A DNA stretch of 64,000 bases from Corynebacterium durum (GTDB lineage: Bacteria > Actinomycetota > Actinomycetes > Mycobacteriales > Mycobacteriaceae), in the NCBI RefSeq assembly GCF_030408675.1, contig NZ_CP047200.1, positions 496,001 through 560,000 on the forward strand, read 5' to 3'. This document shows positions 1 through 64,000 of this stretch, one piece after another. The stretch's first letter is position 1. Each line of letters opens with the position of its first letter. Under the pieces are notes generated by a model. That model was not told the origin of the DNA, ran no database searches, and saw only the letters and a list, made by a program, of their open reading frames with translations. The translations under genes were made by a program, and so were the position numbers.

Positions 1-548
1 AAATCGGCCGCATTCCTGTGGACCAGATTTACTCCCCGGTGCTCAAGGTCAGTTACAAGGTCGAGGCTACTCGTGTTGAGCAGCGCACCGACTTTGACAA
101 GCTCATCATTGATGTAGAAACCAAGAATTCAATCTCCGCCCGTGACGCCCTCGCTTCCGCAGGTAAAACCCTGGTTGAACTGTTCGGCCTCGCACGCGAG
201 CTGAACGTTGCCGCTGAAGGTATTGAGGTCGGCCCGTCTCCCGTGGAGACCGAGCACATTGCCTCCTACAGCATGCCGATTGAGGATCTGAACTTCTCGG
301 TTCGTTCCTACAATTGCCTGAAGCGGCAGGAAATCCACACCGTTGGTGAACTCGCCGAGTGCACCGAGTCGGACCTGCTGGATATTCGTAACTTTGGTCA
401 GAAGTCCATCAACGAAGTCAAGATCAAGCTCGCTGGTTTGGGCTTGACGCTGAAGGACGCCCCTGAGGACTTCGATCCCTCCACCATTGAGGGATACGAC
501 GCCGAGACCGGCGACTTCATTGACTTCGACGCTGAAGATACCGAGTAG
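1..548 (+). CDS. rpoA: RNA polymerase alpha subunit, 3' part (5' truncated by window edge)
   Basis: RNA polymerase alpha nucleates core enzyme assembly and contacts promoter DNA and activators. The open frame runs from base 3, so the start lies outside the window; 181 codons remain. The first residues ([21 protein letters not shown]) are the end of the alpha N-terminal dimerisation domain. The C-terminal domain starts near fragment residue 94 ([15 protein letters not shown]) and includes the helix-hairpin-helix segment [14 protein letters not shown]. An acidic tail follows. rplQ lies 48 bases downstream, the usual alpha-operon order. Confidence 0.97.
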
Positions 549-596
549 ATCCCGAGTATCACGTACGCGCACTAATACGTACACGAGGAGTACAAC

Positions 597-1091
597 ATGC
601 CAAAACCCAAGAAGGGCCCGCGGCTCGGCGGTTCGGCTTCGCACCAGGCGGCTATTCTGTCCAACCTGGCCGCGCAGCTGTTCGAGCACGGTGCCATCAA
701 AACCACCGACGCTAAAGCTAGGATGCTGCGTCCTTACGCTGAAAAGCTGATCACCAAGGCCAAGAAAGGCACCCTGGCTGATCGCCGTAACGCTTTGAAG
801 CTGGTCCCAAACAAGCCGGTCATTGCTCACCTGTTTAATGAACTCGCTCCGAAGTTTGAAGGCCGTGAGGGTGGCTACACCCGCATCATCAAGCTGGAAA
901 ACCGCAAGGGTGACAACGCTCCGATGTCCCAGATTTCCCTGGTTCTTGAGGAGACGGTGACCACCGAAGCCACTCGCGCTACCCGTGCCGCTGCGTCCCG
1001 GGCTGCCGCGAAGAAGGCCAAAAAGGCTGCTGTTGCTGAGGACACCGCAGCTGACAAGGCTGCCGCAGAAGAAGCCACCGAGGAGAAGTAA
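597..1091 (+). CDS. rplQ: 50S ribosomal protein L17
   Basis: L17 is a large-subunit ribosomal protein. The start is recognised by the typical [17 protein letters not shown] and by a GAGGAG ribosome site just upstream. The core of about 120 residues is followed by an alanine/lysine/glutamate-rich tail to residue 164, an extension common in actinobacterial L17 proteins. It is the last gene of the rpoA operon and is followed by a clear hairpin terminator. Confidence 0.97.
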
Positions 1092-1106
1092 TTCTTACCG
1101 GCTTCT

Positions 1107-1150
1107 AGGGCCTGCGTTCTACTGCAAGTAGGGCACAGGCCCTTTTTCTT
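1107..1150 (+). terminator. Intrinsic terminator of the rpoA-rplQ operon
   Basis: AGGGCCTG (1107-1114) pairs with CAGGCCCT (1136-1143), and the second arm is followed directly by a T-rich run. It lies 15 bases after the rplQ stop. The truA promoter follows at once. Confidence 0.9.
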
Positions 1151-1152
1151 TG

Positions 1153-1158
1153 TAAACT
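1153..1158 (+). promoter_or_regulatory. -10-like element for a leaderless truA transcript
   Basis: TAAACT ends 8 bases before the GTG of truA. With this spacing transcription would begin at or next to the start codon. No ribosome binding site precedes the GTG, which fits a leaderless mRNA. No convincing -35 element is visible. Confidence 0.5.
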
Positions 1159-1166
1159 AGTGCGCC

Positions 1167-2033
1167 GTGACGGAAAAAACAGCAACTCCCTCAGCGATGG
1201 CCAGGCTTCGACTTGACGTAGCCTACGACGGCACAGACTTTCACGGCTGGGCCAGCCAAGATGGGCTACGCACGGTTCAGGGGGTGCTGGAGGATGCGCT
1301 GTCTATGATTCTGCGGGTGCCGACGTCGCTCACGGTCGCGGGACGCACCGACGCCGGGGTTCACGCATCCGGGCAGGTGGCGCATGTCGATGTCCCCACA
1401 GCCTCACTGGACACACGGTCCATCGGCGGCGACCCGATGCGCATGGTGCGCCGCCTTGCTCGCCTCCTGCCGGAGTATATCCGGGTTCAGGATTGCACGT
1501 TCGCACCAGCTGGGTTCGACGCGCGGTTTTCTGCGTTACGACGCCACTACACCTACCGCGTCACCACACATCCCGGTGGGGCATTGCCAACACGTGCGCG
1601 AGATACGGCAACGTGGCCGAAGCCAGTGGATATGGCGGCGATGCAGGAATCAGCGAATTACCTGGTGGGGCTTCATGATTTTGCCGCCTTTTGCAAGGCT
1701 CGTCCCAATTCCACGACGGTGCGCGACCTACAGAGTTTCACCTGGCACGATGTGTCCACTGATGCAGAACCACAGTTGTATGAGGCACACGTGACGGCTG
1801 ATGCGTTTTGCTGGTCGATGGTACGTTCGCTGGTGGGTGCATGCCTGGCTGTGGGGGAGGGGCGTCGACAAGCGACGTTTGCGGAGCTGTTGCTTGCGGA
1901 AAAACAGCGGTCGTCGTTGGTGCCTGTTGCGGCAGCGAAAGGGTTGACGTTGGTGGGCGTTGATTACCCGGCGGATGACCAGCTTGCTGGACGGGCACTT
2001 TTGACCAGAAACATGCGTGATACGCGCGTGTGA
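1167..2033 (+). CDS. truA: tRNA pseudouridine(38-40) synthase TruA
   Basis: TruA isomerises uridines 38-40 in the tRNA anticodon arm. The protein has 288 residues with the N-terminal [17 protein letters not shown] and the catalytic-aspartate motif GRTDAGVHA (Asp about residue 62). The C-terminal half carries the family segment ending [20 protein letters not shown]. The start is a GTG without a Shine-Dalgarno sequence but with a -10-like hexamer 8 bases upstream. It sits after the rplQ terminator, the usual actinobacterial position. Confidence 0.95.
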
Positions 2034-2128
2034 GTGAAAATCTGTGCTACCAATGCCCTTGGTGGTGGGGGTCGGGGGTAGAATTTTGAGAGTCTGTCAT
2101 TACACGGATTGCAGGGAGTGGGTTTCGG

Positions 2129-4669
2129 ATGGAGATTTACCAGGCAGCGTATGTCGCGATCGCGGTCTTCACCGTACCCGGTTTCGTCGTTGCGTGGATT
2201 TCCGGTCTGAAACTACCCTGGGCAGTAGGTGTGTCCATTCCCGCAAGCTTTGGTATTTATGGCCTTGCTGGCTGGTATTACGGCACCACATCCTACGCAT
2301 TTGACCTTAATAGTGTTGGGGTGATGTGGGGTTTTCTCACCGCACTCGCCCTGCTGTGGCGGCTATGCTTCTGGCGTGGCCGCGTGCTTCAAGCACGAAG
2401 ACGCGAACGCAAAGCCCGTTTTGAAGAGCAGTGGCGGCTAGCACAGGAAGAGCTTGACGACGACCTGCAGGAGGGGGACCTGCCGGACGGGCCGGAGCGG
2501 GTGGCTAACGCCGGGTTTGCAAAAACCGAGGTCATGCACGCCGTCGATATGGATGGGGTAGACGACGAACTCGTTGATGAGCCTGCCGATTTTTCTGACG
2601 ACCCTGATGCGGAAGAACTAGTAGAAGAACCCAAACCTCCGCGTTTTCCCAGGCTGCATCGCTGGTGGAATGGCCAGTGGCGCGTGGGAAGCGTGCTGGA
2701 TCCCGTGTGGATTCTACCTGCTGCGGGCATCCTCACCGGCTGCTACATGCTGATTGCCCGTGGACTGAAACTGCTTGACTCCGCCAAAGGCGGCATGGAG
2801 AACATTTTCCAGGGCTGGGATGTGCACTGGCATGCCAGCGTTATTCAGTTCATTGGCGATACGGGTGTGGCATCGTCAACCCGCATGGGCGAGCTGCAAA
2901 ACCTGGAGACCCACGACACTATGTTTTATCCCGCCGCCTGGCACGACGGCGTGTGGGTGTTCAAAGAGATCGCGGACATCAGCCCCATCGCGGCCATTAA
3001 CATTTCCTCCATAGTGCTGCCTGGATTGCTGCTGCCTGCTTCTGTGGGGTTGATTGCCTGGCGGCTGGTAGGCAAACGCGGCCTGACAGCGCAGATTGCC
3101 GCAGGTCTTGCGGGATTGATAGTGGTGCCGCTGCCAGTGCTCATGTGGATTGGTAATTACGTGGGTGCATGGCCGTATCTGGCTGCGATCGCTATGAGCG
3201 GCATTGTGCTGGGCATCTTCATGTCTGTTCCCGCTGTACCTAGCCGCGCATTCGCCACGGCTCTGGCCTTTGGCGGCATGGTGCAAACCCACCCGTCCGC
3301 CGCGACCGTCGTGGTGATGAGCCTGGCATGCTGGTGGCTCCTCTGGCTGCTGTGGGCACCAGCGAGGAAACCTCGAGGATGGAAGCAGCATATTGGGTAT
3401 CGCTTCAGCGATGTACTTATCCTGGCTGCCACAGGTGCTGTGGGCACGTTGTTGTTGCTCCCGCAGATTGTGTCAGGTGCCGGGCAGACGGAAGAAGTCA
3501 AGGCTTTTACTGCCCAAGAGGACATTAGCCGCACCGACTCGTGGTGGGTGAGTATTAAGATGCTCACACGGCATGCGGAGGACTTCGGCACGAACTGGCC
3601 ACTTCTTTGGACAGCCGCTGTGGGTGGTGTGTTGTTGATTCTGTGGCGCCGAAACCTGTGGGGACCGGCGTTCTATGCACTCAGCATTTGGATTTGTGCG
3701 AACTCTCTGGTTCCCTTTGGCGATGGATGGGCAGACATCCTTGGTTCTGTGGGGGCACTGCACTACAACACGGGCCATCGCTTGGTCATGCCGGCGGCGA
3801 TGTTCTGTGCTGCGGCAGCGGGCGTGGGCCTTGCTGCCGTGGGCCGGCTTGTGCTTCTTGGGCCGATTCAGCGGTGGAAACCGCTGCGTATCGGCTCTAA
3901 CCTGTTGTCCATTATCGCGGGCATTGTGGGTGCATGCGTGCTGGTGTCCTACATTCCGTCCATGATGGATAAGTCCTCTGACTGGTCTATTCTCTCGCCT
4001 CGTGATGATCGCATGGTGGACAAGGCAGACAGGGCAGGTTTTGACTGGCTCGCCAAGCAACCGCATGCCTACGACGGCGCGATCATGTTCAATCCGGCGG
4101 AAGGCCCCGGCTGGATGTACGCCTACAACGGCCTGCCGGGTGTGTTCCGGCACTACTCCTGGCCGTCGGCCAAAGCCGGCACGGACACCTCACTGGTGTA
4201 CCACTTCCCGAACTTCGTGGGCCAGGGCAACTACAACGACCCCGATTACCTCAACGACATTGACCTTGCGACCAGGAACCTTGGGATTAACTACTTCTTC
4301 GTCTCACCACCTAATTTCTGGGCGTTCCAGGAACCCCACCCCAACATGGAGTTTGGGCTGTGGGACGCGCCGGGACTCACACCCATCTACAAGAACAAAC
4401 AGGTCATCATTTTTGCTGTGAATGCCCAGTTCACTGATGCTGAGTTGGAGCAGATGCGCGCACCCGGTAATTCTCCAGAGCCGTTGCCGCCGCTGCGCAC
4501 TAAAGGTGAGGCTGGGGCCACGGAGTTGATGTCCGAATGGAATGAACCCTATTTCCACCGGTCCTGGAAGTTGCCGCACCGGAGCGACCCGCCAACCATA
4601 CCCCCAAAGGATGGAACGGGCGAGGACACTCAGGTGACTGACCCCTTGGTTCCGGTAGAGATAAACTAG
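2129..4669 (+). CDS. Large multi-pass membrane protein, DUF6541-like
   Basis: The protein has 846 residues. Two hydrophobic segments open it (about residues 5-45), followed by a charged cytoplasmic-looking loop rich in Asp/Glu/Arg (about 90-180), then some ten further membrane segments and a soluble C-terminal part from about residue 630. The segment YPAAWHDGVWV near residue 270 is typical of the DUF6541 family, which is often discussed as GT-C-like membrane glycosyltransferases of mycolate-type envelopes; that function is inference. A TAGAAT hexamer at 2079-2084 could be its -10. Its place between truA and eccB is conserved in corynebacteria as far as I know. Confidence 0.65.
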   Translation: MEIYQAAYVAIAVFTVPGFVVAWISGLKLPWAVGVSIPASFGIYGLAGWYYGTTSYAFDLNSVGVMWGFLTALALLWRLCFWRGRVLQARRRERKARFEEQWRLAQEELDDDLQEGDLPDGPERVANAGFAKTEVMHAVDMDGVDDELVDEPADFSDDPDAEELVEEPKPPRFPRLHRWWNGQWRVGSVLDPVWILPAAGILTGCYMLIARGLKLLDSAKGGMENIFQGWDVHWHASVIQFIGDTGVASSTRMGELQNLETHDTMFYPAAWHDGVWVFKEIADISPIAAINISSIVLPGLLLPASVGLIAWRLVGKRGLTAQIAAGLAGLIVVPLPVLMWIGNYVGAWPYLAAIAMSGIVLGIFMSVPAVPSRAFATALAFGGMVQTHPSAATVVVMSLACWWLLWLLWAPARKPRGWKQHIGYRFSDVLILAATGAVGTLLLLPQIVSGAGQTEEVKAFTAQEDISRTDSWWVSIKMLTRHAEDFGTNWPLLWTAAVGGVLLILWRRNLWGPAFYALSIWICANSLVPFGDGWADILGSVGALHYNTGHRLVMPAAMFCAAAAGVGLAAVGRLVLLGPIQRWKPLRIGSNLLSIIAGIVGACVLVSYIPSMMDKSSDWSILSPRDDRMVDKADRAGFDWLAKQPHAYDGAIMFNPAEGPGWMYAYNGLPGVFRHYSWPSAKAGTDTSLVYHFPNFVGQGNYNDPDYLNDIDLATRNLGINYFFVSPPNFWAFQEPHPNMEFGLWDAPGLTPIYKNKQVIIFAVNAQFTDAELEQMRAPGNSPEPLPPLRTKGEAGATELMSEWNEPYFHRSWKLPHRSDPPTIPPKDGTGEDTQVTDPLVPVEIN

Positions 4670-4729
4670 GGTAGTATATGGTCTAACGCACTGTCGTTGT
4701 AATCATGTTCAGGGGGTTTCGGGGGAACA

Positions 4730-6013
4730 ATGGCCAATATCCTATTGCCAACATCAAAAGCTCAGGTCAGTGGCTACAAATTTCTCATGCGCCGCGCCCA
4801 ACACGGCGTGGTGTTGGGCGATATCCGCATGATTCATGATCCGCTTGCGCGCAGGCATCGTGCGCTTTACGCGGGGGCCGCCATGGCTACGGTCCTGGGA
4901 CTGGGGGCAGGTGCCATGGCGGTGCTGAATCCGGCCATCAATCCCGGGGAAGCACCCATTGTGGCATCGGAATCGGGGGCTTTGTACGTGCGTATCGACG
5001 CCACGCTTCACCCCGTGACCAACCTCGCTTCCGCAAGGCTGATCACCGGTGAAGCAACGCAACCCGTACGCGCTTCCGACTCCGTACTGGCCACTATTCC
5101 CCGTGGAGTACCTGTGGGCATTCCCGACGCCCCAGGCATGATTGCCCCGGAGCCGCCGGGGGATACGCACTGGTCCGCATGCCACCACGAGGCGGGCGTG
5201 TTGGGGGCGTTACCGCACGTTAGCGTGCAGGTGGGCCACCCAGCGGAGCACCTTCGTGATAACGAAGCCCTTGTAGCGGAGGTTGCGGGGCATTTTTACC
5301 TAGTGACCAACAAGGGCCGCGCCCAATTACCAGCCGAGAACACCCCTGAGGGACGCGTGATTCGCCGCAGACTCGGCATTACTCCAGATGTTTTTGTGTG
5401 GCGGCCCCCGCGTGAACTCCTCAATGTGATTGCGGAGCAGCCTCCCCTACACATCCCCAATAACGTGCGTGAAGTCCTGGTGTCTGACGGTGGTGCGTGG
5501 GTGCGTTATGAGAACGGTATCCAGCCCATCACATCCTTCCAACACGACATTCTGCGTGATGCCAACATCAAAGAAACACGAGTCAACGCGGGTATCCTGG
5601 CGGAACACCCGGACGCTCCACCCGCCCCTATCACGCTTCCGACCGAGCCACTGATGTTGATTCATCTGCGCCCCGAAAGCCGAGTGTGCGCCACAGACGC
5701 GGACGGCGTGGTGAGCGTGGATGCTGAAGACCTTGTTGATGATGCCCACAGCACCCAACCACGACGTGGTGTTGCCTTAAGCGGTGACAGCCTCGCCCGC
5801 ACCTACGTTGGACCTGGAACCGGGGTGGGGGTGGACTCGGGACACGGTTATTTTGTGGTGTCTGATACGGGAATAACGCACCGGGTGGCCTCCCACGAAG
5901 AACTCGAAGCGCTAGGGGTACGCACACCCGCGACTGCGCCCTGGTCGATTATCAGACTCCTGCCCAGCGGTTCCCAGCTGGCCAAGAAGCAAGCCATGCT
6001 TCCCACCTACTAG
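4730..6013 (+). CDS. eccB: Type VII secretion core protein EccB
   Basis: EccB is a membrane-anchored, mostly extracytoplasmic subunit of the ESX membrane complex. The 427-residue protein begins with the family segment SKAQVSGYKFLMRRAQHGV and the basic stretch DPLARRHRAL. One transmembrane helix follows (about residues 46-66) and then the external repeat domain. The ATG is preceded by GGGGGAAC. It ends tail-to-tail with mycP, the two stop codons overlapping, so eccB and eccD-mycP are convergent units. Confidence 0.92.
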   Translation: MANILLPTSKAQVSGYKFLMRRAQHGVVLGDIRMIHDPLARRHRALYAGAAMATVLGLGAGAMAVLNPAINPGEAPIVASESGALYVRIDATLHPVTNLASARLITGEATQPVRASDSVLATIPRGVPVGIPDAPGMIAPEPPGDTHWSACHHEAGVLGALPHVSVQVGHPAEHLRDNEALVAEVAGHFYLVTNKGRAQLPAENTPEGRVIRRRLGITPDVFVWRPPRELLNVIAEQPPLHIPNNVREVLVSDGGAWVRYENGIQPITSFQHDILRDANIKETRVNAGILAEHPDAPPAPITLPTEPLMLIHLRPESRVCATDADGVVSVDAEDLVDDAHSTQPRRGVALSGDSLARTYVGPGTGVGVDSGHGYFVVSDTGITHRVASHEELEALGVRTPATAPWSIIRLLPSGSQLAKKQAMLPTY

Positions 6014-7233
6014 CATTCACGTGCATCTGGCACAGCCTGCAAGCTTTTCACGCGGGCTACTATCACCCACCCCAGCAACACCATGACGATCACCACCACG
6101 GCAATTCCACACCGACGCATGATGTCATCGTTGGTGGCGACAGGCTCAACTGCCTGTTGACGGTGCGTGATGGTGCTGTACTTTGCCGGAACTTGGGTCA
6201 GGGCGCGGTACGGTGACACCGCCCCGGTCCCCGGGTCGGCGCTTTCAATAATCCGGGCGCGAATTTGCAGTGCAGTATCGTCCGGGTAGCGTTCCTTCAA
6301 CAGTGCCGCCGTGCCGGAGACGATAGGCGCGGCGAAACTCGTTCCAGTAAATGAGGATGGGCCCTGCTCGGTGACCATCCCCGCTGCAAAAACACTGGCA
6401 GGGGGTTCACCAACATCAGGTGAGAGCCCCACTGGCGTTGTGCCCGGCGCGGACAGCAATACCCCGCTGGGTGGGATGGAATAGGTTGCGATGGTGTGTG
6501 GCTCATCCTGTGCAGACACAGCCAACACGGTTGATGAATGCGCGGGGTAGACAATGCTGTCAGGTTCACAGTTTGTGCCAATGTTGCCGGTGGCTGCAAC
6601 AACGACGGTGCGTTGTTCTTCGGCGCGGCGGAGTGCTGCATCAAGCCCTTGCCGGAGTTTCGCACCGTCGGGATGAGTGCGCAGTGCGCCAGGGACGCAG
6701 GAGACCACGGAGATGTTGATGACCTGCGCGCCAAGGTCGAGGGCGCGGTGGATGGCGGTGGTGAGGGATTCGAGGGTGCCGCCGTGGTCGTTGTCACGCG
6801 TGTGGGCGCTGGTTTGTCGGATGCTGATGATGGTGGAGTCCGGAGCGATGCCCACGTAGTCATCAGGTCCGGCGGCTCCAGCAATGAGACCAGCAACAAT
6901 GGTGCCATGGCCATCGCAGTCGTGGAGGGGGTTGTGTTCCCCAAGGAGGTCGGCACCGGCGTCAAGCCGGGGTAGGAGGCGCGGGTGGGGTGCGACCCCA
7001 GTATCAATGACGGCGACTTTGACGTTTCGTCCAGTGGCTATCGAGTGTGCTGGTTTGAGGGAGCTTTTCGACGCCGCCCGCGCGGTGTCGGCACGTAGGG
7101 GAGGGTCGGTCGGAACGCTGCGGGCGCACGCTGGGGGTGGCGGTGTGGTGGTATGTTGGGCGTCGGCACAGGGTGCGGAAGCGCACAGAAGCAACGCTGT
7201 GGCAGCGACAGCGGTGACGTGGTGGCGTCTCAT
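6010..7233 (-). CDS. mycP: Type VII secretion mycosin (subtilisin-like serine protease)
   Basis: Mycosins are membrane-anchored subtilases required for ESX system stability. The catalytic triad is visible: Asp77 in VAVIDTGV, His109 in DGHGTIVAG and Ser299 in GTSFAAPIVSG. There is an N-terminal signal peptide (about residues 6-25) and a C-terminal transmembrane helix followed by a short basic tail, as in other mycosins. The ATG overlaps the eccD stop by 4 bases, so the two genes are co-translated. Confidence 0.93.
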   Translation of the reverse strand: MRRHHVTAVAATALLLCASAPCADAQHTTTPPPPACARSVPTDPPLRADTARAASKSSLKPAHSIATGRNVKVAVIDTGVAPHPRLLPRLDAGADLLGEHNPLHDCDGHGTIVAGLIAGAAGPDDYVGIAPDSTIISIRQTSAHTRDNDHGGTLESLTTAIHRALDLGAQVINISVVSCVPGALRTHPDGAKLRQGLDAALRRAEEQRTVVVAATGNIGTNCEPDSIVYPAHSSTVLAVSAQDEPHTIATYSIPPSGVLLSAPGTTPVGLSPDVGEPPASVFAAGMVTEQGPSSFTGTSFAAPIVSGTAALLKERYPDDTALQIRARIIESADPGTGAVSPYRALTQVPAKYSTITHRQQAVEPVATNDDIMRRCGIAVVVIVMVLLGWVIVARVKSLQAVPDAREC

Positions 7234-8624
7234 CCGAGTCCCCTGATCAGGCTAAAAATGCCAAGAAGATGCGCAGCGAGTGGAATGGTGGCTGCGACGG
7301 CGAGGGATTCGAAGCGTTCGAGCCAGTTGAGCGTAGTGGGGGAGAGGGTTTTGATGTGATGCGCCCACAGCGGTGCGGTGGTGCATACGAGTGCGCCGAG
7401 TGCCCCGATGCAGAGCAGGGGCGTGTTTTTACCTGCAAAGAGCAGGCAGAGTCCGATAGCGGCGATGCTGGTCATGCCCCATGACCAGAGGGACCAGAGT
7501 GCGAGGATGCTGCGGTGTCGCATAGCGTGGGCGAGGACAGCCCCGGCGCTGGCTGCGCAGAGAGCTGCCGTGTAGCCGTCGCCACGGAGGCTGAGCACAA
7601 TCATGGCTGGTATGGCGCAGGCCACTGTTCCGATGAGAATGCCGTCGAGAAGTGCGGTGGCGCGGGAGGCCCTGGCCTCGGGATTGTCAATGGGAATGTC
7701 GGCAACGTTGAAGTCTTGACCCGCCGAGGGCAGTTGTGGGACGCGTAGCCCGGCGAACCGGAGGGACAGCCATGGCGATAGTGCGACCAGGACGGTGGCG
7801 ATGACGCAGGTGGCGGCGGCAATGCTGCTGGGGGTTGAGGTGAGTGCGAACGCTGCGCTGGTGCACGCGATGACAGTGAGTGCGGTAGCACATGCCACAG
7901 TGAGCCGCAGTGGTGGTGTCCCCAGAATGTGGCAGGTGATCAACATGGTTGCGCCGCATAGTGCGGTGACCAGTCCGGCCCATGGAACAGCGGAGAGCTG
8001 GCTTGATGCGATGGGGAACGGAATGATGAAGCTGAGTGCGCCGAGGCACGTACAGATGACACTGGTCAAGCACAGGATGCTCAGCGCGGCTAAGGCCCCC
8101 GTTGAGTCGCCATCTGGTGAATCGTTGAATAAGGATGCCGTAGAGCGCATGCGGGTGAGCACAATAAGTGTTAAGAGCGCCACGACCAAAAATTTTGCCC
8201 CCAGCGGAATGATACCCGTCAGTGGTGACATGGCACAGCACATGATGAGAATGATGCCCACTAGGGTGCTTAATGTGGTCAGCCCAGTGTGCTGACGGGT
8301 CGTGCCGTGGTCGATGAAGGATTCTGCTGCGTCGCACAGGACGGGTGGTTCCACGTCGCGGTGTGGCGATAAAACTATGGTGCTCCCGTGGGTGAGTGGT
8401 GTGTGGGCGAGCGGTTGCGCGGCGTCGATAAGCACACCTGCAGCAGTGGTGGCTTGCCAGGGGCGGCTGATGCGTGGGGCATCGGCGAGTGTGAGTACCT
8501 CATCAAGAATCTCAGCGATGCTGGAGTTGCGCGGAACCGCAAGGTCAATGCAGGTGCTGGGATAAGCGCTATCTGGAATATCAATGCGGATGGTGATGCG
8601 CAAGGCGCTGTCAGTGGCCACCAT
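7230..8624 (-). CDS. eccD: Type VII secretion membrane channel protein EccD
   Basis: EccD has a ubiquitin-like N-terminal domain and eleven membrane helices and forms the ESX inner-membrane vestibule. Here residues 1-95 form the soluble domain (LRITIRIDIPDSAYPSTCID...), followed by a run of about eleven hydrophobic segments to the end, 464 residues in all. I chose the ATG at 8624 because AAGGGGG lies 6 bases upstream. The longer frame from 8690 lacks this and would run toward the eccC promoter. It overlaps mycP by 4 bases and is divergent from eccC. Confidence 0.88.
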   Translation of the reverse strand: MVATDSALRITIRIDIPDSAYPSTCIDLAVPRNSSIAEILDEVLTLADAPRISRPWQATTAAGVLIDAAQPLAHTPLTHGSTIVLSPHRDVEPPVLCDAAESFIDHGTTRQHTGLTTLSTLVGIILIMCCAMSPLTGIIPLGAKFLVVALLTLIVLTRMRSTASLFNDSPDGDSTGALAALSILCLTSVICTCLGALSFIIPFPIASSQLSAVPWAGLVTALCGATMLITCHILGTPPLRLTVACATALTVIACTSAAFALTSTPSSIAAATCVIATVLVALSPWLSLRFAGLRVPQLPSAGQDFNVADIPIDNPEARASRATALLDGILIGTVACAIPAMIVLSLRGDGYTAALCAASAGAVLAHAMRHRSILALWSLWSWGMTSIAAIGLCLLFAGKNTPLLCIGALGALVCTTAPLWAHHIKTLSPTTLNWLERFESLAVAATIPLAAHLLGIFSLIRGLG

Positions 8625-8694
8625 TACCCCCTTGTGACGTGTGAATGTGCTGTGGTTGCACTGCCTCCCCTGTGCAACTATCACAAGCATGGCG

Positions 8695-8700
8695 TAGAAT
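8695..8700 (+). promoter_or_regulatory. -10 element for a leaderless eccC transcript
   Basis: TAGAAT ends 7 bases before the eccC ATG at 8708, and no ribosome site precedes that ATG. It lies in the 83-base divergent space between eccD and eccC. Confidence 0.6.
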
Positions 8701-8707
8701 ATTCGCT

Positions 8708-11700
8708 ATGTCCAGCCGGTGGGGGAAACCGGCGTTGAAAAAACATAAAAAGGGGGGTGTTTCCCAGTTGTCAGCACCACATGTTTCACCATCACATGCT
8801 GTTGCGTCGAGCACCATTGTGGTGCCGTTAGCGTACGCGGAACGCGAACCAGCGCCGCCGTTACCATCGGGAACCTTGACTGCGGAACCTGTTCCGGCTG
8901 CCGTGCGACCGCAGCCGGTGCCGATGGTTCGATTGTTGTTACCGCTGGTTATGGTGTTGGCGTTCGTCGGGATGATGGGGCTAATGGTGCTCAACAGCCG
9001 TAATGGTTCCGGCGGGATTGGGGCTGTGTTACGCAACGCGAACCCAGGAATGTTGGTGTTTCCGCTGATGATGCTCATGAGTGTTGCCACTATGTTCGCC
9101 CCGCAGCAGGCCGATGATCCCGATGAAACCCGCAGGATTTTCATGCGCCACATTGGTGTGTTGCGCGCGAAAGCCCTGAAAAACGGACAAGCGCAGCGCA
9201 CGCACGAGTTGCATAAACACCCTGACCCGGCGTTTATGTGGTCGCATGTGGGGTCGCGACGTATGTGGGAACGCAACGCCAACGATCCTGATGCGTTAGA
9301 AATTCGGATGGGCGTTGGTGCCACGCGCCTGTGCACCCCCATTGACGTGCAGGATTCCGGTGCGGCCGAAGACCTTGACCCGGTGTGTGCTGTCGCTCTG
9401 CGGCACACCGTCCGATCCGTAGGGACGCTGGAGAAAATGCCCATTTCCATCCAGTTACGAGCGTTCCGCTTCCTGGGGATTTCCGGGCCCCACGCTGCGA
9501 ATATGGCGCGTGCGTTGGTGCTGCAGCTCGTGTTTCATCACGGCCCTGAAAGCGTGGGCATCAAGGTTCTTGGTGGTGGTTGGGAATGGGTGAAATGGTT
9601 GCCCCACACACGCACCATCGACTACGCCGCTTACCGCATTCTGATTGTGGATTCCGTGACTACCACTGGAGTGGAATCCTTCATCGACGATCCCTACTGG
9701 ACCACCATCATTGACGTCGGTTCCCACGAACACACAGCTCTGGGGGCTCGCGCCCGCGACGAAGGGCTGTGCCTCAGCGTCGAAGGTGACGAGCTGATCG
9801 CACACACCATGAGCGGCCCAGAACCGCTGGGCAGCCCCGATCTGATCACCGAAAACCAAGCATGTGCTGTGGCCAAAGCCATGAACGCGTATCGACGTCC
9901 CGCAGACACCGACTCCGCTACCGCTTCCGGTGACTTCCTGTCTCTGCTTGGTGTGGGCAGCATTGACCAGCTCACTCCCGGCGCACTATGGCAACCTCAC
10001 ACCACGCCTGAGACGGCTCGGCAGCGTCTTCTGGTGCCACTCGGATTGGGCGATACAGGCAGGCCGTTGCTCTTGGACCTCAAAGAATCCGCACACGGCG
10101 GCGTGGGACCGCACGGCTTGTGCATCGGGGCTACTGGGTCGGGAAAATCCGAATTGCTCAAAACCCTGGTCCTTGCGCTGGCGGTCACGCACTCGCCGGA
10201 AGAACTGAACTTTGTGCTCGTCGACTTCAAAGGCGGTGCGACCTTCCTGGGGCTTGATCGGCTCCCACACACGAGCGCTATCATCACCAACCTGGCCGAA
10301 GAATCCACCCTGGTCGAGCGCATGCACGATGCCATCAGTGGTGAACTCAACCGCAGACAAGAAGTACTCCGTGCCAGCGGAAACTACGCCAATGTCCACG
10401 ACTACAACAAAGCCCGCGCAGACAACCCTGACCTTGAACCGCTCCCAGCCCTGCTCATCGTCCTCGACGAATTCTCCGAGCTTCTTGCCCAACACCCTGA
10501 CTTCGCCGACCTTTTCGTCGCCGTGGGACGCCTCGGACGCTCCCTTCATATCCACCTTCTCCTGGCCAGCCAACGGCTCGAAGAAGGACGCCTGCGTGGA
10601 TTGGATTCGCATCTGTCTTACCGCATTGGGTTGAAAACATTCTCGGCTGCGGAATCCCGCCAAGTACTCGGCGTTGTTGATGCCTACCATCTGCCAGCGC
10701 GGCCCGGTGCGGGCTACATCAAAACCGATGCTGAGGAGGTCACGCGCTTCCAAGCAAGCTACGTCTCTGGACCGTTGCCCAGCTCAGCTGCAACAGCGGT
10801 TGCGGAAACCTGTGGCATTCGTGTATTCACAGACTGGGAGAGCATTGCCCCGCCCGAGGTCATCAATTCGGATGACAATCTCGATGAAGAACACAGCGAC
10901 ACACACGAGGACACCACGACGCTGCTTGACGCCGTTGTGGACATTGCCCAAGAAGCTGGGCGGCAGCAAGGAGTTTCAGCGCACACAGTGTGGCTACCGC
11001 CGCTACCTGATACTATTCCTCTCTCTGAGGTGATAGCTGCCCGAGACGCGGCAGCGGGCTATGAGACAATGGAAACCCCGGCAACATGTGACTGGGAAGC
11101 AGCTATCGGCATCATTGATCGCCCTTACCATCAGCGCCAAGACCCTCTCGTCTTGTCCTTTACAGGAACCGGCGGGCATGCCGCGATCTGCGGTGGGCCG
11201 CAGACAGGGAAAACCACGGCACTGCGCACCATCGTTTTATCCCTAGCAGTCACCCACCCCACCAGCGCCGTTCGCTTTTACGTCCTTGACTTGGCGGGAA
11301 CCGCCCTAGCCACACTCGCGCGGATTCCACACGTTGCTGGGGTGGCGCACCGTAATGATCCAGAAAAAGTCCAGCGCATCGTTGATGAAGTCCTCGGTTT
11401 CATTGACGAACCGGACGATCGGCACACGTTCCTCATCGTTGATGGTTGGCACACCGTAGGAACCGACTTTGACCACCTGGTTGATTCCTTCAACCGCATC
11501 GCCGCAGATGGTCTTGCCGCAGGTGTGCATCTTGTGGCCAGTACTCAGCGCTGGACTGCCATGCGTCCAGCGATTCGTGACCTGATCAGCCATAGGATAG
11601 AACTGCGGCTCGGTGAAGCGATGGATTCATTGATCGACCGAAAAGCCCAGCTGAAACTTCCGCACGCGCCGGGACGGGGCTTAACCACCGATGGTGAACC

Positions 11701-12517
11701 CATGCTGATTGCGTTGTCCACGAACCAAGACATTGAGTATGTGAGGATGTCGGCGGAGCAACAAGGGCAGTCTCCCGTCCCACCGTTGCGTGTGCTGCCA
11801 CCGCAGATTCACCGTGCTGAGATTTGCACTGGCAATACTGATGTTGGAAAGGGCATTCTTATCGGGCTTGGCGGTCCTAAACTCAGCCCCCAGACCTGGG
11901 TGCCAAGCGACGCCCCGCATGTGCTGTGCCTGGGTAGCCAAGGATCCGGCAAGTCCACATTTATTGCCACCATGGCCGCTGGTATCACTGATCTAGGCCG
12001 AGATGCAGCGCGCATGGTCGTTATAGACCATAGGCGTACCCACCTGGGGGCTTTTGATGAAGCCATGATGGCTGTGTACAGCGCGACCAGTCAGGCCACG
12101 GACATGGCGGTTGCCAACATGGTGACCACCTTGACCTCGCGGCTTCCCGGGTCGGATGTGACAGCGCAGGAACTGCGTGATCGGTCCTGGTGGACGGGGC
12201 CAGACATTTATCTGCTTATTGATGATTACGATCTTGTGCAAGACGGGGCGTTCCTTCCTCTGAAGTCGCTCATCCCACATGCGCGTGACATCGGGTTCCA
12301 TGTGGTGGTGTCTAGAAAGTCCGGTGGTGCGCAGCGCGCGCTGTACGACCCATTCCTCAGCGAAATACGTGACCAATCACCTGCGGTGATGTTGCTCAAC
12401 ATTGACCGTGAAGAGGGCGTGTTGTTCGGGGTGAAGCCGGTGCAGCAACCTCCAGGCCGTGGCACATTAGTGAACCGGGGTGCTGTTGTCGGCGTGTGCC
12501 AGGTGGCGCAGCCATGA
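8708..12517 (+). CDS. eccC: Type VII secretion ATPase EccC (fused EccCa/EccCb, three FtsK-like domains)
   Basis: EccC is the FtsK/SpoIIIE-type motor that recognises and drives ESX substrates. The protein has 1269 residues with two membrane helices (about 75-140) and three nucleotide-binding domains. Their P-loops are GATGSGKSE (about residue 473), GGPQTGKTT (about 828) and GSQGSGKST (about 1075). Domain 1 has a full Walker B (LLIVLDEF). Domain 2 has VDG and domain 3 has IDD at the equivalent place, so the rear domains are less canonical, as in other EccC proteins. The start is the ATG after a -10-like hexamer. The stop overlaps the next gene (ATGA). Confidence 0.95.
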   Translation: MSSRWGKPALKKHKKGGVSQLSAPHVSPSHAVASSTIVVPLAYAEREPAPPLPSGTLTAEPVPAAVRPQPVPMVRLLLPLVMVLAFVGMMGLMVLNSRNGSGGIGAVLRNANPGMLVFPLMMLMSVATMFAPQQADDPDETRRIFMRHIGVLRAKALKNGQAQRTHELHKHPDPAFMWSHVGSRRMWERNANDPDALEIRMGVGATRLCTPIDVQDSGAAEDLDPVCAVALRHTVRSVGTLEKMPISIQLRAFRFLGISGPHAANMARALVLQLVFHHGPESVGIKVLGGGWEWVKWLPHTRTIDYAAYRILIVDSVTTTGVESFIDDPYWTTIIDVGSHEHTALGARARDEGLCLSVEGDELIAHTMSGPEPLGSPDLITENQACAVAKAMNAYRRPADTDSATASGDFLSLLGVGSIDQLTPGALWQPHTTPETARQRLLVPLGLGDTGRPLLLDLKESAHGGVGPHGLCIGATGSGKSELLKTLVLALAVTHSPEELNFVLVDFKGGATFLGLDRLPHTSAIITNLAEESTLVERMHDAISGELNRRQEVLRASGNYANVHDYNKARADNPDLEPLPALLIVLDEFSELLAQHPDFADLFVAVGRLGRSLHIHLLLASQRLEEGRLRGLDSHLSYRIGLKTFSAAESRQVLGVVDAYHLPARPGAGYIKTDAEEVTRFQASYVSGPLPSSAATAVAETCGIRVFTDWESIAPPEVINSDDNLDEEHSDTHEDTTTLLDAVVDIAQEAGRQQGVSAHTVWLPPLPDTIPLSEVIAARDAAAGYETMETPATCDWEAAIGIIDRPYHQRQDPLVLSFTGTGGHAAICGGPQTGKTTALRTIVLSLAVTHPTSAVRFYVLDLAGTALATLARIPHVAGVAHRNDPEKVQRIVDEVLGFIDEPDDRHTFLIVDGWHTVGTDFDHLVDSFNRIAADGLAAGVHLVASTQRWTAMRPAIRDLISHRIELRLGEAMDSLIDRKAQLKLPHAPGRGLTTDGEPMLIALSTNQDIEYVRMSAEQQGQSPVPPLRVLPPQIHRAEICTGNTDVGKGILIGLGGPKLSPQTWVPSDAPHVLCLGSQGSGKSTFIATMAAGITDLGRDAARMVVIDHRRTHLGAFDEAMMAVYSATSQATDMAVANMVTTLTSRLPGSDVTAQELRDRSWWTGPDIYLLIDDYDLVQDGAFLPLKSLIPHARDIGFHVVVSRKSGGAQRALYDPFLSEIRDQSPAVMLLNIDREEGVLFGVKPVQQPPGRGTLVNRGAVVGVCQVAQP

Positions 12518-13482
12518 GTAGCCTCAGCTCGGTAAAAATTACCGTTTTGGATTCTGCCACGCTTTTTGAGGGTATCGACACGATTTACCGCTATGACTTG
12601 CCTGGTACAGGCGTGGAAGAAGGCTGGGCCGTCAACGCTGTGATCGAACAGATCCGTGACATGTATGGGGCTGTGTGGCCTGATGTTGAGGTAGTCATCG
12701 ATGGTAGTGAAGCCGCCACGGATATGTTGAGCCGCACGTTGTTGAATAAAGGCGTGACGGCCTACAGCATTGAGGCGCTCACCGATCCTGTGATTCAGGA
12801 ATCAGGCAGCCAACCTAGCCATGAGGATCTTTTTCAGATCAGGCGTCCCACCGAACATACGCGGCAGTTGCCCTTCACCCGATTTCATGCTGTGCTTGCG
12901 GGTATCGGGGTAGTGATCGTCGGTGGGGTAGTGCTGCTTGTTGGTAACTCAGTGCGTACCGACGCCCCCGCACACAGCCATGCTGCAACCGTCAGTACCG
13001 CAGCACATGCCCTGGGGAACGGGGCGTCGTCACCCGCGGCAAGTACCCGCCGTAAACAGGAAGTGCCGCCGTCGCGTGTTCTGGAATACCAGAACGTGGT
13101 GTTTTCCGTGCCGCAGGGTTTTAAACTTGAACCCCGCGATGACGGTTTGTTGGTGGCCACTGGTGATGATCCAAATCTGCGTATTCTTGTGGCGGCCGAC
13201 CCCATTCATAATGTGGATCCAGCGGCGGTGCGGCGGGAAGTGGAGGAAATGGTGGAACATGACCCACAGCTCACGGCTCAAAGCGACGAGCAGATGCGCG
13301 GGCCTGAGATTGTGACACAAACCTACCGCGAAGATCCGGGGGATGGATCCAGTGTGCTGTGGGTGACGTGGGTGCAGCAGAACAACCAGGTAAGCGTGGG
13401 ATGTCATAGTAAAACGAATGCCACGATTCCACAGAAAGCTGCGTGTCGAATGGCTGTGGAAACCCTCCAGCTGAAAAATTAG
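12514..13482 (+). CDS. Type VII secretion-associated membrane protein (Rv3446c-like family)
   Basis: The 322-residue protein has a soluble N-terminal domain (about 1-115), one transmembrane helix (about 125-150: VLAGIGVVIVGGVVLLVG), a low-complexity Ser/Ala linker and an external C-terminal domain with two cysteines (VGCHSK, KAACRM). This architecture matches the actinobacterial family annotated as type VII secretion-associated (TIGR03931, Rv3446c). The ATG overlaps the eccC stop by 4 bases, so it is translationally coupled to the ATPase. The locus has no recognisable eccE. Whether this protein fills that place is speculation. Confidence 0.7.
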   Translation: MSSLSSVKITVLDSATLFEGIDTIYRYDLPGTGVEEGWAVNAVIEQIRDMYGAVWPDVEVVIDGSEAATDMLSRTLLNKGVTAYSIEALTDPVIQESGSQPSHEDLFQIRRPTEHTRQLPFTRFHAVLAGIGVVIVGGVVLLVGNSVRTDAPAHSHAATVSTAAHALGNGASSPAASTRRKQEVPPSRVLEYQNVVFSVPQGFKLEPRDDGLLVATGDDPNLRILVAADPIHNVDPAAVRREVEEMVEHDPQLTAQSDEQMRGPEIVTQTYREDPGDGSSVLWVTWVQQNNQVSVGCHSKTNATIPQKAACRMAVETLQLKN

Positions 13483-13647
13483 GAAATTTTTTTGGGGTGT
13501 AGGGAACTTTATGGGTGGTTTGCTAGTCCAAATGTGGTGAAAAGCTTTTTCGGCATTCATGACAAAGGTGGGTGCGGGATGCTTTTCGGGGGTTCGGCTG
13601 GAAAAGTTCTGGCCGGCACGTAATTTCGTTCGAGGAGGGGCGAACCC

Positions 13648-13962
13648 ATGTCTGAGACGTTTAGGACTGAAGCCGATGTCATGGTGTCCACAGCGGGCCA
13701 TGTTGATGACACAAACAATTACGTTCAATCGGAACTCAACAGGCTTCACGGGGTTGTTGATGGGCTGAAGGGTAGCTGGAGAGGCTCGGCTCAAATGTCC
13801 TTTGACAGCCTGATGCAGAACTGGAACACACAGGCCACCAAGCTGCGGGAAGCGCTGAATAGCATCGCCGAGAATATTCGCAGCAACGCGAAGTCCTTTG
13901 AAGGTATGGAGGCGCACAACGTCAGTTCCTTTAAAACCATTGGTCAGGGCCTGGCTCTCTAA
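13648..13962 (+). CDS. WXG100 family ESAT-6-like secreted protein (first of pair)
   Basis: WXG100 proteins are about 100-residue helical hairpins secreted as dimers by type VII systems. This one has 104 residues with the turn motif SWRGSAQ (W-x-G) near residue 47 between two long amphipathic helices. GAGGAGGGG lies 8 bases before the ATG. It is followed 41 bases later by a second WXG100 gene, so the two probably form an EsxB/EsxA-like heterodimer. No C-terminal YxxxD/E export motif is visible. Confidence 0.9.
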   Translation: MSETFRTEADVMVSTAGHVDDTNNYVQSELNRLHGVVDGLKGSWRGSAQMSFDSLMQNWNTQATKLREALNSIAENIRSNAKSFEGMEAHNVSSFKTIGQGLAL

Positions 13963-14003
13963 TACATCCACCAGCGACAGAACATAAAACAAGGAGACCT
14001 ATC

Positions 14004-14291
14004 ATGGATCAGATCAAGTACCAGTTTGGGGACATCGAAACAGCAGCGGCGGACATTCGGGCAACTGCGGGCAGCATGAACGCGCTGCTGGATGATTTGA
14101 AGCAGCAACTGCACCCCATGGTTTCAACGTGGGAAGGCGATTCCGCATCTGCCTACCAAACAGCCCAGGCCAAGTGGGATAGCGCAGCCGCAGAGCTGAA
14201 CACCATCCTGGAAACTATTGCTTCCACCGTGCAGGAAGGTAACGACCGTATGAGTGAAGTCAATCGCATGGCAGCCGCAAGCTGGGGCTAA
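14004..14291 (+). CDS. WXG100 family ESAT-6-like secreted protein (second of pair)
   Basis: The 95-residue protein has the helical-hairpin pattern with STWEGDSA (W-x-G) at about residue 43. AAGGAGA precedes the ATG. It lies 41 bases after the first WXG100 gene and is presumably its dimer partner and a substrate of the upstream EccBCD-MycP machine. It ends AAASWG, again without a YxxxD/E tail. Confidence 0.9.
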   Translation: MDQIKYQFGDIETAAADIRATAGSMNALLDDLKQQLHPMVSTWEGDSASAYQTAQAKWDSAAAELNTILETIASTVQEGNDRMSEVNRMAAASWG

Positions 14292-14297
14292 AAGACT

Positions 14298-14404
14298 CTG
14301 GTTTCACACCGCGACACTGCTTCCTGTGGGTTTCACCCAACACGGCAGGCTTGCTGCAGGACGTAGAAGGGCATTCGGGCTTGTCCGCTGTGGTGTGAAA
14401 CCAG
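14298..14404. repeat. Widely spaced 13-bp perfect inverted repeat downstream of the WXG100 pair
   Basis: CTGGTTTCACACC (14298-14310) is exactly complementary to GGTGTGAAACCAG (14392-14404). The arms are 81 bases apart and no open frame of note lies between. The left arm starts 7 bases after the esx stop. Possible roles are a long-range RNA stem at the operon end or the ends of a small remnant element. Confidence 0.6.
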
Positions 14405-14483
14405 GATAACCATGTATGAAGACTCTGTAGTGTGGCTCTGCATTGTGTGGCATTGCCCCGATAGTTCATTCAACGTGGCCAAC

Positions 14484-14502
14484 CAGTGCGGGGCACGCAC
14501 TG
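14484..14502. repeat. 7-bp stem hairpin in the esx-rplM gap
   Basis: CAGTGCG pairs with CGCACTG across a 5-base loop. No T-run follows on either strand. It lies in the 398-base gene-free stretch 14292-14689. Confidence 0.45.
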
Positions 14503-14518
14503 CAGAAGTATTTTGAAA

Positions 14519-14552
14519 ACAGATACACCATGCTTTAAGCTGGTGTATCTGT
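14519..14552. repeat. 12-bp perfect stem-loop upstream of rplM
   Basis: ACAGATACACCA (14519-14530) is exactly complementary to TGGTGTATCTGT (14541-14552). The 10-base loop can itself pair (GCTT with AAGC), giving an almost fully paired hairpin. No T-run follows, so it is not a standard terminator. It could be a leader structure for rplM-rpsI or a protein-binding dyad. Confidence 0.55.
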
Positions 14553-14689
14553 GTATGGGCTGTGGTCCTCCTCTGCATGCAGTTGCGGGGCCAGAGCAGC
14601 AAAGACATGCGGGTCTCCACCGGCCGCCGTATGTTTTCCCTGCATTGATCTATGGCTGGCAGTTCTAGACAGACTTACAAGGAGTCGTT

Positions 14690-15133
14690 TTGTCTACCTA
14701 TTACCCGAAAAGCGGTGAAATTACCCGCAAGTGGTACGTCATTGACGCCACTGACATGATTTTGGGTCGTCTTGCTGTGGTCGCCGCCAATCTTCTGCGC
14801 GGCAAAGGCAAGCCACAGTACACCCCCAACATTGATTGTGGTGACCACGTCATCATCATTAACGCCGATAAGGTTGCTGTTTCCGGCAATAAGCGTGAAC
14901 GTGAATTCCGTTACCGCCACTCCGGCTACCCGGGTGGTTTGAAGGCACTCACCTTGGGTCGTTCGCTGGAACTGCACCCTGAGCGTGTTGTTGAAGAAGC
15001 TATCAAGGGCATGATGCCGCACAACAAGCTGTCGCGTGCGTCGGCGAAGAAGCTGCGCGTTTTCGCCGGATCCGAGCACCCCTATGCTGCTCAGAAGCCC
15101 GAAACCTACGAGATCAAGCAGGTGGCCCAGTGA
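14690..15133 (+). CDS. rplM: 50S ribosomal protein L13
   Basis: L13 is an early-assembly large-subunit protein and an autoregulator of its operon in other bacteria. The 147-residue sequence has the hallmarks [17 protein letters not shown] and [20 protein letters not shown]. The start is a TTG preceded by AAGGAG at 14679-14684, giving the usual [10 protein letters not shown]-terminus. It overlaps rpsI by 4 bases. Confidence 0.96.
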
Positions 15134-15669
15134 CCGAACCGAACAACACCGAAAACCTCGCAGCCGACGCTGCTGATATCGCTGCCGCACAGGCTGCGAC
15201 TGAGGAATTCACCAACACCATCGCCGATGCCGTGGCTGTGGAAGTTGAAGAAGAAACCGTTGTTCCTGCTCCCGCCGAGCTGGATCAGCCGATTCAGACT
15301 GTTGGTCGCCGCAAGCGCGCCATCGTTCGTGTTCGCATGACCGCTGGTACCGGTCAGATCATCTGCAACGGTCGTTCCCTGGAAGATTACTTCCCGAACA
15401 AACTGCACCAGCAGCTGATCAAGTCTCCGCTGGTACTGATTGATCGTGAAGGCCAGTTCGACATTCATGCAAACCTCAACGGTGGTGGCCCCTCCGGCCA
15501 AGCTGGTGCTCTTCGCCTTGCTATTGCGCGTGCCCTGAATGTCTACAACCCGACTGATCGCCCGGCGCTGAAGAAGGCTGGCTTCCTGACCCGCGACGCT
15601 CGTGCTGTTGAGCGCAAGAAGGCTGGTCTGCACAAAGCACGTCGTGCACCTCAGTACTCCAAGCGTTAA
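15130..15669 (+). CDS. rpsI: 30S ribosomal protein S9
   Basis: S9 reaches the ribosomal P site with its C-terminal tail. The conserved domain starts at about residue 55 ([13 protein letters not shown]) and ends with the invariant [11 protein letters not shown]. An acidic, alanine-rich extension of about 50 residues precedes it, as in other actinobacterial S9 proteins, giving 179 residues. The GTG start overlaps the rplM stop by 4 bases. Confidence 0.96.
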
Positions 15670-15685
15670 GCCTCTGGTTTTACAC

Positions 15686-15741
15686 AAACACCGTCTCTTT
15701 TTCACCTTTTCAAGGGTGCAAAAGGGCGGTGTTTTGTTTTT
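15686..15741 (+). terminator. Intrinsic terminator of rplM-rpsI
   Basis: AAACACCG (15686-15693) pairs with CGGTGTTT (15727-15734), with extra pairing inside the loop (CACC with GGTG). A T-rich run follows. It lies 16 bases after the rpsI stop. Confidence 0.85.
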
Positions 15742-15766
15742 CCTCAGCGTTTGAACGGAGAGGTTT

Positions 15767-16105
15767 ATGGCGAAAAGTGCAGGCTGGACAGTAAACCTGG
15801 CGAAAAACACTACAGCCCCAATCGCCATTGCCGCTGCACGTCACTGTTCCAAAAATGCGCAGGTAGAGAAAGAATTCTCTGTGACTGTCATCCTGCCGAA
15901 GGATAGCATCAAGAAGTCTATCTTCCAGGGGCAGAAGGTGCTAATTGGCTTGGGTAAAGCAACGAAGTCCGAGCCATCGTCAAGTAGCACGCAGCCTACT
16001 GAACCCCAAAAACCGGGCACACCTGGGGAGCCTGCGCAGAAGTCACAGCACCTAGCCGTAGCGCGGCAGGCTTTTGTGCGTGCCGTGTTTGGAGGGCGTC
16101 GTTAG
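15767..16105 (+). CDS. Small basic protein of unknown function between rpsI and glmM
   Basis: I do not recognise this 112-residue protein. It starts with an ATG 6 bases after GGAGAGG and has no signal peptide or membrane helix. The first 65 residues look like a compact domain with beta character (EFSVTVILPKDSIKKSIF, KVLIGLG). A Ser/Pro/Gln/Glu linker follows and then a basic helix ending FVRAVFGGRR. It has its own space between the rpsI terminator and the glmM promoter. The good ribosome site and clean frame argue for a real gene. Confidence 0.6.
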   Translation: MAKSAGWTVNLAKNTTAPIAIAAARHCSKNAQVEKEFSVTVILPKDSIKKSIFQGQKVLIGLGKATKSEPSSSSTQPTEPQKPGTPGEPAQKSQHLAVARQAFVRAVFGGRR

Positions 16106-16110
16106 GCAGG

Positions 16111-16116
16111 CATAAT
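16111..16116 (+). promoter_or_regulatory. -10 element for a leaderless glmM transcript
   Basis: CATAAT ends 7 bases before the glmM ATG at 16124, and no ribosome site is present between them. Confidence 0.55.
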
Positions 16117-16123
16117 AGAATCC

Positions 16124-17467
16124 ATGACTCGACTCTTTGGAACTGACGGCGTGCGTGGAATGGCGAATGAAAGGCTGACAGCGTCGTTGGCGCTCAAACT
16201 TGGGGCAGCTGCCGCGCATGTTCTGACCAGTGAAAATAGGACGTCGAAACGGCGCCCAGTGGCGATCGTGGGCCGTGACCCGCGGGTGTCGGGGGAGATG
16301 CTGGCCGCCGCACTGTCGGCAGGCATGGCGAGCCAGGGTGTCGACGTCCTGCGGGTCGGGGTTCTGCCCACCCCAGCGGTTGCATTCCTCACTGACGATT
16401 ACGGCGCGGATATGGGGGTGATGATTTCCGCAAGCCACAATCCCATGCCCGACAACGGCATCAAGTTCTTCGCCGCTGGTGGGCACAAGCTGGCCGATGA
16501 GGTGGAGGATGAAATCGAAGCGGCGATGACTCGCCTCCCGGAAAACGGCCCCATCGGCCACGGCATTGGTCGCATCATTGAGGAAGCGACGGATGCGCAG
16601 GAACGGTACCTTCAGCATTTGTCGCAGGCCATGCCCCACAATTTGCAAGGCATCAAAGTGGTGGTGGATGCGGCAAATGGTGCGGCATCTGAGGTGGCCC
16701 CTCTGGCCTACGGGACGGCCGGTGCCGAGGTCATTGCGATTCACGACAAGCCGAACGCCTACAACATCAACGATAATTGTGGATCCACCCACATCAACGT
16801 GATCCAGAAAGCAGTGCTGGACCATGGTGCTGACCTGGGACTCGCGCACGATGGTGACGCCGACCGCTGCTTGGCGGTGGATGCCGAAGGCAATATTGTC
16901 GATGGGGATCAGATCATGGCGATCCTCGCGCTTGCGATGAAAGACAATGGCGAATTGCGCAAAAACACGCTGGTGGCCACCGTCATGTCGAACCTGGGCC
17001 TTAAACTCGCCATGAATGAAGCAGGCATTAACCTGCGTACCACCAAAGTGGGGGACCGCTATGTGCTCGCTGATCTGAATGCCGGTGGCTTCAGCCTGGG
17101 TGGCGAGCAGTCCGGCCATATTGTTCTTCCTGATCACGGCACAACCGGCGATGGCACGCTGACAGGATTGGCTTTGATGTCCCGCATGGCGGAAACTGGC
17201 CTGCCACTGAAAACTCTGGCACAGGCGATGACGGTACTGCCACAGGTGCTGATTAACGTCCCGGTCTCGGATAAAGCCATTATTGAAAAACACCCGGTGG
17301 TGGTGGAAGCTATTCAGCGCGCAGAAGGAGAACTCGGGGACTCAGGTAGGGTGCTGCTCCGGGCATCGGGTACCGAAGAACTCTTCCGGGTGATGGTGGA
17401 GGCAGCCGACGCGGAAACCGCCAGGAAGGTTGCTGGCAGGCTGGCTGCCGTTGTGGCTGAGGTCTAG
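16124..17467 (+). CDS. glmM: Phosphoglucosamine mutase
   Basis: GlmM converts glucosamine-6-phosphate to glucosamine-1-phosphate for UDP-GlcNAc and peptidoglycan synthesis. The 447-residue protein starts [15 protein letters not shown]. It has the phosphoserine loop [13 protein letters not shown] (Ser about residue 104), the metal-binding DGDADRC motif near residue 243 and the sugar-binding GGEQSGH. The C-terminal phosphate-binding loop is [12 protein letters not shown]. It follows rpsI as in other corynebacteria. Confidence 0.96.
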
Positions 17468-17523
17468 AAACCTCTAGAAACCGGAGTACAGAAAAATTAG
17501 TGGGTGGTTAGGGAACCACGTGG

Positions 17524-17564
17524 GGTTGTGCGCAGTCTAACCAGATAAAATACTGCGTACAACC
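17524..17564. promoter_or_regulatory. 13-bp inverted repeat flanking the -10 of the 17580-19914 operon
   Basis: GGTTGTGCGCAGT (17524-17536) matches the complement of ACTGCGTACAACC (17552-17564) at 12 of 13 positions. A -10-like TAAAAT (17546-17551) lies between the arms. This places a strong dyad over the promoter core and suggests an operator for a dedicated regulator. The operon ATG is 15 bases downstream. Confidence 0.55.
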
Positions 17565-17579
17565 ACGATCGGGGGAGTA

Positions 17580-17891
17580 ATGACACAACCTGATGAAGTC
17601 ACGCTGGACTTTGAGCGGGCCTTCGCAGGCATCGCGGAAACACGAAGCCAGTGTGAAGATTACCAAGACCGACATGGACAAACTGCACCGTGTTTTGCGT
17701 CATCTGCCGCTGGTCAAGGGTTTGAAGATCAAGGCCGGGCTATTGCTGACATGTATGAGCGCATACACCGGCAAACAGATGAGCAGACCCAGCAGCTTCT
17801 CCGCGTCATGGGTACGGTAGAGCAGAGCGTTCACCGTTTTGCGGTTGCGGAGGGCTTTTTCACGGACTGCCTGCGAAGGCTGAACCAGTGA
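17580..17891 (+). CDS. Small helical protein, possible EspC/WXG100-like type VII substrate partner
   Basis: The 103-residue protein has no signal peptide. It is predicted helical, with the C-terminal half AIADMYERIHRQTDEQTQQLL followed by HRFAVAEGFFTD. Size and the closing F-x-x-x-E pattern recall the EspC-like (PF10824) and WXG100 families of ESX-associated proteins, but the W-x-G turn is absent and no search could be run. It starts with an ATG after GGGGGAG, under a dyad-flanked promoter, and overlaps the next gene by 4 bases. Confidence 0.5.
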   Translation: MTQPDEVTLDFERAFAGIAETRSQCEDYQDRHGQTAPCFASSAAGQGFEDQGRAIADMYERIHRQTDEQTQQLLRVMGTVEQSVHRFAVAEGFFTDCLRRLNQ

Positions 17892-19597
17892 CCGACCATG
17901 TAAAGGCCGCTAAAGGCATGGTTGCGCAGTTGATGCAATCCTCGCGCGGCCAGTGGAAAGGCCCGAAGATACCCATCAAGGATATTGAGAATGCGGTCAA
18001 CAGCACCGAAGGCCTGAAGGTGGCATCGCTGCAGCAAGAAGGACACAAAGCCGGGGGCGCTGAGATGACGAGGAACCTTGTGCCCGCAGCGCATCTGTGT
18101 GCCAATGTGATTGCTCACGTGAGTGGCGGAACGCTGGCGGATATTGTCATGGAGCAGATAGCCAACTGGCAGTGGGAACGAGAGCGGGGTAGGAAACTAT
18201 CGGAATCCTCACAGAAATGTGGGAGCACAATTGAATCTGTCCTCGACGACTTTGAGCAGCGGTTAGCGGACCCAGAAGCTGCCGCGAATTTCCTGGTCAA
18301 TTCCGTGTGCGCGTGGCTGGACAAGGCGGATCCAGAGAAGAATCCTGATGCTTTTCAGCAGACGGTACAACTGGGTGCCTCAAATATCGACAGCTTCAGC
18401 CAACTCCTCATGAATCTTTGCGCCGAGCGTGACAAGGCTATTCGATGCTGCTACGACAAGCTCCTTGACGACGGCCGCGACGATAACGCTCAGCCTTCCA
18501 CTGGCGGCCCAACTACGTCGGCTGCGCCGGTGCCTCAGGCTTCGGCTGTGTCATCATCGGCGGCATCGGCAAGTGCAGGTATGGCAGGCACAGGCATGTC
18601 ACGTGCAGTCATGGCGGGTGCTGTGCAGAGCAGTGCTGCGCAACCTTCGAACAACGTGCCCATGCATGAGGACCATGCTGTTTCCCAACCCATTGTCCAA
18701 CCTGCCACTACTGCTCGCACTGAACAGCCGACACCACAACGCCATGCCCCGTGCGTGGAACCGGTTCGCTGTGAGAACGTGCCGTCGCAGTCTTCGTCCC
18801 CGGATATGCGGGTAGCGCAGTCGCAAGTACTGCCGCAGAACATGGCGCGGATGACAACTCCGCTGCCTCCCAATTATCAACAGTCAGTACCACAACAAGG
18901 ATATGGTAATGCGTGCACGCCATCGCCCTCGTTGGATGCTTCGAATTTGATGAGTTCAACCATAGGTGGTGGCTATGGTAGTGGCCAGCCGCTGTTTGAG
19001 GTTGAGCACATTATCAGAAACGCGGTGGGTCCAGTTCTTGTCACTCTGGTCACCGCTGGGGTTCGAGAAATTGTCAATCAGGTTGAACACCACCTTGCTC
19101 AGTTCCTGGAACAGGCAGGGGCAGGATCTGCTGACATGCACAACATGAATCTTGATGTTTCGGCGCAGCATGACGTCCCCAACCATGTAGTAGAGAACCA
19201 CCATGGGGAAACACATCACCCAGAGTCGCCTCAACCGCAGGAATCACATGTGGAGTCGCGGACCCAAGGTACCCAAGGTACGGCGCCTCCGGTTCAACCT
19301 CCGCAGGAGCATCATGCGCCACCACCAGCGCCACAACCTGTGAAGCCGTCCCCGGAGCCAGTGCCCCATGTTGCTGCGCCGGCACCGGCACCAGCGTCTC
19401 ATCCACAGCCCGAACCACCTCTACATCAAGTACCTCAACACCAAGCACCAGTACACCAAGCGCCTGCACCACAACCCCAACCTGCACCGCAACCACCAGT
19501 GTGCGTGCCAGCGCCAGGTGGATCAGGTGATGCTCCGGTAGGCGGGGCGTCGACAAGCAGTAATCGTGGTCGGGCGCGGAAGGCAGGTGCATGGTGA
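17888..19597 (+). CDS. Large protein with helical N-terminal half and Pro/Gln/His-rich C-terminal half, function unknown
   Basis: I do not recognise this 569-residue protein. Residues 1-200 look alpha-helical and cysteine-containing (CANVIAHVSGG, SVCAWLDK, NLCAERDKAIRCCYDK). Residues 205-350 are a low-complexity Ser/Ala/Pro/Gln linker. A short conserved-looking segment (about 365-410: VEHIIRNAVGPVLVTLVTAG) follows, then a Pro/Gln/His-rich tail with PAPQPQPAPQP-like runs. It ends RARKAGAW. The GTG start overlaps the upstream gene and its stop overlaps the downstream one. Lacking a signal peptide but next to ESX genes, it may be a type VII substrate; that is inference. Confidence 0.55.
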   Translation: MTDHVKAAKGMVAQLMQSSRGQWKGPKIPIKDIENAVNSTEGLKVASLQQEGHKAGGAEMTRNLVPAAHLCANVIAHVSGGTLADIVMEQIANWQWERERGRKLSESSQKCGSTIESVLDDFEQRLADPEAAANFLVNSVCAWLDKADPEKNPDAFQQTVQLGASNIDSFSQLLMNLCAERDKAIRCCYDKLLDDGRDDNAQPSTGGPTTSAAPVPQASAVSSSAASASAGMAGTGMSRAVMAGAVQSSAAQPSNNVPMHEDHAVSQPIVQPATTARTEQPTPQRHAPCVEPVRCENVPSQSSSPDMRVAQSQVLPQNMARMTTPLPPNYQQSVPQQGYGNACTPSPSLDASNLMSSTIGGGYGSGQPLFEVEHIIRNAVGPVLVTLVTAGVREIVNQVEHHLAQFLEQAGAGSADMHNMNLDVSAQHDVPNHVVENHHGETHHPESPQPQESHVESRTQGTQGTAPPVQPPQEHHAPPPAPQPVKPSPEPVPHVAAPAPAPASHPQPEPPLHQVPQHQAPVHQAPAPQPQPAPQPPVCVPAPGGSGDAPVGGASTSSNRGRARKAGAW

Positions 19598-19914
19598 TGC
19601 AAAGTTACGACCAGTTTTTAGAGCAGTTTCAACAGCGTGCCGAGCGTTATGTGGCTGAGTTTGATGAGTCGATACGTGCGGTACAAAAAGAATTAGAGCA
19701 GCGTCGCAAGAAGGGAGAAACCACAGCGCACGCCCAACATGTGCACGAGGCTTCAGGGCTTGACGAGCAGTTGCGGTGGGTGCATGCTCGCCAGGAAAAC
19801 AACGGAGAACAAGTGCAGGCGGCGGTGCCCGCGCACAAGACACCTCAGCCGCCACCGCTGCGGCAACCCTCCCGACGGCGACCTGTTCGGGGAATTAAAA
19901 CGGCAGGCTGGTGA
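19591..19914 (+). CDS. Small coiled-coil protein, third gene of the unknown operon
   Basis: The 107-residue protein is unknown to me. Residues 5-45 form a charged helix (EQFQQRAERYVAEFDESI, VQKELEQRRKKGE) and the rest is Pro/Arg-rich. It ends RGIKTAGW, resembling the RARKAGAW end of the preceding protein. Starts at 19591, 19594 or 19597 are possible; GGAAGG at 19579 favours 19591. It overlaps the upstream stop, and its own 3' end overlaps the convergent hydrolase gene by 20 bases. Confidence 0.55.
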   Translation: MVMQSYDQFLEQFQQRAERYVAEFDESIRAVQKELEQRRKKGETTAHAQHVHEASGLDEQLRWVHARQENNGEQVQAAVPAHKTPQPPPLRQPSRRRPVRGIKTAGW

Positions 19915-20794
19915 AGGTTTTATCCTGCTCTTTCGCTTGCAGTTCCGCTTTGGTGAGGGAGGACAAGCCACGGGCGTGAACGTCCTCCTGGGCGAACGCC
20001 GCGTATTTTTTCTCCCCTTCAAGTTGATAGAGCAGAAAGCCCGTGAGCAGCCCCCGGGCTTTTTCCTGTGCGGAAAACTGTGGTCGGCCCATGCCCACAA
20101 GAGCTTTAACCACGGCACCTTCAGAAAAGCCGGATTGCGTGCCTTTGGATACTTCCCGATAGGTGACCGGGCCAGCCCATTGTGCTGCTATTTTTACAGA
20201 CTCATTTGAGTCAAAATCAGTGGCTTTTCCAGGGCCTATGATCAGTCCCGGGGCTGTGGTGTGGGCGGCTGCGGTCACAGCGGACGGTGCCGTGGCGGCG
20301 GGGTAGAGGGCACCAACAGCGTGGATATTGTCGCGGCCCGCTGCCGTCAAGATCGCGGCACCTGCGCCCATGCCATGCCCGGCAACCCCCAATTTTGCGG
20401 GGGAGACTGTGACATTTCCTGTTCCTAATTTAACCCCAGCGACGATCTGCAGGCAGGACTCTAGGTCAGCAGCGAGGCCCTGGTGGTTGGGCATGAATCC
20501 CATCTCCGTGGCGGGGGCAGCAACGACAATGCCCCAGCTGGCCAGATGTTGAAGGGTTTGGTGGTAGCTTTTCACCGAGGTCATCCAGTCGTGACCAAAC
20601 GCAATGGCGGCTACCCCATTACCCTCGGCAGGCGTGTACACCTTGCCGGGGAGACCTGCGTAGGAGAGGTCACCAATAAGCACGTGGTGCGGCCCACGTT
20701 TGGAGAGCTTGGACAACTGCTTTTTAAATTTCTCAGCCACAAGTCTCAAGGATAGTGGATTGGTGTCTTGTACGACTGTGTTTGCAGCTGTCAA
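19895..20794 (-). CDS. Alpha/beta-hydrolase fold protein lacking the serine nucleophile
   Basis: The 299-residue protein resembles chlorophyllase/dienelactone-hydrolase-like enzymes: a beta-rich start, an oxyanion-loop region AFGHDWMTSV near residue 90 and a nucleophile elbow at about 137-143. The elbow reads GHGMG, so the expected GHSMG serine is glycine (codon GGC at 20372-20374, one base from AGC). Classical Ser-His-Asp chemistry should be lost unless another residue is used. The start is a TTG at 20794; a TTG at residue 16 and a GTG at residue 19 are alternatives. Its 3' end overlaps the convergent operon. Confidence 0.7.
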   Translation of the reverse strand: MTAANTVVQDTNPLSLRLVAEKFKKQLSKLSKRGPHHVLIGDLSYAGLPGKVYTPAEGNGVAAIAFGHDWMTSVKSYHQTLQHLASWGIVVAAPATEMGFMPNHQGLAADLESCLQIVAGVKLGTGNVTVSPAKLGVAGHGMGAGAAILTAAGRDNIHAVGALYPAATAPSAVTAAAHTTAPGLIIGPGKATDFDSNESVKIAAQWAGPVTYREVSKGTQSGFSEGAVVKALVGMGRPQFSAQEKARGLLTGFLLYQLEGEKKYAAFAQEDVHARGLSSLTKAELQAKEQDKTFTSLPF

Positions 20795-20832
20795 CTACAA
20801 CGGTGGTTGTGTCCACCCTCACGACACTATCG

Positions 20833-21216
20833 TTACAAAGCCACGGCCAGCGCAATGACACCAATGACGGCAAACGCTGCTTGTTTTGCGGCGGCACCGC
20901 GATGTGCTGTGGATTTCAGTGCCAGTGCAGCGGCGGCAATAATCATGGAACCAGCGCCTGCAAACATCAGCGCGGCCCCCACGTTATGGTGCCCTGCCAG
21001 CCACATGGCGATCCCAATACCCGCAACAATGGCGAGCATGAGGTTGTAAACACCTTGGTTATAGGCAAAAAACCGAGTGATGGCGAGTTCTTCCTCCGTG
21101 GCGTGGCCAAAAATATTACGGGCGGTGGGGCTGGCCCATGCGAAGGCTTCCAGATAAAAGATGAACACGTGAAGCAAGGCGGCAAGTCCGATAAAAATAA
21201 GTGCGACGAGAGACAT
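20833..21216 (-). CDS. DUF1304 family small membrane protein
   Basis: The protein has 127 residues and four hydrophobic segments. The pattern LLHVFIFYLEAFAW ... FFAYNQGVYNLMLA is characteristic of DUF1304, a family of unknown function. I take the ATG at 21216. A TTG four codons upstream (21228), 10 bases after GGAGAAAGG, is an equally possible start, and a TATACT hexamer at 21272-21277 could be the promoter. It is divergent from the nnr gene and 38 bases upstream of the hydrolase-like gene. Confidence 0.75.
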   Translation of the reverse strand: MSLVALIFIGLAALLHVFIFYLEAFAWASPTARNIFGHATEEELAITRFFAYNQGVYNLMLAIVAGIGIAMWLAGHHNVGAALMFAGAGSMIIAAAALALKSTAHRGAAAKQAAFAVIGVIALAVAL

Positions 21217-21329
21217 AATGGCAGACAACGATGCTGAGCCTTTCTCCAAAGGGGTGTGACAACGGGTCGGAAGTATAGTCACCTGCTCTGGCTGCGGTCA
21301 CGTAGCACAATTTTGGCTACCGTGGAGGT

Positions 21330-22676
21330 ATGATTCCGATGTACACTCCTGACCAGGTTCGTGCTGCTGAGCAGCCACTTCTTGCTCGACTTGGGGAAAA
21401 GCTGATGCTGTCGGCGGCGTTTGCCGTGGCTGTGGAATGCGCCCGACTGCTTGACCACCACCCGTACGGTAAACGCGTGCTGGTGCTCGCCGGTTCAGGG
21501 GGAAATGGCGGCGATGCCCTTTATGCTGCAGAGGAACTGGAACGACGCGGAGCACATATCACTGTGTGGCAGACCTCAACCGGTCTCCATCACGCGTATC
21601 GACGCCCCGAAGAACCCACCGCTGCTGCCGCTGCTCGGGCGGATCTTATCATTGACGGAGTTGTGGGGATCGGGGCGTCTGGTGGTTTGCGTGGAGAGGC
21701 CGCGCAGGCGGCGTCGATAATCGCGGAACACGCCACTTGTCCTGTGGTCGCCGTGGATATTCCCAGCGGTGTGGACCCCATGACCGGTGTGCCAGGGGAT
21801 AGTTATATTCGTGCCACCAACACAGTCACCTTTGGTGGTTTGAAGCCTGTGCATGTGCTGGGTTGGGAATACTGTGGCGATGTAGTGCTGCGTGGCCTGG
21901 GCATTGATGAGGAACTAGCGAGCATGGATCCGTGGGGTTATTCGGTGGATCGCGTGGAAAACTGGCCGCGCCCTGGGGCGGACTCCAACAAATACACCGA
22001 TGGCGTTGTCGGCATTTACGCTGGTAGTGTCGCATATCCGGGTGCGGCGGTACTATGTGTGGAGGGGGCAGTGCGGGCGACGTCGCCTATGGTGCGGTAC
22101 CTAGGGCCATGCGTGACCAAGGTGATTCGCGCAGTGCCCGAAGTCGTGGCGGGTGAAGGGCGAGTTCAGGCGCTTGTGATCGGACCCGGGTGCAGCGAGG
22201 ATGACACGCAGCTTGCCGAACAACTCCGCAGCAACCTTCCCCTTGTGATTGATGCAACATCACTGACGCGCGTGGCGGAATCGGAGGAGCTGCGAGAACT
22301 GGTGCGTCGCAGAACCGCTTTTACTGTTCTGACCCCACACACAGGCGAATTCGCGCGCTTTGGTGTTGCTGCCCCCGAAGAATTGGCGCGTGAACTGGAC
22401 GTATGCGTACTGCTGAAAGGTCGAGTTACACAGGTTGTAAGTGAAGGTGAACGCTACCTCATTGAGGCCGGGTCTAGCTGGGCGGCAACAGCAGGGTCGG
22501 GGGATGTCTTATCCGGTGTCATTGGAGCCGCTGTGGCCTACGAACCCAGCGCAGTAATGGTGGCCATGGCCGCGCGCGTCCACGCTGATGCAGCTGCGTT
22601 GTGCAACGGGCCAGTGCCCGCCCATCTCATTGCCGAAGCGCTCACACTGGTGGTCAGCCAAGCGGTGGCGCGCTAG
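21330..22676 (+). CDS. nnr: Bifunctional NAD(P)HX epimerase / ADP-dependent dehydratase
   Basis: This enzyme repairs hydrated NADH and NADPH. The N-terminal YjeF-type epimerase (about 1-200) shows LAGSGGNGGDAL and AVDIPSGVDPMTG. The C-terminal ribokinase-like dehydratase (about 225-445) shows VIGPGC, TPHTGEFARFG and the nucleotide-binding AATAGSGDVLSGVIGA. At 448 residues it is a little short for the fused form but complete. GGAGG sits one base before the first ATG and 10 bases before a second in-frame ATG (21339), so translation may start at MYTPDQ. Confidence 0.9.
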   Translation: MIPMYTPDQVRAAEQPLLARLGEKLMLSAAFAVAVECARLLDHHPYGKRVLVLAGSGGNGGDALYAAEELERRGAHITVWQTSTGLHHAYRRPEEPTAAAAARADLIIDGVVGIGASGGLRGEAAQAASIIAEHATCPVVAVDIPSGVDPMTGVPGDSYIRATNTVTFGGLKPVHVLGWEYCGDVVLRGLGIDEELASMDPWGYSVDRVENWPRPGADSNKYTDGVVGIYAGSVAYPGAAVLCVEGAVRATSPMVRYLGPCVTKVIRAVPEVVAGEGRVQALVIGPGCSEDDTQLAEQLRSNLPLVIDATSLTRVAESEELRELVRRRTAFTVLTPHTGEFARFGVAAPEELARELDVCVLLKGRVTQVVSEGERYLIEAGSSWAATAGSGDVLSGVIGAAVAYEPSAVMVAMAARVHADAAALCNGPVPAHLIAEALTLVVSQAVAR

Positions 22677-22813
22677 GATTCCCGTAGATTTCATGCCTTA
22701 GCGCTATGGCTATACCCACAGAAAGATGTGTAAGCCGTCTCAAAAATAGGGAAACCCTGAATGAATTCTGTACTGTAAATGAAATTAGTGTTTTGTATGG
22801 GAAGGATTTTTGG

Positions 22814-23425
22814 GTGCGCAAGCAACTTTTGGCAGTGGCGACCATCGTCTCGGCACTGCTCCTCACCTCTTGTACCCAAGCTGGACAACGCTCCACCGCT
22901 GACGCGGCCACCGGCACGGCATCAGCAACTGCCGTGAACGTGAATTCGGCTGCGGAATCCTTAAGTGGAAGCACTGAGGGGGGCGTAGGTGGCGCAACGG
23001 GTGAGTCTGAGACCTCCACAGAGACCCCCACAAGCACCACGCCAGCGGTCAAACAAATAGGCATCTACGGCACTGCCGGTGACTATGATCCACTCAACAC
23101 GGGACATATGTTCAACGGGCAGATCGCGGGCGTGGTCACCAACGCTCGTGACCTCAACCCCGACTATGTGGTAGACAGTGGACAGATCTACCTAGATCTC
23201 TCCGGTATGGAAACCCTGACCGAGCCAAAAACCGTATCCATCTACATCAACTCAGGGCATTTTGACCTCAAAATGCCCAAAAACGTTCCCGTGGACTTGA
23301 CCTGTAAAGTTCCTTCGGAAAAAAGCAACTGTAAGACCAAAAAATACAATTCCGACGCGCCGGGAAGTATTTTCACACTCAACATCACAAGCAACACTGC
23401 TCGGGTTACTATTGCAAAGAAGTAG
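22814..23425 (+). CDS. Lipoprotein with LiaF/EsrI-like C-terminal beta domain (copy 1)
   Basis: The GTG at 22814 gives a short basic N-terminus, a hydrophobic stretch and the lipobox LLTSC, so a lipid-anchored surface protein of 203 residues. GGAAGGA lies upstream. A Ser/Thr-rich linker leads to a C-terminal beta-rich domain of about 125 residues: YDPLNTGHMFNGQI, then IYLDLSGMETLTEPKTVSIY, then DLKMPKNVPVDLTC. This last pattern recurs in the next gene and in the C-terminus of the EsrI-like protein at 28432-29562. The role is unknown; envelope stress sensing is suggested by the shared domain. Confidence 0.75.
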   Translation: MRKQLLAVATIVSALLLTSCTQAGQRSTADAATGTASATAVNVNSAAESLSGSTEGGVGGATGESETSTETPTSTTPAVKQIGIYGTAGDYDPLNTGHMFNGQIAGVVTNARDLNPDYVVDSGQIYLDLSGMETLTEPKTVSIYINSGHFDLKMPKNVPVDLTCKVPSEKSNCKTKKYNSDAPGSIFTLNITSNTARVTIAKK

Positions 23426-23524
23426 TTGTAGCAAAAGTTCTTTGCGGTGACTGCTCATAGATGTCAGGGCGGCACCACGTCGCCCGTCATAGGGGCGACA
23501 TTCGCCTCAGAGAGGAAAAGATCG

Positions 23525-24139
23525 GTGACTAAGAAGATTCTTGGCGCAGGTGTCATTGCCTCTGCTGCACTGCTGTTGGCGGCATGTGGCGGTGGCGGAA
23601 GCTCCTCAGGAGGATCAGGATCCTCCAGCAGTGCCATGGCCTCCAGCTCAATGTCAACCTCGGAAAGCAGCAGTTCTAGCAGCTCAAGCGGTTCTGGTTC
23701 TTCTGGGGCTAGTGCTGGCGCGAGTGCGTCGGGCGGGTCGTCGTCAGGTTCCCATAGCGCTGCCACCGCCGTTGGTGTTGATGTTCCTGCTACCAACGGA
23801 TTCGATCCACTGGGCACAGGCACCGTGTTTCAGGGGTCCATTGATGTGAGCACCAGTGATGCCAATGCCTTGGATGAGAATTACGCTGTTTCCAACGGTC
23901 AGGTGACACTGAACCTGCAGGATCTAAAACCCTTGGATAAAGACAAGACCGTCAACGTATACGTGGACGTGGGGACTGTATCGGTAACGCTGCCAGACGA
24001 TGTTCCGGTGGAGATGACCGCGAAGGATTCCGTGACGCTAACGACCCCCAGCCACAAGACCTACAATGAGAGCGCTTCTGGCAAGAAGCTAACACTGAAC
24101 GTTCAGGTCAACAACGGTCCCGTTACTATCGCTGAGTAG
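23525..24139 (+). CDS. Lipoprotein with LiaF/EsrI-like C-terminal beta domain (copy 2)
   Basis: This 204-residue protein starts at the GTG at 23525 (VTKKILGAGVIASAALLLAAC), with lipobox LAAC. A long serine/glycine linker (about residues 22-80) leads to the same beta domain as the previous gene: FDPLGTGTVFQGSI, VTLNLQDLKPLDKDKTVNVY, VTLPDDVPVEMTA. Copies 1 and 2 are therefore tandem paralogues differing mainly in the linker. AGAGGAAAAG precedes the start. guaA lies 39 bases downstream behind its own promoter. Confidence 0.78.
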   Translation: MTKKILGAGVIASAALLLAACGGGGSSSGGSGSSSSAMASSSMSTSESSSSSSSSGSGSSGASAGASASGGSSSGSHSAATAVGVDVPATNGFDPLGTGTVFQGSIDVSTSDANALDENYAVSNGQVTLNLQDLKPLDKDKTVNVYVDVGTVSVTLPDDVPVEMTAKDSVTLTTPSHKTYNESASGKKLTLNVQVNNGPVTIAE

Positions 24140-24164
24140 TAGTGGTGGCTGCGGGGTGATGAAG

Positions 24165-24170
24165 TAGAAT
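24165..24170 (+). promoter_or_regulatory. -10 element for a leaderless guaA transcript
   Basis: TAGAAT ends 8 bases before the GTG of guaA at 24179, and no ribosome site is present between them. Confidence 0.55.
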
Positions 24171-24178
24171 CGTGTAGC

Positions 24179-25747
24179 GTGACACAGCAGACTCATCGCC
24201 CCGTTCTTGTTATTGATTTCGGCGCGCAATATGCACAACTTATTGCGCGCCGTGTGCGTGAAGCCCGGATTTATTCTGAGGTTGTTCCCCACACAGCATC
24301 CGCTGAGGACATTAAAGCTAAAAACCCGGCTGCCCTGATTCTTTCGGGCGGCCCTTCTTCTGTCTATGCCGAGGGTGCACCGTCGCTTGATGCCGGGATT
24401 TTTGATCTCGATATTCCGGTTTTTGGCATTTGTTATGGTTTCCAGGCTATGACGCATGCGCTGGGCGGCACGGTGGCTAACACGGGTAACCGTGAATATG
24501 GTCGCACTGACATGACTATTGACGGCGGTCTGCTGCACGAGGGGTTTGAACAGACGCACAAGGTGTGGATGAGCCACGGTGATGCCGTTTCCACTGCTCC
24601 CGAAGGGTTTGCTGTGACGGCTCAATCGGCGGGTGCGCCTGTCGCCGCTTTTGAAAACCTCGAACGTCGCATGGCTGGGGTGCAGTACCACCCTGAGGTA
24701 ATGCACTCCCCGCACGGCCAGGAGGTGCTGGTCCGCTTTCTCACCCAGATTGCCGGGTTGGAGCAGGATTGGACCCCGGCGAACATTGCTGAGGAGCTTA
24801 TCGACGCCGTACGCACCCAGGTCGGCGAGAATGGTCGCGCGATCTGCGGCCTCTCGGGTGGGGTGGATTCTGCCGTCGCCGCCGCCATCGTGCAGCGCGC
24901 CATCGGTGACCGCTTGACCTGTGTGTTTGTTGACCATGGCCTGTTGCGTGCAGGCGAGCGCGAGCAGGTGCAGAATGATTTCGTCGCCGCCACCGGCGCA
25001 AAACTGGTGACGCTGGATGAGCGTAAGGCATTTTTAGCCAAACTCGCCGGGGTAACTGACCCGGAGGATAAACGTAAGGCCATCGGTCACGAGTTCATTC
25101 GTGCCTTCGAACGCGCCGTTGCCGGAGTGCTTGCCGACGCCCCGGAAAACTCCAGCGTGGACTTCCTAGTGCAGGGAACGCTGTACCCGGATGTGGTGGA
25201 ATCCGGTGGTGGGTCCGGTACCGCCAACATCAAGAGCCACCACAATGTGGGTGGTCTGCCTGATGATGTGGAATTTGACCTTGTTGAGCCATTACGCCTG
25301 CTGTTTAAAGACGAAGTGCGTGCGGTGGGTCGTGAACTTGGTCTGCCGGAGGAAATTGTCAACCGCCAGCCTTTCCCTGGCCCTGGGCTGGGGATTCGCA
25401 TTATCGGCGAGGTGACCGAGGACCGCTTGGACACACTGCGTGCCGCCGATCTTATCGCCCGCACCGAGCTGACTGCAGCGGGCTTGGACTCCAAGATTTG
25501 GCAATGTCCGGTGGTGTTGCTCGCCGATGTTCGTTCCGTTGGTGTGCAGGGAGACGGACGAACCTACGGCCACCCCATTGTGTTGCGACCGGTGTCCTCC
25601 GAAGACGCCATGACTGCGGATTGGACGCGTCTGCCCTACGACGTCCTGGAACGCATCTCTACCCGCATCACCAACGAAGTCTCCGACGTGAACCGCGTTG
25701 TGCTGGACTGCACCTCCAAGCCCCCGGGAACTATTGAGTGGGAGTAA
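24179..25747 (+). CDS. guaA: GMP synthase (glutamine-hydrolysing)
   Basis: GuaA aminates XMP to GMP. The N-terminal class I glutamine amidotransferase has the nucleophile in FGICYGFQ (Cys about residue 85) and the partner His/Glu in QYHPEV. The ATP-pyrophosphatase domain has the P-loop SGGVDS near residue 226, and the C-terminal dimerisation domain ends with the invariant KPPGTIEWE. It is 522 residues, full length. Its 3' end overlaps the convergent DUF418 gene by 17 bases. Confidence 0.97.
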
Positions 25748-27020
25748 AAGTAGTGAGGCCGGTGCGTCCGTAGGAGAGTCTGCGGTGCACCACCTCGAAG
25801 GGGCCGCGCAGGTTGGCCTTTTCAAGGGCGTAGGCGATGACCAGGGTGATGGCCCAGATGAAGATGGCGATCAGCGTTGCTTCCCAGGCTCCCTGCCCCC
25901 TGCCCAGGCCGAAAGTAAACTTAGAGGTCAGCAGGACAAAGAGAATGGATTGCAGGAGGTATCCGGTCATAGACCGCTTGCCCAAGGCAATAATGGCCTG
26001 GAGCGGGACGGGCAGGGTGTAGTCGGTGTTGCTTGTCTGGGCGGCGTCGATACGCCGCTGGAAGGGGATGGTTGCCAGAGCGATGATGGCAACAATGCCG
26101 GGGCCAGTGAATTGCCCGCCGAACTGATTGAACACAAATAGTGACAGTCCGAGCCTTTCGGGCAGGGCACCAGTATCCGCCAGTCCGATGGGAATGCCGA
26201 CGCCAAAGGATATGGCAACAGCGATAGTACCGGCCCATGTTAGTTGCTTCTTGTATTTTTCAGGTTGGCCCAGGACATTATTACGGGCGGCGACCATACC
26301 CAGAATCATGATTGGGCTAATGCTGAATATGCTGCTGGGGATTGCGGTGCCGAGTTGGAATCGCAGGGCGAGGCCAGTATCCCCCACAAGTGCGAGATAA
26401 CTATCAGGATTGGCTAGCGTCAAGGCGGAATGGTTATTGGTCATGGAATGCAATGTGTCGGCGGGGATGAAAAAGATACTCGCAGCCATTGCAAGTGCAG
26501 AGAGCAAACACAACCCGCCCAAAACTCCGGCGATGATGAGTAACGTTTTATCTTTGAAGCGGCTCAGTAGTGCGAGAATCATGCCCATAATTCCATAGAA
26601 AAGCATGATGTCGCCGTAGAAAAGGAACGTGATGTGGAGGATGCCGAATATCGCGAGAAAGAAATAGCGCCTGATTAGTACCAGTCGTGCTTTCTTTGGT
26701 GGATAATTGCGGCGTTGCAAGCTTACAGTAATCATGCCCACGCCGTATCCCAGTAGGGTGGCGAACATGGGTAGGCCGCGCACGTGGGTGAAAATAGTGC
26801 CAATGAAGATGGCTATTTTGTCAAGAATGCTGTCATTGACAATGCCGCCAGATAGGAATCCAGGCGTGCCAACTGGCATAAGCAACCATGCTGTGGTGGC
26901 GTTGGCGGCAGCGATGCCTAATAATGTGAATCCGCGGGCACAATCGGGCGCTAACATGCGGGGTTGTGTGACTTGTATTTCGGAGCTCATGGTGTTTTTA
27001 CTGTCTGTCATTCGCTTCAT
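25731..27020 (-). CDS. DUF418 family multi-pass membrane protein (copy A)
   Basis: The 429-residue protein has about ten membrane helices and ends with the DUF418 signature around [20 protein letters not shown]418 proteins are often annotated as putative transporters, without firm function. It is a close paralogue of the next gene: the N-terminal [20 protein letters not shown] and the whole C-terminal third are nearly identical. A TATATT hexamer (27027-27032) 6 bases before the ATG suggests a leaderless start at 27020; ATGs at 27011 and 26990 are alternatives. Confidence 0.85.
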
Positions 27021-28341
27021 CTCGAAAATATATATCGCTGCGGTGAACCATCAAGTGCAGTAGTTATCGGTGCAATAATTGTATGGCTGAGATTTACGTG
27101 GTGGCGCACAGTGTGATGAAGGTCAACCCGTTATTGGGTTGTGAATTGGTTGAGTTGTCCGGTGCGTCCGTAGGAGAGTCTGCGGTGCACGGATTCGAAG
27201 GGGCCGCGTAGGTTGGCTTTTTCGAGGACGTAGGCGATGACCAGGGTGATGGCCCAGATGAGGATGGCGATCAGCGTTGCCTCCCAAGCTCCCTGGCCTC
27301 TGCCCAGGCCAATGGTGAAGGTAGAGGTCAGCAGGACAAAGAGAATGGATTGCAGCAGGTATCCGGTCATAGACCGCTTGCCCAAAGCGATAAGTGCCTG
27401 GAGTGGCACAGGCAGAATGTACTCGGTGTCGTTGGTGTGGGCGGCGTCGATACGTCGTTGCAGGGGGAGGGTGGCCAGAGCGATGGATGCGACAATGCCT
27501 GGGCCTGCCCATATGCCAGCAACCTGGTTAAGGCTTTGGAGATGCAGCACGGTGTTTTCTGGCAGGACGCCGATTTCCGCGAGTCCAAGAGGAATTCCCA
27601 CACCGAAAGAAATAATGACTGCGACAATAGCGAAGCGGGTGAGTAGTGTCTTGTATTTTTCGGGTTGTACCAAAACATTGTGGCGGGCAGCCACCATGCC
27701 CAGAATCATGATAGGGAAAAAGAAAAGGAATCCTGTTAATAGATTGCCAATTTGAAAACTCAATGCAGTAAAGGCATGGCTGACCAACGTAGCATAGCTA
27801 TCTGGTGCTGATAGAGTTTGCATAGCCGAGATCATTACCTCGGTTCTGGATGATCCACCTCCGGCTGAGATGTAAATCATCATAACGGCGGTGAGTATGA
27901 GGCCAAGGGTGCCCAAAACGCCAGTAATGATGAGTAGGGTTTTATCTTTGAAGCGGTAGAGCAGTGCGAGGATGATGCCCATTATCCCGTAGACGAACAT
28001 GATGTCGCCGAAAAACAGCAGACTCAGATGAAGTATGCCGAATATCGCTAGGAAGAAGTAGCGCCTGATTAGTACCAGTCGTGCCTTTTTGGGCGGGTAG
28101 TTGCGGCGTTGCAGGCTCATGGCGATCATACCCACGCCGTACCCCAGCAGTGTGGCAAACATAGGTAGGCCACGCACATGGGTGAATATGGAACCAAGAA
28201 TGATGGCGATTTTGTCCAGGATGCTGTTATCAACAACACCGCCGGCTGTTGATCCAGGTGTGTCGGGTGAGATGTATAGCCAGGCCGTGGTGGCATTGGC
28301 GATGGCGATTCCGAGCATGGTGAATCCTCGGGCGACGTCGG
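25761..28341. repeat. Tandem gene duplication of the DUF418 coding region
   Basis: Long stretches are shared between copy A and copy B at DNA level. For example, about 29 bases at 25761 reappear at 27161, and strong matches continue through the C-terminal third and the block around 26640-26760 versus 28040-28160. The middle parts diverge. This is a direct repeat of about 1.4 kb period and a potential recombination target. Confidence 0.75.
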
Positions 28342-28381
28342 GTGCCAAAATGCGGGGTTGTGTTACTGCTGCGGAATTCAT
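27131..28381 (-). CDS. DUF418 family multi-pass membrane protein (copy B)
   Basis: The 416-residue paralogue of copy A has the same topology and the DUF418 end [17 protein letters not shown]. The two differ mostly in the middle external loops (about residues 175-220 and 265-300), while the [19 protein letters not shown] segment is identical. AGGAA lies about 8 bases before the ATG. It is followed by copy A on the same strand after a 110-base gap. The esrI-like gene lies 50 bases upstream in the same direction. Confidence 0.85.
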   Translation of the reverse strand: MNSAAVTQPRILAPDVARGFTMLGIAIANATTAWLYISPDTPGSTAGGVVDNSILDKIAIILGSIFTHVRGLPMFATLLGYGVGMIAMSLQRRNYPPKKARLVLIRRYFFLAIFGILHLSLLFFGDIMFVYGIMGIILALLYRFKDKTLLIITGVLGTLGLILTAVMMIYISAGGGSSRTEVMISAMQTLSAPDSYATLVSHAFTALSFQIGNLLTGFLFFFPIMILGMVAARHNVLVQPEKYKTLLTRFAIVAVIISFGVGIPLGLAEIGVLPENTVLHLQSLNQVAGIWAGPGIVASIALATLPLQRRIDAAHTNDTEYILPVPLQALIALGKRSMTGYLLQSILFVLLTSTFTIGLGRGQGAWEATLIAILIWAITLVIAYVLEKANLRGPFESVHRRLSYGRTGQLNQFTTQ

Positions 28382-28431
28382 GATGGGGTTCCTATGCCTT
28401 ATGCGTGTGACTTACATAGTTGTGCTTGGTG

Positions 28432-29562
28432 TTAGTTGCCCGCTGGCTTTTGCTCTTCTGGGTAGTGGATGGTGGTCGTTCCAACCCCAGATTTGAGATC
28501 AATGGTGAGGGTCTTTCCTTGTGCTTTGTTGTTGTAGGTTCCGGCGATGCAGTTAGTGTCGCCGATGCCGTTGGTGCAGGTTAGGGTGACAGGCATGGTA
28601 CTGGGAAGATACACATCGGTATCACCCACGCCAGTATCAATGGTGATTTTCTTGTCTTCGGGCAGGGGTTCCAACCTCTGAAGGTTGAGGTTAAAAGAGC
28701 CAACACCTGCGGAGTAGTGGTCTTGGAGGTCGGTGGCCCTAGTGGCAACGTAATGCTGATCACCCACGCCACTTCTGGAACCACCGTCACCTTCTGACAT
28801 GCCGGCGGCAATGATGATGCCCACGGTTCCCAACGAGCACACAGCGACGATGCCTGCAATGATCACGACAAAGGGGTTACGCTTTTTCTTCTTGGGCTTC
28901 TCTTGGACGACTGGTGTAGGTTCCGGCAGATCCCAGGCGAAGGGGGCGACTCCCAGCGGATCCCACGCGGGTGGAGTGGACGGGGAGTAAGGGGCGGTAA
29001 ATCCTTCAACGGGCTGGAGCGTGGAGAGGTAGGTCTTCAGGTCTTCTGGTCGGTTGACGTCCATTTCTGTATCTTTCTCAATTAACAATCCTGCAGGTGG
29101 AGTGGGGTGTTGTGTGTGCAGGAAGTACCACGCTCCGAAGAACACTAGGTAGGCGATGAAGGCTGGGGCGATGAAGATAGTGGTAAAGGTGCCTCCGCTA
29201 CCGCCGCTGAAGATCAGGAACCCAATGAGAAGAGCAATTCCTAGGTTGCGTTCCTTTCTCAGTTGAGGGTTGTTGTTTTTGTTGCCAAATAACGCTTCGG
29301 CGGGTGATATCGGTAGGGAATAGCGAGGCATGAACGCCCAGGCCAATAGGTATAGTGCGATGCCCGTGGAGTTGGCGAAGAGCACACCGATGACAAACAG
29401 CACCCGCACAATGATCGGGTCAATGTTGTAACGGACACCGATGCCTTCACACACGCCAGCGATTTTCCCTTTCCCGCCCTGGTCAGAGGGCAGTCGCACG
29501 GGTCGGGTGGCCCACATGTCGCGGAGTGTGGTGGAGGCTGTTGCAGTTGATGTATCGCTCAT
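28432..29562 (-). CDS. esrI: PspC-domain membrane protein, EsrI-like envelope stress regulator
   Basis: The 376-residue protein has an N-terminal PspC domain (about 25-85: GKIAGVCEGIGVRYNIDPIIVRVLF), further membrane segments, a Pro-rich cytoplasmic stretch, another helix (about 235-260) and an external LiaF-like beta domain at the C-terminus (FNLNLQRLEPLPEDKKITID, VYLPSTMPVTLTC). In C. glutamicum the membrane protein EsrI controls the EsrSR two-component system, and gene order near guaA matches. The symbol is by synteny and architecture. It is divergent from the kinase gene across 126 bases. Confidence 0.75.
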   Translation of the reverse strand: MSDTSTATASTTLRDMWATRPVRLPSDQGGKGKIAGVCEGIGVRYNIDPIIVRVLFVIGVLFANSTGIALYLLAWAFMPRYSLPISPAEALFGNKNNNPQLRKERNLGIALLIGFLIFSGGSGGTFTTIFIAPAFIAYLVFFGAWYFLHTQHPTPPAGLLIEKDTEMDVNRPEDLKTYLSTLQPVEGFTAPYSPSTPPAWDPLGVAPFAWDLPEPTPVVQEKPKKKKRNPFVVIIAGIVAVCSLGTVGIIIAAGMSEGDGGSRSGVGDQHYVATRATDLQDHYSAGVGSFNLNLQRLEPLPEDKKITIDTGVGDTDVYLPSTMPVTLTCTNGIGDTNCIAGTYNNKAQGKTLTIDLKSGVGTTTIHYPEEQKPAGN

Positions 29563-29646
29563 GGTTTTTATTGTGGCCTGCCGGGGTCTGGTTGCACATC
29601 AGGGAAAACCCCGATTTTTCCCCGATCTGTGGGAAATAAGGGATAA

Positions 29647-29663
29647 CCCTGATGCCATCAGGG
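29647..29663. promoter_or_regulatory. 17-bp palindrome in the esrI/esrS divergent promoter region
   Basis: CCCTGATG-C-CATCAGGG is a perfect odd palindrome 26 bases before esrS. The half-site CATCAGGG recurs at 29597-29604 closer to esrI. It is a plausible operator for the response regulator encoded downstream. Binding has not been shown by anything in the window. Confidence 0.5.
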
Positions 29664-29688
29664 ATGAAGGCATGAGAGTATCTGGAGT

Positions 29689-30900
29689 ATGACCAACTCT
29701 GTGCAGACTGTTCAGTACCCGTACCGCACATTCACACGTCCAAAAAAGGATCGCGTGGTGGCGGGGGTTGCGGCTGGACTGAGTCAGCAACTGCGTGTCG
29801 ACGTCCTGTTGGTTCGGCTGGTGCTTGTATTTTTCGCCCTTCTCAGTGGTGCAGGTTTACTGTTTTATGCCTGCCTATGGATCTGGACCAAGCCAGGAGA
29901 TGCTTCAGACGGAAATGCCTACATATCTCAGGATGATGTGCGTATCCGCACTAAACACACCCTGAATCGTGCTGGTTACCTCGTGTTGGTTGTTGTGGCC
30001 ATTGCGGGTGCGCTGCTTTCGTTTAGTTCCCTCACTGGGTTCGCCGGGGCGAATGTTGTGCCGTTTGGGGTGGTGGGGGTGGGTGCACTCGTCGTGTGGA
30101 CCACCTACGACCGTGGCCTTGACCGGCTATGGAACGGCAATAATGCCCTTCTCATTGTGGCGGGCGTGTTACTCATGAGCATTGGCGTTGTGCTGGTGAC
30201 CATAAACTGGGAAAGCCAAAAGGTATTCGGATCCACTCTTGTGGCTGTCGTGCTGACCCTGTTGGGTGTGGCTGCACTGGGATTACCGTTGTGGCTGCGC
30301 ACATGGGATGCCTTGACCAAGGAGCGTTCTGAAATTGCCGCTGCCGCCGAGCGCGAGGAGATTGCGTCGAGGCTGCATGACTCGGTGCTGCAAACCCTGG
30401 CGCTGATTCAAAAACGTGCCGAGGAACCCAGTGAGGTTGCCCGTTTAGCGCGAAGCCAGGAGCGTGAACTACGCCAGTGGCTTTTTGGGTCGCAGGACAA
30501 TCTCTCCGGCGGGGCATCCACTGTGTTTAAGGCCGTTGAGTTGGCGTGCGGCGAAGTGGAGGACTTGTTTGGCCTGCGCATCGCTCCGGTTTTGGTGGGG
30601 GAGGACCATCCCCTTGATGACCACACTCAGGCCGCCGTGCTGGCCTCGCGCGAGGCTATGGTCAATGCTGCGAAGCACGCGGGTGTGGCTGAGATCAATG
30701 TGTACGCAGAATCCCTGGGTGAGCATATACAGATTTACGTTCGTGACCGTGGAGCGGGCTTCAATCCCGATGAGGTGGGAGAGGATAGGCATGGTCTCCG
30801 GGAGTCCATTTACGGTCGAGTCGAGCGCGCGGGCGGCACTGTTGAGGTGAAAACAGGCGTTGGTCAAGGTACGGAAATTGTGGTTGATATGCCGGTGTAA
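29689..30900 (+). CDS. esrS: PspC-type sensor histidine kinase, EsrS-like
   Basis: The 403-residue kinase has an N-terminal PspC domain (about 15-72), several more membrane helices to about residue 205, a HisKA_3-type dimerisation helix with the phospho-acceptor in SRLHDSVLQTL (His about residue 230), and a HATPase domain with N-box EAMVNAAKHAG, GAGFNP and the final GQGTEIVVD. This is the arrangement of EsrS, the kinase of the C. glutamicum EsrISR three-component envelope stress system. Its partner regulator follows. Confidence 0.82.
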   Translation: MTNSVQTVQYPYRTFTRPKKDRVVAGVAAGLSQQLRVDVLLVRLVLVFFALLSGAGLLFYACLWIWTKPGDASDGNAYISQDDVRIRTKHTLNRAGYLVLVVVAIAGALLSFSSLTGFAGANVVPFGVVGVGALVVWTTYDRGLDRLWNGNNALLIVAGVLLMSIGVVLVTINWESQKVFGSTLVAVVLTLLGVAALGLPLWLRTWDALTKERSEIAAAAEREEIASRLHDSVLQTLALIQKRAEEPSEVARLARSQERELRQWLFGSQDNLSGGASTVFKAVELACGEVEDLFGLRIAPVLVGEDHPLDDHTQAAVLASREAMVNAAKHAGVAEINVYAESLGEHIQIYVRDRGAGFNPDEVGEDRHGLRESIYGRVERAGGTVEVKTGVGQGTEIVVDMPV

Positions 30901-30990
30901 GGTTATGTTCACCACGCGTGGAAGCGTATGTGCTGCACAATGATAAATCGCGCATGATGCTGGATTCATGAGAGGGCGAGAAACGTTAGC

Positions 30991-31716
30991 ATGGAAGGTA
31001 TGCTCTCTGTCTTCCTTGTCGATGACCACTCTGTTTTTCGGTCCGGTGTACGTGCGGAATTATCTCAAGCCGTCAACATTGTTGGTGAGGCGGGTGGTGT
31101 CACGGAAGCTATCGCGGGTATTTGCACAACACATCCCGATGTTGTGCTTCTTGACGTGCACATGCCGGATGGTGGAGGACAGGCCGTGATCCAGGGCGTC
31201 GATACGCCGACGACGTTTCTGGCGTTGAGCGTGTCTGACGCTGCTGAAGACGTCATTTCGGTTATTCGTGCCGGTGCCCGGGGGTATGTGACCAAAACCA
31301 TTTCTGGGCCTGAGCTTATCGACGCTGTGCGCCGCGTCCACGACGGTGACGCCGTGTTTTCGCCGCGGCTTGCGGGGTTTGTGCTGGATGCCTTTTGTGC
31401 GCCAGACAAGCACGTGGGGGTGGGGGTTGTGGATGCTCCAGAGAAAGATGCTGCTGTAGAAGAGCGAGTCGCTGCTGGTGAATCTGCGCATGAGGATATG
31501 GAAGATCCTGATGATGATGTTCTTGATGCCCTTACGCGCCGGGAATTGGAGGTGTTGAGGCTGCTTGCCCGCGGCTACACCTATAAGGAGATTGCGGCAG
31601 ATTTGTTTATTTCTGTAAAGACGGTGGAGACGCATTCTTCGAACATTCTGCGCAAGACTCAGCAGTCTAACCGCCATGCATTGACTCGATGGGCGCATTC
31701 CAGGGATTTGGACTAG
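30991..31716 (+). CDS. esrR: NarL/LuxR-family response regulator, EsrR-like
   Basis: The 241-residue regulator has a receiver domain (FLVDDHSVFRSG, phospho-acceptor Asp about residue 55 in LLDVHMPDGGG) and a C-terminal LuxR helix-turn-helix (about 180-238: LTRRELEVLRLLARGYTYKE). An unusually long acidic linker (about residues 140-178, rich in Asp and Glu) joins them. A second ATG at 31000 is possible. A perfect palindrome CCACGCGTGG (30912-30921) lies between esrS and this gene. Confidence 0.83.
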   Translation: MEGMLSVFLVDDHSVFRSGVRAELSQAVNIVGEAGGVTEAIAGICTTHPDVVLLDVHMPDGGGQAVIQGVDTPTTFLALSVSDAAEDVISVIRAGARGYVTKTISGPELIDAVRRVHDGDAVFSPRLAGFVLDAFCAPDKHVGVGVVDAPEKDAAVEERVAAGESAHEDMEDPDDDVLDALTRRELEVLRLLARGYTYKEIAADLFISVKTVETHSSNILRKTQQSNRHALTRWAHSRDLD

Positions 31717-31723
31717 GGGTGTT

Positions 31724-31739
31724 GCGCATGTCTGTTCGA
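31724..31739 (+). promoter_or_regulatory. Candidate LexA (SOS) box for imuA'-imuB
   Basis: The 16-mer matches an actinobacterial LexA consensus (TCGAACATATGTTCGA) at 11 of 16 positions, with the right half GTTCGA intact. A -10-like TTTAAT (31745-31750) follows 5 bases later, and the GTG start of imuA' is 6 bases after that, suggesting a leaderless, LexA-controlled transcript. Confidence 0.45.
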
Positions 31740-31756
31740 TCTATTTTAATGAAGGT

Positions 31757-32521
31757 GTGCCTAGAACAGAGTTTCGACTAAGTCGCGAGCCATATGAATC
31801 TCTGCGCGACTTGCCAAAGGAGCGGCGTATCGCCGCTTTACGTGAGCGAATGGCTGTCATGGGTGCTGCGGTGGGGGCGGATATGGCTGCGGCTCGACTG
31901 GATAGGGGAGCGCCGGAGCGCTTTTTCGATGTAGTTCAGCTGCCAGAACGTTTAGCGCGATGTTTTCCTGGGGGTGGTTTGCCACGTAAGGCGGTGAGCC
32001 AGGTATCTGACTGTGCCACGTTGGTGATAGAGATTATTTCGGCAGTGACGGAACAGGGCGGGTATGTTGCCGTGGTGGGGTGGGCTGATCTGTTGTTCGC
32101 TGGTGTGGTCGATTCGGGTGGAGATGTGTCAAAAATTGTGTCGGTACCCGATCCGGGTATTGACGCCCTGCCTGTCGCCGCAGTGTTCGCAGAGGGGATG
32201 GATATGGTGGTATGTCGCTCAGCCGCGCCCCGTCGGCTCACTCCCACGAATGCTCGGCCTTTCTTGGCAAAAGTGCGTCAGGGTTCCGCAGCAATGCTCC
32301 TTGCGGGAATCAGTGTTCCCAGCCCCGCACTCACCGTGTCTGCGCAGGTCACAAAGATCTATGGACTTCACCGTGGGGGCGGGCGCATTCGGGGACTGGA
32401 CGTGGAGGTAGAGGCGGCGTCGAAAAGCGCCGATCATCAGCGGATACGCACGCTTCTCAGGTGCGGGGAAGCCGCCCAGATGGAACCATCGCCGGGGCCT
32501 GGACTGCAAGCGGTGTCATGA
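31757..32521 (+). CDS. imuA': ImuA'-like mutasome protein
   Basis: In actinobacteria ImuA' and ImuB work with the error-prone polymerase DnaE2 in damage-induced mutagenesis. This 254-residue protein has a RecA-like core without obvious Walker A (GGYVAVVGWADLLFAGV, DMVVCRSAAPRRLTPTNARPF) and a basic N-terminus. The GTG start follows GAAGG closely and a TTTAAT -10-like element. The stop overlaps the imuB ATG (ATGA). Assignment rests on position before imuB and length. Confidence 0.75.
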   Translation: MPRTEFRLSREPYESLRDLPKERRIAALRERMAVMGAAVGADMAAARLDRGAPERFFDVVQLPERLARCFPGGGLPRKAVSQVSDCATLVIEIISAVTEQGGYVAVVGWADLLFAGVVDSGGDVSKIVSVPDPGIDALPVAAVFAEGMDMVVCRSAAPRRLTPTNARPFLAKVRQGSAAMLLAGISVPSPALTVSAQVTKIYGLHRGGGRIRGLDVEVEAASKSADHQRIRTLLRCGEAAQMEPSPGPGLQAVS

Positions 32522-34152
32522 CCGTAACATCAGAGCAGCGCTTTTTGGCGTTGTGGTTTCCCGATTGGCCTGCCCAAGCGGTGGCGTGCGCAGACCATCA
32601 CGATAACCAAGCCCCCAGGGTGGTGACAGGTGAGGGGAAAAACCGTGCCGTTGTGTGGGTCTGCTCAGCATCGGCGCGGGCGATGGGGATTCGGCGTGGC
32701 ATGAAGCTTCGGTACGCCCAGGCGCTCTGCCCAAACCTGGAGATCGCGGGCTACGACCAGGAACGCGACGCGTGCATGTTTGAACCTATCCTCGCAGGTC
32801 TGGACCAGATCGCCGCAGGCGTGGAGGTACTGCGACCTGGTTTGGCGGTGGTGGATGCAGGGGCGGCAGCACGTTACCACGGCTCGGAACACACGGCGGC
32901 CCAGCTGCTTATCGACGCCTCCGCCTCCGCAGGCATCGATTCCTGCGCGGGTATTGCCGGAGAACTGTTCACGGCACTCATTGCCGCGCGTGTCGGTGCG
33001 GTCGTTCCGCCTGGGGTGGGTGAAGGGCGGGCTTTCCTCCGCCCGCTGTCCATCACCCTGCTGTCAGCGGAAGAAGCCTTGGGCTGTGATCCCGAAACCG
33101 TGGCAAGCTTCCAGCAGCTTGGCATCCGCACCCTTGGGGAACTGGCGGACTTGCCCTACAAGAAGGTGGTCACCCGTTTTGGAGAGGCGGGTCAGCGCTG
33201 CCACGATATTGCCCATGCGCACCCCAGTCGTAGCATCGCACCGCCGCTTCCCACTGATGATCTGCGCGTCATGCACGAACCCGATGACCCCATCGTGCGT
33301 GTCGACGTCGCGGCCTTCCTCGCACGCCAACTAGCCACCGCTCTGCACGCACGCCTTGCGCGCGCCGGGGTGGTATGCCACCTGCTGACGGTGCGCGCCA
33401 CCATGGCGAATGGTGACACCGTGGAGCGGACCTGGCGCACTCGCGATGCGCTCACAGAACACGCCACGGCTGATCGGGTGCGGTGGCAACTGGATGGCTG
33501 GTTGACTACGCGGCGTACAGGGGGTGACTGGGCGTCGACAAGCAGTGATGACGGTGTGGTCCGCCTAGAGCTTGACCCCGTCGAATGCGTTGCGCCGCAA
33601 CAGGATGCCTCAGGGTTGTGGGGCGCACGGGGGGAGCGTGAAGCGGCGGTGCAGCGTGTGGTCGCCCGAGTCCAATCAACACTGGGTACGGACGCGGTGC
33701 TGCAACCACGGCATGTCGGTGGGCGAGGTCCTGCTGAACGTATTGACTATGTTCCCTTTGGCGAGGAACGTCCCTACCCCCGTGATCCTGACGGGGCGTG
33801 GCCTGGGCGGATACCGGCACCACACCCGGCACAAGGGTATGCAACTGCGGAACCCGGCGGTTCATGCGTGGCACTGTACGACCAGCATGACCGGGCCATT
33901 ATTGTGACCCAAGACGTGCAACTGAGTGCCCAGCCTGCAACGCTGCAGTGGGGCCAGCGTCGCTTTGACATATGCGGATGGGCGGGGCCATGGGGAGTGG
34001 ATGAACGCTGGTGGACGCCCCACGGAAAGACATACGCACGCCTGCACGTTGCGGGGACAGAAACGGGTGATGATGCGTCACAGAAACGTGAAACGGCCTG
34101 GCTCCTGGTGTGGAGCGCAGGCCGGTGGGGGATAGAAGGAAGCTACAGTTAA
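32518..34152 (+). CDS. imuB: ImuB, Y-family polymerase-like adaptor
   Basis: ImuB resembles Y-family DNA polymerases but is catalytically inactive, linking ImuA' and DnaE2 to the sliding clamp. The 544-residue protein starts at the ATG overlapping the imuA' stop. The usual catalytic N-terminal DMDAFFA is replaced by LWFPDWPAQAVA. Palm/fingers motifs (ASARAMGIRRGMKLRYAQAL) and a helix-hairpin-helix segment (LGIRTLGELADLPYKKV) remain. The C-terminal 200 residues are the divergent ImuB extension. Its last base pairs overlap the convergent lipoprotein gene. Confidence 0.88.
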   Translation: MTVTSEQRFLALWFPDWPAQAVACADHHDNQAPRVVTGEGKNRAVVWVCSASARAMGIRRGMKLRYAQALCPNLEIAGYDQERDACMFEPILAGLDQIAAGVEVLRPGLAVVDAGAAARYHGSEHTAAQLLIDASASAGIDSCAGIAGELFTALIAARVGAVVPPGVGEGRAFLRPLSITLLSAEEALGCDPETVASFQQLGIRTLGELADLPYKKVVTRFGEAGQRCHDIAHAHPSRSIAPPLPTDDLRVMHEPDDPIVRVDVAAFLARQLATALHARLARAGVVCHLLTVRATMANGDTVERTWRTRDALTEHATADRVRWQLDGWLTTRRTGGDWASTSSDDGVVRLELDPVECVAPQQDASGLWGARGEREAAVQRVVARVQSTLGTDAVLQPRHVGGRGPAERIDYVPFGEERPYPRDPDGAWPGRIPAPHPAQGYATAEPGGSCVALYDQHDRAIIVTQDVQLSAQPATLQWGQRRFDICGWAGPWGVDERWWTPHGKTYARLHVAGTETGDDASQKRETAWLLVWSAGRWGIEGSYS

Positions 34153-34796
34153 GAGGAAATATCCAACACTAGGCGCACAGGATCCTTCAGCACCTGTACC
34201 GAATACGGCTTGGCGGAACCCTTGATGCCCACCACGAATTGTGAACGCCCCTCAAACGTTCCTGCGCTTACCACTTCCGTGACAATCCCACCTGAGCCGG
34301 GGACGGGGTTGAGCCGCGGGTCAGGAATGCCCACCTCAAATGGATATGCGGTGCCATCAATATTGATGTTCAATGCCGTGTCACCCGTGTACTCCACGGG
34401 ACTGCCGCTGCCCTGCTGGGTGGGGGAATCAGAGTAATCAATGAACCACCCTGGGTCGCCTGACCCATGGAACTCAAAGACGATACGCTCGAACCCCTCA
34501 TGAGTACCCACGCGCACATTCGTCACGACTAACTGTGCCGGGGCGCCCGGTCGCTGAGTTTTAAGGTTCGTATTAGCGCTTCCCAAGGAACGCATGCCGG
34601 CATCGGGGGCTGGTGGTGTGGTTTCGGAACTGCCGGAACCGGAAGAAGCGGACAATGTAGAAGCAACAGAATCGGAACCACTGTGGGCGGTAGATGTGCC
34701 TGAATCAACACAGGCGGTCACACAGGCTGCAAAAACGATAGTGCCCACGACGGCAACTGCAGCACGACCAAAAACAAAAGCCGGGGATGCGGTCAT
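34149..34796 (-). CDS. Putative lipoprotein with AMIN-like domain
   Basis: The 215-residue protein starts at the ATG at 34796, giving a signal peptide and lipobox VTAC. A Ser/Thr-rich linker (to about residue 75) leads to a beta-rich C-terminal domain (VTNVRVGTHEGFERIVFEF, YTGDTALNINIDG, RLVLDISS) of the AMIN-like type found in secreted actinobacterial proteins. The function is unknown; cell-wall association is inferred. It is convergent with imuB, overlapping by 4 bases. Confidence 0.7.
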   Translation of the reverse strand: MTASPAFVFGRAAVAVVGTIVFAACVTACVDSGTSTAHSGSDSVASTLSASSGSGSSETTPPAPDAGMRSLGSANTNLKTQRPGAPAQLVVTNVRVGTHEGFERIVFEFHGSGDPGWFIDYSDSPTQQGSGSPVEYTGDTALNINIDGTAYPFEVGIPDPRLNPVPGSGGIVTEVVSAGTFEGRSQFVVGIKGSAKPYSVQVLKDPVRLVLDISS

Positions 34797-34963
34797 GCAC
34801 CCAACCGTAGTACCAAATAATTGTGTAGAAAACTCAGAAAGGTACAAAAACAGAAAACTTTAACAAAACGTGATAAAAACGTGAGCGTTCGGTGTTTTTT
34901 GGACGATTTTCGGGTGGTTTGTAGCAGATTTCTGGAAGATTTCTAGCGGCCTGCGACGCACAC

Positions 34964-34969
34964 TATTGT
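34964..34969 (+). promoter_or_regulatory. -10-like element for a leaderless start at 34977
   Basis: TATTGT ends 7 bases before the ATG at 34977. The intergenic region 34797-34963 is AT-rich and otherwise featureless. Confidence 0.45.
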
Positions 34970-34976
34970 GGACACC

Positions 34977-35933
34977 ATGACCACAACCACACCTGAAACT
35001 CGTTGCTCACAAGTGGTGCGTGAACCCCTTCCCGGAACGGCAAAAACTGGGACGACCTACGTGGCGCTCGAACACCTCCGTGGCTGGGGCAGGGACGTGC
35101 TGGACGGTGAAGCGTTAGGGGAAGAACTCACACCACTCGTGGCGGCGCACCTCAAAAAATGGAGTGCAAGCCTGCAGCTCATCCGCAAACCCGGGCGGGC
35201 GGGGCAACATCGGCCCCGCCGAAAGATGTATCTCATCTACACCGGCGATGGCGACACCCCGCCCGCCATGGAAGAACTCGATGTAGATGGGCCGGAAACA
35301 ATACTTGAACTGGATCTTTCCGGTCCCGGTGCGAATGCTAGCCTTGGTGCGCGGTCTGTGGACCACCCCATCCTGCTCGTCTGTTCTCACGGCAAACGCG
35401 ATACCTGCTGTGCCCTCAAAGGACGTCCCGTAGCAGCCGCCCTGCAGACCTGTTTTTACGGTGATGAAATATGGGAGTCCTCCCACACCAAGGGGCATCG
35501 CTTTGCGGCATCCATGCTGCTCATGCCCTGGGGATACTCCTATGGCAGGCTCAACTCTGCCGCTGCCATCGATATGCTGAAGCACGCGACCCGTGGTGAG
35601 ATGTTCCTCCCTGGTAATCGCGGACGGGGCTGTTTTGATGCGCCTGGGCAGGTTGCAGAGCTTGTGGTTGCCGACAGGGTGATCAGCGCTGAAGGCTCGT
35701 TGGACGTGGGGACTCTGCGAGTGGACGCGGAACTCAACGAGCCTGGGGACGTTGACGGAATGGCGGCTGATGAAATGGTGGTGCGCCGCGTGGCCCATTC
35801 GGACGGGAGGGTGTGGCGGGTACAACTGAAACAACGCCCTGTGGAGGGCGTTGTGGCGTCATGCGGGGATGCTCCCAAACAGGGCAGCACGTGGGTGGTT
35901 GTGGACGTACAACCGATGGAGGACATCGAGTAG
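34977..35933 (+). CDS. Sucrase/ferredoxin-like (thioredoxin-fold Fe-S) family protein
   Basis: The 318-residue protein matches the Suc_Fer-like family: CSHGKRDTCCALKGRP (about residues 136-151) and WESSHTKGHRFAASMLLMP (about 169-187) are its typical cysteine- and histidine-bearing motifs, likely iron-sulfur ligands. The natural substrate or partner is unknown. I prefer the ATG at 34977, which fits the -10 spacing. A GTG at 34968 would overlap the -10 element. It ends one base before the convergent metI. Confidence 0.85.
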   Translation: MTTTTPETRCSQVVREPLPGTAKTGTTYVALEHLRGWGRDVLDGEALGEELTPLVAAHLKKWSASLQLIRKPGRAGQHRPRRKMYLIYTGDGDTPPAMEELDVDGPETILELDLSGPGANASLGARSVDHPILLVCSHGKRDTCCALKGRPVAAALQTCFYGDEIWESSHTKGHRFAASMLLMPWGYSYGRLNSAAAIDMLKHATRGEMFLPGNRGRGCFDAPGQVAELVVADRVISAEGSLDVGTLRVDAELNEPGDVDGMAADEMVVRRVAHSDGRVWRVQLKQRPVEGVVASCGDAPKQGSTWVVVDVQPMEDIE

Positions 35934-35934
35934 T

Positions 35935-36603
35935 TTAGCGGCGCATGATTTTTTTGGACAGGAAATTGCCCAGGAGCTGCGCCACCTGAACAATGAGGAT
36001 GATCACGATGGTGCCGGCAAGTGTAATTGTCGGATTGAATGCGTTGTAGCCGTAGGTAATGGCAAAGTCGCCAAGTCCGCCGCCGCCGATGTAGCCCGCC
36101 ATGGCGGACATATCAACCACAGCAATGAAGATGAACGTGAATCCCAAAATCAGGGGACCGAGCGCTTCACGAATGATCACTGAGACAATGATCTGCAAGG
36201 GGGAGGCGCCCATGGCACGAGCCGCTTCAATGACCCCAGGGTCAATAGACACAAGGTTTTGTTCCACGATGCGGGCGACACCAAATGTGGCCGCGATGGA
36301 CATGACGAAAATGGCGGCTTCAGTACCGATCGTGGTACCAATGACGCTGCGGGTCAGGGGGCCGATGGCAGCAATCAGAATGATGAACGGAATGGGACGA
36401 ACAAAGTTCACCAGAATGTTGAGGATTGTGTAGACGAACTTGTTGCTCAGTACGCCGTTTTCACGCGTGGTGTAGAGCAGTGTTCCCAGTGCTAAGCCAG
36501 CTATGCCGCCAATGAGGATGGTGAGGCTCACCATCACTAGTGTTTCCCCGAATGCTGTGCTGAAGTCTTCGCCGGAAAAAACCTCCAGAATGTCGTTGAT
36601 CAT
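35935..36603 (-). CDS. metI: Methionine ABC transporter permease
   Basis: The 222-residue protein has about five membrane helices and the EAA-type loop contacting the ATPase (EAARAMGASPLQIIVSVI). It is typical of the MetI family importing D/L-methionine. The ATG overlaps the metN stop by 4 bases. It is the last gene of metQ-metN-metI. Confidence 0.93.
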   Translation of the reverse strand: MINDILEVFSGEDFSTAFGETLVMVSLTILIGGIAGLALGTLLYTTRENGVLSNKFVYTILNILVNFVRPIPFIILIAAIGPLTRSVIGTTIGTEAAIFVMSIAATFGVARIVEQNLVSIDPGVIEAARAMGASPLQIIVSVIIREALGPLILGFTFIFIAVVDMSAMAGYIGGGGLGDFAITYGYNAFNPTITLAGTIVIILIVQVAQLLGNFLSKKIMRR

Positions 36604-37631
36604 CGTACGATCTCCTCAATGTCAGTGTTGCGGGAAATGCGCTCGTAGAACTCGTTGATAACATCGTCCGGTCCGGTCAGGCGGACCGTGACTTTGCCAA
36701 AAGAATGCCCTTGAAGGGTGGTGATACCGCCGTGGACAATACTGATGCCTACCCCCTTTTCACGGGCCGCAGCCGAGGAAGCGAAAAAACCAGAATTTTC
36801 ACTGAGGTCGATGGTGAATAACCGTCCCTCATGGATGAGAAGATCGTCCGCCTCTACCAGATCCGGGGTGTTGCGGAGGCTGGTGGCAACAAACTTCTTG
36901 GCTACATCGGTGCGTGGGTTGGAGAAAACCTCGTACACGCTGCCGTATTCGACGATACGGCCGCTTTCCATCACGGCAACACGATCAGCAATGGAGCGCA
37001 CGACGTCCATTTCGTGAGTAATCACCACGATGGTGATGCCGAACTCTTTGTTTACTCGTCGCAGCAATTCCAACACGTCGTGCGTGGTTTCAGGATCAAG
37101 GGCCGAGGTGGATTCGTCTGCAAGGAGGAGACGGGGGTTTGTGGCTAGAGCTCGGGCGATACCAACGCGCTGTTTCTGACCACCGGACAATTCCTCTGGG
37201 TAGCTTGTTCCCTTGTCTGCCAGGCCCACGAATTCAAGCAGTTCCTGCACGCGTTGCTCACGCTTGTGCTTATCGACACCCGCCAGCTTCAGCGGATACG
37301 CAATGTTTCCAGCTGCGGTACGTGAGGAAAATAGGTTGAACTGCTGGAAGATCATTCCAATCTTGCGGCGCAAGCCACGCAGTTCACGCTCGGGCATGTT
37401 CACGATATTGACGCCGTCCAGCAGTACATCGCCTGAGGTGGGTGTGTCTAGGCCGTTGATCATGCGCACGAGGGTAGATTTACCTGCGCCAGAGTAGCCA
37501 ATGATGCCAATAATCTCACCCGGTTCAATGGTGAGGTTTACATCGGACAGTGCGGTGGTGGTGCGGTTGAACACCTTGGATAGGTTGCGGAACTCGACTC
37601 GGGTTCCTTGGGGAGTATCTGGAGACGTCAC
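36600..37631 (-). CDS. metN: Methionine ABC transporter ATP-binding protein
   Basis: MetN powers methionine import. Motifs: Walker A GYSGAGKST, signature LSGGQKQRVGIARAL, Walker B LLLADESTSALDPET, and a C-terminal NIL (ferredoxin-like) regulatory domain that binds methionine in homologues. I start at the GTG at 37631, 7 bases after AGGAAAG (343 residues). The longer frame from 37691 adds a Pro-rich leader without a ribosome site. A stem-loop lies between this gene and metQ. Confidence 0.93.
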   Translation of the reverse strand: MTSPDTPQGTRVEFRNLSKVFNRTTTALSDVNLTIEPGEIIGIIGYSGAGKSTLVRMINGLDTPTSGDVLLDGVNIVNMPERELRGLRRKIGMIFQQFNLFSSRTAAGNIAYPLKLAGVDKHKREQRVQELLEFVGLADKGTSYPEELSGGQKQRVGIARALATNPRLLLADESTSALDPETTHDVLELLRRVNKEFGITIVVITHEMDVVRSIADRVAVMESGRIVEYGSVYEVFSNPRTDVAKKFVATSLRNTPDLVEADDLLIHEGRLFTIDLSENSGFFASSAAAREKGVGISIVHGGITTLQGHSFGKVTVRLTGPDDVINEFYERISRNTDIEEIVR

Positions 37632-37711
37632 GGGATTCTTTCCTGTAGGGGGAGAGGCTGGCTGTCTATCGGGGCGTCGATAAGCAGCCATGAGGCGTGA
37701 GTGAAATGCGG

Positions 37712-37749
37712 AAACCCCGCGGCGGGCGCGGGGGAGAGCTGCGGGGTTT
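37712..37749 (-). terminator. Intercistronic stem-loop between metQ and metN
   Basis: AAACCCCGC (37712-37720) is perfectly complementary to GCGGGGTTT (37741-37749). It lies just after the metQ stop, followed on the minus strand by a weak T stretch. It may attenuate transcription into metNI or stabilise the metQ message, matching the need for more binding protein than transporter. Confidence 0.55.
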
Positions 37750-37757
37750 AAGCAGCC

Positions 37758-38636
37758 TTATTTCTTTTCCGCTTCTTCGAGACGCTTCAAAATGTCCTTC
37801 AGCTCTGCTTTGGGGCGGTTGACCTCAATGGCAGTGCCTTTGGAATCTTCCTGGTTGGCGGCAATAACCTCTGGGTCGTGCCACAGTTCCACAAGCTTGG
37901 CTATTTTCTCATCATCTTGCTTATCGGCCTTAGTGACAAACACATTGATGTAGGGCTCGGCCTCGGGGGAATCAGGGTTGTCCTTGAATACTGCTGTTGT
38001 GGGATCAATTCCGGCACGCTCAAGGAAGGAGTTATTGATGATCGCGGGGCGGCCCTCGCCATATGCCGATGTGGTTTGGGCGGCGTTAACTGGAGTGACC
38101 TTGACTTTAGAGGCGCCTTCATCGATATCGCCAGGAGTGGGGGTGACGATATTTTCGGACTTCAGTTTCACAAGTTCCGCCTGTACAAGAACGTTAATCG
38201 CGCGTCCCTGGTTAGAAGGGTCGTTGGGAATGACGATATCTTGACCGTCAATTCCATCGAGCGATGAGTGGTCTTTCCAATAGATGGCCAGCGGTACGAT
38301 CTGCGTGGAGCCGACGGGTGTGAGATCATCTTCGGCACCTGTGTTGTATTCGGCGAGGAATTTCAGGTGCTGGAATAGGTTAGCGTCCAATTGTCCCTCG
38401 GACAGGGCGCGGTTAGGGGCGTTGTAATCGCTAAATGCCTGGAGTTTGATGTTGATGTCGTTGTCTTTGGCTTTTTTCTCCAGCACTTTCCAGGACTTTA
38501 ATTGTGGTTCCGTGGTGCCGATGCGGATGGTGGAACTGTCAGTGGATCCGCCTGAGCATGCCACCAGAGTAGCAGCGGCGAAGGCGCTAGCAATGGTGAT
38601 GGCGGCGGCGCGGCGAAGGAAACGACGTGCAGACAT
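37758..38636 (-). CDS. metQ: Methionine-binding lipoprotein
   Basis: MetQ is the NLPA-family substrate-binding protein of the methionine importer. The 292-residue protein has a signal peptide with lipobox LVAC followed by SGGSTDSS. The mature part has the family segments RIGTTEPQLKSW, DYNAPNRALSEGQLDANLFQH and IPNDPSNQGRAINVL. It is first in the operon, behind two McbR-like sites. Confidence 0.93.
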   Translation of the reverse strand: MSARRFLRRAAAITIASAFAAATLVACSGGSTDSSTIRIGTTEPQLKSWKVLEKKAKDNDINIKLQAFSDYNAPNRALSEGQLDANLFQHLKFLAEYNTGAEDDLTPVGSTQIVPLAIYWKDHSSLDGIDGQDIVIPNDPSNQGRAINVLVQAELVKLKSENIVTPTPGDIDEGASKVKVTPVNAAQTTSAYGEGRPAIINNSFLERAGIDPTTAVFKDNPDSPEAEPYINVFVTKADKQDDEKIAKLVELWHDPEVIAANQEDSKGTAIEVNRPKAELKDILKRLEEAEKK

Positions 38637-38689
38637 GATTGATTCCTTAAGGTTTGTTTTTTGGGGTGTATCGTACGCGGTTATCGATA

Positions 38690-38705
38690 TAGACAGAGCT
38701 TTCTA
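38690..38705. promoter_or_regulatory. McbR-like operator 1 upstream of metQ
   Basis: TAGAC-AGAGCT-TTCTA resembles the TAGAC-N6-GTCTA consensus of the corynebacterial sulfur regulator McbR with one mismatch. The core TAGACAGAGCT is the reverse complement of AGCTCTGTCTA found before metX. Confidence 0.5.
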
Positions 38706-38740
38706 GTTGGTTGTCTACCGTAGCATTGTGGTGGTTATAT

Positions 38741-38755
38741 GTACAGCTCGGTCTA
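38741..38755. promoter_or_regulatory. McbR-like operator 2 upstream of metQ
   Basis: GTACAGCTCGGTCTA shares ACAGCTCKGTCTA with sites before metX (53839-53853) and metY (62204-62218). The surrounding region 38637-38931 holds no gene. It is AT-rich and should contain the metQ promoter. Confidence 0.55.
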
Positions 38756-38931
38756 TATTATATTGGCTTCATTGTGGGATAAATCACTATAGTGGACTTG
38801 CTTGGGGAGGGGTGTCCATGTTTTCGATTATGTATGTTATCCGTTGGCTGATGGCTGGGGACGTGGGGGATTATTTCTCGTGTTTGTAGCGGTGATGAAT
38901 GCTATTGCCGGAATATTCATTAGGTCACTAT

Positions 38932-38947
38932 GCGCTGATGTGTTCGA
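38932..38947 (+). promoter_or_regulatory. Candidate LexA (SOS) box upstream of dnaE2
   Basis: The 16-mer matches the LexA consensus TCGAACATATGTTCGA at 11 of 16 positions, with the right half TGTTCGA perfect. The imuA' box has the same strong/weak half arrangement. A TAGATG hexamer at 38956-38961 could be the -10, with the dnaE2 ATG 25 bases further. Confidence 0.45.
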
Positions 38948-38985
38948 GTAAAGTGTAGATGTGATCGTTACTATGGGAGGTAGGC

Positions 38986-41900
38986 ATGGAGTGGGATAGT
39001 GCCGGGCGCGGCTTCAATGGTACAAAGCTACGGTGGTCGCAACTGGAGCAGATTCTGTCAGGATCCGCACCATCAGCTGACGATGCTGCATCTGTACATT
39101 CACCTGCACGTGAAGCGCCAGAGATGGATACAGACCCGCAGCCTAGACCGCACCTGAGCCTTGTCCGCGACACGGACATGCCAGCAGCGCCCCCAGAAAC
39201 AACCAACATCCCCTTCGCGGAACTCCATGCCTACAGCAACTACCACTTCCTCAATGGAGCATCAGAGGCAGAGGACATGGTGCGTCAGGCACAACGCCTC
39301 GGGTTGAGCGGACTGGCCTTGATAGAGCGTGATGGATTCTATGGTGCCATGCGTTTTGCTGAAGCGGCCGCCGAAGAAAAATTAAGCACCATTTTCGGTG
39401 CGGAACTCAGCACAGACAATGGTGTTCTGACCGTGCTGTGCCGTGGCCCTGAAGGCTACCGCAGGCTCAGCCGCGTCATCACGGCGGCGCACATGCAGCA
39501 AGGAAACCACAACAGGCAACCTCGTTATCCGGATTTCACAGAGTTAGCGCGAGTCGCCGATAACCACTGGTACGTGCTGCTCAATGCAGCACTTGCCAAC
39601 AATGCCGAAGATATCGTCACTGCGTTTGGTGCCAACAACGTCATCGCAGAATGCCACGTGGGATTCATCCCAGAGGACGCCGATAATATTCGCCTTGTCA
39701 CAGACATGGCTGCCACCTGGGGGCTGATCACCATTGTTAGCTGTACCCCCAACGCTGCAACCCGTGCGGATGCGCGTCTCGCGGCGGCAAAACATGCACT
39801 CAGTGACCGCCGTGACCTGAACAATGCGGAGGCGGACTGCCCGCCCCTTGGGGGCACATGGCTCCGCAACGGGGCACACATCCGCGCGGCCCTCCCGCCC
39901 CTCCCGCACAGTGATGACATGATTGCTAATACAGTGCACATCGCCAGTGAATGCGCCTTCACCCTCAACCTCATTGCCCCCGAGCTTCCCACAACTGACG
40001 TACCCGCTGGACACAATGAAATGTCCTGGCTGGAGCACACAGTATGGGGGCGCGCAGAGGCGCGATACGCCACACGCACGCCTGAACTCTGGGAACAAGC
40101 CCGTGCACAAATCACCTACGAACTAGACGTGATTAAGCAGCTCAATTTCCCCGGATACTTCCTCATCGTGTGCGGCATTGTTGATTTCTGCAAAGGCAAC
40201 AACATCCTGTGCCAAGGACGCGGATCCGCCGCGAACTCCGCAGTGTGCTTTGCCCTGGGGATCACCAACGTGGAACCCATATCCGCTGGCCTGCTGTTTG
40301 AACGATTTCTCTCCCCAGAACGTGACGGCCCGCCCGATATTGATATTGACATTGAATCCGGGCGCAGGGAAGAAGCCATACAGTACGTATACAACCGGTA
40401 CGGTCGGGACTACGCCGCTCAGGTGGCCAACGTCAATACGTATCGACGCCGCGGTGCCATCCGCGATGCTGCCCGCGCGTTAGGCTATCCACAAGGAAGC
40501 ATTGATGCCTGGGCGCGCCGGGCTGCGGATCCGCCTGAGCAGGTTATTCGCTTGGCAGAGCAGTTTCGGGGACACCCCAGGCACCTCAGCATTCATTCAG
40601 GTGGCATGGTGATATGCGACCGGCCCATTGCTGATGTTGTGCCCGTGCAATGGTCCGCTATGGAAAACCGTAGTGTGGTGCAGTGGGATAAAGACGATTG
40701 CGCCTCCGCTGGGTTAGTAAAATTTGACCTGCTGGGATTGGGAATGCTGGAGGCGCTGCACCACATGGTTGACCTGGTGCAAGAGCATCATGGAAAAACC
40801 ATTAACTTGTGGGAATTGGATCTCACTGACAGCAATATTTACGCCATGTTGTCCCGCGCTGATGCGGTGGGGGTATTCCAGGTGGAGTCGAGGGCGCAGT
40901 TGGCAACGTTGCCGCGGCTCAAACCACGGACTTTCTTTGATCTGGTGGTGGAGGTTGCGTTGATCCGTCCAGGCCCCATCCAGGGTGGAAGTGTGCATCC
41001 GTATATTAAGCGCCGCAATGGTGTTGATCTCGTGACGTTTGACCATCCATGCCTTAAACCTGCGTTGGAAAAAACACTGGGTATCCCGCTTTTTCAGGAA
41101 CAGCTCATGCAGATTGCCAAAGATGCTGCTGGGTTTAGCGCGGCGGAGGCAGATAATTTGCGGCGGGCCATGGGGTCGAAACGTTCCCCGGCGCGTATGG
41201 CGGCGTTGAAGAAAAGGTTCTATGACGGTTTGTTCCAGACCAATGGCATCGAAGGCCAGGTGGCGGATGTGTTGTGGAACAAGATGACGGCGTTTGCGGC
41301 GTATGGCTTTCCAGAGTCGCATTCACAGTCGTTTGCGGCGTTGGTGTTTTTCTCTGCGTGGTTTAAGTTCTATTATCCGGCGGAGTTTTGCGTGGGGTTG
41401 CTGCGGGCACAGCCCATGGGGTTCTACTCTCCGCAGTCGCTTATTTCTGATGCTCGCCGCCATGGGGTGACGATCCTGCCAGTGTGCGTGAACCAGTCGA
41501 AGAAGGAGTCAGATTGCCCCAGTGGACAGATCCGGTTGGGATTGAACCTGGTCAAAGGCGTTGGCGATGCGGCTGCCGAGCGGATTGAAGCGGAAGCTCC
41601 GTTTAGCGGGATTGCGGACCTGGCGAGGAGGGCGTCGTTAAGCGTCCGCCAGGTTGAGGCATTGGCGAGGGCGGGGGCGCTGGAGTGTTTCGGGGTGGAT
41701 CGTCGGCAGGCGCAGTGGGCGGCGGGGATTGCGGCGACGGAGAGTGCGGACATGCTTCCGGGGTTGAGCTCTGTGGATGTGCCATCCTTACCGGGAATGT
41801 CGGCGTTTGAGCTGTTGGCCGCCGATGTGGCACACACAGGGGTAACGTCCACGCAGCAACCGATGGCGTTGCTGCGTTCGCTTTTCGATGCCCGCGGCAT

Positions 41901-42216
41901 CACCCCCGCCGCGCGTTTGCTTGAGGTTGCCGACGGTACCCGAATCGTTGTGGCGGGAGTGGTGACCCACCGACAGCGGCCGCAGACCGCCAGTGACGTG
42001 ACCTTCATGGGGTTGGAAGATGAGACGGGTTTGATGAATGTGCTGGTGTCTCCTGGTTTGTGGGCGAGGTATCAGCGTGTGGCTGGAACGGCAAAGGCAC
42101 TGGTTATTCGCGGAATAATTCGGAATTCAACGGGGGCTCCAACGCTCATTGCCGATAAATTGGAGCCGCTTGCTGTTGCTGAGGCACTTGCTGGTGGGTC
42201 GCGTGATTTTCGGTAG
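38986..42216 (+). CDS. dnaE2: Error-prone DNA polymerase III alpha subunit DnaE2
   Basis: DnaE2 is the damage-induced C-family polymerase of the ImuA'/ImuB mutasome. The 1076-residue protein has an N-terminal extension of about 75 residues and a PHP domain from about residue 79 (ELHAYSNYHFLNGAS). The catalytic aspartates are in GPPDIDIDIES near residue 450. A helix-hairpin-helix region and a C-terminal OB fold (about 985-1060: VVAGVVTHRQRP, FMGLEDETGLMNVLV) follow. It lacks the long tail of the replicative DnaE1. GGGAGG precedes the ATG. imuA'-imuB lie 5 kb upstream. Confidence 0.94.
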   Translation: MEWDSAGRGFNGTKLRWSQLEQILSGSAPSADDAASVHSPAREAPEMDTDPQPRPHLSLVRDTDMPAAPPETTNIPFAELHAYSNYHFLNGASEAEDMVRQAQRLGLSGLALIERDGFYGAMRFAEAAAEEKLSTIFGAELSTDNGVLTVLCRGPEGYRRLSRVITAAHMQQGNHNRQPRYPDFTELARVADNHWYVLLNAALANNAEDIVTAFGANNVIAECHVGFIPEDADNIRLVTDMAATWGLITIVSCTPNAATRADARLAAAKHALSDRRDLNNAEADCPPLGGTWLRNGAHIRAALPPLPHSDDMIANTVHIASECAFTLNLIAPELPTTDVPAGHNEMSWLEHTVWGRAEARYATRTPELWEQARAQITYELDVIKQLNFPGYFLIVCGIVDFCKGNNILCQGRGSAANSAVCFALGITNVEPISAGLLFERFLSPERDGPPDIDIDIESGRREEAIQYVYNRYGRDYAAQVANVNTYRRRGAIRDAARALGYPQGSIDAWARRAADPPEQVIRLAEQFRGHPRHLSIHSGGMVICDRPIADVVPVQWSAMENRSVVQWDKDDCASAGLVKFDLLGLGMLEALHHMVDLVQEHHGKTINLWELDLTDSNIYAMLSRADAVGVFQVESRAQLATLPRLKPRTFFDLVVEVALIRPGPIQGGSVHPYIKRRNGVDLVTFDHPCLKPALEKTLGIPLFQEQLMQIAKDAAGFSAAEADNLRRAMGSKRSPARMAALKKRFYDGLFQTNGIEGQVADVLWNKMTAFAAYGFPESHSQSFAALVFFSAWFKFYYPAEFCVGLLRAQPMGFYSPQSLISDARRHGVTILPVCVNQSKKESDCPSGQIRLGLNLVKGVGDAAAERIEAEAPFSGIADLARRASLSVRQVEALARAGALECFGVDRRQAQWAAGIAATESADMLPGLSSVDVPSLPGMSAFELLAADVAHTGVTSTQQPMALLRSLFDARGITPAARLLEVADGTRIVVAGVVTHRQRPQTASDVTFMGLEDETGLMNVLVSPGLWARYQRVAGTAKALVIRGIIRNSTGAPTLIADKLEPLAVAEALAGGSRDFR

Positions 42217-42633
42217 CTAGGTTGTGTGCGACGCTGCCCAGTCCATAAGTTGTGTGATTTCTTGTTTGGCTAGTGGGGTGAGTGCTTTGTTGTCGTTGAG
42301 CATTTGCTCACCACGGAGGCGGATAAACTCCAGGTATTCCGCGTTTTCTGTGGCGGTGTAGCCTTCTTTGGCTGTTCGCATGTCGGCGAAATCCTGAGTG
42401 ACTTGCCGCAGGATGATCCATCGGCCCCACATCACAATGATGGCGCACACCAACGCCACAATGGAGGCGATGGGGGTGAGAAAATACAGTAGGCCCGCCA
42501 GCACCATCAGGCCGGTGACAAGGACACCTACGGAGTACACATAGTCGGTACGCCGCTTGGACAGGGTTTGTTGGCCAACAGCAATGAAGGTGTCTTTGAA
42601 ACCTGGTCGGTCATTTTCTGGGGTGTTATTCAT
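42217..42633 (-). CDS. Small membrane protein of unknown function
   Basis: The 138-residue protein starts at the ATG at 42633, which overlaps the HAD phosphatase gene by 8 bases. It has two adjacent membrane helices (about residues 32-75: YSVGVLVTGLMVLAGLLYF, then SIVALVCAIIVMWGRW) flanked by charged helices. I recognise no family. The longer frame upstream is out-of-frame readthrough of the phosphatase gene. Confidence 0.65.
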   Translation of the reverse strand: MNNTPENDRPGFKDTFIAVGQQTLSKRRTDYVYSVGVLVTGLMVLAGLLYFLTPIASIVALVCAIIVMWGRWIILRQVTQDFADMRTAKEGYTATENAEYLEFIRLRGEQMLNDNKALTPLAKQEITQLMDWAASHTT

Positions 42634-43432
42634 GGGCAAGAACGCTCTGGATGTAGTCGGCGGCGGTGGGGGCAACAGTTTCGGTGAGTTCCTGGATTTC
42701 TGCGGGGGAGTGTGGGAATGAGACGGAGTGGTCGGCCCAGTGGTGCATGTCAATGTCGTTCCAGGAATCACCGAGGGAATAGGTTTCGTATGTGGCACTG
42801 GTGGTGCTTCGCAGGTGCTTCATCAGCCACGCAAGCCCAGTTGCTTTTGTGCAGTTCGGTGGCACAATGTCCAGGAAATCCTGGTTTCGGTGGCAGTCGA
42901 GGACATCTCCGTAAGTGTCCAGAATCCAGGTATGCAGGCGTTGGATGGTCTTTTCTGTCTCGTCGCCAGCACTGACCCAGATGGGAATGCCCACGAAGGT
43001 GTGGTGGGGAATGTCCTCGTACTTTAGGGGATCGAAATACTGCAGAATATCAGTGCTGAGTTCGGGTGGGATGCTGCTGTAGAGCCGTACATCGTTGGTG
43101 TCCAGGGTGGTGGCGAAGACGCTGATGCCTTGTTCCTCTGATAGTTTTTGCACAAGCTCAGAGACCAGTGCGCTGGGCAGGGTGTGGCTCATCAACACGT
43201 TGTAGTTCTTGTCGGTAACAACGGCCCCGGTGTAGAGCACGTTGTAGTCGAATTCGAGGCCACTATCGCGGAGTGCAAAGCGGGTGGCTTCAATAGACTT
43301 TCCGGTGGAACACACCGCGATGTTGCCGGCTTGTTGCCATTGGTGAATTGCCTGAATGCTGTCGGGGCCGATGGCCCGGTCGAAGATGATGGTGCCGTCA
43401 AGGTCACTGCTGAGGAGCTTGATAGGTGCCAT
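42626..43432 (-). CDS. HAD-superfamily phosphatase (Cof type)
   Basis: The 268-residue protein has HAD motif I SSDLDGTIIFD, motif II region AVCSTGKS, the motif III lysine region NCTKATGLAWL and motif IV LGDSWNDIDM, with a Cof-type cap. Such enzymes often dephosphorylate sugar phosphates. Together with the upstream PTS genes on the same strand this suggests a sugar-phosphate role; that is inference. The downstream small membrane protein gene overlaps it. Confidence 0.85.
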   Translation of the reverse strand: MAPIKLLSSDLDGTIIFDRAIGPDSIQAIHQWQQAGNIAVCSTGKSIEATRFALRDSGLEFDYNVLYTGAVVTDKNYNVLMSHTLPSALVSELVQKLSEEQGISVFATTLDTNDVRLYSSIPPELSTDILQYFDPLKYEDIPHHTFVGIPIWVSAGDETEKTIQRLHTWILDTYGDVLDCHRNQDFLDIVPPNCTKATGLAWLMKHLRSTTSATYETYSLGDSWNDIDMHHWADHSVSFPHSPAEIQELTETVAPTAADYIQSVLAHE

Positions 43433-43521
43433 GATTCCAGTATTCCTAAGATTATGTGCTGTGGTTGTGAAGGCTTATGCCCTGGGAAAGTCATGGAAAA
43501 CTAGTGCAAGAAACTAGTACA

Positions 43522-43592
43522 GGGAGCTGGTGCATATGGCGACAGCTATGACGGCTGGTACCAGTGATGCATCAACTCCCTTTTCTTGCTTT
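43522..43592 (+). terminator. Long hairpin followed by T-rich stretch between PTS and phosphatase genes
   Basis: GGGAGCTGGTGCAT (43522-43535) pairs with ATGCATCAACTCCC (43567-43580) with two G-U pairs, and a TTTTCTTGCTTT run follows on the plus strand. The neighbouring genes are on the minus strand, so the orientation is odd: it could block antisense transcription toward the PTS genes or act on the minus strand as a weaker terminator. The gap 43433-43640 contains no gene. Confidence 0.5.
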
Positions 43593-43640
43593 CCCCGTTA
43601 GTGCAGGAGAAGCGCAGGACTGCAGGCGATCAGTGTGTGA

Positions 43641-44510
43641 TCAGGATCCGGGAGCAAGGATTCCGCCCCAGTATCCAAAGATGCCGATTGCGAACATGCC
43701 GAAGATGATCCAGATGGCGTTGATCTTTTTGCGGAGTAGCCACATGCAGAGGAAAGTGAGCAGCAGGGCAGCCAGGCCAGGCAGGAGAGTGTCCAGGATG
43801 TCTTGGACAGTAGTGGTGACTTCCTTGCCGTCCTTCTCGTAGGTAGCTATTGCCACTGGGATGTTGATAGTTGTCCATTTGGACACCAGTGACCCCATAA
43901 CAAACAGGCCCATGATGGACGCCGTTTGCGTGAGTTTACGCAGCGTGTTGCCACCGGCTTCGGAGACTATTTCCACGCCTTTTTCGTAGCCAAGTTTGAA
44001 CCCGTACCACCGGGTGGCCATGCGGATGATGCAGAGGCCGAAGAAGAACAATAGGGGGCCAAGGATGTTTCCGTCGGCAGCGATGGAGGCGCCGAGGGCG
44101 GCGAAGACTGGGCGGGCGGTTCCCCAGAAGAGCGGATCGCCAACACCGGCAAGGGGACCCATGAGTCCGATTTTGACGTTGGTGATGTCGGCATCGGAAA
44201 TGTCTTCACCTGCTGCTTTTTGCCGTTCCATGGCGGCGGTGACACCAAAGATTGAGGAAGAAATCCAGGGGTGTGTGTTGTAGAACTCCAGGTGCCGTGT
44301 CAGCGCGGCTGCCTGGTCTTCTTTTTTGGTGTAAAAGCGCCGGATGGCTGGCATCATGGTGACGCACACGCCAATGGCTTGCATGCGCTCGAAGTTGAAG
44401 GAGCCGAGCATGAATGTGGAACGAATGTAGGTGGATATGTAATCCCGCCTTGTGAGGTGCGGCACCCCGTCTTGCCCTGCAACCTCGTTCGATGGGGTTG
44501 TTGTCGTCAT
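43641..44510 (-). CDS. PTS mannose-family enzyme IID component
   Basis: EIID with EIIC forms the membrane channel of mannose-family phosphotransferase systems. Residues from the ATG at 44510 match EIID: RRDYISTYIRSTFMLGSFNFERMQ, GVTAAMERQKA, GPLAGVGDPLFWGT, and C-terminal membrane helices (289 residues). AAAGGAAAC lies 8 bases upstream, so this start looks original. The frame is also open upstream into the EIIB region, giving an apparent EIIB-EIID fusion. No EIIC gene is present anywhere in the window, so the system looks incomplete. Confidence 0.8.
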   Translation of the reverse strand: MTTTTPSNEVAGQDGVPHLTRRDYISTYIRSTFMLGSFNFERMQAIGVCVTMMPAIRRFYTKKEDQAAALTRHLEFYNTHPWISSSIFGVTAAMERQKAAGEDISDADITNVKIGLMGPLAGVGDPLFWGTARPVFAALGASIAADGNILGPLLFFFGLCIIRMATRWYGFKLGYEKGVEIVSEAGGNTLRKLTQTASIMGLFVMGSLVSKWTTINIPVAIATYEKDGKEVTTTVQDILDTLLPGLAALLLTFLCMWLLRKKINAIWIIFGMFAIGIFGYWGGILAPGS

Positions 44511-45494
44511 GATTGTGTTTCCTTTACTCAGAAGCTCATTCAAGCTCGTTGGCACTTGTTGCAGTGTCATGGTGACTCCTAGATCGTTGATGGCTTTGTA
44601 TGCTTCGACGTGTTCGTCGTTGACTGAGACGGCTTCGGTGATCAGTGTCATTCCTGGTTTGAAGGTGACACCGCCGACGTTGACTTCGTCTACTGTCACC
44701 CCTGCTTCTAGTAGTTTGAGTGCGTCCATGGGGCTTTCAACGACGATCATGGTTCGCATGTCTTTGTATTCTGGGTTGAAGTACACGCGAATGGTTTTTG
44801 CGATGTCCAGCACGTTTGTTCGTGCTGACGCGGGTCCCACTTGGAGGAGCAAGGTTTTGCGCAGCTCATCGCTCGCGGCGCTATCAGAGGCAGCGATGAG
44901 TGTTTGCGGTGCCACATAGCTGACCCATGCTCCGGCGACTTGCCCGTGGATGAGGCGGGAATCGATGCGCAGTGCCGCCACCTTCATAGTGGCGTTGGGG
45001 TCGCGGGGGAAATTGGGGTCGATCTCTGTTGCCTCGCTTGTTGACGCCGTGCTTTCCGCTTCTGCATTCTGTGGGGTAGAGGTCTGCGCGGGTTTCGCGG
45101 GTTTTCCTGCCTTGAAGGCCCGTACTCCGGTGCTGCCTGCTTTGAGGGCTTTTGCGACAAGTTTGTCTATGGTGGCGTTGGGCCGCCGGGCGGCGGTAAA
45201 TACTTCTACTAACATGGGAATGTTCACGCCTGAAACAACGTCGGAGCCTTCGCGTTCGGCGACGAAGCGCGCTCCCGCGTTGTAGGGGCTGCCACCGAAT
45301 AGGTCAACCAGGATGAGGACGTCGTCGTCGCTGTCGCCGATGGCGTTGCCTTAGGCTTCCAGGAGGTCGTCGGGGCCCTGGCCTGGGACGAAGGTCACGG
45401 CGTGGACGTTGTCGACATCGCCGACGATCATGGTGGTGGAGCCGAGTAGTGCGGGGGCTGATTCCCCGTGAGCCGCGACGATAATCGCAACCAT
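44511..45494 (-). pseudogene. PTS mannose-family EIIAB, interrupted by an in-frame stop
   Basis: Translation from the ATG at 45494 (after GGAGG) gives a good EIIA start with the phospho-histidine region VAAHGESAPALL. It meets TAA at 45351-45353 after 47 codons. In the same frame beyond the stop the EIIA resumes (GNAIGDSDDDVLILVDLFGG). A Lys/Pro/Ala linker and EIIB with its active-site motif DSRLIHGQVAGAW follow, reading on into EIID. Aligned to E. coli ManX (EKYNAQL against EA-stop-GNAI) the stop replaces a tyrosine-like position, one base change from TAY. I read it as a recent nonsense mutation. Confidence 0.78.
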
Positions 45495-45676
45495 ATGGTC
45501 CTCCAAATTCCGAATATGGGATCTTTAATAACACCTAAACTGCGCTTCATGGTATTCCCGGAATGTTAGGTACACAACGCTTCACCTTCAATTGTGGCTT
45601 TGGTCATAAAACTTTAGTTCTCGCTTGTATGGGGGTTTGCAGGGGTGCTTCGTGGAGGAATTATGCCATTTTCATT

Positions 45677-45692
45677 GTTCAAACACATGAAC
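45677..45692. promoter_or_regulatory. Inverted repeat upstream of mntA, possible metal-regulator operator
   Basis: GTTCA-AACACA-TGAAC is a perfect 5-bp dyad about 60 bases before mntA. An extended -10-like TGCTAAT follows near 45703-45709. MntR encoded at the end of the locus is the likely regulator, but its operator cannot be confirmed here. Confidence 0.35.
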
Positions 45693-45752
45693 TCTGTATA
45701 TGGTGCTAATGAAGACTGAATATCAAGAGCGTTTTCTGCCGTGGAGGAACTC

Positions 45753-46874
45753 ATGAAATCTAGACAACCTTGGGCTGTGATCTTGGGGGCTGTAGCAGCA
45801 TCGTCGTTGCTGTTAGCAGGTTGTTCGTCGAGTACTGGTGAAAAGTCAGATGGCCTCAACGTTGTGGCCACAACGACTCAACTCTGTGACTATGTCACCC
45901 AGATCGGTCGGGCGGCTGCCGAGAAAGAAGATTCACTGTCCTTCACCAAAGTGGATGCTGCGGGGACGTCTACAACCGTCGGGGGGGATAGTGGCACACG
46001 TGCAAGCACGTTGAATTTAACGTGTCTTCTTGCCCCTAACGCCTCCGCGCATAGTCATGAAATGACTGTGAATCAGATGAAGGCACTGAGCAGCGCCGAC
46101 CTGTTCCTGGTGAATGGCGTGGACCTAGAGCACTTCCTTGATGACGCCGTGTCGTCCTCGGGTTTCCACGGCACCATGGTGGTTTCTTCCGGCGTTGCCA
46201 GTGCCAACAACGCCAAGGCGAAGGACGCTGCGTACACCCTTGATGAAGGGGACGAAAAAGTGCAGGTCGCCCCGTGGCCTTTCCCGCCGGAACACGGCGA
46301 CACCCCCGAGTTCCAGTACGATCCTCACGTGTGGACAAGTCCTGCCAACGCCGCGATACAAGTGCATAACATTGGCGCGGCATTGACCGATAAGCAGCCG
46401 GTTCTCAAGCCCTATGTCACTGAGTATGAGAATCGTCTCACTAAGCTGGACGATTGGGCTCGGCAGTCGCTGGAGTCTGTTCCGAAGGACAGCCGGGTGC
46501 TGTTTACCTCGCATGATGCTTTTGGGTATTTTTCCCACCATTACGATGTCACGTTCATCGGTGCAGCCCTGTCTGACTTCAACGAACAGCAAGATGCCAC
46601 GGCCGAGCATATCCGTGCTGCCGCTGATGAGGTGAAAAAGTCGGGCGCGAAAGCGCTTTTTGCGGAGAACTCCAACAACTCGAAATCAATTGAGGCGATT
46701 GCGCAGGCCGCTGGTGTGAAGGCAATCGTGGGGGATGATGCCCTCTACGGGGATTCTCTCGGCCCGGAGGGAAGTCCCGGGGAGACGTATGTAGGCTCCA
46801 TTGTGCACAATGTGTCCACCTTGGTTGATGCCTGGGGTGGTACGCCTGCTGAGTTGCCCGCTGACCTGTACTAA
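45753..46874 (+). CDS. mntA: Manganese/zinc ABC transporter substrate-binding lipoprotein
   Basis: The 373-residue protein is a cluster A-I metal-binding protein. The ATG at 45753 lies 6 bases after GGAGG and gives a signal peptide with lipobox LLAGC. Candidate metal ligands are visible in ASAHSHEM, YDPHVW and the later acidic AENSNNS region. The loop between the first and second histidine motifs is charged and proline-rich (QVAPWPFPPEHGD). The order binding protein, ATPase, two permeases and a DtxR-family regulator is that of the C. diphtheriae mntABCD-mntR locus, which supports manganese. Confidence 0.85.
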   Translation: MKSRQPWAVILGAVAASSLLLAGCSSSTGEKSDGLNVVATTTQLCDYVTQIGRAAAEKEDSLSFTKVDAAGTSTTVGGDSGTRASTLNLTCLLAPNASAHSHEMTVNQMKALSSADLFLVNGVDLEHFLDDAVSSSGFHGTMVVSSGVASANNAKAKDAAYTLDEGDEKVQVAPWPFPPEHGDTPEFQYDPHVWTSPANAAIQVHNIGAALTDKQPVLKPYVTEYENRLTKLDDWARQSLESVPKDSRVLFTSHDAFGYFSHHYDVTFIGAALSDFNEQQDATAEHIRAAADEVKKSGAKALFAENSNNSKSIEAIAQAAGVKAIVGDDALYGDSLGPEGSPGETYVGSIVHNVSTLVDAWGGTPAELPADLY

Positions 46875-46901
46875 CCCCACCACATAACAGGAAGAAGCCC
46901 T

Positions 46902-47606
46902 ATGTCTGCTGCACTTGCTTTTGATAACGCTGCGTTCAGTTACGGCGGCCCGCCGTCACTTACTGGCGTGACGGGAGAAGTGGAACCGGGTGAAGCACTC
47001 GCGCTTATCGGTCCTAATGGTGCTGGTAAAACTACATTGCTGAAAGGCATCGTGGGATCCACTGCGCTTGCGGATGGGACGATGAGCATTGATCGTCGCG
47101 GTGCCTTGGGCTATGTGCCGCAGGTGGCTGATCTTGACCCAACTTTTCCTGTTACGGTCGCTCAGGTTGTGGGCATGGGGTTGTATGGCGAGCTGGGGTG
47201 GTTTCAGCGTCTGAGTCGGCGGCATAAGGAGCGCATCGCTCAAGCTCTGGATCGCGTGGGTTTTGCTGATAGGGGGGACGTTCATTTTGGGACGCTGTCG
47301 GGTGGTCAGCGTCAACGCGTGTTGCTTGCTCGGGCGATTGTTGCGGATCCAACGATCATCCTGCTTGACGAACCCTTTAACGGCCTCGACCAGCCCAACC
47401 GCGCCGCCTTGATGGAAATTATCCAGTGGGTAAAAGGCCGTGGTGTCGCGCTCGTTATATCCACCCACGATTTTGATTTGGCTGAGCAGACTTGCGACAA
47501 GGTGGCGTTGCTTGCTGGGCATCAAGTGGCGTTTGGTCCGCTGCAGGAGGTCTTCACGCCCGAGTTGTTGGACCGCGCGTTTGGGCGGGTGCCTCATGTG
47601 GGTTGA
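46902..47606 (+). CDS. mntB: Manganese ABC transporter ATP-binding protein
   Basis: The 234-residue ATPase has Walker A GPNGAGKTT, signature LSGGQRQRVLLARAI and Walker B IILLDEPFNGLD, with the switch histidine in STHDFD. GGAAGAAG precedes the ATG. The last 11 bases overlap the first permease gene. Confidence 0.9.
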   Translation: MSAALAFDNAAFSYGGPPSLTGVTGEVEPGEALALIGPNGAGKTTLLKGIVGSTALADGTMSIDRRGALGYVPQVADLDPTFPVTVAQVVGMGLYGELGWFQRLSRRHKERIAQALDRVGFADRGDVHFGTLSGGQRQRVLLARAIVADPTIILLDEPFNGLDQPNRAALMEIIQWVKGRGVALVISTHDFDLAEQTCDKVALLAGHQVAFGPLQEVFTPELLDRAFGRVPHVG

Positions 47607-48474
47607 GCAGATCCGGATATTGCTTCTCGACGCCCCGTTCATCGGTGATTTCACCCAGGCACCGTTTCTATTTCGCCCGTTCCTTATGCTTGTTACCTTG
47701 GGCGTGGTGTCTGGGGTGGTGGGCGTCGTAGTGAATCTGCGTCGTTTGGAGTTTAATGCTGAAGCCATGGTGCATTCGGTTTTTCCGGGCGTGGTTGCGG
47801 GAGCTGTGTTTGGTGGGCTGGACATGATCATCCCTGGTGCTGGACTAGTGGGGATCGTCGTGGCGGTGGTGCTCACGGTCGTCGGAAAGCGTGGGGTACA
47901 TACCTCTGAGGCTGGCACTGCGGTGGTGCTGACCTCGTTTTTTTCGCTGGGTATTGTGTTGTCCCTACGGTTGGGCGACAAGTCTGGGCAGTTGGAGGCG
48001 TTGATGTTTGGTCGGCTGCTGGAGGTGACCAATCAACGTCTTGAGCAGTCGCTGATTGTGTGTGCGGTCGCGTTGCTGATGGTGGCAGTGACGTGGAAGA
48101 GGCAGATTTTTGTTGCTTTTGATCGTGTTCAAGCGCAGGCACAGGGCGTCAATGTGCTTGCCATCGACCTTATTATCAATGTTGCTATTGCTGCGGTGGT
48201 GATTGCAGCGGCATCAGCGGTGGGGGTGCTGCTGGTGGTGGGATACCTGGTGGTTCCTGGAGCAACAGCGCGGTTGCTGGCGCGCACGGTCCGCACCATG
48301 GTGATTATCGCGATCGTCGTGGGGGTGGCGGGTGGTCTGATCGGTATGAAGATCATGCTCGCGGACACTCCGCACCCCGTATCGCCGCAGGCGGCCGTGG
48401 CATTGTCGGTGATAGGGGCATATTTTGCCGCGCTTCCAGTCGCTTATGTGCGCAGCAGGATCGGGGCACGCTAA
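47596..48474 (+). CDS. mntC: Manganese ABC transporter permease 1
   Basis: The 292-residue permease of the ABC-3 family has about eight membrane helices and the family segments NLRRLEFNAEAMVHSVFPG and ASAVGVLLVVGYLVVPGATARLL. I take the ATG at 47596, overlapping mntB; the longer frame upstream is mntB read in another frame. Its stop shares a base with the mntD ATG. Confidence 0.88.
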   Translation: MWVEQIRILLLDAPFIGDFTQAPFLFRPFLMLVTLGVVSGVVGVVVNLRRLEFNAEAMVHSVFPGVVAGAVFGGLDMIIPGAGLVGIVVAVVLTVVGKRGVHTSEAGTAVVLTSFFSLGIVLSLRLGDKSGQLEALMFGRLLEVTNQRLEQSLIVCAVALLMVAVTWKRQIFVAFDRVQAQAQGVNVLAIDLIINVAIAAVVIAAASAVGVLLVVGYLVVPGATARLLARTVRTMVIIAIVVGVAGGLIGMKIMLADTPHPVSPQAAVALSVIGAYFAALPVAYVRSRIGAR

Positions 48475-49331
48475 TGGACACATCGCTGGTACACACGTCA
48501 CTGTGGGAGATTGTCAGACTTCCCCTTGTGGAAATATGCATCGTGGGCGCGTTGGCGGGCCTTGTTGGCGTATTCGCGGTGCTGAAACGCCGCGTGTTTT
48601 TTGCCGAATCGGTCACACATGGCACGTTCCCCGGCGCGGTCCTCGGTGTCGTCGTGGGCAGTTCCTTGTCTCAGGGGGATCATCATGTGTTGTCGCTGTG
48701 GCTGTTCGCCGGGGCATTCGCACTATGCGTTCCCCTCGCTGGTGTGATGTACGCGCTGGCGCGCATCCCAGGACAATCGTCCCAGGCAGCGGCGGGAGTT
48801 GTGCTGACGGTGGGGTTTGCGCTCGGTTACTTCTTAAACACCTGGTTTGCCCCGCTGCCACTGAAAATTGAGGGATTTCTGGCTGGATCAGTGCTAAATG
48901 TCAACGTGCTGGATGTGAGCGTCGCGTTTGCAGTGCTGGCCGTGGTGATGGTGATCGTGGTGGGCTACGGCAAGCAACTCGTGTTCTATGCCTTTGATGA
49001 GCAGGGATTTCGGGCAGCCGGGTTCAGTGCGTCCCGCGCGGAACTGCTCATCCTCGGCATGGTGGTGGTCACGGTGGTTGCTGTCATTCCGGCCATTGGG
49101 ACGGTGCTGTCCATCGCTCTGATCGCGGCACCCGCAGCGGGGTTGATACCACTGATGAAGAACTCCACAGCGCTGATTGTCGCGGCTCCGCTAGCAGGAG
49201 CACTCATCGGCGTCGTCGGTTTAGGGTGTGCGCTGTTGTGGCATCTTTCCGTTGGCGGTTGCATCGCGGTCCTAGCGGGAGTGTTCTACGCCGGATGTTG
49301 GTGCCTGCGAAAGGTGCTTTTTACGTCATGA
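48474..49331 (+). CDS. mntD: Manganese ABC transporter permease 2
   Basis: This second ABC-3 permease, 285 residues, has about eight helices and the typical start FAVLKRRVFFAESVTHGTFPG. The second half has FDEQGFRAAGFSA and PAIGTVLSIALIAAPAA. The one-base overlap with mntC implies coupled translation. Two different permeases imply a heterodimeric channel. Confidence 0.88.
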   Translation: MDTSLVHTSLWEIVRLPLVEICIVGALAGLVGVFAVLKRRVFFAESVTHGTFPGAVLGVVVGSSLSQGDHHVLSLWLFAGAFALCVPLAGVMYALARIPGQSSQAAAGVVLTVGFALGYFLNTWFAPLPLKIEGFLAGSVLNVNVLDVSVAFAVLAVVMVIVVGYGKQLVFYAFDEQGFRAAGFSASRAELLILGMVVVTVVAVIPAIGTVLSIALIAAPAAGLIPLMKNSTALIVAAPLAGALIGVVGLGCALLWHLSVGGCIAVLAGVFYAGCWCLRKVLFTS

Positions 49332-49379
49332 CCGCACACGTTATACACGTGTCTAGCGGCGGGAAAAGCGCCTCTTGGA

Positions 49380-49385
49380 TAGACT
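49380..49385 (+). promoter_or_regulatory. -10 element for a leaderless mntR transcript
   Basis: TAGACT ends 7 bases before the ATG at 49393. It lies in the 61-base gap after mntD, so mntR may have its own promoter. Confidence 0.5.
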
Positions 49386-49392
49386 GATTTCT

Positions 49393-50061
49393 ATGCATGT
49401 AACCCATTTGCCTGAAAAAACTCAGGATTATTTGAAAACGGTGTGGGATATTTGCGAACGCACCGGTGCCCCAGCCGCGCTGGGTAAAATTGCAGAGCAA
49501 ATGGGCCAGAAAACCTCCACCACATCCGAGGCCATTAAACGCCTCACCGAACGTGGGTTACTTGTGCATCCAAAATATGGGGGCATTTCCCTCACCCCAG
49601 AGGGCAACGCATTCGCCATGGCCATGGTGCGCCGCCACCGACTTGTGGAAATGTTTCTCTACACCACCCTTGGCTACACCTGGGACGAAGTGCATGACGA
49701 AGCTGACCTGCTCGAACACGCGATTTCAGACACCCTGCTTGCGCGTATCGACGCCCACCTGGGTCACCCTACCCGCGACCCCCACGGCGACCCCATTCCT
49801 GATGTGCACGGCAGCATCGAAACCGTGGCTGAACTTGACTTAAGCCAAATTGAACCTGGGCAGACCGTCACCGTTGACCGCATCCATGACCGCGACCCCG
49901 AACTGCTCCGCTACCTTGCGGAACATAACATTTGCCCTGGCGTGCGCATTACTGTGTCTACCGACAATTTTCCGGGAATGCGCGTGGTGCATGTTAACGG
50001 TAATGGCGCATCAGTGCCGCTCGCGCATTCCAGCCTGTGGGCGATCAACGTTCATGCTTGA
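49393..50061 (+). CDS. mntR: DtxR-family metalloregulator, MntR-like
   Basis: The 222-residue regulator starts MHVTHLPEKTQDYLKTVWDI and has the winged helix (LGKIAEQMGQKTSTTSEAIKRL), the dimer/metal-binding domain (MVRRHRLVEMFLYTTLGYTWDEVHDEADLLEHAIS) and a C-terminal SH3-like domain. In C. diphtheriae the gene at this place, mntR, represses mntABCD with manganese. The -10 spacing favours the ATG at 49393 over the TTG at 49375. The 3' end overlaps the convergent CPBP gene by 51 bases. Confidence 0.9.
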   Translation: MHVTHLPEKTQDYLKTVWDICERTGAPAALGKIAEQMGQKTSTTSEAIKRLTERGLLVHPKYGGISLTPEGNAFAMAMVRRHRLVEMFLYTTLGYTWDEVHDEADLLEHAISDTLLARIDAHLGHPTRDPHGDPIPDVHGSIETVAELDLSQIEPGQTVTVDRIHDRDPELLRYLAEHNICPGVRITVSTDNFPGMRVVHVNGNGASVPLAHSSLWAINVHA

Positions 50062-50946
50062 GGCTTGTGGCGGTCGTGCCGGTATTCGCCGCAGCACTAG
50101 CGTGATGACGACCAAGATGACGCACCCCACTACCCCAGTCGGTGAATACACCAACCACATTGTCGGGGAGGAATCCATGAGCAAAACATGTACTCCAGCA
50201 AGCCCGTTGATCGTGCCGTGCGCAACGGCAGCGGGATAAATCGAATGGCTACGATTCCGCAGTTCCAGCAGTAGCGCCCCTGCGCATATGCAATACACCA
50301 CAAACATGCTGCAAGCAGCCACGCGATTGACCCCAGGGTAGTTGTAGCCAACCATATTGATCGGTAGGTGCCACAACCCCCATATCGTTCCAATGACAAT
50401 AGTATTTACCCAAAAATTCTGTTCCTGGCGTTGAGTTGCCCACCAGCCGCGCCAGCCGACTTCTTCACCCAACCCTGCTACTGCGTTTAACGAAAATCCT
50501 CCGACAATACCGCTGACCAGTGCGATGACGAGCAACACCCAGGCGGGTGGCAATGTCGAAGGATCCAACTCTGAAGAGATACCTGGAGCATCAAGCACCC
50601 GAGCGTGGACCGCTGCGTCAGAAAAGCTAAAGTTACCAGCACCGGATAATGCCCCCACCATAATCGTTGCTATCAATTGAATAACAAGAGAAAACGACGC
50701 CACGCAACACCACCACAACACTGTCAATGGCTTTCCACCCCGCAACGCTGCGACGTCGATAAACGGTTTACCAGAGCGATATATGCAGTGCGCTATTATC
50801 GCCGCCAATGTTGGCATTAACATCATCCCAAGCGCGGTTACCTGCAACAACCAAGAGGGTCGCGATTGCGACAGCCATAAAGGCAGGGCCACCAACCACG
50901 CCAATACGAGACTTAAAACAACAAAAACAATCTCCTTGCGTGTCAT
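50011..50946 (-). CDS. CPBP-family intramembrane metalloprotease
   Basis: The 311-residue protein has about eight membrane helices and the CPBP motifs GLGEEVGWRGWW (EExxxR) and GLWHLPINM (HxxxN-like), the metal-binding active site of this family. Substrates are unknown; bacterial members act in bacteriocin immunity or protein processing. It is convergent with mntR with an unusual 51-base overlap, so the exact C-terminus is credible but worth confirming. Confidence 0.82.
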   Translation of the reverse strand: MTRKEIVFVVLSLVLAWLVALPLWLSQSRPSWLLQVTALGMMLMPTLAAIIAHCIYRSGKPFIDVAALRGGKPLTVLWWCCVASFSLVIQLIATIMVGALSGAGNFSFSDAAVHARVLDAPGISSELDPSTLPPAWVLLVIALVSGIVGGFSLNAVAGLGEEVGWRGWWATQRQEQNFWVNTIVIGTIWGLWHLPINMVGYNYPGVNRVAACSMFVVYCICAGALLLELRNRSHSIYPAAVAHGTINGLAGVHVLLMDSSPTMWLVYSPTGVVGCVILVVITLVLRRIPARPPQASSMNVDRPQAGMRERH

Positions 50947-50970
50947 GAACTCATCGTAATAAGCAACACG

Positions 50971-51441
50971 CTATAAAGCACCAGGAAAACCCAATTGCCG
51001 CCACGCCTCATAAGCTGCCACTGCAGCGGCATTAGACAAATTCATGGACCGCCGACCCGGCAACATGGGAATGCGTACATGCTTTGTCATGCGCGGATGT
51101 ACCAACGCAGTCTCCGATAATCCTGTGGGTTCCGTGCCAAACAACAACACATCTCCCTCCACATATGCGATGTCGGTGTGACGAACCATACCCCCAGTTG
51201 TGAATGCAAAGACCCGCGCGCCGGGAAGTGCATCCAGGGCGGCGTCGAGATCTGCATGTACCGTCACATCCGCAAGATCGTGATAGTCCAAGCCTGCGCG
51301 ACGCAGGTTCTTTTCCTCCAGGTTGAACCCCAGTGGCCCGGCCAAGTGCAGGTGAGCCCCTGTTCCTGCGCACATGCGGATGGCGTTACCAGTGTTAGGT
51401 GGGATGCAGGGCTGGTCGAAGATAATGTGCGCAAATGGCAT
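50971..51441 (-). CDS. trmL: tRNA (cytidine/uridine-34 2'-O)-methyltransferase, TrmL-like
   Basis: The 156-residue SPOUT enzyme has the typical start [25 protein letters not shown], motif 2 [14 protein letters not shown] and the knot-forming [23 protein letters not shown]. TrmL methylates the wobble ribose of tRNA-Leu isoacceptors. It is divergent from folD. Confidence 0.92.
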
Positions 51442-51473
51442 GTTCAGGATGTTACAGGCATGGGTATGCGTGC

Positions 51474-51479
51474 AATAAT
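51474..51479 (+). promoter_or_regulatory. -10 element for a leaderless folD transcript
   Basis: AATAAT ends 6 bases before the GTG at 51486, in the 44-base divergent gap between trmL and folD. Confidence 0.5.
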
Positions 51480-51485
51480 GGGCGC

Positions 51486-52343
51486 GTGACTGCGATCAAA
51501 TTGGATGGAAATCTTTACCGCGACGAAATTTTTGCCGACCTCTCCACGCGGGTTGCAGCGTTGAAGGCACAGGGAATAACCCCTGGTTTGGCCACAGTTC
51601 TGGTGGGGGATGATCCGGCAAGCCACGCGTATGTGAAGATGAAGCATCGCGACTGCGAACAGATTGGCGTTCGGTCCATTCGTAGAGATCTTCCCGCAGA
51701 CATCAGTCAAGAAGACCTGCTTCGGGTACTCGACGAACTGAATGCGGACCCAGACTGCACCGGCTACATCGTGCAGTTACCACTGCCGAAACACCTGGAT
51801 GAAAATGCGGTGCTGGAGCACATCGATCCGAGTAAAGATGCTGACGGCCTCCACCCGGTGAACCTTGGAAAGCTGGTGCTGAACGACCCTGCCCCCTTGC
51901 CCTGCACCCCCCATGGCGCGATTGCTTTGTTACGGCGCTTCGACGTTGAGCTGAACGGCGCGAAAGTGGTGGTGATCGGCCGCGGTGTGACCGTGGGTCG
52001 CCCCATCGGACTCATGCTGACGCGGCGCAGTGAAAACTCCACTGTCACGCTGTGCCACACAGGTACCAAGGACTTAGCTGCGGAAACCCAGACCGCCGAC
52101 GTGGTTATCGCCGCAGCGGGACAGCCGCACATGCTGACTGCTGACATGATCAAACCTGGTGCCGCTGTTCTTGACGTGGGAGTGTCGCGCCGGGATGGGA
52201 AGCTGCTTGGCGACGTCCACCCTGATGTGTGGGATGTTGCTGGTTATGTCTCGCCCAACCCCGGTGGGGTAGGGCCCCTGACTCGCGCGTTTTTGGTGCG
52301 CAATGTCGTGGAACGAGCGGAACAGCGTGCTGCAGGGAATTAG
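51486..52343 (+). CDS. folD: Bifunctional methylenetetrahydrofolate dehydrogenase/cyclohydrolase
   Basis: FolD interconverts 5,10-methylene- and 10-formyl-tetrahydrofolate. The 285-residue protein has [17 protein letters not shown] with the catalytic lysine region, [14 protein letters not shown], the NADP loop [13 protein letters not shown] and the closing [14 protein letters not shown] use the GTG at 51486, which starts VTAIKLDG. The longer frame reads through the divergent trmL promoter. Confidence 0.95.
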
Positions 52344-52695
52344 GGGAATTAAGCATCCGGCTAAGGATCCACAGCTGGAGCGGGCGCTAGCCAACCCGCA
52401 CGATGCCGGTGCACCCCCGTCATTACTGCCCCCAGTTTTGCAGTACTGTGGCCTGGGCATTTTTGGGGCGCTGCTGGTATTTGCGCTGGTATGCGGGGTG
52501 ACGGATCACTGGCGGCGCGCCACGTTCGCCCTTGGTGTTGCGTTGACGTGGCTTGCGGGGTTGCGACTGGTGTGTGACAGCCGAGTTATGGGTGTTCTGG
52601 GCGTGAGGTCGCGGCGTTTCGACGCCGCCTTTACCACCACGCTGGGGGTCAGCATGATGTTTGTGGCGGGTACCGTCGATTCCTTGGGAAGCTAG
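52327..52695 (+). CDS. DUF3017-like small membrane protein
   Basis: The 122-residue protein has three membrane helices: [37 protein letters not shown] and [15 protein letters not shown], with the RRFDAAFTT segment before the last. This is the DUF3017 pattern of actinobacteria. The start is uncertain: GTG at 52327 (overlapping folD by 17 bases) or ATG at 52303. It ends directly against the convergent metX. Confidence 0.7.
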
Positions 52696-53790
52696 TTAAA
52701 TACCGGCAAGCACGCGGAACCTGCGGATGATGCGGTCCACTTGGCGTATTTCGGCGAGAAAGGCGTCGTGTCCGACGGGGGAGACGATTTTGGCTACTCC
52801 CAAGAGGTTTCCCAGGTTCCGCGACAAGTGTTCTTGCTGGTGGTACGGGTACAGAATGTCGGTGTCCACGCCTACCACCATGGTGGGAACCGTGGAGGAT
52901 GCCAGCGCTTTGTTCAAGCCACCGCGCCCCAGTCCAATATCGTGCCGGTTGAGGGAGTCAGTGAGCGTCACGTAGGAACCTGCGCAGAAGCGTTCCACCA
53001 GTTTCTTAGCTTGGTGGTCTAGGTAGCTATCCACCGCGAAGCGCTGCGTGGAACTGCGGAACTGACCTCGGGGATTTTCGCCGGGTTGGGCGTCCGCACC
53101 GAACCGTTCATCAACCTCTTGCTCGCCGCGATAGGTCAGGTGCGCGATGCGACGCGCGGTGGCCAGCCCCTGATCTGGGGTGCGACCGGTGTTGTGGAAA
53201 TCTCCGCCTTGCCAGTTAGGATCATGCTCAATGGCGGCGATCTGCGAGGACTGAATGCCGATCTGCCATGCACTCGCTCTAGCGGATACGGCCATCACCA
53301 GTGCGGATCGTACAACGGAGGGATAGAGGAGCGACCATTCGAGGCACCGCGCCCCGCCCATGGATCCACCCACGACGGCGGTGATGGAATCAATGCCGAG
53401 TGAGTCAAGAAATTGTTTTTCAGTAGATACCTGGTCGCGGATGGATATTCCCGGGAATCGCGAACCCCACGCCGCACCGTCGGGATGAATCGAGCTGGGG
53501 CCTGTGCTGCCGCTGCAACCGCCAATGACATTGGTACACATCACGCAGTAGATGTCGGTGTCTAGCGCTTTGCCGGGGCCGATGATGCCCGGCCACCACG
53601 CAACTGCGTTGGAATCACCGGTGAGGGCATGTTCGACGAGGATGATGTTGCTGGTTCCCGAGGCGTCGATACGCAGTTCCCCCCACCGTTGGTAAGCAAT
53701 GACAACGTCGGCGATCTCTGCCCCCGCTTCGGTGCGTACCGTGCCAATGCGCTGGTGGCCGAGAGTGTTCTCCTCAACGAGTGGTTGCAT
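52696..53790 (-). CDS. metX: Homoserine O-acetyltransferase
   Basis: MetX acetylates homoserine in methionine synthesis. The 364-residue alpha/beta hydrolase-fold protein has VIAYQRWGEL, HALTGDS, the nucleophile elbow VVGGSMGGARCLEW (Ser about residue 143), and Asp/His partners in GVDTDILYP and GHDAFLAE. It shares an operator-like site with metQ and metY. O-acetylhomoserine made here is the substrate of MetY encoded 7 kb away. Confidence 0.96.
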   Translation of the reverse strand: MQPLVEENTLGHQRIGTVRTEAGAEIADVVIAYQRWGELRIDASGTSNIILVEHALTGDSNAVAWWPGIIGPGKALDTDIYCVMCTNVIGGCSGSTGPSSIHPDGAAWGSRFPGISIRDQVSTEKQFLDSLGIDSITAVVGGSMGGARCLEWSLLYPSVVRSALVMAVSARASAWQIGIQSSQIAAIEHDPNWQGGDFHNTGRTPDQGLATARRIAHLTYRGEQEVDERFGADAQPGENPRGQFRSSTQRFAVDSYLDHQAKKLVERFCAGSYVTLTDSLNRHDIGLGRGGLNKALASSTVPTMVVGVDTDILYPYHQQEHLSRNLGNLLGVAKIVSPVGHDAFLAEIRQVDRIIRRFRVLAGI

Positions 53791-53833
53791 GCATCCACCT
53801 CAGATCGTAGGGGGCGTGGTTTTTTCGAAATTG

Positions 53834-53853
53834 TAGACGTACAGCTCTGTCTA
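53834..53853. promoter_or_regulatory. McbR-like operator upstream of metX
   Basis: TAGAC (53834-53838) and GTCTA (53849-53853) bracket GTACAGCTCT. The last 15 bases GTACAGCTCTGTCTA match the metQ and metY sites at 13 of 15 or more positions. It lies 44 bases before the metX ATG. Confidence 0.55.
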
Positions 53854-53855
53854 GT

Positions 53856-54455
53856 CTAGTTGCTGTGGTTGTCGGTCCCCGTAATGTCGAACTCGGCGGT
53901 ATCCGCAACGCTGGGTTGGGGATGCGCTGATGAAGTTTCCTCAAGAAAACCTGAGTCAACATCAAAAAAACCTGTGTCATCTGATGTGTTAGTAGTCTCA
54001 CCCCACAGAGGGGAGAGGCCGGGCAAAAACAACATAATCACACATGCGGCTGCGGCTGCCCCACAGGCTCCCCAGTAGGTGTATTGCGCGGGGACGTACC
54101 AGAGGCATGCGCCGGTGATCACGCTGATAATAAGCCACCCAACAGGAACGATGATATCGGTACGTAAATGACGGGCGGTTCGGTACTCAATCCAGTCTTC
54201 ACCGGGAAAGCGTGATCGTGCTTCGTGTCGGATCCTACGGTTCGTTTTGGAGGCAGTGATAATAATGCTGAGCAGGAATAATGCAAAACCTGCTCCTGTG
54301 ATTCGGAGGTCTCCAGCGGCGGCGCCAAACACGAGGATGCCGGTTGAGGCTACGATCGCAAAGTGCTCTCCCCGTCCGAGTCGGATGGGTGTGGTGGGGT
54401 CAACCTCTGGGTAGAGATTACGGAAGTTTTGCGAGGGTGTTTCTGTCGCAGTCAT
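53856..54455 (-). CDS. Membrane protein of unknown function
   Basis: The 199-residue protein has four membrane helices in two pairs (about residues 30-65 and 98-145) with a basic cytoplasmic loop between (KTNRRIRHEARSRFPGEDW) and an acidic, Ser/Thr-rich C-terminal tail. I recognise no family. It lies upstream of metX on the same strand and divergent from htaA; the DtxR box between may affect both. Confidence 0.65.
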   Translation of the reverse strand: MTATETPSQNFRNLYPEVDPTTPIRLGRGEHFAIVASTGILVFGAAAGDLRITGAGFALFLLSIIITASKTNRRIRHEARSRFPGEDWIEYRTARHLRTDIIVPVGWLIISVITGACLWYVPAQYTYWGACGAAAAACVIMLFLPGLSPLWGETTNTSDDTGFFDVDSGFLEETSSAHPQPSVADTAEFDITGTDNHSN

Positions 54456-54539
54456 GGCACTAAAATCCGGTCCTTTGCTGTTGCGGATAAGGGGTAGGGA
54501 CGGGGTTAGACAAATGGTTTCTTATGAATCTTCTGTGGG

Positions 54540-54558
54540 TTAGGTTAGTCTAACCTTG
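54540..54558. promoter_or_regulatory. DtxR box upstream of htaA
   Basis: TTAGGTTAGTCTAACCTTG matches the DtxR consensus (TTAGGTTAGCCTAACCTAA) at 16 of 19 positions and is strongly palindromic. It lies about 85 bases before htaA. Iron repression of heme uptake through DtxR is established in C. diphtheriae. Confidence 0.8.
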
Positions 54559-54641
54559 AACTAATTTGAAAGGATGCATGGACTGATCTCTGAGAATGAG
54601 ATTAGAGAAGCTGAGTATCTTAGTTTAAGGAGAGTACCCGA

Positions 54642-56669
54642 ATGTTGTCTGTGAGCCGCACGGCACGCGCTTTCCGACGCCCCCTCGCGGCCGCTGCCAT
54701 CGCAGCTGCGGCGTGTGTGACCGTCACTCCTATCGTGTCCCCCCATAACACACTGATGGGATCGGCAGGTGCCCAAGCAGGCGAGAAGTGTGCAGTCTCG
54801 CAGGTGGGCTGGGGCGTGCGCCAGTCCTTCCGCAGCTACATTGAAGGCAGGATTGCCAAGGGCGGTTGGAAAACGGAAGGGACCGTCAATTACAACGGCG
54901 ATGAGTTCGTGTTCAACGAGCCGTTCCCACCGATTGAAACCACCGATGACGGCACTACCATCGTGCCCCTTGGGGAGGACAACGGCATCCGCTTTTATGG
55001 GCACAGCTATAACGACAAGCCCAAACTCGACATGACGCTCAAAGATTTCAGGATTGCGGTCAACGGAAGCTCCGCCAAGATTCTGGTGGATTACGATGCC
55101 AACCTGCCGGATGATATGAGTGCAGATTCCCCGGACAACTTTGTGCGAGGCGACGACGTTGCTATCGCCGAGGTTGCCTTGAACGGTACACCTGACTTCA
55201 CCTCGGATGCCGTTGATTTGAGCGGTGACGTCACCCTTACCGATATTGGTGACAAGCTCTTCTTAGGCAACTACGGCACCGGCGGCGAGATGGATCCGCT
55301 GAACGCCAACATCAACCTTGGCGCCGAATGCGCAGCTCGTGTGGCTAACGTCACCAACGGCAATAGCAGCGGCGGACGTGGCAACGGCGGTGGTTCCAAG
55401 ACGACCTCGACCAAGAAGAACAACGCCCCGGGTCTCGATGCCCTGAAAACAGCCAATGACTACGGCACCGCGGTGAACAACCTGCTGTCCACCACGGATA
55501 AGATCATCACCAACATTGATAAGTTGGGTGCCCGTTTCAACCAGAACGGTGCGTCCGTCAATGGCCCTGGCCCTGGCCCTGGCGGTGGCACAGTTAACCG
55601 CGCAAGCGGTGCGTCCGGCACCGGGAACGGTGGTGGAGCCGCAAAAGGTGGGGATACCGCTGGGCGAGCTGTTGCCACCGCAGGGACTGCGGGTGGAGGT
55701 CACCAAGGTGCCGCAGGAGGCGCGGCGTCGACAAGCGGTGGCGGTGCCGGATCTGTGTGTACAGCCGAAAGTTCGCTAGGCGTGACGGAAGCTAGCGCGG
55801 CCTGGGGTGTTAAGCAGTCCTTCCAGTCCTACATCACTGGTTCCATCGCGAAGGGTTCGTGGGAACTGAGCGGTGTGTCCCACAGCGATGGCGAATTTCA
55901 CTTCGCCGGCAACTCCGGGGCCGTGGACCCAAAGGCGAACACGGGTACCATCCTGTTCCCTGGATCCATGCACTTCACAGGTCATAAAGGGGTGCTTCAA
56001 CTGAACATGTCCAACCTGGAAATTCAGTGGAGCGGCAACTCAGGTTCCCTGGTGGCTACCGTTTCCTCCAACAATATGGAGGGACACAACACGGACTTTG
56101 GGCGAGTTGCACTGGCGAATCTTTCCTTCAACCAGCTCAACGTAGGTGACAATGCAGCATCAGGTTCTGCCACAGCGTCGCTGACTCAAGCCGGTGCCCA
56201 AGCGTTCGCCGACTTTTACCCTGAAGGCACCCAGCTAGACCCAATTAGTTTCACCGCATCTCTTGGTGGTGCAGCAAGCTGTACTGCGGGGCAGGGGTCT
56301 GGTGCTTCTGGTGGGGGAGTTGCCGGTGCCGGCGGCAATGCTGCGGCTGCCGCTGCAACCAAAGCCGGTGGTTCGTCCGGCGCAAACGGTGCAAAAAGCG
56401 GGAATGCCGCTGGCGGTACCAACGCCAAGTCGGGGTCTGCTGCCGCAGCGAAGCTTGGCGTGAAGACCAATGGGGCACAAGATTCCTCCGAGGGAGCAGG
56501 ATTTGACAGCAAAGGCTCGTTCAAAATCAAATCCGCAGCGGCGGACGCTGATGGTGCAGGCACTGGCGGTTCGCCTTTTACCACTCCCATCCTGATGATC
56601 CTGGGTGCGTTTGTGATTGCCGGAGCCACCCTATCCCAGTTTGTTTCCCGAAATCCCAACAGCCGTTAA
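54642..56669 (+). CDS. htaA: Cell-surface heme-binding protein HtaA with two CR domains
   Basis: HtaA takes heme from hemoglobin at the surface and passes it to HmuT. The 675-residue protein has a signal peptide (to about residue 45) and two conserved-region domains (about 50-230 and 375-560). Each shows the heme-ligand tyrosine (SYIEGRIAKGGW; SYITGSIAKGSW) and a following Gly-His (FYGHSYND; HFTGHKG). A Gly/Asn/Ser-rich linker (about 235-370, GPGPGPGGG) separates them. A second Gly/Ala linker leads to a C-terminal membrane helix and basic tail. AAGGAG precedes the ATG. Confidence 0.93.
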   Translation: MLSVSRTARAFRRPLAAAAIAAAACVTVTPIVSPHNTLMGSAGAQAGEKCAVSQVGWGVRQSFRSYIEGRIAKGGWKTEGTVNYNGDEFVFNEPFPPIETTDDGTTIVPLGEDNGIRFYGHSYNDKPKLDMTLKDFRIAVNGSSAKILVDYDANLPDDMSADSPDNFVRGDDVAIAEVALNGTPDFTSDAVDLSGDVTLTDIGDKLFLGNYGTGGEMDPLNANINLGAECAARVANVTNGNSSGGRGNGGGSKTTSTKKNNAPGLDALKTANDYGTAVNNLLSTTDKIITNIDKLGARFNQNGASVNGPGPGPGGGTVNRASGASGTGNGGGAAKGGDTAGRAVATAGTAGGGHQGAAGGAASTSGGGAGSVCTAESSLGVTEASAAWGVKQSFQSYITGSIAKGSWELSGVSHSDGEFHFAGNSGAVDPKANTGTILFPGSMHFTGHKGVLQLNMSNLEIQWSGNSGSLVATVSSNNMEGHNTDFGRVALANLSFNQLNVGDNAASGSATASLTQAGAQAFADFYPEGTQLDPISFTASLGGAASCTAGQGSGASGGGVAGAGGNAAAAAATKAGGSSGANGAKSGNAAGGTNAKSGSAAAAKLGVKTNGAQDSSEGAGFDSKGSFKIKSAAADADGAGTGGSPFTTPILMILGAFVIAGATLSQFVSRNPNSR

Positions 56670-56717
56670 CCACCCATGCGTTTCACCATTCACCACACCA
56701 CTAGGAAAGGTCCGCTT

Positions 56718-57839
56718 GTGATCCCAGCAGCGACTATGCGTACTACGTTCACAGCAGTGCTCATGTGTGCTGCCTTAGCTTTCACCGGGGCGCTCGCCGG
56801 ATGCAACGCGCCGTTGTCCACGAATGCCTTAGGGGACAGCCAGGCAACAACCAGCGATCAGGAACTCCGGGAATCGTTACCCGACCGTGCTTCATTGAAA
56901 GACCCGCGCACGTTTACCGGAATTTCAACTGTTCCAGACATGGGTGACGTGGTTCCTGTGACCGATAATGCTCAGCCTCAGCTCCCTGTTGAACTCAACG
57001 ATGCTGATGGTTATAACGTCACCGTCAAGGATGTGTCGCGCATTCTTGCCCTCGATTTGTACGGAACCTACACCAAAACCCTCATGGGCCTCGGGCTGCA
57101 GAACAACATCGTTGGCCGCACAGTTAGTTCAACCGAACCGGCACTGGCTGATCTTCCCGTGGTCACTCAAGGTGGGCACAACATCAACGTTGAAGCTGTG
57201 CTCCAACTGTCCCCAAGCCTGGTGATTGTTGACCACAGCATTGGCCCCCGCGAGGCTATCGATCAGATCCGTGATGCGGGCGTGACCGTGGTTGTCATGG
57301 AGCCGACTCGAAACATCGCCTCCATCGGCGATGACATTAAGAACCTTGGTTCGGTGGTCGGCCTGCCTGATGAAGCCGACAAACTGGCAGAGCGCAGCAA
57401 AAAAGACCTTGATGCCGATATGGAAGCAGTGAAGAAACTTGCACCAGACCAGCCGCTACGTATGGCGTTCTTGTACGCGCGTGGTAACGGTGGCGTGTTC
57501 TTCATCCTGGGCGAAGGCACTGGTGCGCAGGATTTGATTGAGGGCATTGGTGCGGTGGATGTGGCCGCAGAAAACGGTTTGAAAGATGCCGCCCCAGCAA
57601 ACGCTGAGGCACTGGCCAAACTCAACCCTGACGTGTTCATCATGATGACGGAGGGGTTGAAATCCACCGGCGGCATTGAAGGATTGATGCAGCGACCTGG
57701 AGTAGAGCAGACCACGGCTGGGCAGCATCAACGCGTTGTTGCACTGCCGGATGGGCAGTCGCTGGCGTTTGGTCCGCAAACCGGTGAATTGTTACTGCGA
57801 ACGGCGCAGGCAGTGTATAACCCAGATCAGGCTCAGTAA
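56718..57839 (+). CDS. hmuT: Heme-binding lipoprotein HmuT
   Basis: HmuT is the substrate-binding protein of the heme ABC importer. The GTG at 56718 lies 7 bases after AGGAAAGG and gives a signal peptide with lipobox LAGC (373 residues). Probable heme ligands by family analogy are the His in VTQGGHNIN and the Tyr/Arg in FLYARGNGG. It lies 48 bases after htaA, in the same operon. Confidence 0.93.
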   Translation: MIPAATMRTTFTAVLMCAALAFTGALAGCNAPLSTNALGDSQATTSDQELRESLPDRASLKDPRTFTGISTVPDMGDVVPVTDNAQPQLPVELNDADGYNVTVKDVSRILALDLYGTYTKTLMGLGLQNNIVGRTVSSTEPALADLPVVTQGGHNINVEAVLQLSPSLVIVDHSIGPREAIDQIRDAGVTVVVMEPTRNIASIGDDIKNLGSVVGLPDEADKLAERSKKDLDADMEAVKKLAPDQPLRMAFLYARGNGGVFFILGEGTGAQDLIEGIGAVDVAAENGLKDAAPANAEALAKLNPDVFIMMTEGLKSTGGIEGLMQRPGVEQTTAGQHQRVVALPDGQSLAFGPQTGELLLRTAQAVYNPDQAQ

Positions 57840-57851
57840 AAGGCGCTGACA

Positions 57852-58949
57852 GTGACGAATACGAGTATCGTTCAGTGCCCAGAGTACAGTCGGGATACGG
57901 CGAAGGCAGGAAGACCCGCTGCGAGTGAGGTGTTCCGCACCCGAACGCGGCGTCGAGTAGTGCTGTTTGCCATGCTCCTTGTGCTGTTAGTTGGTGGTGT
58001 CCTGTTTTCTGTGTCGGTGGGGCAATACCACATTCCTGTTGGTGACGTGCCGCGTATCCTTATCGCAGGTCCAGAGGGCGTTAGCCTTGCCGAATCTGTG
58101 GTGTGGAAGATTAGGCTGCCGCGCCTAGTGCTGGGACTGCTGGTGGGAGCCGCGTTGGGCGTCAGCGGTGCGCTGATGCAGGCGGTTTTTGCTAACCCAC
58201 TGGCGGAACCGAGTGTCATTGGCGTGACCAGCGGCGCGGGCGTTGGCGCCGCCTTGGTTATTGTTTTCAACATTACGATTTTTGGCACGTCCACTGTGCC
58301 TGCTGCGGCGTTTATCACGGCTGTAGCGACCACCGCAGTTGTGTACCAGCTGGCGCGTCACGACGGCCGCGTGCACGTGATCAACCTCATTCTTACAGGC
58401 ATTGCCATTAATGCCGTGGCAGGTGCGATCATTTCCTTCCTCGTTTACCTTGCTCCCACGACATCGCGTGAGCAGATTATCTTTTGGCAAATGGGGTCAC
58501 TGAACGGTTCGCAATGGAAGCATGTAATTGTGGTCGCGCCGATCATTATTGCGGGTGCGGCTATTTCGCTGCGCATTGGTGGGCAGCTTGATGTGTTGGC
58601 ACTGGGTGAAAAAGCTGCGGGGCACATTGGCATCAATGTTTCCAGGCTGCGCATTACCGCCATTGGTGCCTCCACATTGCTCACAGCTGGTGCCGTGGCC
58701 TACGCCGGACTGATCGGCTTTGTTGGTCTAATTGTTCCGCATCTGCTCCGTGGAATTACGGGACCTGCGAATAAGGTTCTCATTCCCGCGTCTGCGTTGG
58801 CTGGCGCGGTGCTCATTGGGTTATCGGATATTGCTGCGCGCACGCTTATTCCCTTTGCCGATTTGCCCATCGGTATTTTCACCGCCCTGGTGGGTGGACC
58901 GACGTTCTTTGTTCTGCTTCGGCGGATGCTGATGAAAGGAAGGCACTGA
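57852..58949 (+). CDS. hmuU: Heme ABC transporter permease HmuU
   Basis: The 365-residue FecCD-type permease has about ten membrane helices. Typical segments are PRLVLGLLVGAALGVSGALMQ, NPLAEPSVIGVTSGAGVGAAL and GLIGFVGLIVPHLLR. The GTG start lies 12 bases after the hmuT stop. An N-terminal cytoplasmic extension of about 38 residues is longer than usual. The stop shares a base with the hmuV ATG. Confidence 0.93.
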   Translation: MTNTSIVQCPEYSRDTAKAGRPAASEVFRTRTRRRVVLFAMLLVLLVGGVLFSVSVGQYHIPVGDVPRILIAGPEGVSLAESVVWKIRLPRLVLGLLVGAALGVSGALMQAVFANPLAEPSVIGVTSGAGVGAALVIVFNITIFGTSTVPAAAFITAVATTAVVYQLARHDGRVHVINLILTGIAINAVAGAIISFLVYLAPTTSREQIIFWQMGSLNGSQWKHVIVVAPIIIAGAAISLRIGGQLDVLALGEKAAGHIGINVSRLRITAIGASTLLTAGAVAYAGLIGFVGLIVPHLLRGITGPANKVLIPASALAGAVLIGLSDIAARTLIPFADLPIGIFTALVGGPTFFVLLRRMLMKGRH

Positions 58950-59791
58950 TGCCTGCTGAGGCTTTGCTCTCTGCCACTGGTATTACGGTGGTCATGGGGG
59001 AGAAAACGCTGCTTAACGACGTCTCGGTGGTTGCTCGCCGCGGTGAAGTACTGGGCCTCATTGGTCCGAATGGTGCAGGAAAATCCACGCTACTGTCTGT
59101 CCTGAGCGGTGATCTCATTCCTTTCTCAGGTTCGGTTTCTATCTGTGGATACGATCCCGTGCAGGCATCGGCGTTGGAGTTGGCGAAGTCGCGCTCGGTG
59201 ATGCTTCAGGATGTGTCTGTTTCTTTTGCTTTCTTGGTTCGCGATGTGGTGTCCATGGGTAGGCGTCCATGGGCACGCACGGACCAATCTGTGCGCGACG
59301 ATGCGATTATCGATGCCGCGCTTGCTGCCACTGAGGTAAGCCACCTGTCGGATCGTGACATTATGACCCTCTCGGGCGGGGAGCGGGCGCGAGTGGCGCT
59401 GTCGCGTGTGTTGGCGCAACAAACACCCGTTGTTCTGCTTGATGAACCTACCGCTGCCCTGGATATTGGGCATCAGGAGCAGGCGTTGGGCTTGGTTCGG
59501 GCACTCGCAAAAAATGGCGCTGCCGTGATTGTGGTGTTGCATGATCTTAATGCCGCCGCTGCGTATTGTGACCGCATTGTGTGCCTTGCTGACGGTACTG
59601 TGGCGGCGCAGGGGACTGTTGCTGAGGTGTATACCAAAGAGACGCTGAGTGCGGTGTACGGCTGGGATATTCAGGTTGTGCTGTCGCCTGCAGGAGATGT
59701 TCAAGTTTTCCCAAAGCGGGGGAGGGAAGCGGGGGTAGGTGATGGTCTACAGGAAACCCTTAGTGAGCTGTTCAATCTTACATTTAACTAA
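58949..59791 (+). CDS. hmuV: Heme ABC transporter ATPase HmuV
   Basis: The 280-residue ATPase has Walker A GPNGAGKST, signature LSGGERARVALSRVL and Walker B VVLLDEPTAALD, with the switch histidine in VLHDLN. It is coupled to hmuU by a one-base overlap and ends the htaA-hmuTUV operon. Confidence 0.94.
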   Translation: MPAEALLSATGITVVMGEKTLLNDVSVVARRGEVLGLIGPNGAGKSTLLSVLSGDLIPFSGSVSICGYDPVQASALELAKSRSVMLQDVSVSFAFLVRDVVSMGRRPWARTDQSVRDDAIIDAALAATEVSHLSDRDIMTLSGGERARVALSRVLAQQTPVVLLDEPTAALDIGHQEQALGLVRALAKNGAAVIVVLHDLNAAAAYCDRIVCLADGTVAAQGTVAEVYTKETLSAVYGWDIQVVLSPAGDVQVFPKRGREAGVGDGLQETLSELFNLTFN

Positions 59792-59845
59792 ATGTTTTAT
59801 TAACAAATACAGAGCTAAAGCTTGATTTTTACTAAGTTTTTAAGC

Positions 59846-59864
59846 TAAGGTGTGCCTATCCTAA
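59846..59864. promoter_or_regulatory. DtxR-like box upstream of htaB
   Basis: TAAGGTGTGCCTATCCTAA matches the DtxR consensus at 15 of 19 positions. It lies 47 bases before htaB, suggesting a second iron-controlled promoter inside the heme locus. Confidence 0.65.
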
Positions 59865-59911
59865 ATATTGTTTTCCGGGTGGTTGACGCCCGCTCACTAC
59901 AGGAGTCTCGT

Positions 59912-60769
59912 ATGACAAGCGCAAGTCGTTTCCAGCATTCATTAGCCGCTTTTATGGCGGCATCCATCGCTGCTGGGGCAGTAGTTGTCCCAACCACTGC
60001 AATCGCGCAGCAGCAAACAACCTGCACCGATGACAAGGCTGTTTTCAAAGTCACTGGTGGCGAATTTGAGTGGGATTTCCGCGATAGTTGGAATAATTAC
60101 ATCCACGGTACGATCGCTCATGGAACATCAGAACTCACGGGCGGAATCACCAACCTGAACGAGGCCAATAAGGCCAAAAGCAACTACAAGTTTGTTGCCT
60201 CTAAGGGGGTTTCTACAGGCGTCAACCAGGCGGAATTGAATGTGGATGGCACCATGCACTACCAGGGACATAAGCATGGTGATAACTATGTTCTGGACAA
60301 TACGTTCAGCAACTTCAACCTCAAGGCTGAGGGAAGCAAGCTTGAGCTGTACGCAGACGTTCACTACCGCAAGCGTGTAGATAACAACACTGCCGGAGAA
60401 TGGCAAGACGCAAAGCAAATTAAGGTCTCCGAGTGGACCTTGAAGGAACCGCTCGCGCTCAAGGCCGGTGATGTTGCATTTGCTTCCAATGGTCAAGGCA
60501 AGTTTGGTTCCCAGGACGTTATCAGCGCTTTGGGTGACTTCTATAAAGACGACATTCACACCGGCGCAATTACCGGCAAGGTGAAAGTCTCCCAGAACTG
60601 CTCTCCGGCACCCGCTCCCAACCCGAATCCAGGTGAGCCGACTGCGCCTGGCAGCAGTAACTCTCAGTTCGTCAAGGTTCTTGCAGGTCTGGGCGTCGCT
60701 GGCGCGATCCTTGCGGCTATCTTTGGGTTCTTGCGGCACTCCAACATTCCGCTGCCGTTCCGCATCTAG
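59912..60769 (+). CDS. htaB: Surface heme-binding protein HtaB with one CR domain
   Basis: The 285-residue protein has a signal peptide (about 1-32), a single CR domain (about 38-230) with the conserved tyrosine in NNYIHGTIAHG and Gly-His in HYQGHKHGDN, a Pro/Asn linker and a C-terminal membrane helix. The ATG at 59912 lies 6 bases after AGGAG; the longer frame starts inside the DtxR box. HtaB is thought to act between HtaA and HmuT. Confidence 0.9.
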   Translation: MTSASRFQHSLAAFMAASIAAGAVVVPTTAIAQQQTTCTDDKAVFKVTGGEFEWDFRDSWNNYIHGTIAHGTSELTGGITNLNEANKAKSNYKFVASKGVSTGVNQAELNVDGTMHYQGHKHGDNYVLDNTFSNFNLKAEGSKLELYADVHYRKRVDNNTAGEWQDAKQIKVSEWTLKEPLALKAGDVAFASNGQGKFGSQDVISALGDFYKDDIHTGAITGKVKVSQNCSPAPAPNPNPGEPTAPGSSNSQFVKVLAGLGVAGAILAAIFGFLRHSNIPLPFRI

Positions 60770-60787
60770 TCTTCTTCGTTGAAGCGT

Positions 60788-60826
60788 AAAAATCCCTCTC
60801 CCAGCACCAGGGACGAGGGATTTTTT
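60788..60826. terminator. Bidirectional terminator between htaB and metY
   Basis: AAAAATCCCTC (60788-60798) pairs with GAGGGATTTTTT (60815-60826). T-runs follow the stem on both strands, serving htaB on the plus and metY on the minus strand. Confidence 0.9.
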
Positions 60827-60843
60827 CGTTCCGCTAACAGGTC

Positions 60844-62160
60844 TTAGCTGATGGCAGCGAAGCCCGCTTCGAGGTCGGCGATGATGTCATCAATGTTTTC
60901 AATGCCCACCGAGAGTCGGATGGTGGACTGGTTGATCCCGGCGCGGCGGAGTTCTTCCTCGTTTGACTGCGAGTGTGTTGTGGTGGCGGGATGGACAACG
61001 AGGGAGCGCACATCACCGACGTTGGCGACGTTGGAGTGGAGTTTCAGGGCGTCGATAAACGCCCATGCTGCATCCTTGTCGCCTTTGATGTCAAAGGAAA
61101 GGACGGAGCCGGTGTAGTCGAGTCCTAGTTTTTCTTTGATGCTGTACCAGGGGGATGTTTCAAGTCCGGCGTAGTTGACAGTGGCGACTTTGGGGTGGCG
61201 TGCCAAAAATTCGGCGACTTTCTTGGCGTTGCTGTTGTGTCGTTCAACGCGCAGGGACAGTGTTTCCAAGCCTTGGGCAGTGACCCATGCGTTGAAGGCC
61301 GAGGGGGCTGCACCGGTGTCGCGAAGGAGTCCGACTCGGGCTTTGAGCCCGAAGGCAGCGGGGCCGAGGTCGGCGTAGCGGAGGCCGTGGTAGGCGGGGT
61401 CGGGTGTGACAAAGTCGGGGAATACGGGGGCACCATTGCGTTCAATGGTCCAGTCGAATTGCCCACCGTCGACGAGGACACCGCCGAGCGCGGAGCCGTT
61501 GCCGGTGTAGAACTTGGTCAGGGATGCGACAACGATGTCAGCACCCAGTTCGAGGGGACGGACGAGTGCTGCGGTGGCGAGCGTGTTGTCCACAATGAAC
61601 GGGACGTTGTTGGCGTGTGCCACCTCGGCAATAGCGGGAATGTCGAGGATGTCGGCCTGGGGGTTGGCGAAGGTTTCGCCGTAGAAGGCGACGGTGTTGT
61701 CTTGGACGGCAGCCTGCCAGGAGGCAGGATCGTCGGGGTCGTCCACGAAGGTGGTTTCTATTCCCAGGCGGGCGAGGGTGACGGTGAATAGCGTGGTTGT
61801 GCCGCCGTAAAGCCGCGGGGAGGAGACGATATGGGAGCCTGCGCGGGCGAGATTGAGGATTGCTGCTGTTTCGGCCGCCTGCCCGGAAGCGAAGAGGACA
61901 GCATGCACGCCACCTTCCAGTGAAGCGAGTCGGTTTTCTACGACTTCAACGGTGGGGTTGGTGAGGCGGCTGTATACAGGGCCGAGGTTTTCGAGGGCGA
62001 AGCGTTGTTTAGCGTGTTCGGCGTTGTCGAATACGTAAGAGGAGGTGAGGAAGATGGGAAGGTTGCGTGCACTGGTGTCGCTGTCGACTGTTTGACCCGC
62101 GTGGATGGAGCGGGTGTCGAAGCCCCAGTCGGCTGCATTGCTGTTGTCGTATTGTGGCAT
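60844..62160 (-). CDS. metY: O-acetylhomoserine sulfhydrylase
   Basis: MetY makes homocysteine from O-acetylhomoserine and sulfide using pyridoxal phosphate. The 438-residue protein has WGFDTRSIHAGQ, LTSSYVFDNAEHA, the cofactor-binding lysine in SLTKFYTGNGSALGG and RLSVGIENIDDII at the end. I choose the ATG at 62160, 7 bases after AAGGATT, rather than the TTG nine bases upstream. It works with MetX. Confidence 0.96.
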   Translation of the reverse strand: MPQYDNSNAADWGFDTRSIHAGQTVDSDTSARNLPIFLTSSYVFDNAEHAKQRFALENLGPVYSRLTNPTVEVVENRLASLEGGVHAVLFASGQAAETAAILNLARAGSHIVSSPRLYGGTTTLFTVTLARLGIETTFVDDPDDPASWQAAVQDNTVAFYGETFANPQADILDIPAIAEVAHANNVPFIVDNTLATAALVRPLELGADIVVASLTKFYTGNGSALGGVLVDGGQFDWTIERNGAPVFPDFVTPDPAYHGLRYADLGPAAFGLKARVGLLRDTGAAPSAFNAWVTAQGLETLSLRVERHNSNAKKVAEFLARHPKVATVNYAGLETSPWYSIKEKLGLDYTGSVLSFDIKGDKDAAWAFIDALKLHSNVANVGDVRSLVVHPATTTHSQSNEEELRRAGINQSTIRLSVGIENIDDIIADLEAGFAAIS

Positions 62161-62203
62161 GGGTAGCAATCCTTAGTATCGATGAATTTTACACCAACAT
62201 AGT

Positions 62204-62218
62204 GAACAGCTCGGTCTA
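62204..62218. promoter_or_regulatory. McbR-like operator upstream of metY
   Basis: GAACAGCTCGGTCTA shares ACAGCTCKGTCTA with the sites before metQ and metX. A weaker copy, CCGCTCTGTCTG, follows at 62226-62237. It lies 44 bases before the metY start. Confidence 0.55.
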
Positions 62219-62241
62219 GTGCAAACCGCTCTGTCTGTCCA

Positions 62242-63018
62242 TTATCGTTGTGCCTGGTGTCGGCTTGGTTTTCTCGAATTAAACCAAGCTTTTACCCCTA
62301 CAAGGAGGGCGGCGACGATCGCTGCTGCGATGAGTGCCTTTTGTTGCCAGGGCATGGGGCGTGCGTCAGCTAGTTCATCGGCGCAGTGTGTGAGGTTGGT
62401 CTTCAGGGTTTGTTGTGCGGAGTTGTAGTCAGCAGCGCGGGTGCTGAAGAGTTCGGATCGGAGGGCGTCGATACGCATGCCGGAGGATGCTTGGCTCTGC
62501 AGGGTTCCGGAAATGGCTGCGGCGGGGTTGTCGCCGATGTCCTGCGCGGCAGTGCGTGCCTGCTGCTCGGTGTATTCGGTTCTAAAACCGGGGTCGGTGG
62601 CGGCATCAATTCCGGCATCGGCCGCGGTTTGTGTGGTGAGCATACCTAAGCCTTCCTGTCCGCCCGTATTGGTGATGCGCTGTTGCAGGTCGTTGACAGT
62701 TGGCGCTCCTTCCCTGCCTGATTCGTAGGCGGCCAGGTCGGCGGCAAACCCTGGGGAGGCTTTGTCGATTTCTGCGATGCGTGCCTTGCGGACATCGTTT
62801 TCCAGCTTGTTCCAGAAGTCCCGTACCTGCGAGGGGGAGTTAGGGTCTACCCGACACAGCTGCTTCTCTGTGTCGGCTGTCACCGTGAAAGCGTTGCTTG
62901 CTGGCGGCGTTAGGAGTGCGGCAAGCGTAACGACGGCCGCCGTACCCACTGTTGTCACGATGGGCCTGCGGGTGACGGGGGTAGGTGGCAGGGGTGGTTG
63001 ATGAAAAGAAAACCTCAT
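62242..63018 (-). CDS. Secreted, membrane-anchored protein of unknown function
   Basis: The 258-residue protein has a Pro-rich N-terminus, a signal-like helix (about 22-42), a helical external domain with two cysteines (QLCRVDPNS, THCADELAD) and a C-terminal membrane helix with a basic tail (ALIAAAIVAALLVGVKAWFN). I do not recognise a family. It lies between metY and cstA. The arrangement suggests a surface protein held at its C-terminus. Confidence 0.65.
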   Translation of the reverse strand: MRFSFHQPPLPPTPVTRRPIVTTVGTAAVVTLAALLTPPASNAFTVTADTEKQLCRVDPNSPSQVRDFWNKLENDVRKARIAEIDKASPGFAADLAAYESGREGAPTVNDLQQRITNTGGQEGLGMLTTQTAADAGIDAATDPGFRTEYTEQQARTAAQDIGDNPAAAISGTLQSQASSGMRIDALRSELFSTRAADYNSAQQTLKTNLTHCADELADARPMPWQQKALIAAAIVAALLVGVKAWFNSRKPSRHQAQR

Positions 63019-63173
63019 AACACAAGCCTACGTTGTGGGTTTGGTTATGTGATTTGTTCCTCGCGCCGTGTGGCTGAGCAGTGTTTATGCGCGGTTTGAT
63101 GGATTTTTTTCAGTAGCAGTGACCTAAAACCCCTTTTAAAGTCCCATCATTCGGGATACGGTGTGACCAGGCG

Positions 63174-63179
63174 CATAAT
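63174..63179 (+). promoter_or_regulatory. Possible -10 element for cstA
   Basis: CATAAT is followed by a leader of about 50 bases to the cstA ATG. The region 63019-63235 holds no gene. A partial cyclic-AMP-regulator-like half-site TGTGACC (63162-63168) precedes it. Confidence 0.35.
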
Positions 63180-63235
63180 TTTGAGCTAAGTATGACTCAC
63201 CTCATATTTTTGGAGTTTGGAAAGGAAGGGCTGTC

Positions 63236-64000
63236 ATGACAAAACAGGATGTCAAGGACAGACTCACGGTTCCTGACGGAGTGGAACTGGTCTATTCAGA
63301 TGCGTGTGACCTGCCTGTTGGTGTCCACGACCACAGACGCATGTCGTTGAAGAAAAAGATCGTGCTTCTCCTTGTGGCCATCGCAGCAGCAGCCGGGTGG
63401 GGAACCATCGCGTTATCCCGTGGCGAAACAGTCAACGCAGTGTGGTTGGTGCTTGCTGCAGTTGGTTCCTACATCATCGGCTTCACGTTCTACGCGCGGC
63501 TTATCGAATACAAGGTGGTGAAGCCTCGCGACGATCGCGCTACCCCTGCCGAATACGCCAATGACGGCAAGGACTTTATGCCAACTGACCGGCGAGTGCT
63601 ATTCGGGCACCACTTTGCTGCGATTGCGGGTGCTGGCCCGCTGGTGGGGCCTGTCATGGCAGCCCAGATGGGGTATCTTCCCGGTACTATCTGGATTGTT
63701 GTGGGCGTTATCCTGGCTGGTGCTGTGCAGGACTACCTGGTCTTGTGGGTGTCAACGCGCAGGAAAGGTCGCTCACTGGGGCAGATGATCCGCGATGAAA
63801 TGGGAGTCGTTGGTGGCACTGCCGGCATCCTCGCCGTGATTACCATCATGATCATCATCATTGCGGTGTTGGCACTTGTGGTGGTCAACGCCCTTGCAGA
63901 AAGCCCATGGGGTGTGTTCTCCATCACCATGACTGTGCCGATTGCGCTGTTCATGGGCGTGTACCTACGCTATCTGCGCCCCGGACGCGTGAGTGAAGTT
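63236..64000 (+). CDS. cstA: Carbon starvation protein A, 5' part (3' truncated by window edge)
   Basis: CstA is a multi-pass membrane transporter for pyruvate/peptides induced in carbon limitation. The first 255 codons are present. AAGGAAGG precedes the ATG at 63236. Family motifs are FGHHFAAIAGAGPLVGPV and MGYLPGTIW followed by the AGAVQDY segment. There is a soluble leader of about 35 residues before the first helix. Translation continues past base 64000. Confidence 0.92.
   Translation, partial: MTKQDVKDRLTVPDGVELVYSDACDLPVGVHDHRRMSLKKKIVLLLVAIAAAAGWGTIALSRGETVNAVWLVLAAVGSYIIGFTFYARLIEYKVVKPRDDRATPAEYANDGKDFMPTDRRVLFGHHFAAIAGAGPLVGPVMAAQMGYLPGTIWIVVGVILAGAVQDYLVLWVSTRRKGRSLGQMIRDEMGVVGGTAGILAVITIMIIIIAVLALVVVNALAESPWGVFSITMTVPIALFMGVYLRYLRPGRVSEV

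Follow-up and report, generated by a model that had tools for sequence, protein, structure and literature searches.

A dispersed word of Corynebacterium chromosomes, spelled in lineage dialects, as a putative DNA uptake sequence

Why does one short word recur in gene after gene along a stretch of the Corynebacterium durum chromosome, and what might read it? In the 64-kb stretch analysed here (64,000 nucleotides, hereafter the window), GGCGTCGANAMGC occurs in 19 exact copies spanning positions 1861 to 62476, exactly as the first-pass annotation had reported, together with 16 one-mismatch copies where only eight had been counted (Table 1). Exact and one-mismatch copies amount to 35, against 0.77 expected from 100 dinucleotide shuffles of the window (maximum 3); an Rfam scan and a tRNA scan of the window gave no matches.

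The word in the window and along the chromosome

All 19 exact copies of the window lie inside coding sequences of the gene set used in this analysis, seven in sense and 12 in antisense, and occupy five of the six frame/strand classes, in line with the earlier remark that both orientations and at least three frames were used. When the window genes were subjected to 500 synonymous-codon shuffles, a codon-aware comparison already proposed at first pass, the mean fell to 0.28 copies (maximum 3) against the 19 observed. The sites do yield recurrent peptide readings, Ile-Asp-Ala and Ala-Ser-Thr-Ser, the latter in three proteins as claimed (exact sites 19546, 33531, and 55724); Ala-Ser-Lys-Ser, said to occur in two proteins, was recovered at a single site (7063) by a translation that covered the exact copies. 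The reported split between variants was also retrieved, with 10 of 11 exact T-variants in antisense and four of four exact C-variants in sense, which, from the frame counts, we interpret as an effect of codon preference where the ninth base is free to vary: a T at this position creates ATA in the sense frame used most often and ATC, an Ile codon, in the most frequent antisense frame.

Table 1. Copies of GGCGTCGANAMGC in the window.
Copy	Word	Positions	Strand	Remarks
exact	GGCGTCGACAAGC	1861..1873	+	sense in gene 1167-2030
exact	GGCGTCGATACGC	4990..5002	-	antisense in gene
exact	GGCGTCGAAAAGC	7063..7075	-	sense in gene
exact	GGCGTCGATAAGC	8421..8433	+	antisense in gene
exact	GGCGTCGACAAGC	19546..19558	+	sense in gene
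exact	GGCGTCGATACGC	21594..21606	-	antisense in gene
exact	GGCGTCGATAAGC	24796..24808	-	antisense in GMP synthase gene (24179-25747); same in G013
exact	GGCGTCGATACGC	26043..26055	+	antisense in gene
exact	GGCGTCGATACGC	31195..31207	+	sense in gene
exact	GGCGTCGAAAAGC	32416..32428	+	sense in gene
exact	GGCGTCGATAAGC	32907..32919	-	antisense; orthologous site same in G214, GGCATCGGCAAGC (G001's own dialect) in G001
exact	GGCGTCGACAAGC	33531..33543	+	sense in gene
exact	GGCGTCGATAAGC	37673..37685	+	antisense in gene
exact	GGCGTCGAGAAGC	47622..47634	-	antisense in gene
exact	GGCGTCGATACGC	49743..49755	-	antisense; same in G025
exact	GGCGTCGAAACGC	52614..52626	-	antisense; same in G025
exact	GGCGTCGATACGC	53662..53674	+	antisense in gene
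exact	GGCGTCGACAAGC	55724..55736	+	sense in gene
exact	GGCGTCGATACGC	62464..62476	+	antisense in gene
one-mismatch		1533..1545	-	
one-mismatch		9887..9899	-	
one-mismatch		12954..12966	-	
one-mismatch		21710..21722	+	
one-mismatch	GGCGTCGGCAAGC	25129..25141	-	orthologous site: GGCATCGTCAAGC in G001, GGCATCGGCAAGC in G025
one-mismatch		27443..27455	+	
one-mismatch		29793..29805	-	
one-mismatch		31314..31326	-	
one-mismatch		33297..33309	-	
one-mismatch		37268..37280	-	orthologous site in G001: GGCATCGGCAAGC
one-mismatch		40438..40450	-	
one-mismatch		41631..41643	+	
one-mismatch		41880..41892	-	
one-mismatch		45036..45048	-	
one-mismatch		54669..54681	-	
one-mismatch		61048..61060	+	

The excess is not a local feature. 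The C. durum genome holds 495 copies (269 forward, 226 reverse) against 5 for the reversed pattern, at a density that is alike in the first 1.013 Mb and in the remainder. The sequence preference extends over about 30 bases, beyond which no conserved sequence was found; the motif is asymmetric, not palindromic, with a G-rich flank. The G periodicity upstream is in part codon bias, but the one-sided flank remains after codon-phase correction. Genes are hit as often as elsewhere, with 14 of 78 genome sites outside called genes for about 18% of non-coding DNA, and neither these sites nor the window shows any intergenic enrichment; a transcription factor or regulatory site was rejected for want of such a preference.

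Even spacing, which would be a mark of selection by uptake, was not found (CV 0.92, null 0.87-1.14). Copies less than 500 bases apart tend to lie in opposite orientation; for pairs 500-2000 bases apart, 7 of 31 share their orientation in the first 1.013 Mb, and no orientation bias appears in the other samples (51/115 same, p = 0.26). A gap as long as the one of 34.6 kb near the origin can arise by chance, so that we rejected the idea of word deserts as mobile islands; from its protein starts, we take the sampled part of this gap to resemble the dnaN, recF, gyrB, gyrA region.

Between species, sites turn over with little persistence at orthologous codons, and a few orthologous positions hold the other dialect's word instead of GGCGTCGANAMGC. 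Since the synonymous null is beaten, copies lie on both strands, and most sites are not kept between species, we agree with the first-pass annotation that the word is a signal in the DNA of the whole chromosome and not a product of conserved protein sequence. The recurring peptides could have pointed to codon usage, to amino-acid repeats, or to a dispersed mobile repeat; however, the synonymous-shuffling result refutes these readings for the window, and the spread over five frame/strand classes, the lack of conserved sequence past some 30 bases, and the poor retention of sites at orthologous codons also speak against them. We reject these readings and give them next to no chance.

Dialects across the genus and scarcity on plasmids

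The word reaches at least 100 copies in 131 of 242 Corynebacterium genomes (100-866 exact copies each), which bears out the enrichment in relatives expected at first pass; 90 genomes from other genera of the order hold 0-33 copies. A second spelling, GGCATCGNNAAGC, reaches at least 130 copies in 17 of the 242 genomes (range 136-578), each of which has at most 20 copies of GGCGTCGANAMGC, and the related words CGTCGNNAAGCG and CGCGRCGTCAT mark further GGCGTCGANAMGC-poor genomes. De novo word counts, made on 60-100 kb samples of 24 genomes other than that of C. durum, gave clear related words in six (G001, G096, G106, G005, G089, and G012, the last sharing only part of the core), weaker ones in four (G004, G080, G142, and G048), and no clear related word in the other 14. 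Corynebacterium has lineage dialects around a common core. They differ between sister species, and their labels switch repeatedly along a one-gene tree; ten of the 242 genomes contain both the G and A spellings, so the dialects are not wholly exclusive. Both counted dialects are scarce in 56 of the 242 genomes, a few of which (G012 is one) carry another word.

In 269 kb of plasmids and small contigs, taken from four host genomes, a single exact copy was counted against 39.9 expected (P ~2e-16), a scarcity that would also fit other long-resident chromosomal signals. Plasmids give the names of three environmental species with the GGCGTCGANAMGC dialect, C. marinum, C. atrinae, and C. comes. The word is absent from phage BFK20 and from half of phi674, a result to which we give no weight, since their host may use another dialect; a plasmid search that started from an HNH-type protein led to none from Corynebacterium. 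The dialects, the plasmid depletion, and the one-sided flank are additions to what had been noticed at first pass.

Candidate uptake machinery and competing readings

The first-pass annotation had left four functions open: chromosome organisation, recombination hotspot, uptake, and modification. Of these, we find uptake the best fit, given the dialects and the rarity of the word on plasmids. GGCGTCGANAMGC is probably an uptake sequence that comes in dialects and is recognised by a transformation system made of a Flp/Tad pilus, ComEA, and ComEC. As the core of an uptake sequence of about 30 bases, it would cause free DNA that bears it to be bound preferentially at the cell surface, drawn in via the Flp/Tad-type pilus and ComEA/ComEC, and then recombined; as uptake would favour word-bearing DNA, copies would build up chromosome-wide, in both orientations, at places that proteins tolerate. 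With each lineage having its own spelling, cells would, therefore, favour DNA like their own and discriminate against that of plasmids or of other species. We infer uptake as the function, the Flp/Tad pilus as its agent, and a pilus or Com protein as the reader.

The corresponding genes are widespread: ComEC relatives are present in 241 of 242 Corynebacterium genomes, and matches above cut-off were obtained for a TadA-type ATPase in 51 of 52 genomes tested, for DprA in 32 of 34, and for ComEA in 31 of 34, G128, a dialect genome, being one where no ComEA match exceeded the cut-off. C. durum has seven tad-like genes in a row. The motif-poor genomes tested also keep ComEC, TadA, ComEA, and DprA, with few exceptions (weak DprA or ComEA); the motif, therefore, does not track the presence of the machinery, and loss of these genes is unsupported as the cause of motif poverty. 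Comparison of TadE, TadF, and Flp, for which a single clear dialect-switch pair was available, gave no signal of co-divergence with dialect, divergence across the switch being no higher than within dialects, and no candidate receptor for GGCGTCGANAMGC emerged from it. The matches listed in our literature searches included no report of natural transformation in Corynebacterium. In another actinobacterium, Micrococcus luteus, the available portions of two papers describe a transformation that needs tad/flp genes, with comEA and comEC homologs present (PMC4322843, PMC6370729).

One has to weigh against uptake the possibility that the word, dispersed along the chromosome as it is, serves as an intracellular binding site for a nucleoid or chromosome-organising protein that has nothing to do with uptake. 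The genome-wide distribution on both strands, the similar density in the first 1.013 Mb and the remainder, the indifference to gene boundaries, the long sequence preference, and the scarcity on plasmids would all suit such a protein; we would, however, not expect dialects to differ between sister species if the reader were a core housekeeping protein, the motif is asymmetric and not palindromic, and 56 genomes are poor in both counted forms, so that we hold this reading to be unlikely. Polar organisation is disfavoured: in sampled DNA, the word has no replichore polarity (34 leading vs 44 lagging), whereas TGGGGGAG, our internal positive control, is on the leading strand in 55 of 55 cases. The same result speaks against a Chi-like hotspot, that is, a chromosomally retained word taming a helicase-nuclease of the RecBCD, AddAB, or AdnAB type, with which over-representation, plasmid scarcity, and the opposite orientation of close copies are also compatible. 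Known Chi sites have 5-8 bases; GGCGTCGANAMGC is far longer, and its spelling changes within the genus, all of which makes a hotspot decidedly improbable.

A site of DNA modification (methylation or phosphorothioation), by which the chromosome would mark itself and be shielded from a defence enzyme, could account for the plasmid scarcity and the lineage-specific spellings. Yet known modification sites are shorter than the word with its flank, and genomes usually avoid such sites instead of gathering them, so that we regard this reading as very unlikely indeed. As for the architecture imparting sequences of Corynebacterium, they too are dispersed, over-represented chromosomal words but, unlike GGCGTCGANAMGC, strongly leading-strand polar (PMC2830990), as TGGGGGAG exemplifies in the sampled DNA. 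An architecture imparting or FtsK-orienting sequence is disfavoured because GGCGTCGANAMGC lacks this polarity.

Known uptake sequences and significance

To our knowledge, Neisseriaceae and Pasteurellaceae, both Gram-negative, are the only groups with established dialect-bearing uptake sequences; Corynebacterium is Gram-positive and has an outer membrane of the mycolic type. The uptake signal sequence of Pasteurellaceae has a core word and a weaker, AT-rich flank. The Corynebacterium word likewise lies inside genes and has a core with a flank; it differs by a flank that is G-rich and by its many lineage-specific spellings within one genus.

The closest parallel is with the DNA uptake sequence (DUS) of Neisseriaceae, for which the accessible portion of PMC3630211 describes eight dialects around a common core, five genomes without an obvious one, and 2245-3603 copies for some dialects. 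Both systems combine a genome-wide over-represented word, dialects around a core, and some genomes without an obvious one. The Corynebacterium word is, however, different, with an asymmetric preference over about 30 bases, belongs to another phylum, and is less abundant in its rich genomes; its uptake role is putative. Furthermore, the Neisseriaceae dialects follow the core-genome tree (PMC3630211, same portion), unlike the switching labels of Corynebacterium, and the DUS has a ComP-type receptor, no such receptor having been found for the Corynebacterium word. As far as the available text of PMC4322843 and PMC6370729 goes, M. luteus has a gene set similar to that of Corynebacterium, with tad genes, a Flp prepilin that bears the G/XXXXEY site, a distal protein of PF13400-like type, ComEA, and ComEC; transformation is demonstrated there, the Corynebacterium system being a candidate one. 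The terms "uptake sequence" and "sequence-specific" are absent from the available portion of PMC4322843.

On balance, we lean towards the view that Corynebacterium runs a sequence-specific, dialect-split DNA uptake via its Flp/Tad pilus, one that arose independently and whose dialects would restrict the exchange of genes between species, as in Neisseriaceae. If this is true, uptake sequences would have evolved a separate time, in a different phylum and with a different pilus, and much of Corynebacterium would be predicted to be naturally transformable. The dialects, at least four of which would be naturally available for finding the receptor, would help explain which Corynebacterium species can exchange genes, and adding the right word to DNA would become a practical rule for transforming laboratory Corynebacterium species.

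Abundance and anatomy of the 13-mer

The dispersed word GGCGTCGANAMGC, whose ninth base is free, is present in the window in 19 exact and 16 one-mismatch copies, against 0.77 expected for all of them in dinucleotide shuffles; our recount agrees with the first-pass annotation on the exact copies and doubles its one-mismatch figure of 8, which was too low. All 19 exact copies lie inside coding sequence in our own gene set, and shuffling synonymous codons within genes gave a mean of 0.28 copies and a maximum of 3 in 500 trials, versus the 19 found. In our reading, the seeming split of the variants, T in antisense and C in sense, is consistent with codon choice at the free ninth position. Across the C. 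durum genome (2,786,863 bases, one contig, with the window at 496001-560000), we counted 269 forward and 226 reverse copies, compared with 5 for the pattern read backwards, and an unbiased word count in 464 kb (the window plus 20 evenly spaced stretches) ranks the motif family above all other words 8 to 11 bases long.

Of the 78 exact copies in 484 kb of C. durum DNA, 64 fall in called genes and 14 outside (non-coding fraction, 18%); no intergenic preference is seen in this set. The genes come from a simple caller based on codon usage, with 31 of 35 ortholog-supported genes recovered. Once each flank position had been corrected for codon phase and strand, the signal left around the copies was C(-3) G(-2) S(-1), G(-9) G(-8), C(-13) G(-12) and G(-18) upstream, and R(+1) only downstream. 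As this residual information is mostly upstream, the site is an asymmetric element spanning some 30 bases, whose weaker preferences lie roughly a helical turn upstream of the core.

Orientation, spacing and turnover of the sites

With replichore arms set by the GC-skew change between 1.42 and 1.54 Mb, the sampled C. durum DNA holds 34 motif copies on the leading and 44 on the lagging strand, that is, no polarity. A published polar word of Corynebacterium, TGGGGGAG, which PMC2830990 places among architecture imparting sequences, counts 55 leading and 0 lagging copies in the same DNA (loci L001-L020 and L103, and the window), in line with the architecture imparting sequences of the genus. Motif density barely differs between the first 1.013 Mb (98.7 forward and 82.9 reverse copies per Mb) and the rest of the genome (95.3 and 80.1), and spacing is random. 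Where copies lie less than 500 bases apart, opposite orientation prevails, with 10 of 12 pairs within the first 1.013 Mb and 32 of 42 pairs in sampled loci of other genomes (p = 0.0009); pairs more than 500 bases apart show no orientation bias in the latter.

Of the window sites (exact and one-mismatch copies together), 15 can be mapped to orthologous codons of G025, a genome of the same dialect (the lineage-specific spelling of the word); there, 2 match exactly and 3 lie within one mismatch. G001 carries its own dialect at the same place in 3 of 9 mappable sites (table below). Protein constraint may lie behind some of the conserved sites. Density is kept, and most positions turn over between species.

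Coordinates of conserved window sites and of a plasmid-borne gene
Feature	Sequence	Position
Site with G001 dialect at same place	Window	25129
Site with G001 dialect at same place	Window	32907
Site with G001 dialect at same place	Window	37268
Gene annotated DNA-processing protein DprA	C. atrinae plasmid (L231)	43260-44171

Spread over the genus and dialects

Among 242 genomes of the genus, 131 hold at least 100 copies of GGCGTCGANAMGC, 39 hold 20-99 and 72 fewer than 20, with at most 8 of the reversed control in any of them. Ninety genomes from 43 other genera of the order hold 0-33 copies each, and 60 loci from other genera (1.16 Mb) a single one; as far as sampled, the strong signal is confined to Corynebacterium. 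The highest of the 90 counts (33 copies, against 2 of the reversed control) belongs to G308, which the tool's kinship puts in a different genus of this family, and perhaps reflects a related signal.

De novo word counts in 24 other genomes, mostly picked as word-poor and sampled over 60-100 kb apiece, gave GGCATCGGCAAGC in G001, G096 and G106, words of the form CGTCGNNAAGC(G) in G005 and G089, CGCG(G/A)CGTCAT in G012, and weaker relatives in G004, G080, G142 and G048. Nothing clear emerged from the 60-100 kb of the other 14 (G007, G011, G018, G028, G029, G042, G120, G131, G202, G206, G216, G227, G230 and G241), G202 showing a faint CGTCGGCAAG and G028 holding 40 copies of the A form, GGCATCGNNAAGC. 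Two of these motif-poor genomes have other over-represented words at 4-5 copies: GGAGCACCCGG in G018 (L044-L046) and the palindrome GGTTCGTGAACC in G120 (L070-L072). Fixed-pattern counts confirm the dialects: per 60 kb, GGCATCGNNAAGC reaches 14 in G001, 13 in G096, 18 in G106 and 9 in G004 (0-2 in the rest), and CGCGRCGTCAT 22 in G012 (0-1 elsewhere). A G-rich upstream signal also flanks several other dialects, uncorrected for codon phase and, in some sets, drawn from few copies.

Over the whole genus, GGCATCGNNAAGC occurs 136-578 times in 17 of 242 genomes, none of which has more than 20 copies of the first word; ten genomes hold at least 100 of the first word together with 50-66 of GGCATCGNNAAGC (125 and 62 in G180), so the two are not wholly exclusive. 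The first word is found in C. bouchesdurhonense and C. glucuronolyticum, the A form in C. phoceense, and the CG form in C. pilosum and C. urinipleomorphum. A 32-row tree of TopA with nine labels (those of named loci derived from 15-21 kb each) requires 17 label changes versus 20.3 when shuffled, a value as low being reached in 4 of 200 shuffles; dialect is thus somewhat clustered, yet switches repeatedly. For instance, two sister rows with full support differ: Corynebacterium sp. ACRPO holds 11 copies of GGCGTCGNNAMGC and none of the A form, whereas its sister, a MAG, holds 1 and 7.

Plasmids, transformation genes and the probable role of the word

Mobile DNA was represented by small contigs (26-96 kb) from four motif-rich genomes; for three of these an exact match to a plasmid gave the species (C. 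atrinae for G013, C. comes for G031, C. marinum for G103). The 269 kb counted, made up of three complete plasmids and the opening 15 kb of three more small contigs (putative plasmids), hold 1 exact copy versus 39.9 expected from host density (rounded genome sizes, uncorrected for gene content). When one mismatch is allowed the count is 12; the corresponding figures for 400 kb of C. durum chromosome are 56 exact copies and 181. The C. atrinae plasmid carries a gene annotated as DprA (table above), and a second DprA match is also present in G025 and G146.

ComEC (PF03772) was found in 241 of 242 genomes, and a TadA-type ATPase (PF00437) in all 52 tested, 51 over the cut-off. DprA and ComEA matched in all 34 genomes tested, 16 with a dialect and 18 motif-poor, so that motif-poor genomes retain uptake genes; 32 DprA matches exceed the cut-off (not G029 and G112), as do 31 for ComEA (not G029, G206 and G128, the last of which has a dialect), whose weak matches include other helix-hairpin-helix proteins. 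A TGA lies within the ComEA match of G007 and within the ComEC match of G123. Decay of transformation genes is possible in these six genomes. C. durum has seven tad-like genes in a row, in which Pfam identifies TadA (T2SSE), TadC (T2SSF), a Flp-like pilin (DUF4244) and TadF (PF13400, Tad), TadZ, TadB and TadE being named from position only. In G013, comEA and comEC cluster with a gene we take to be holA. PMC4322843 and PMC6370729 describe tad/flp genes as needed for transformation in Micrococcus luteus, where comEA and comEC are present.

Among the open-access matches listed, none concerned natural transformation of Corynebacterium, and neither the word nor an uptake sequence in this genus appeared in their titles or abstract openings. 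Divergence of TadE, TadF and Flp across one clear dialect switch pointed to no receptor. An uptake reading is weakened by the missing record of transformation among those matches, by this negative result and by the uptake genes of motif-poor genomes. Strand and position neutrality and scarcity on plasmids are traits of uptake sequences. Dialects and copy number are also typical of them, according to PMC3630211. Given the high copy number, this neutrality, the dialects, the plasmid scarcity and the uptake machinery, we consider that the word is probably an uptake sequence.
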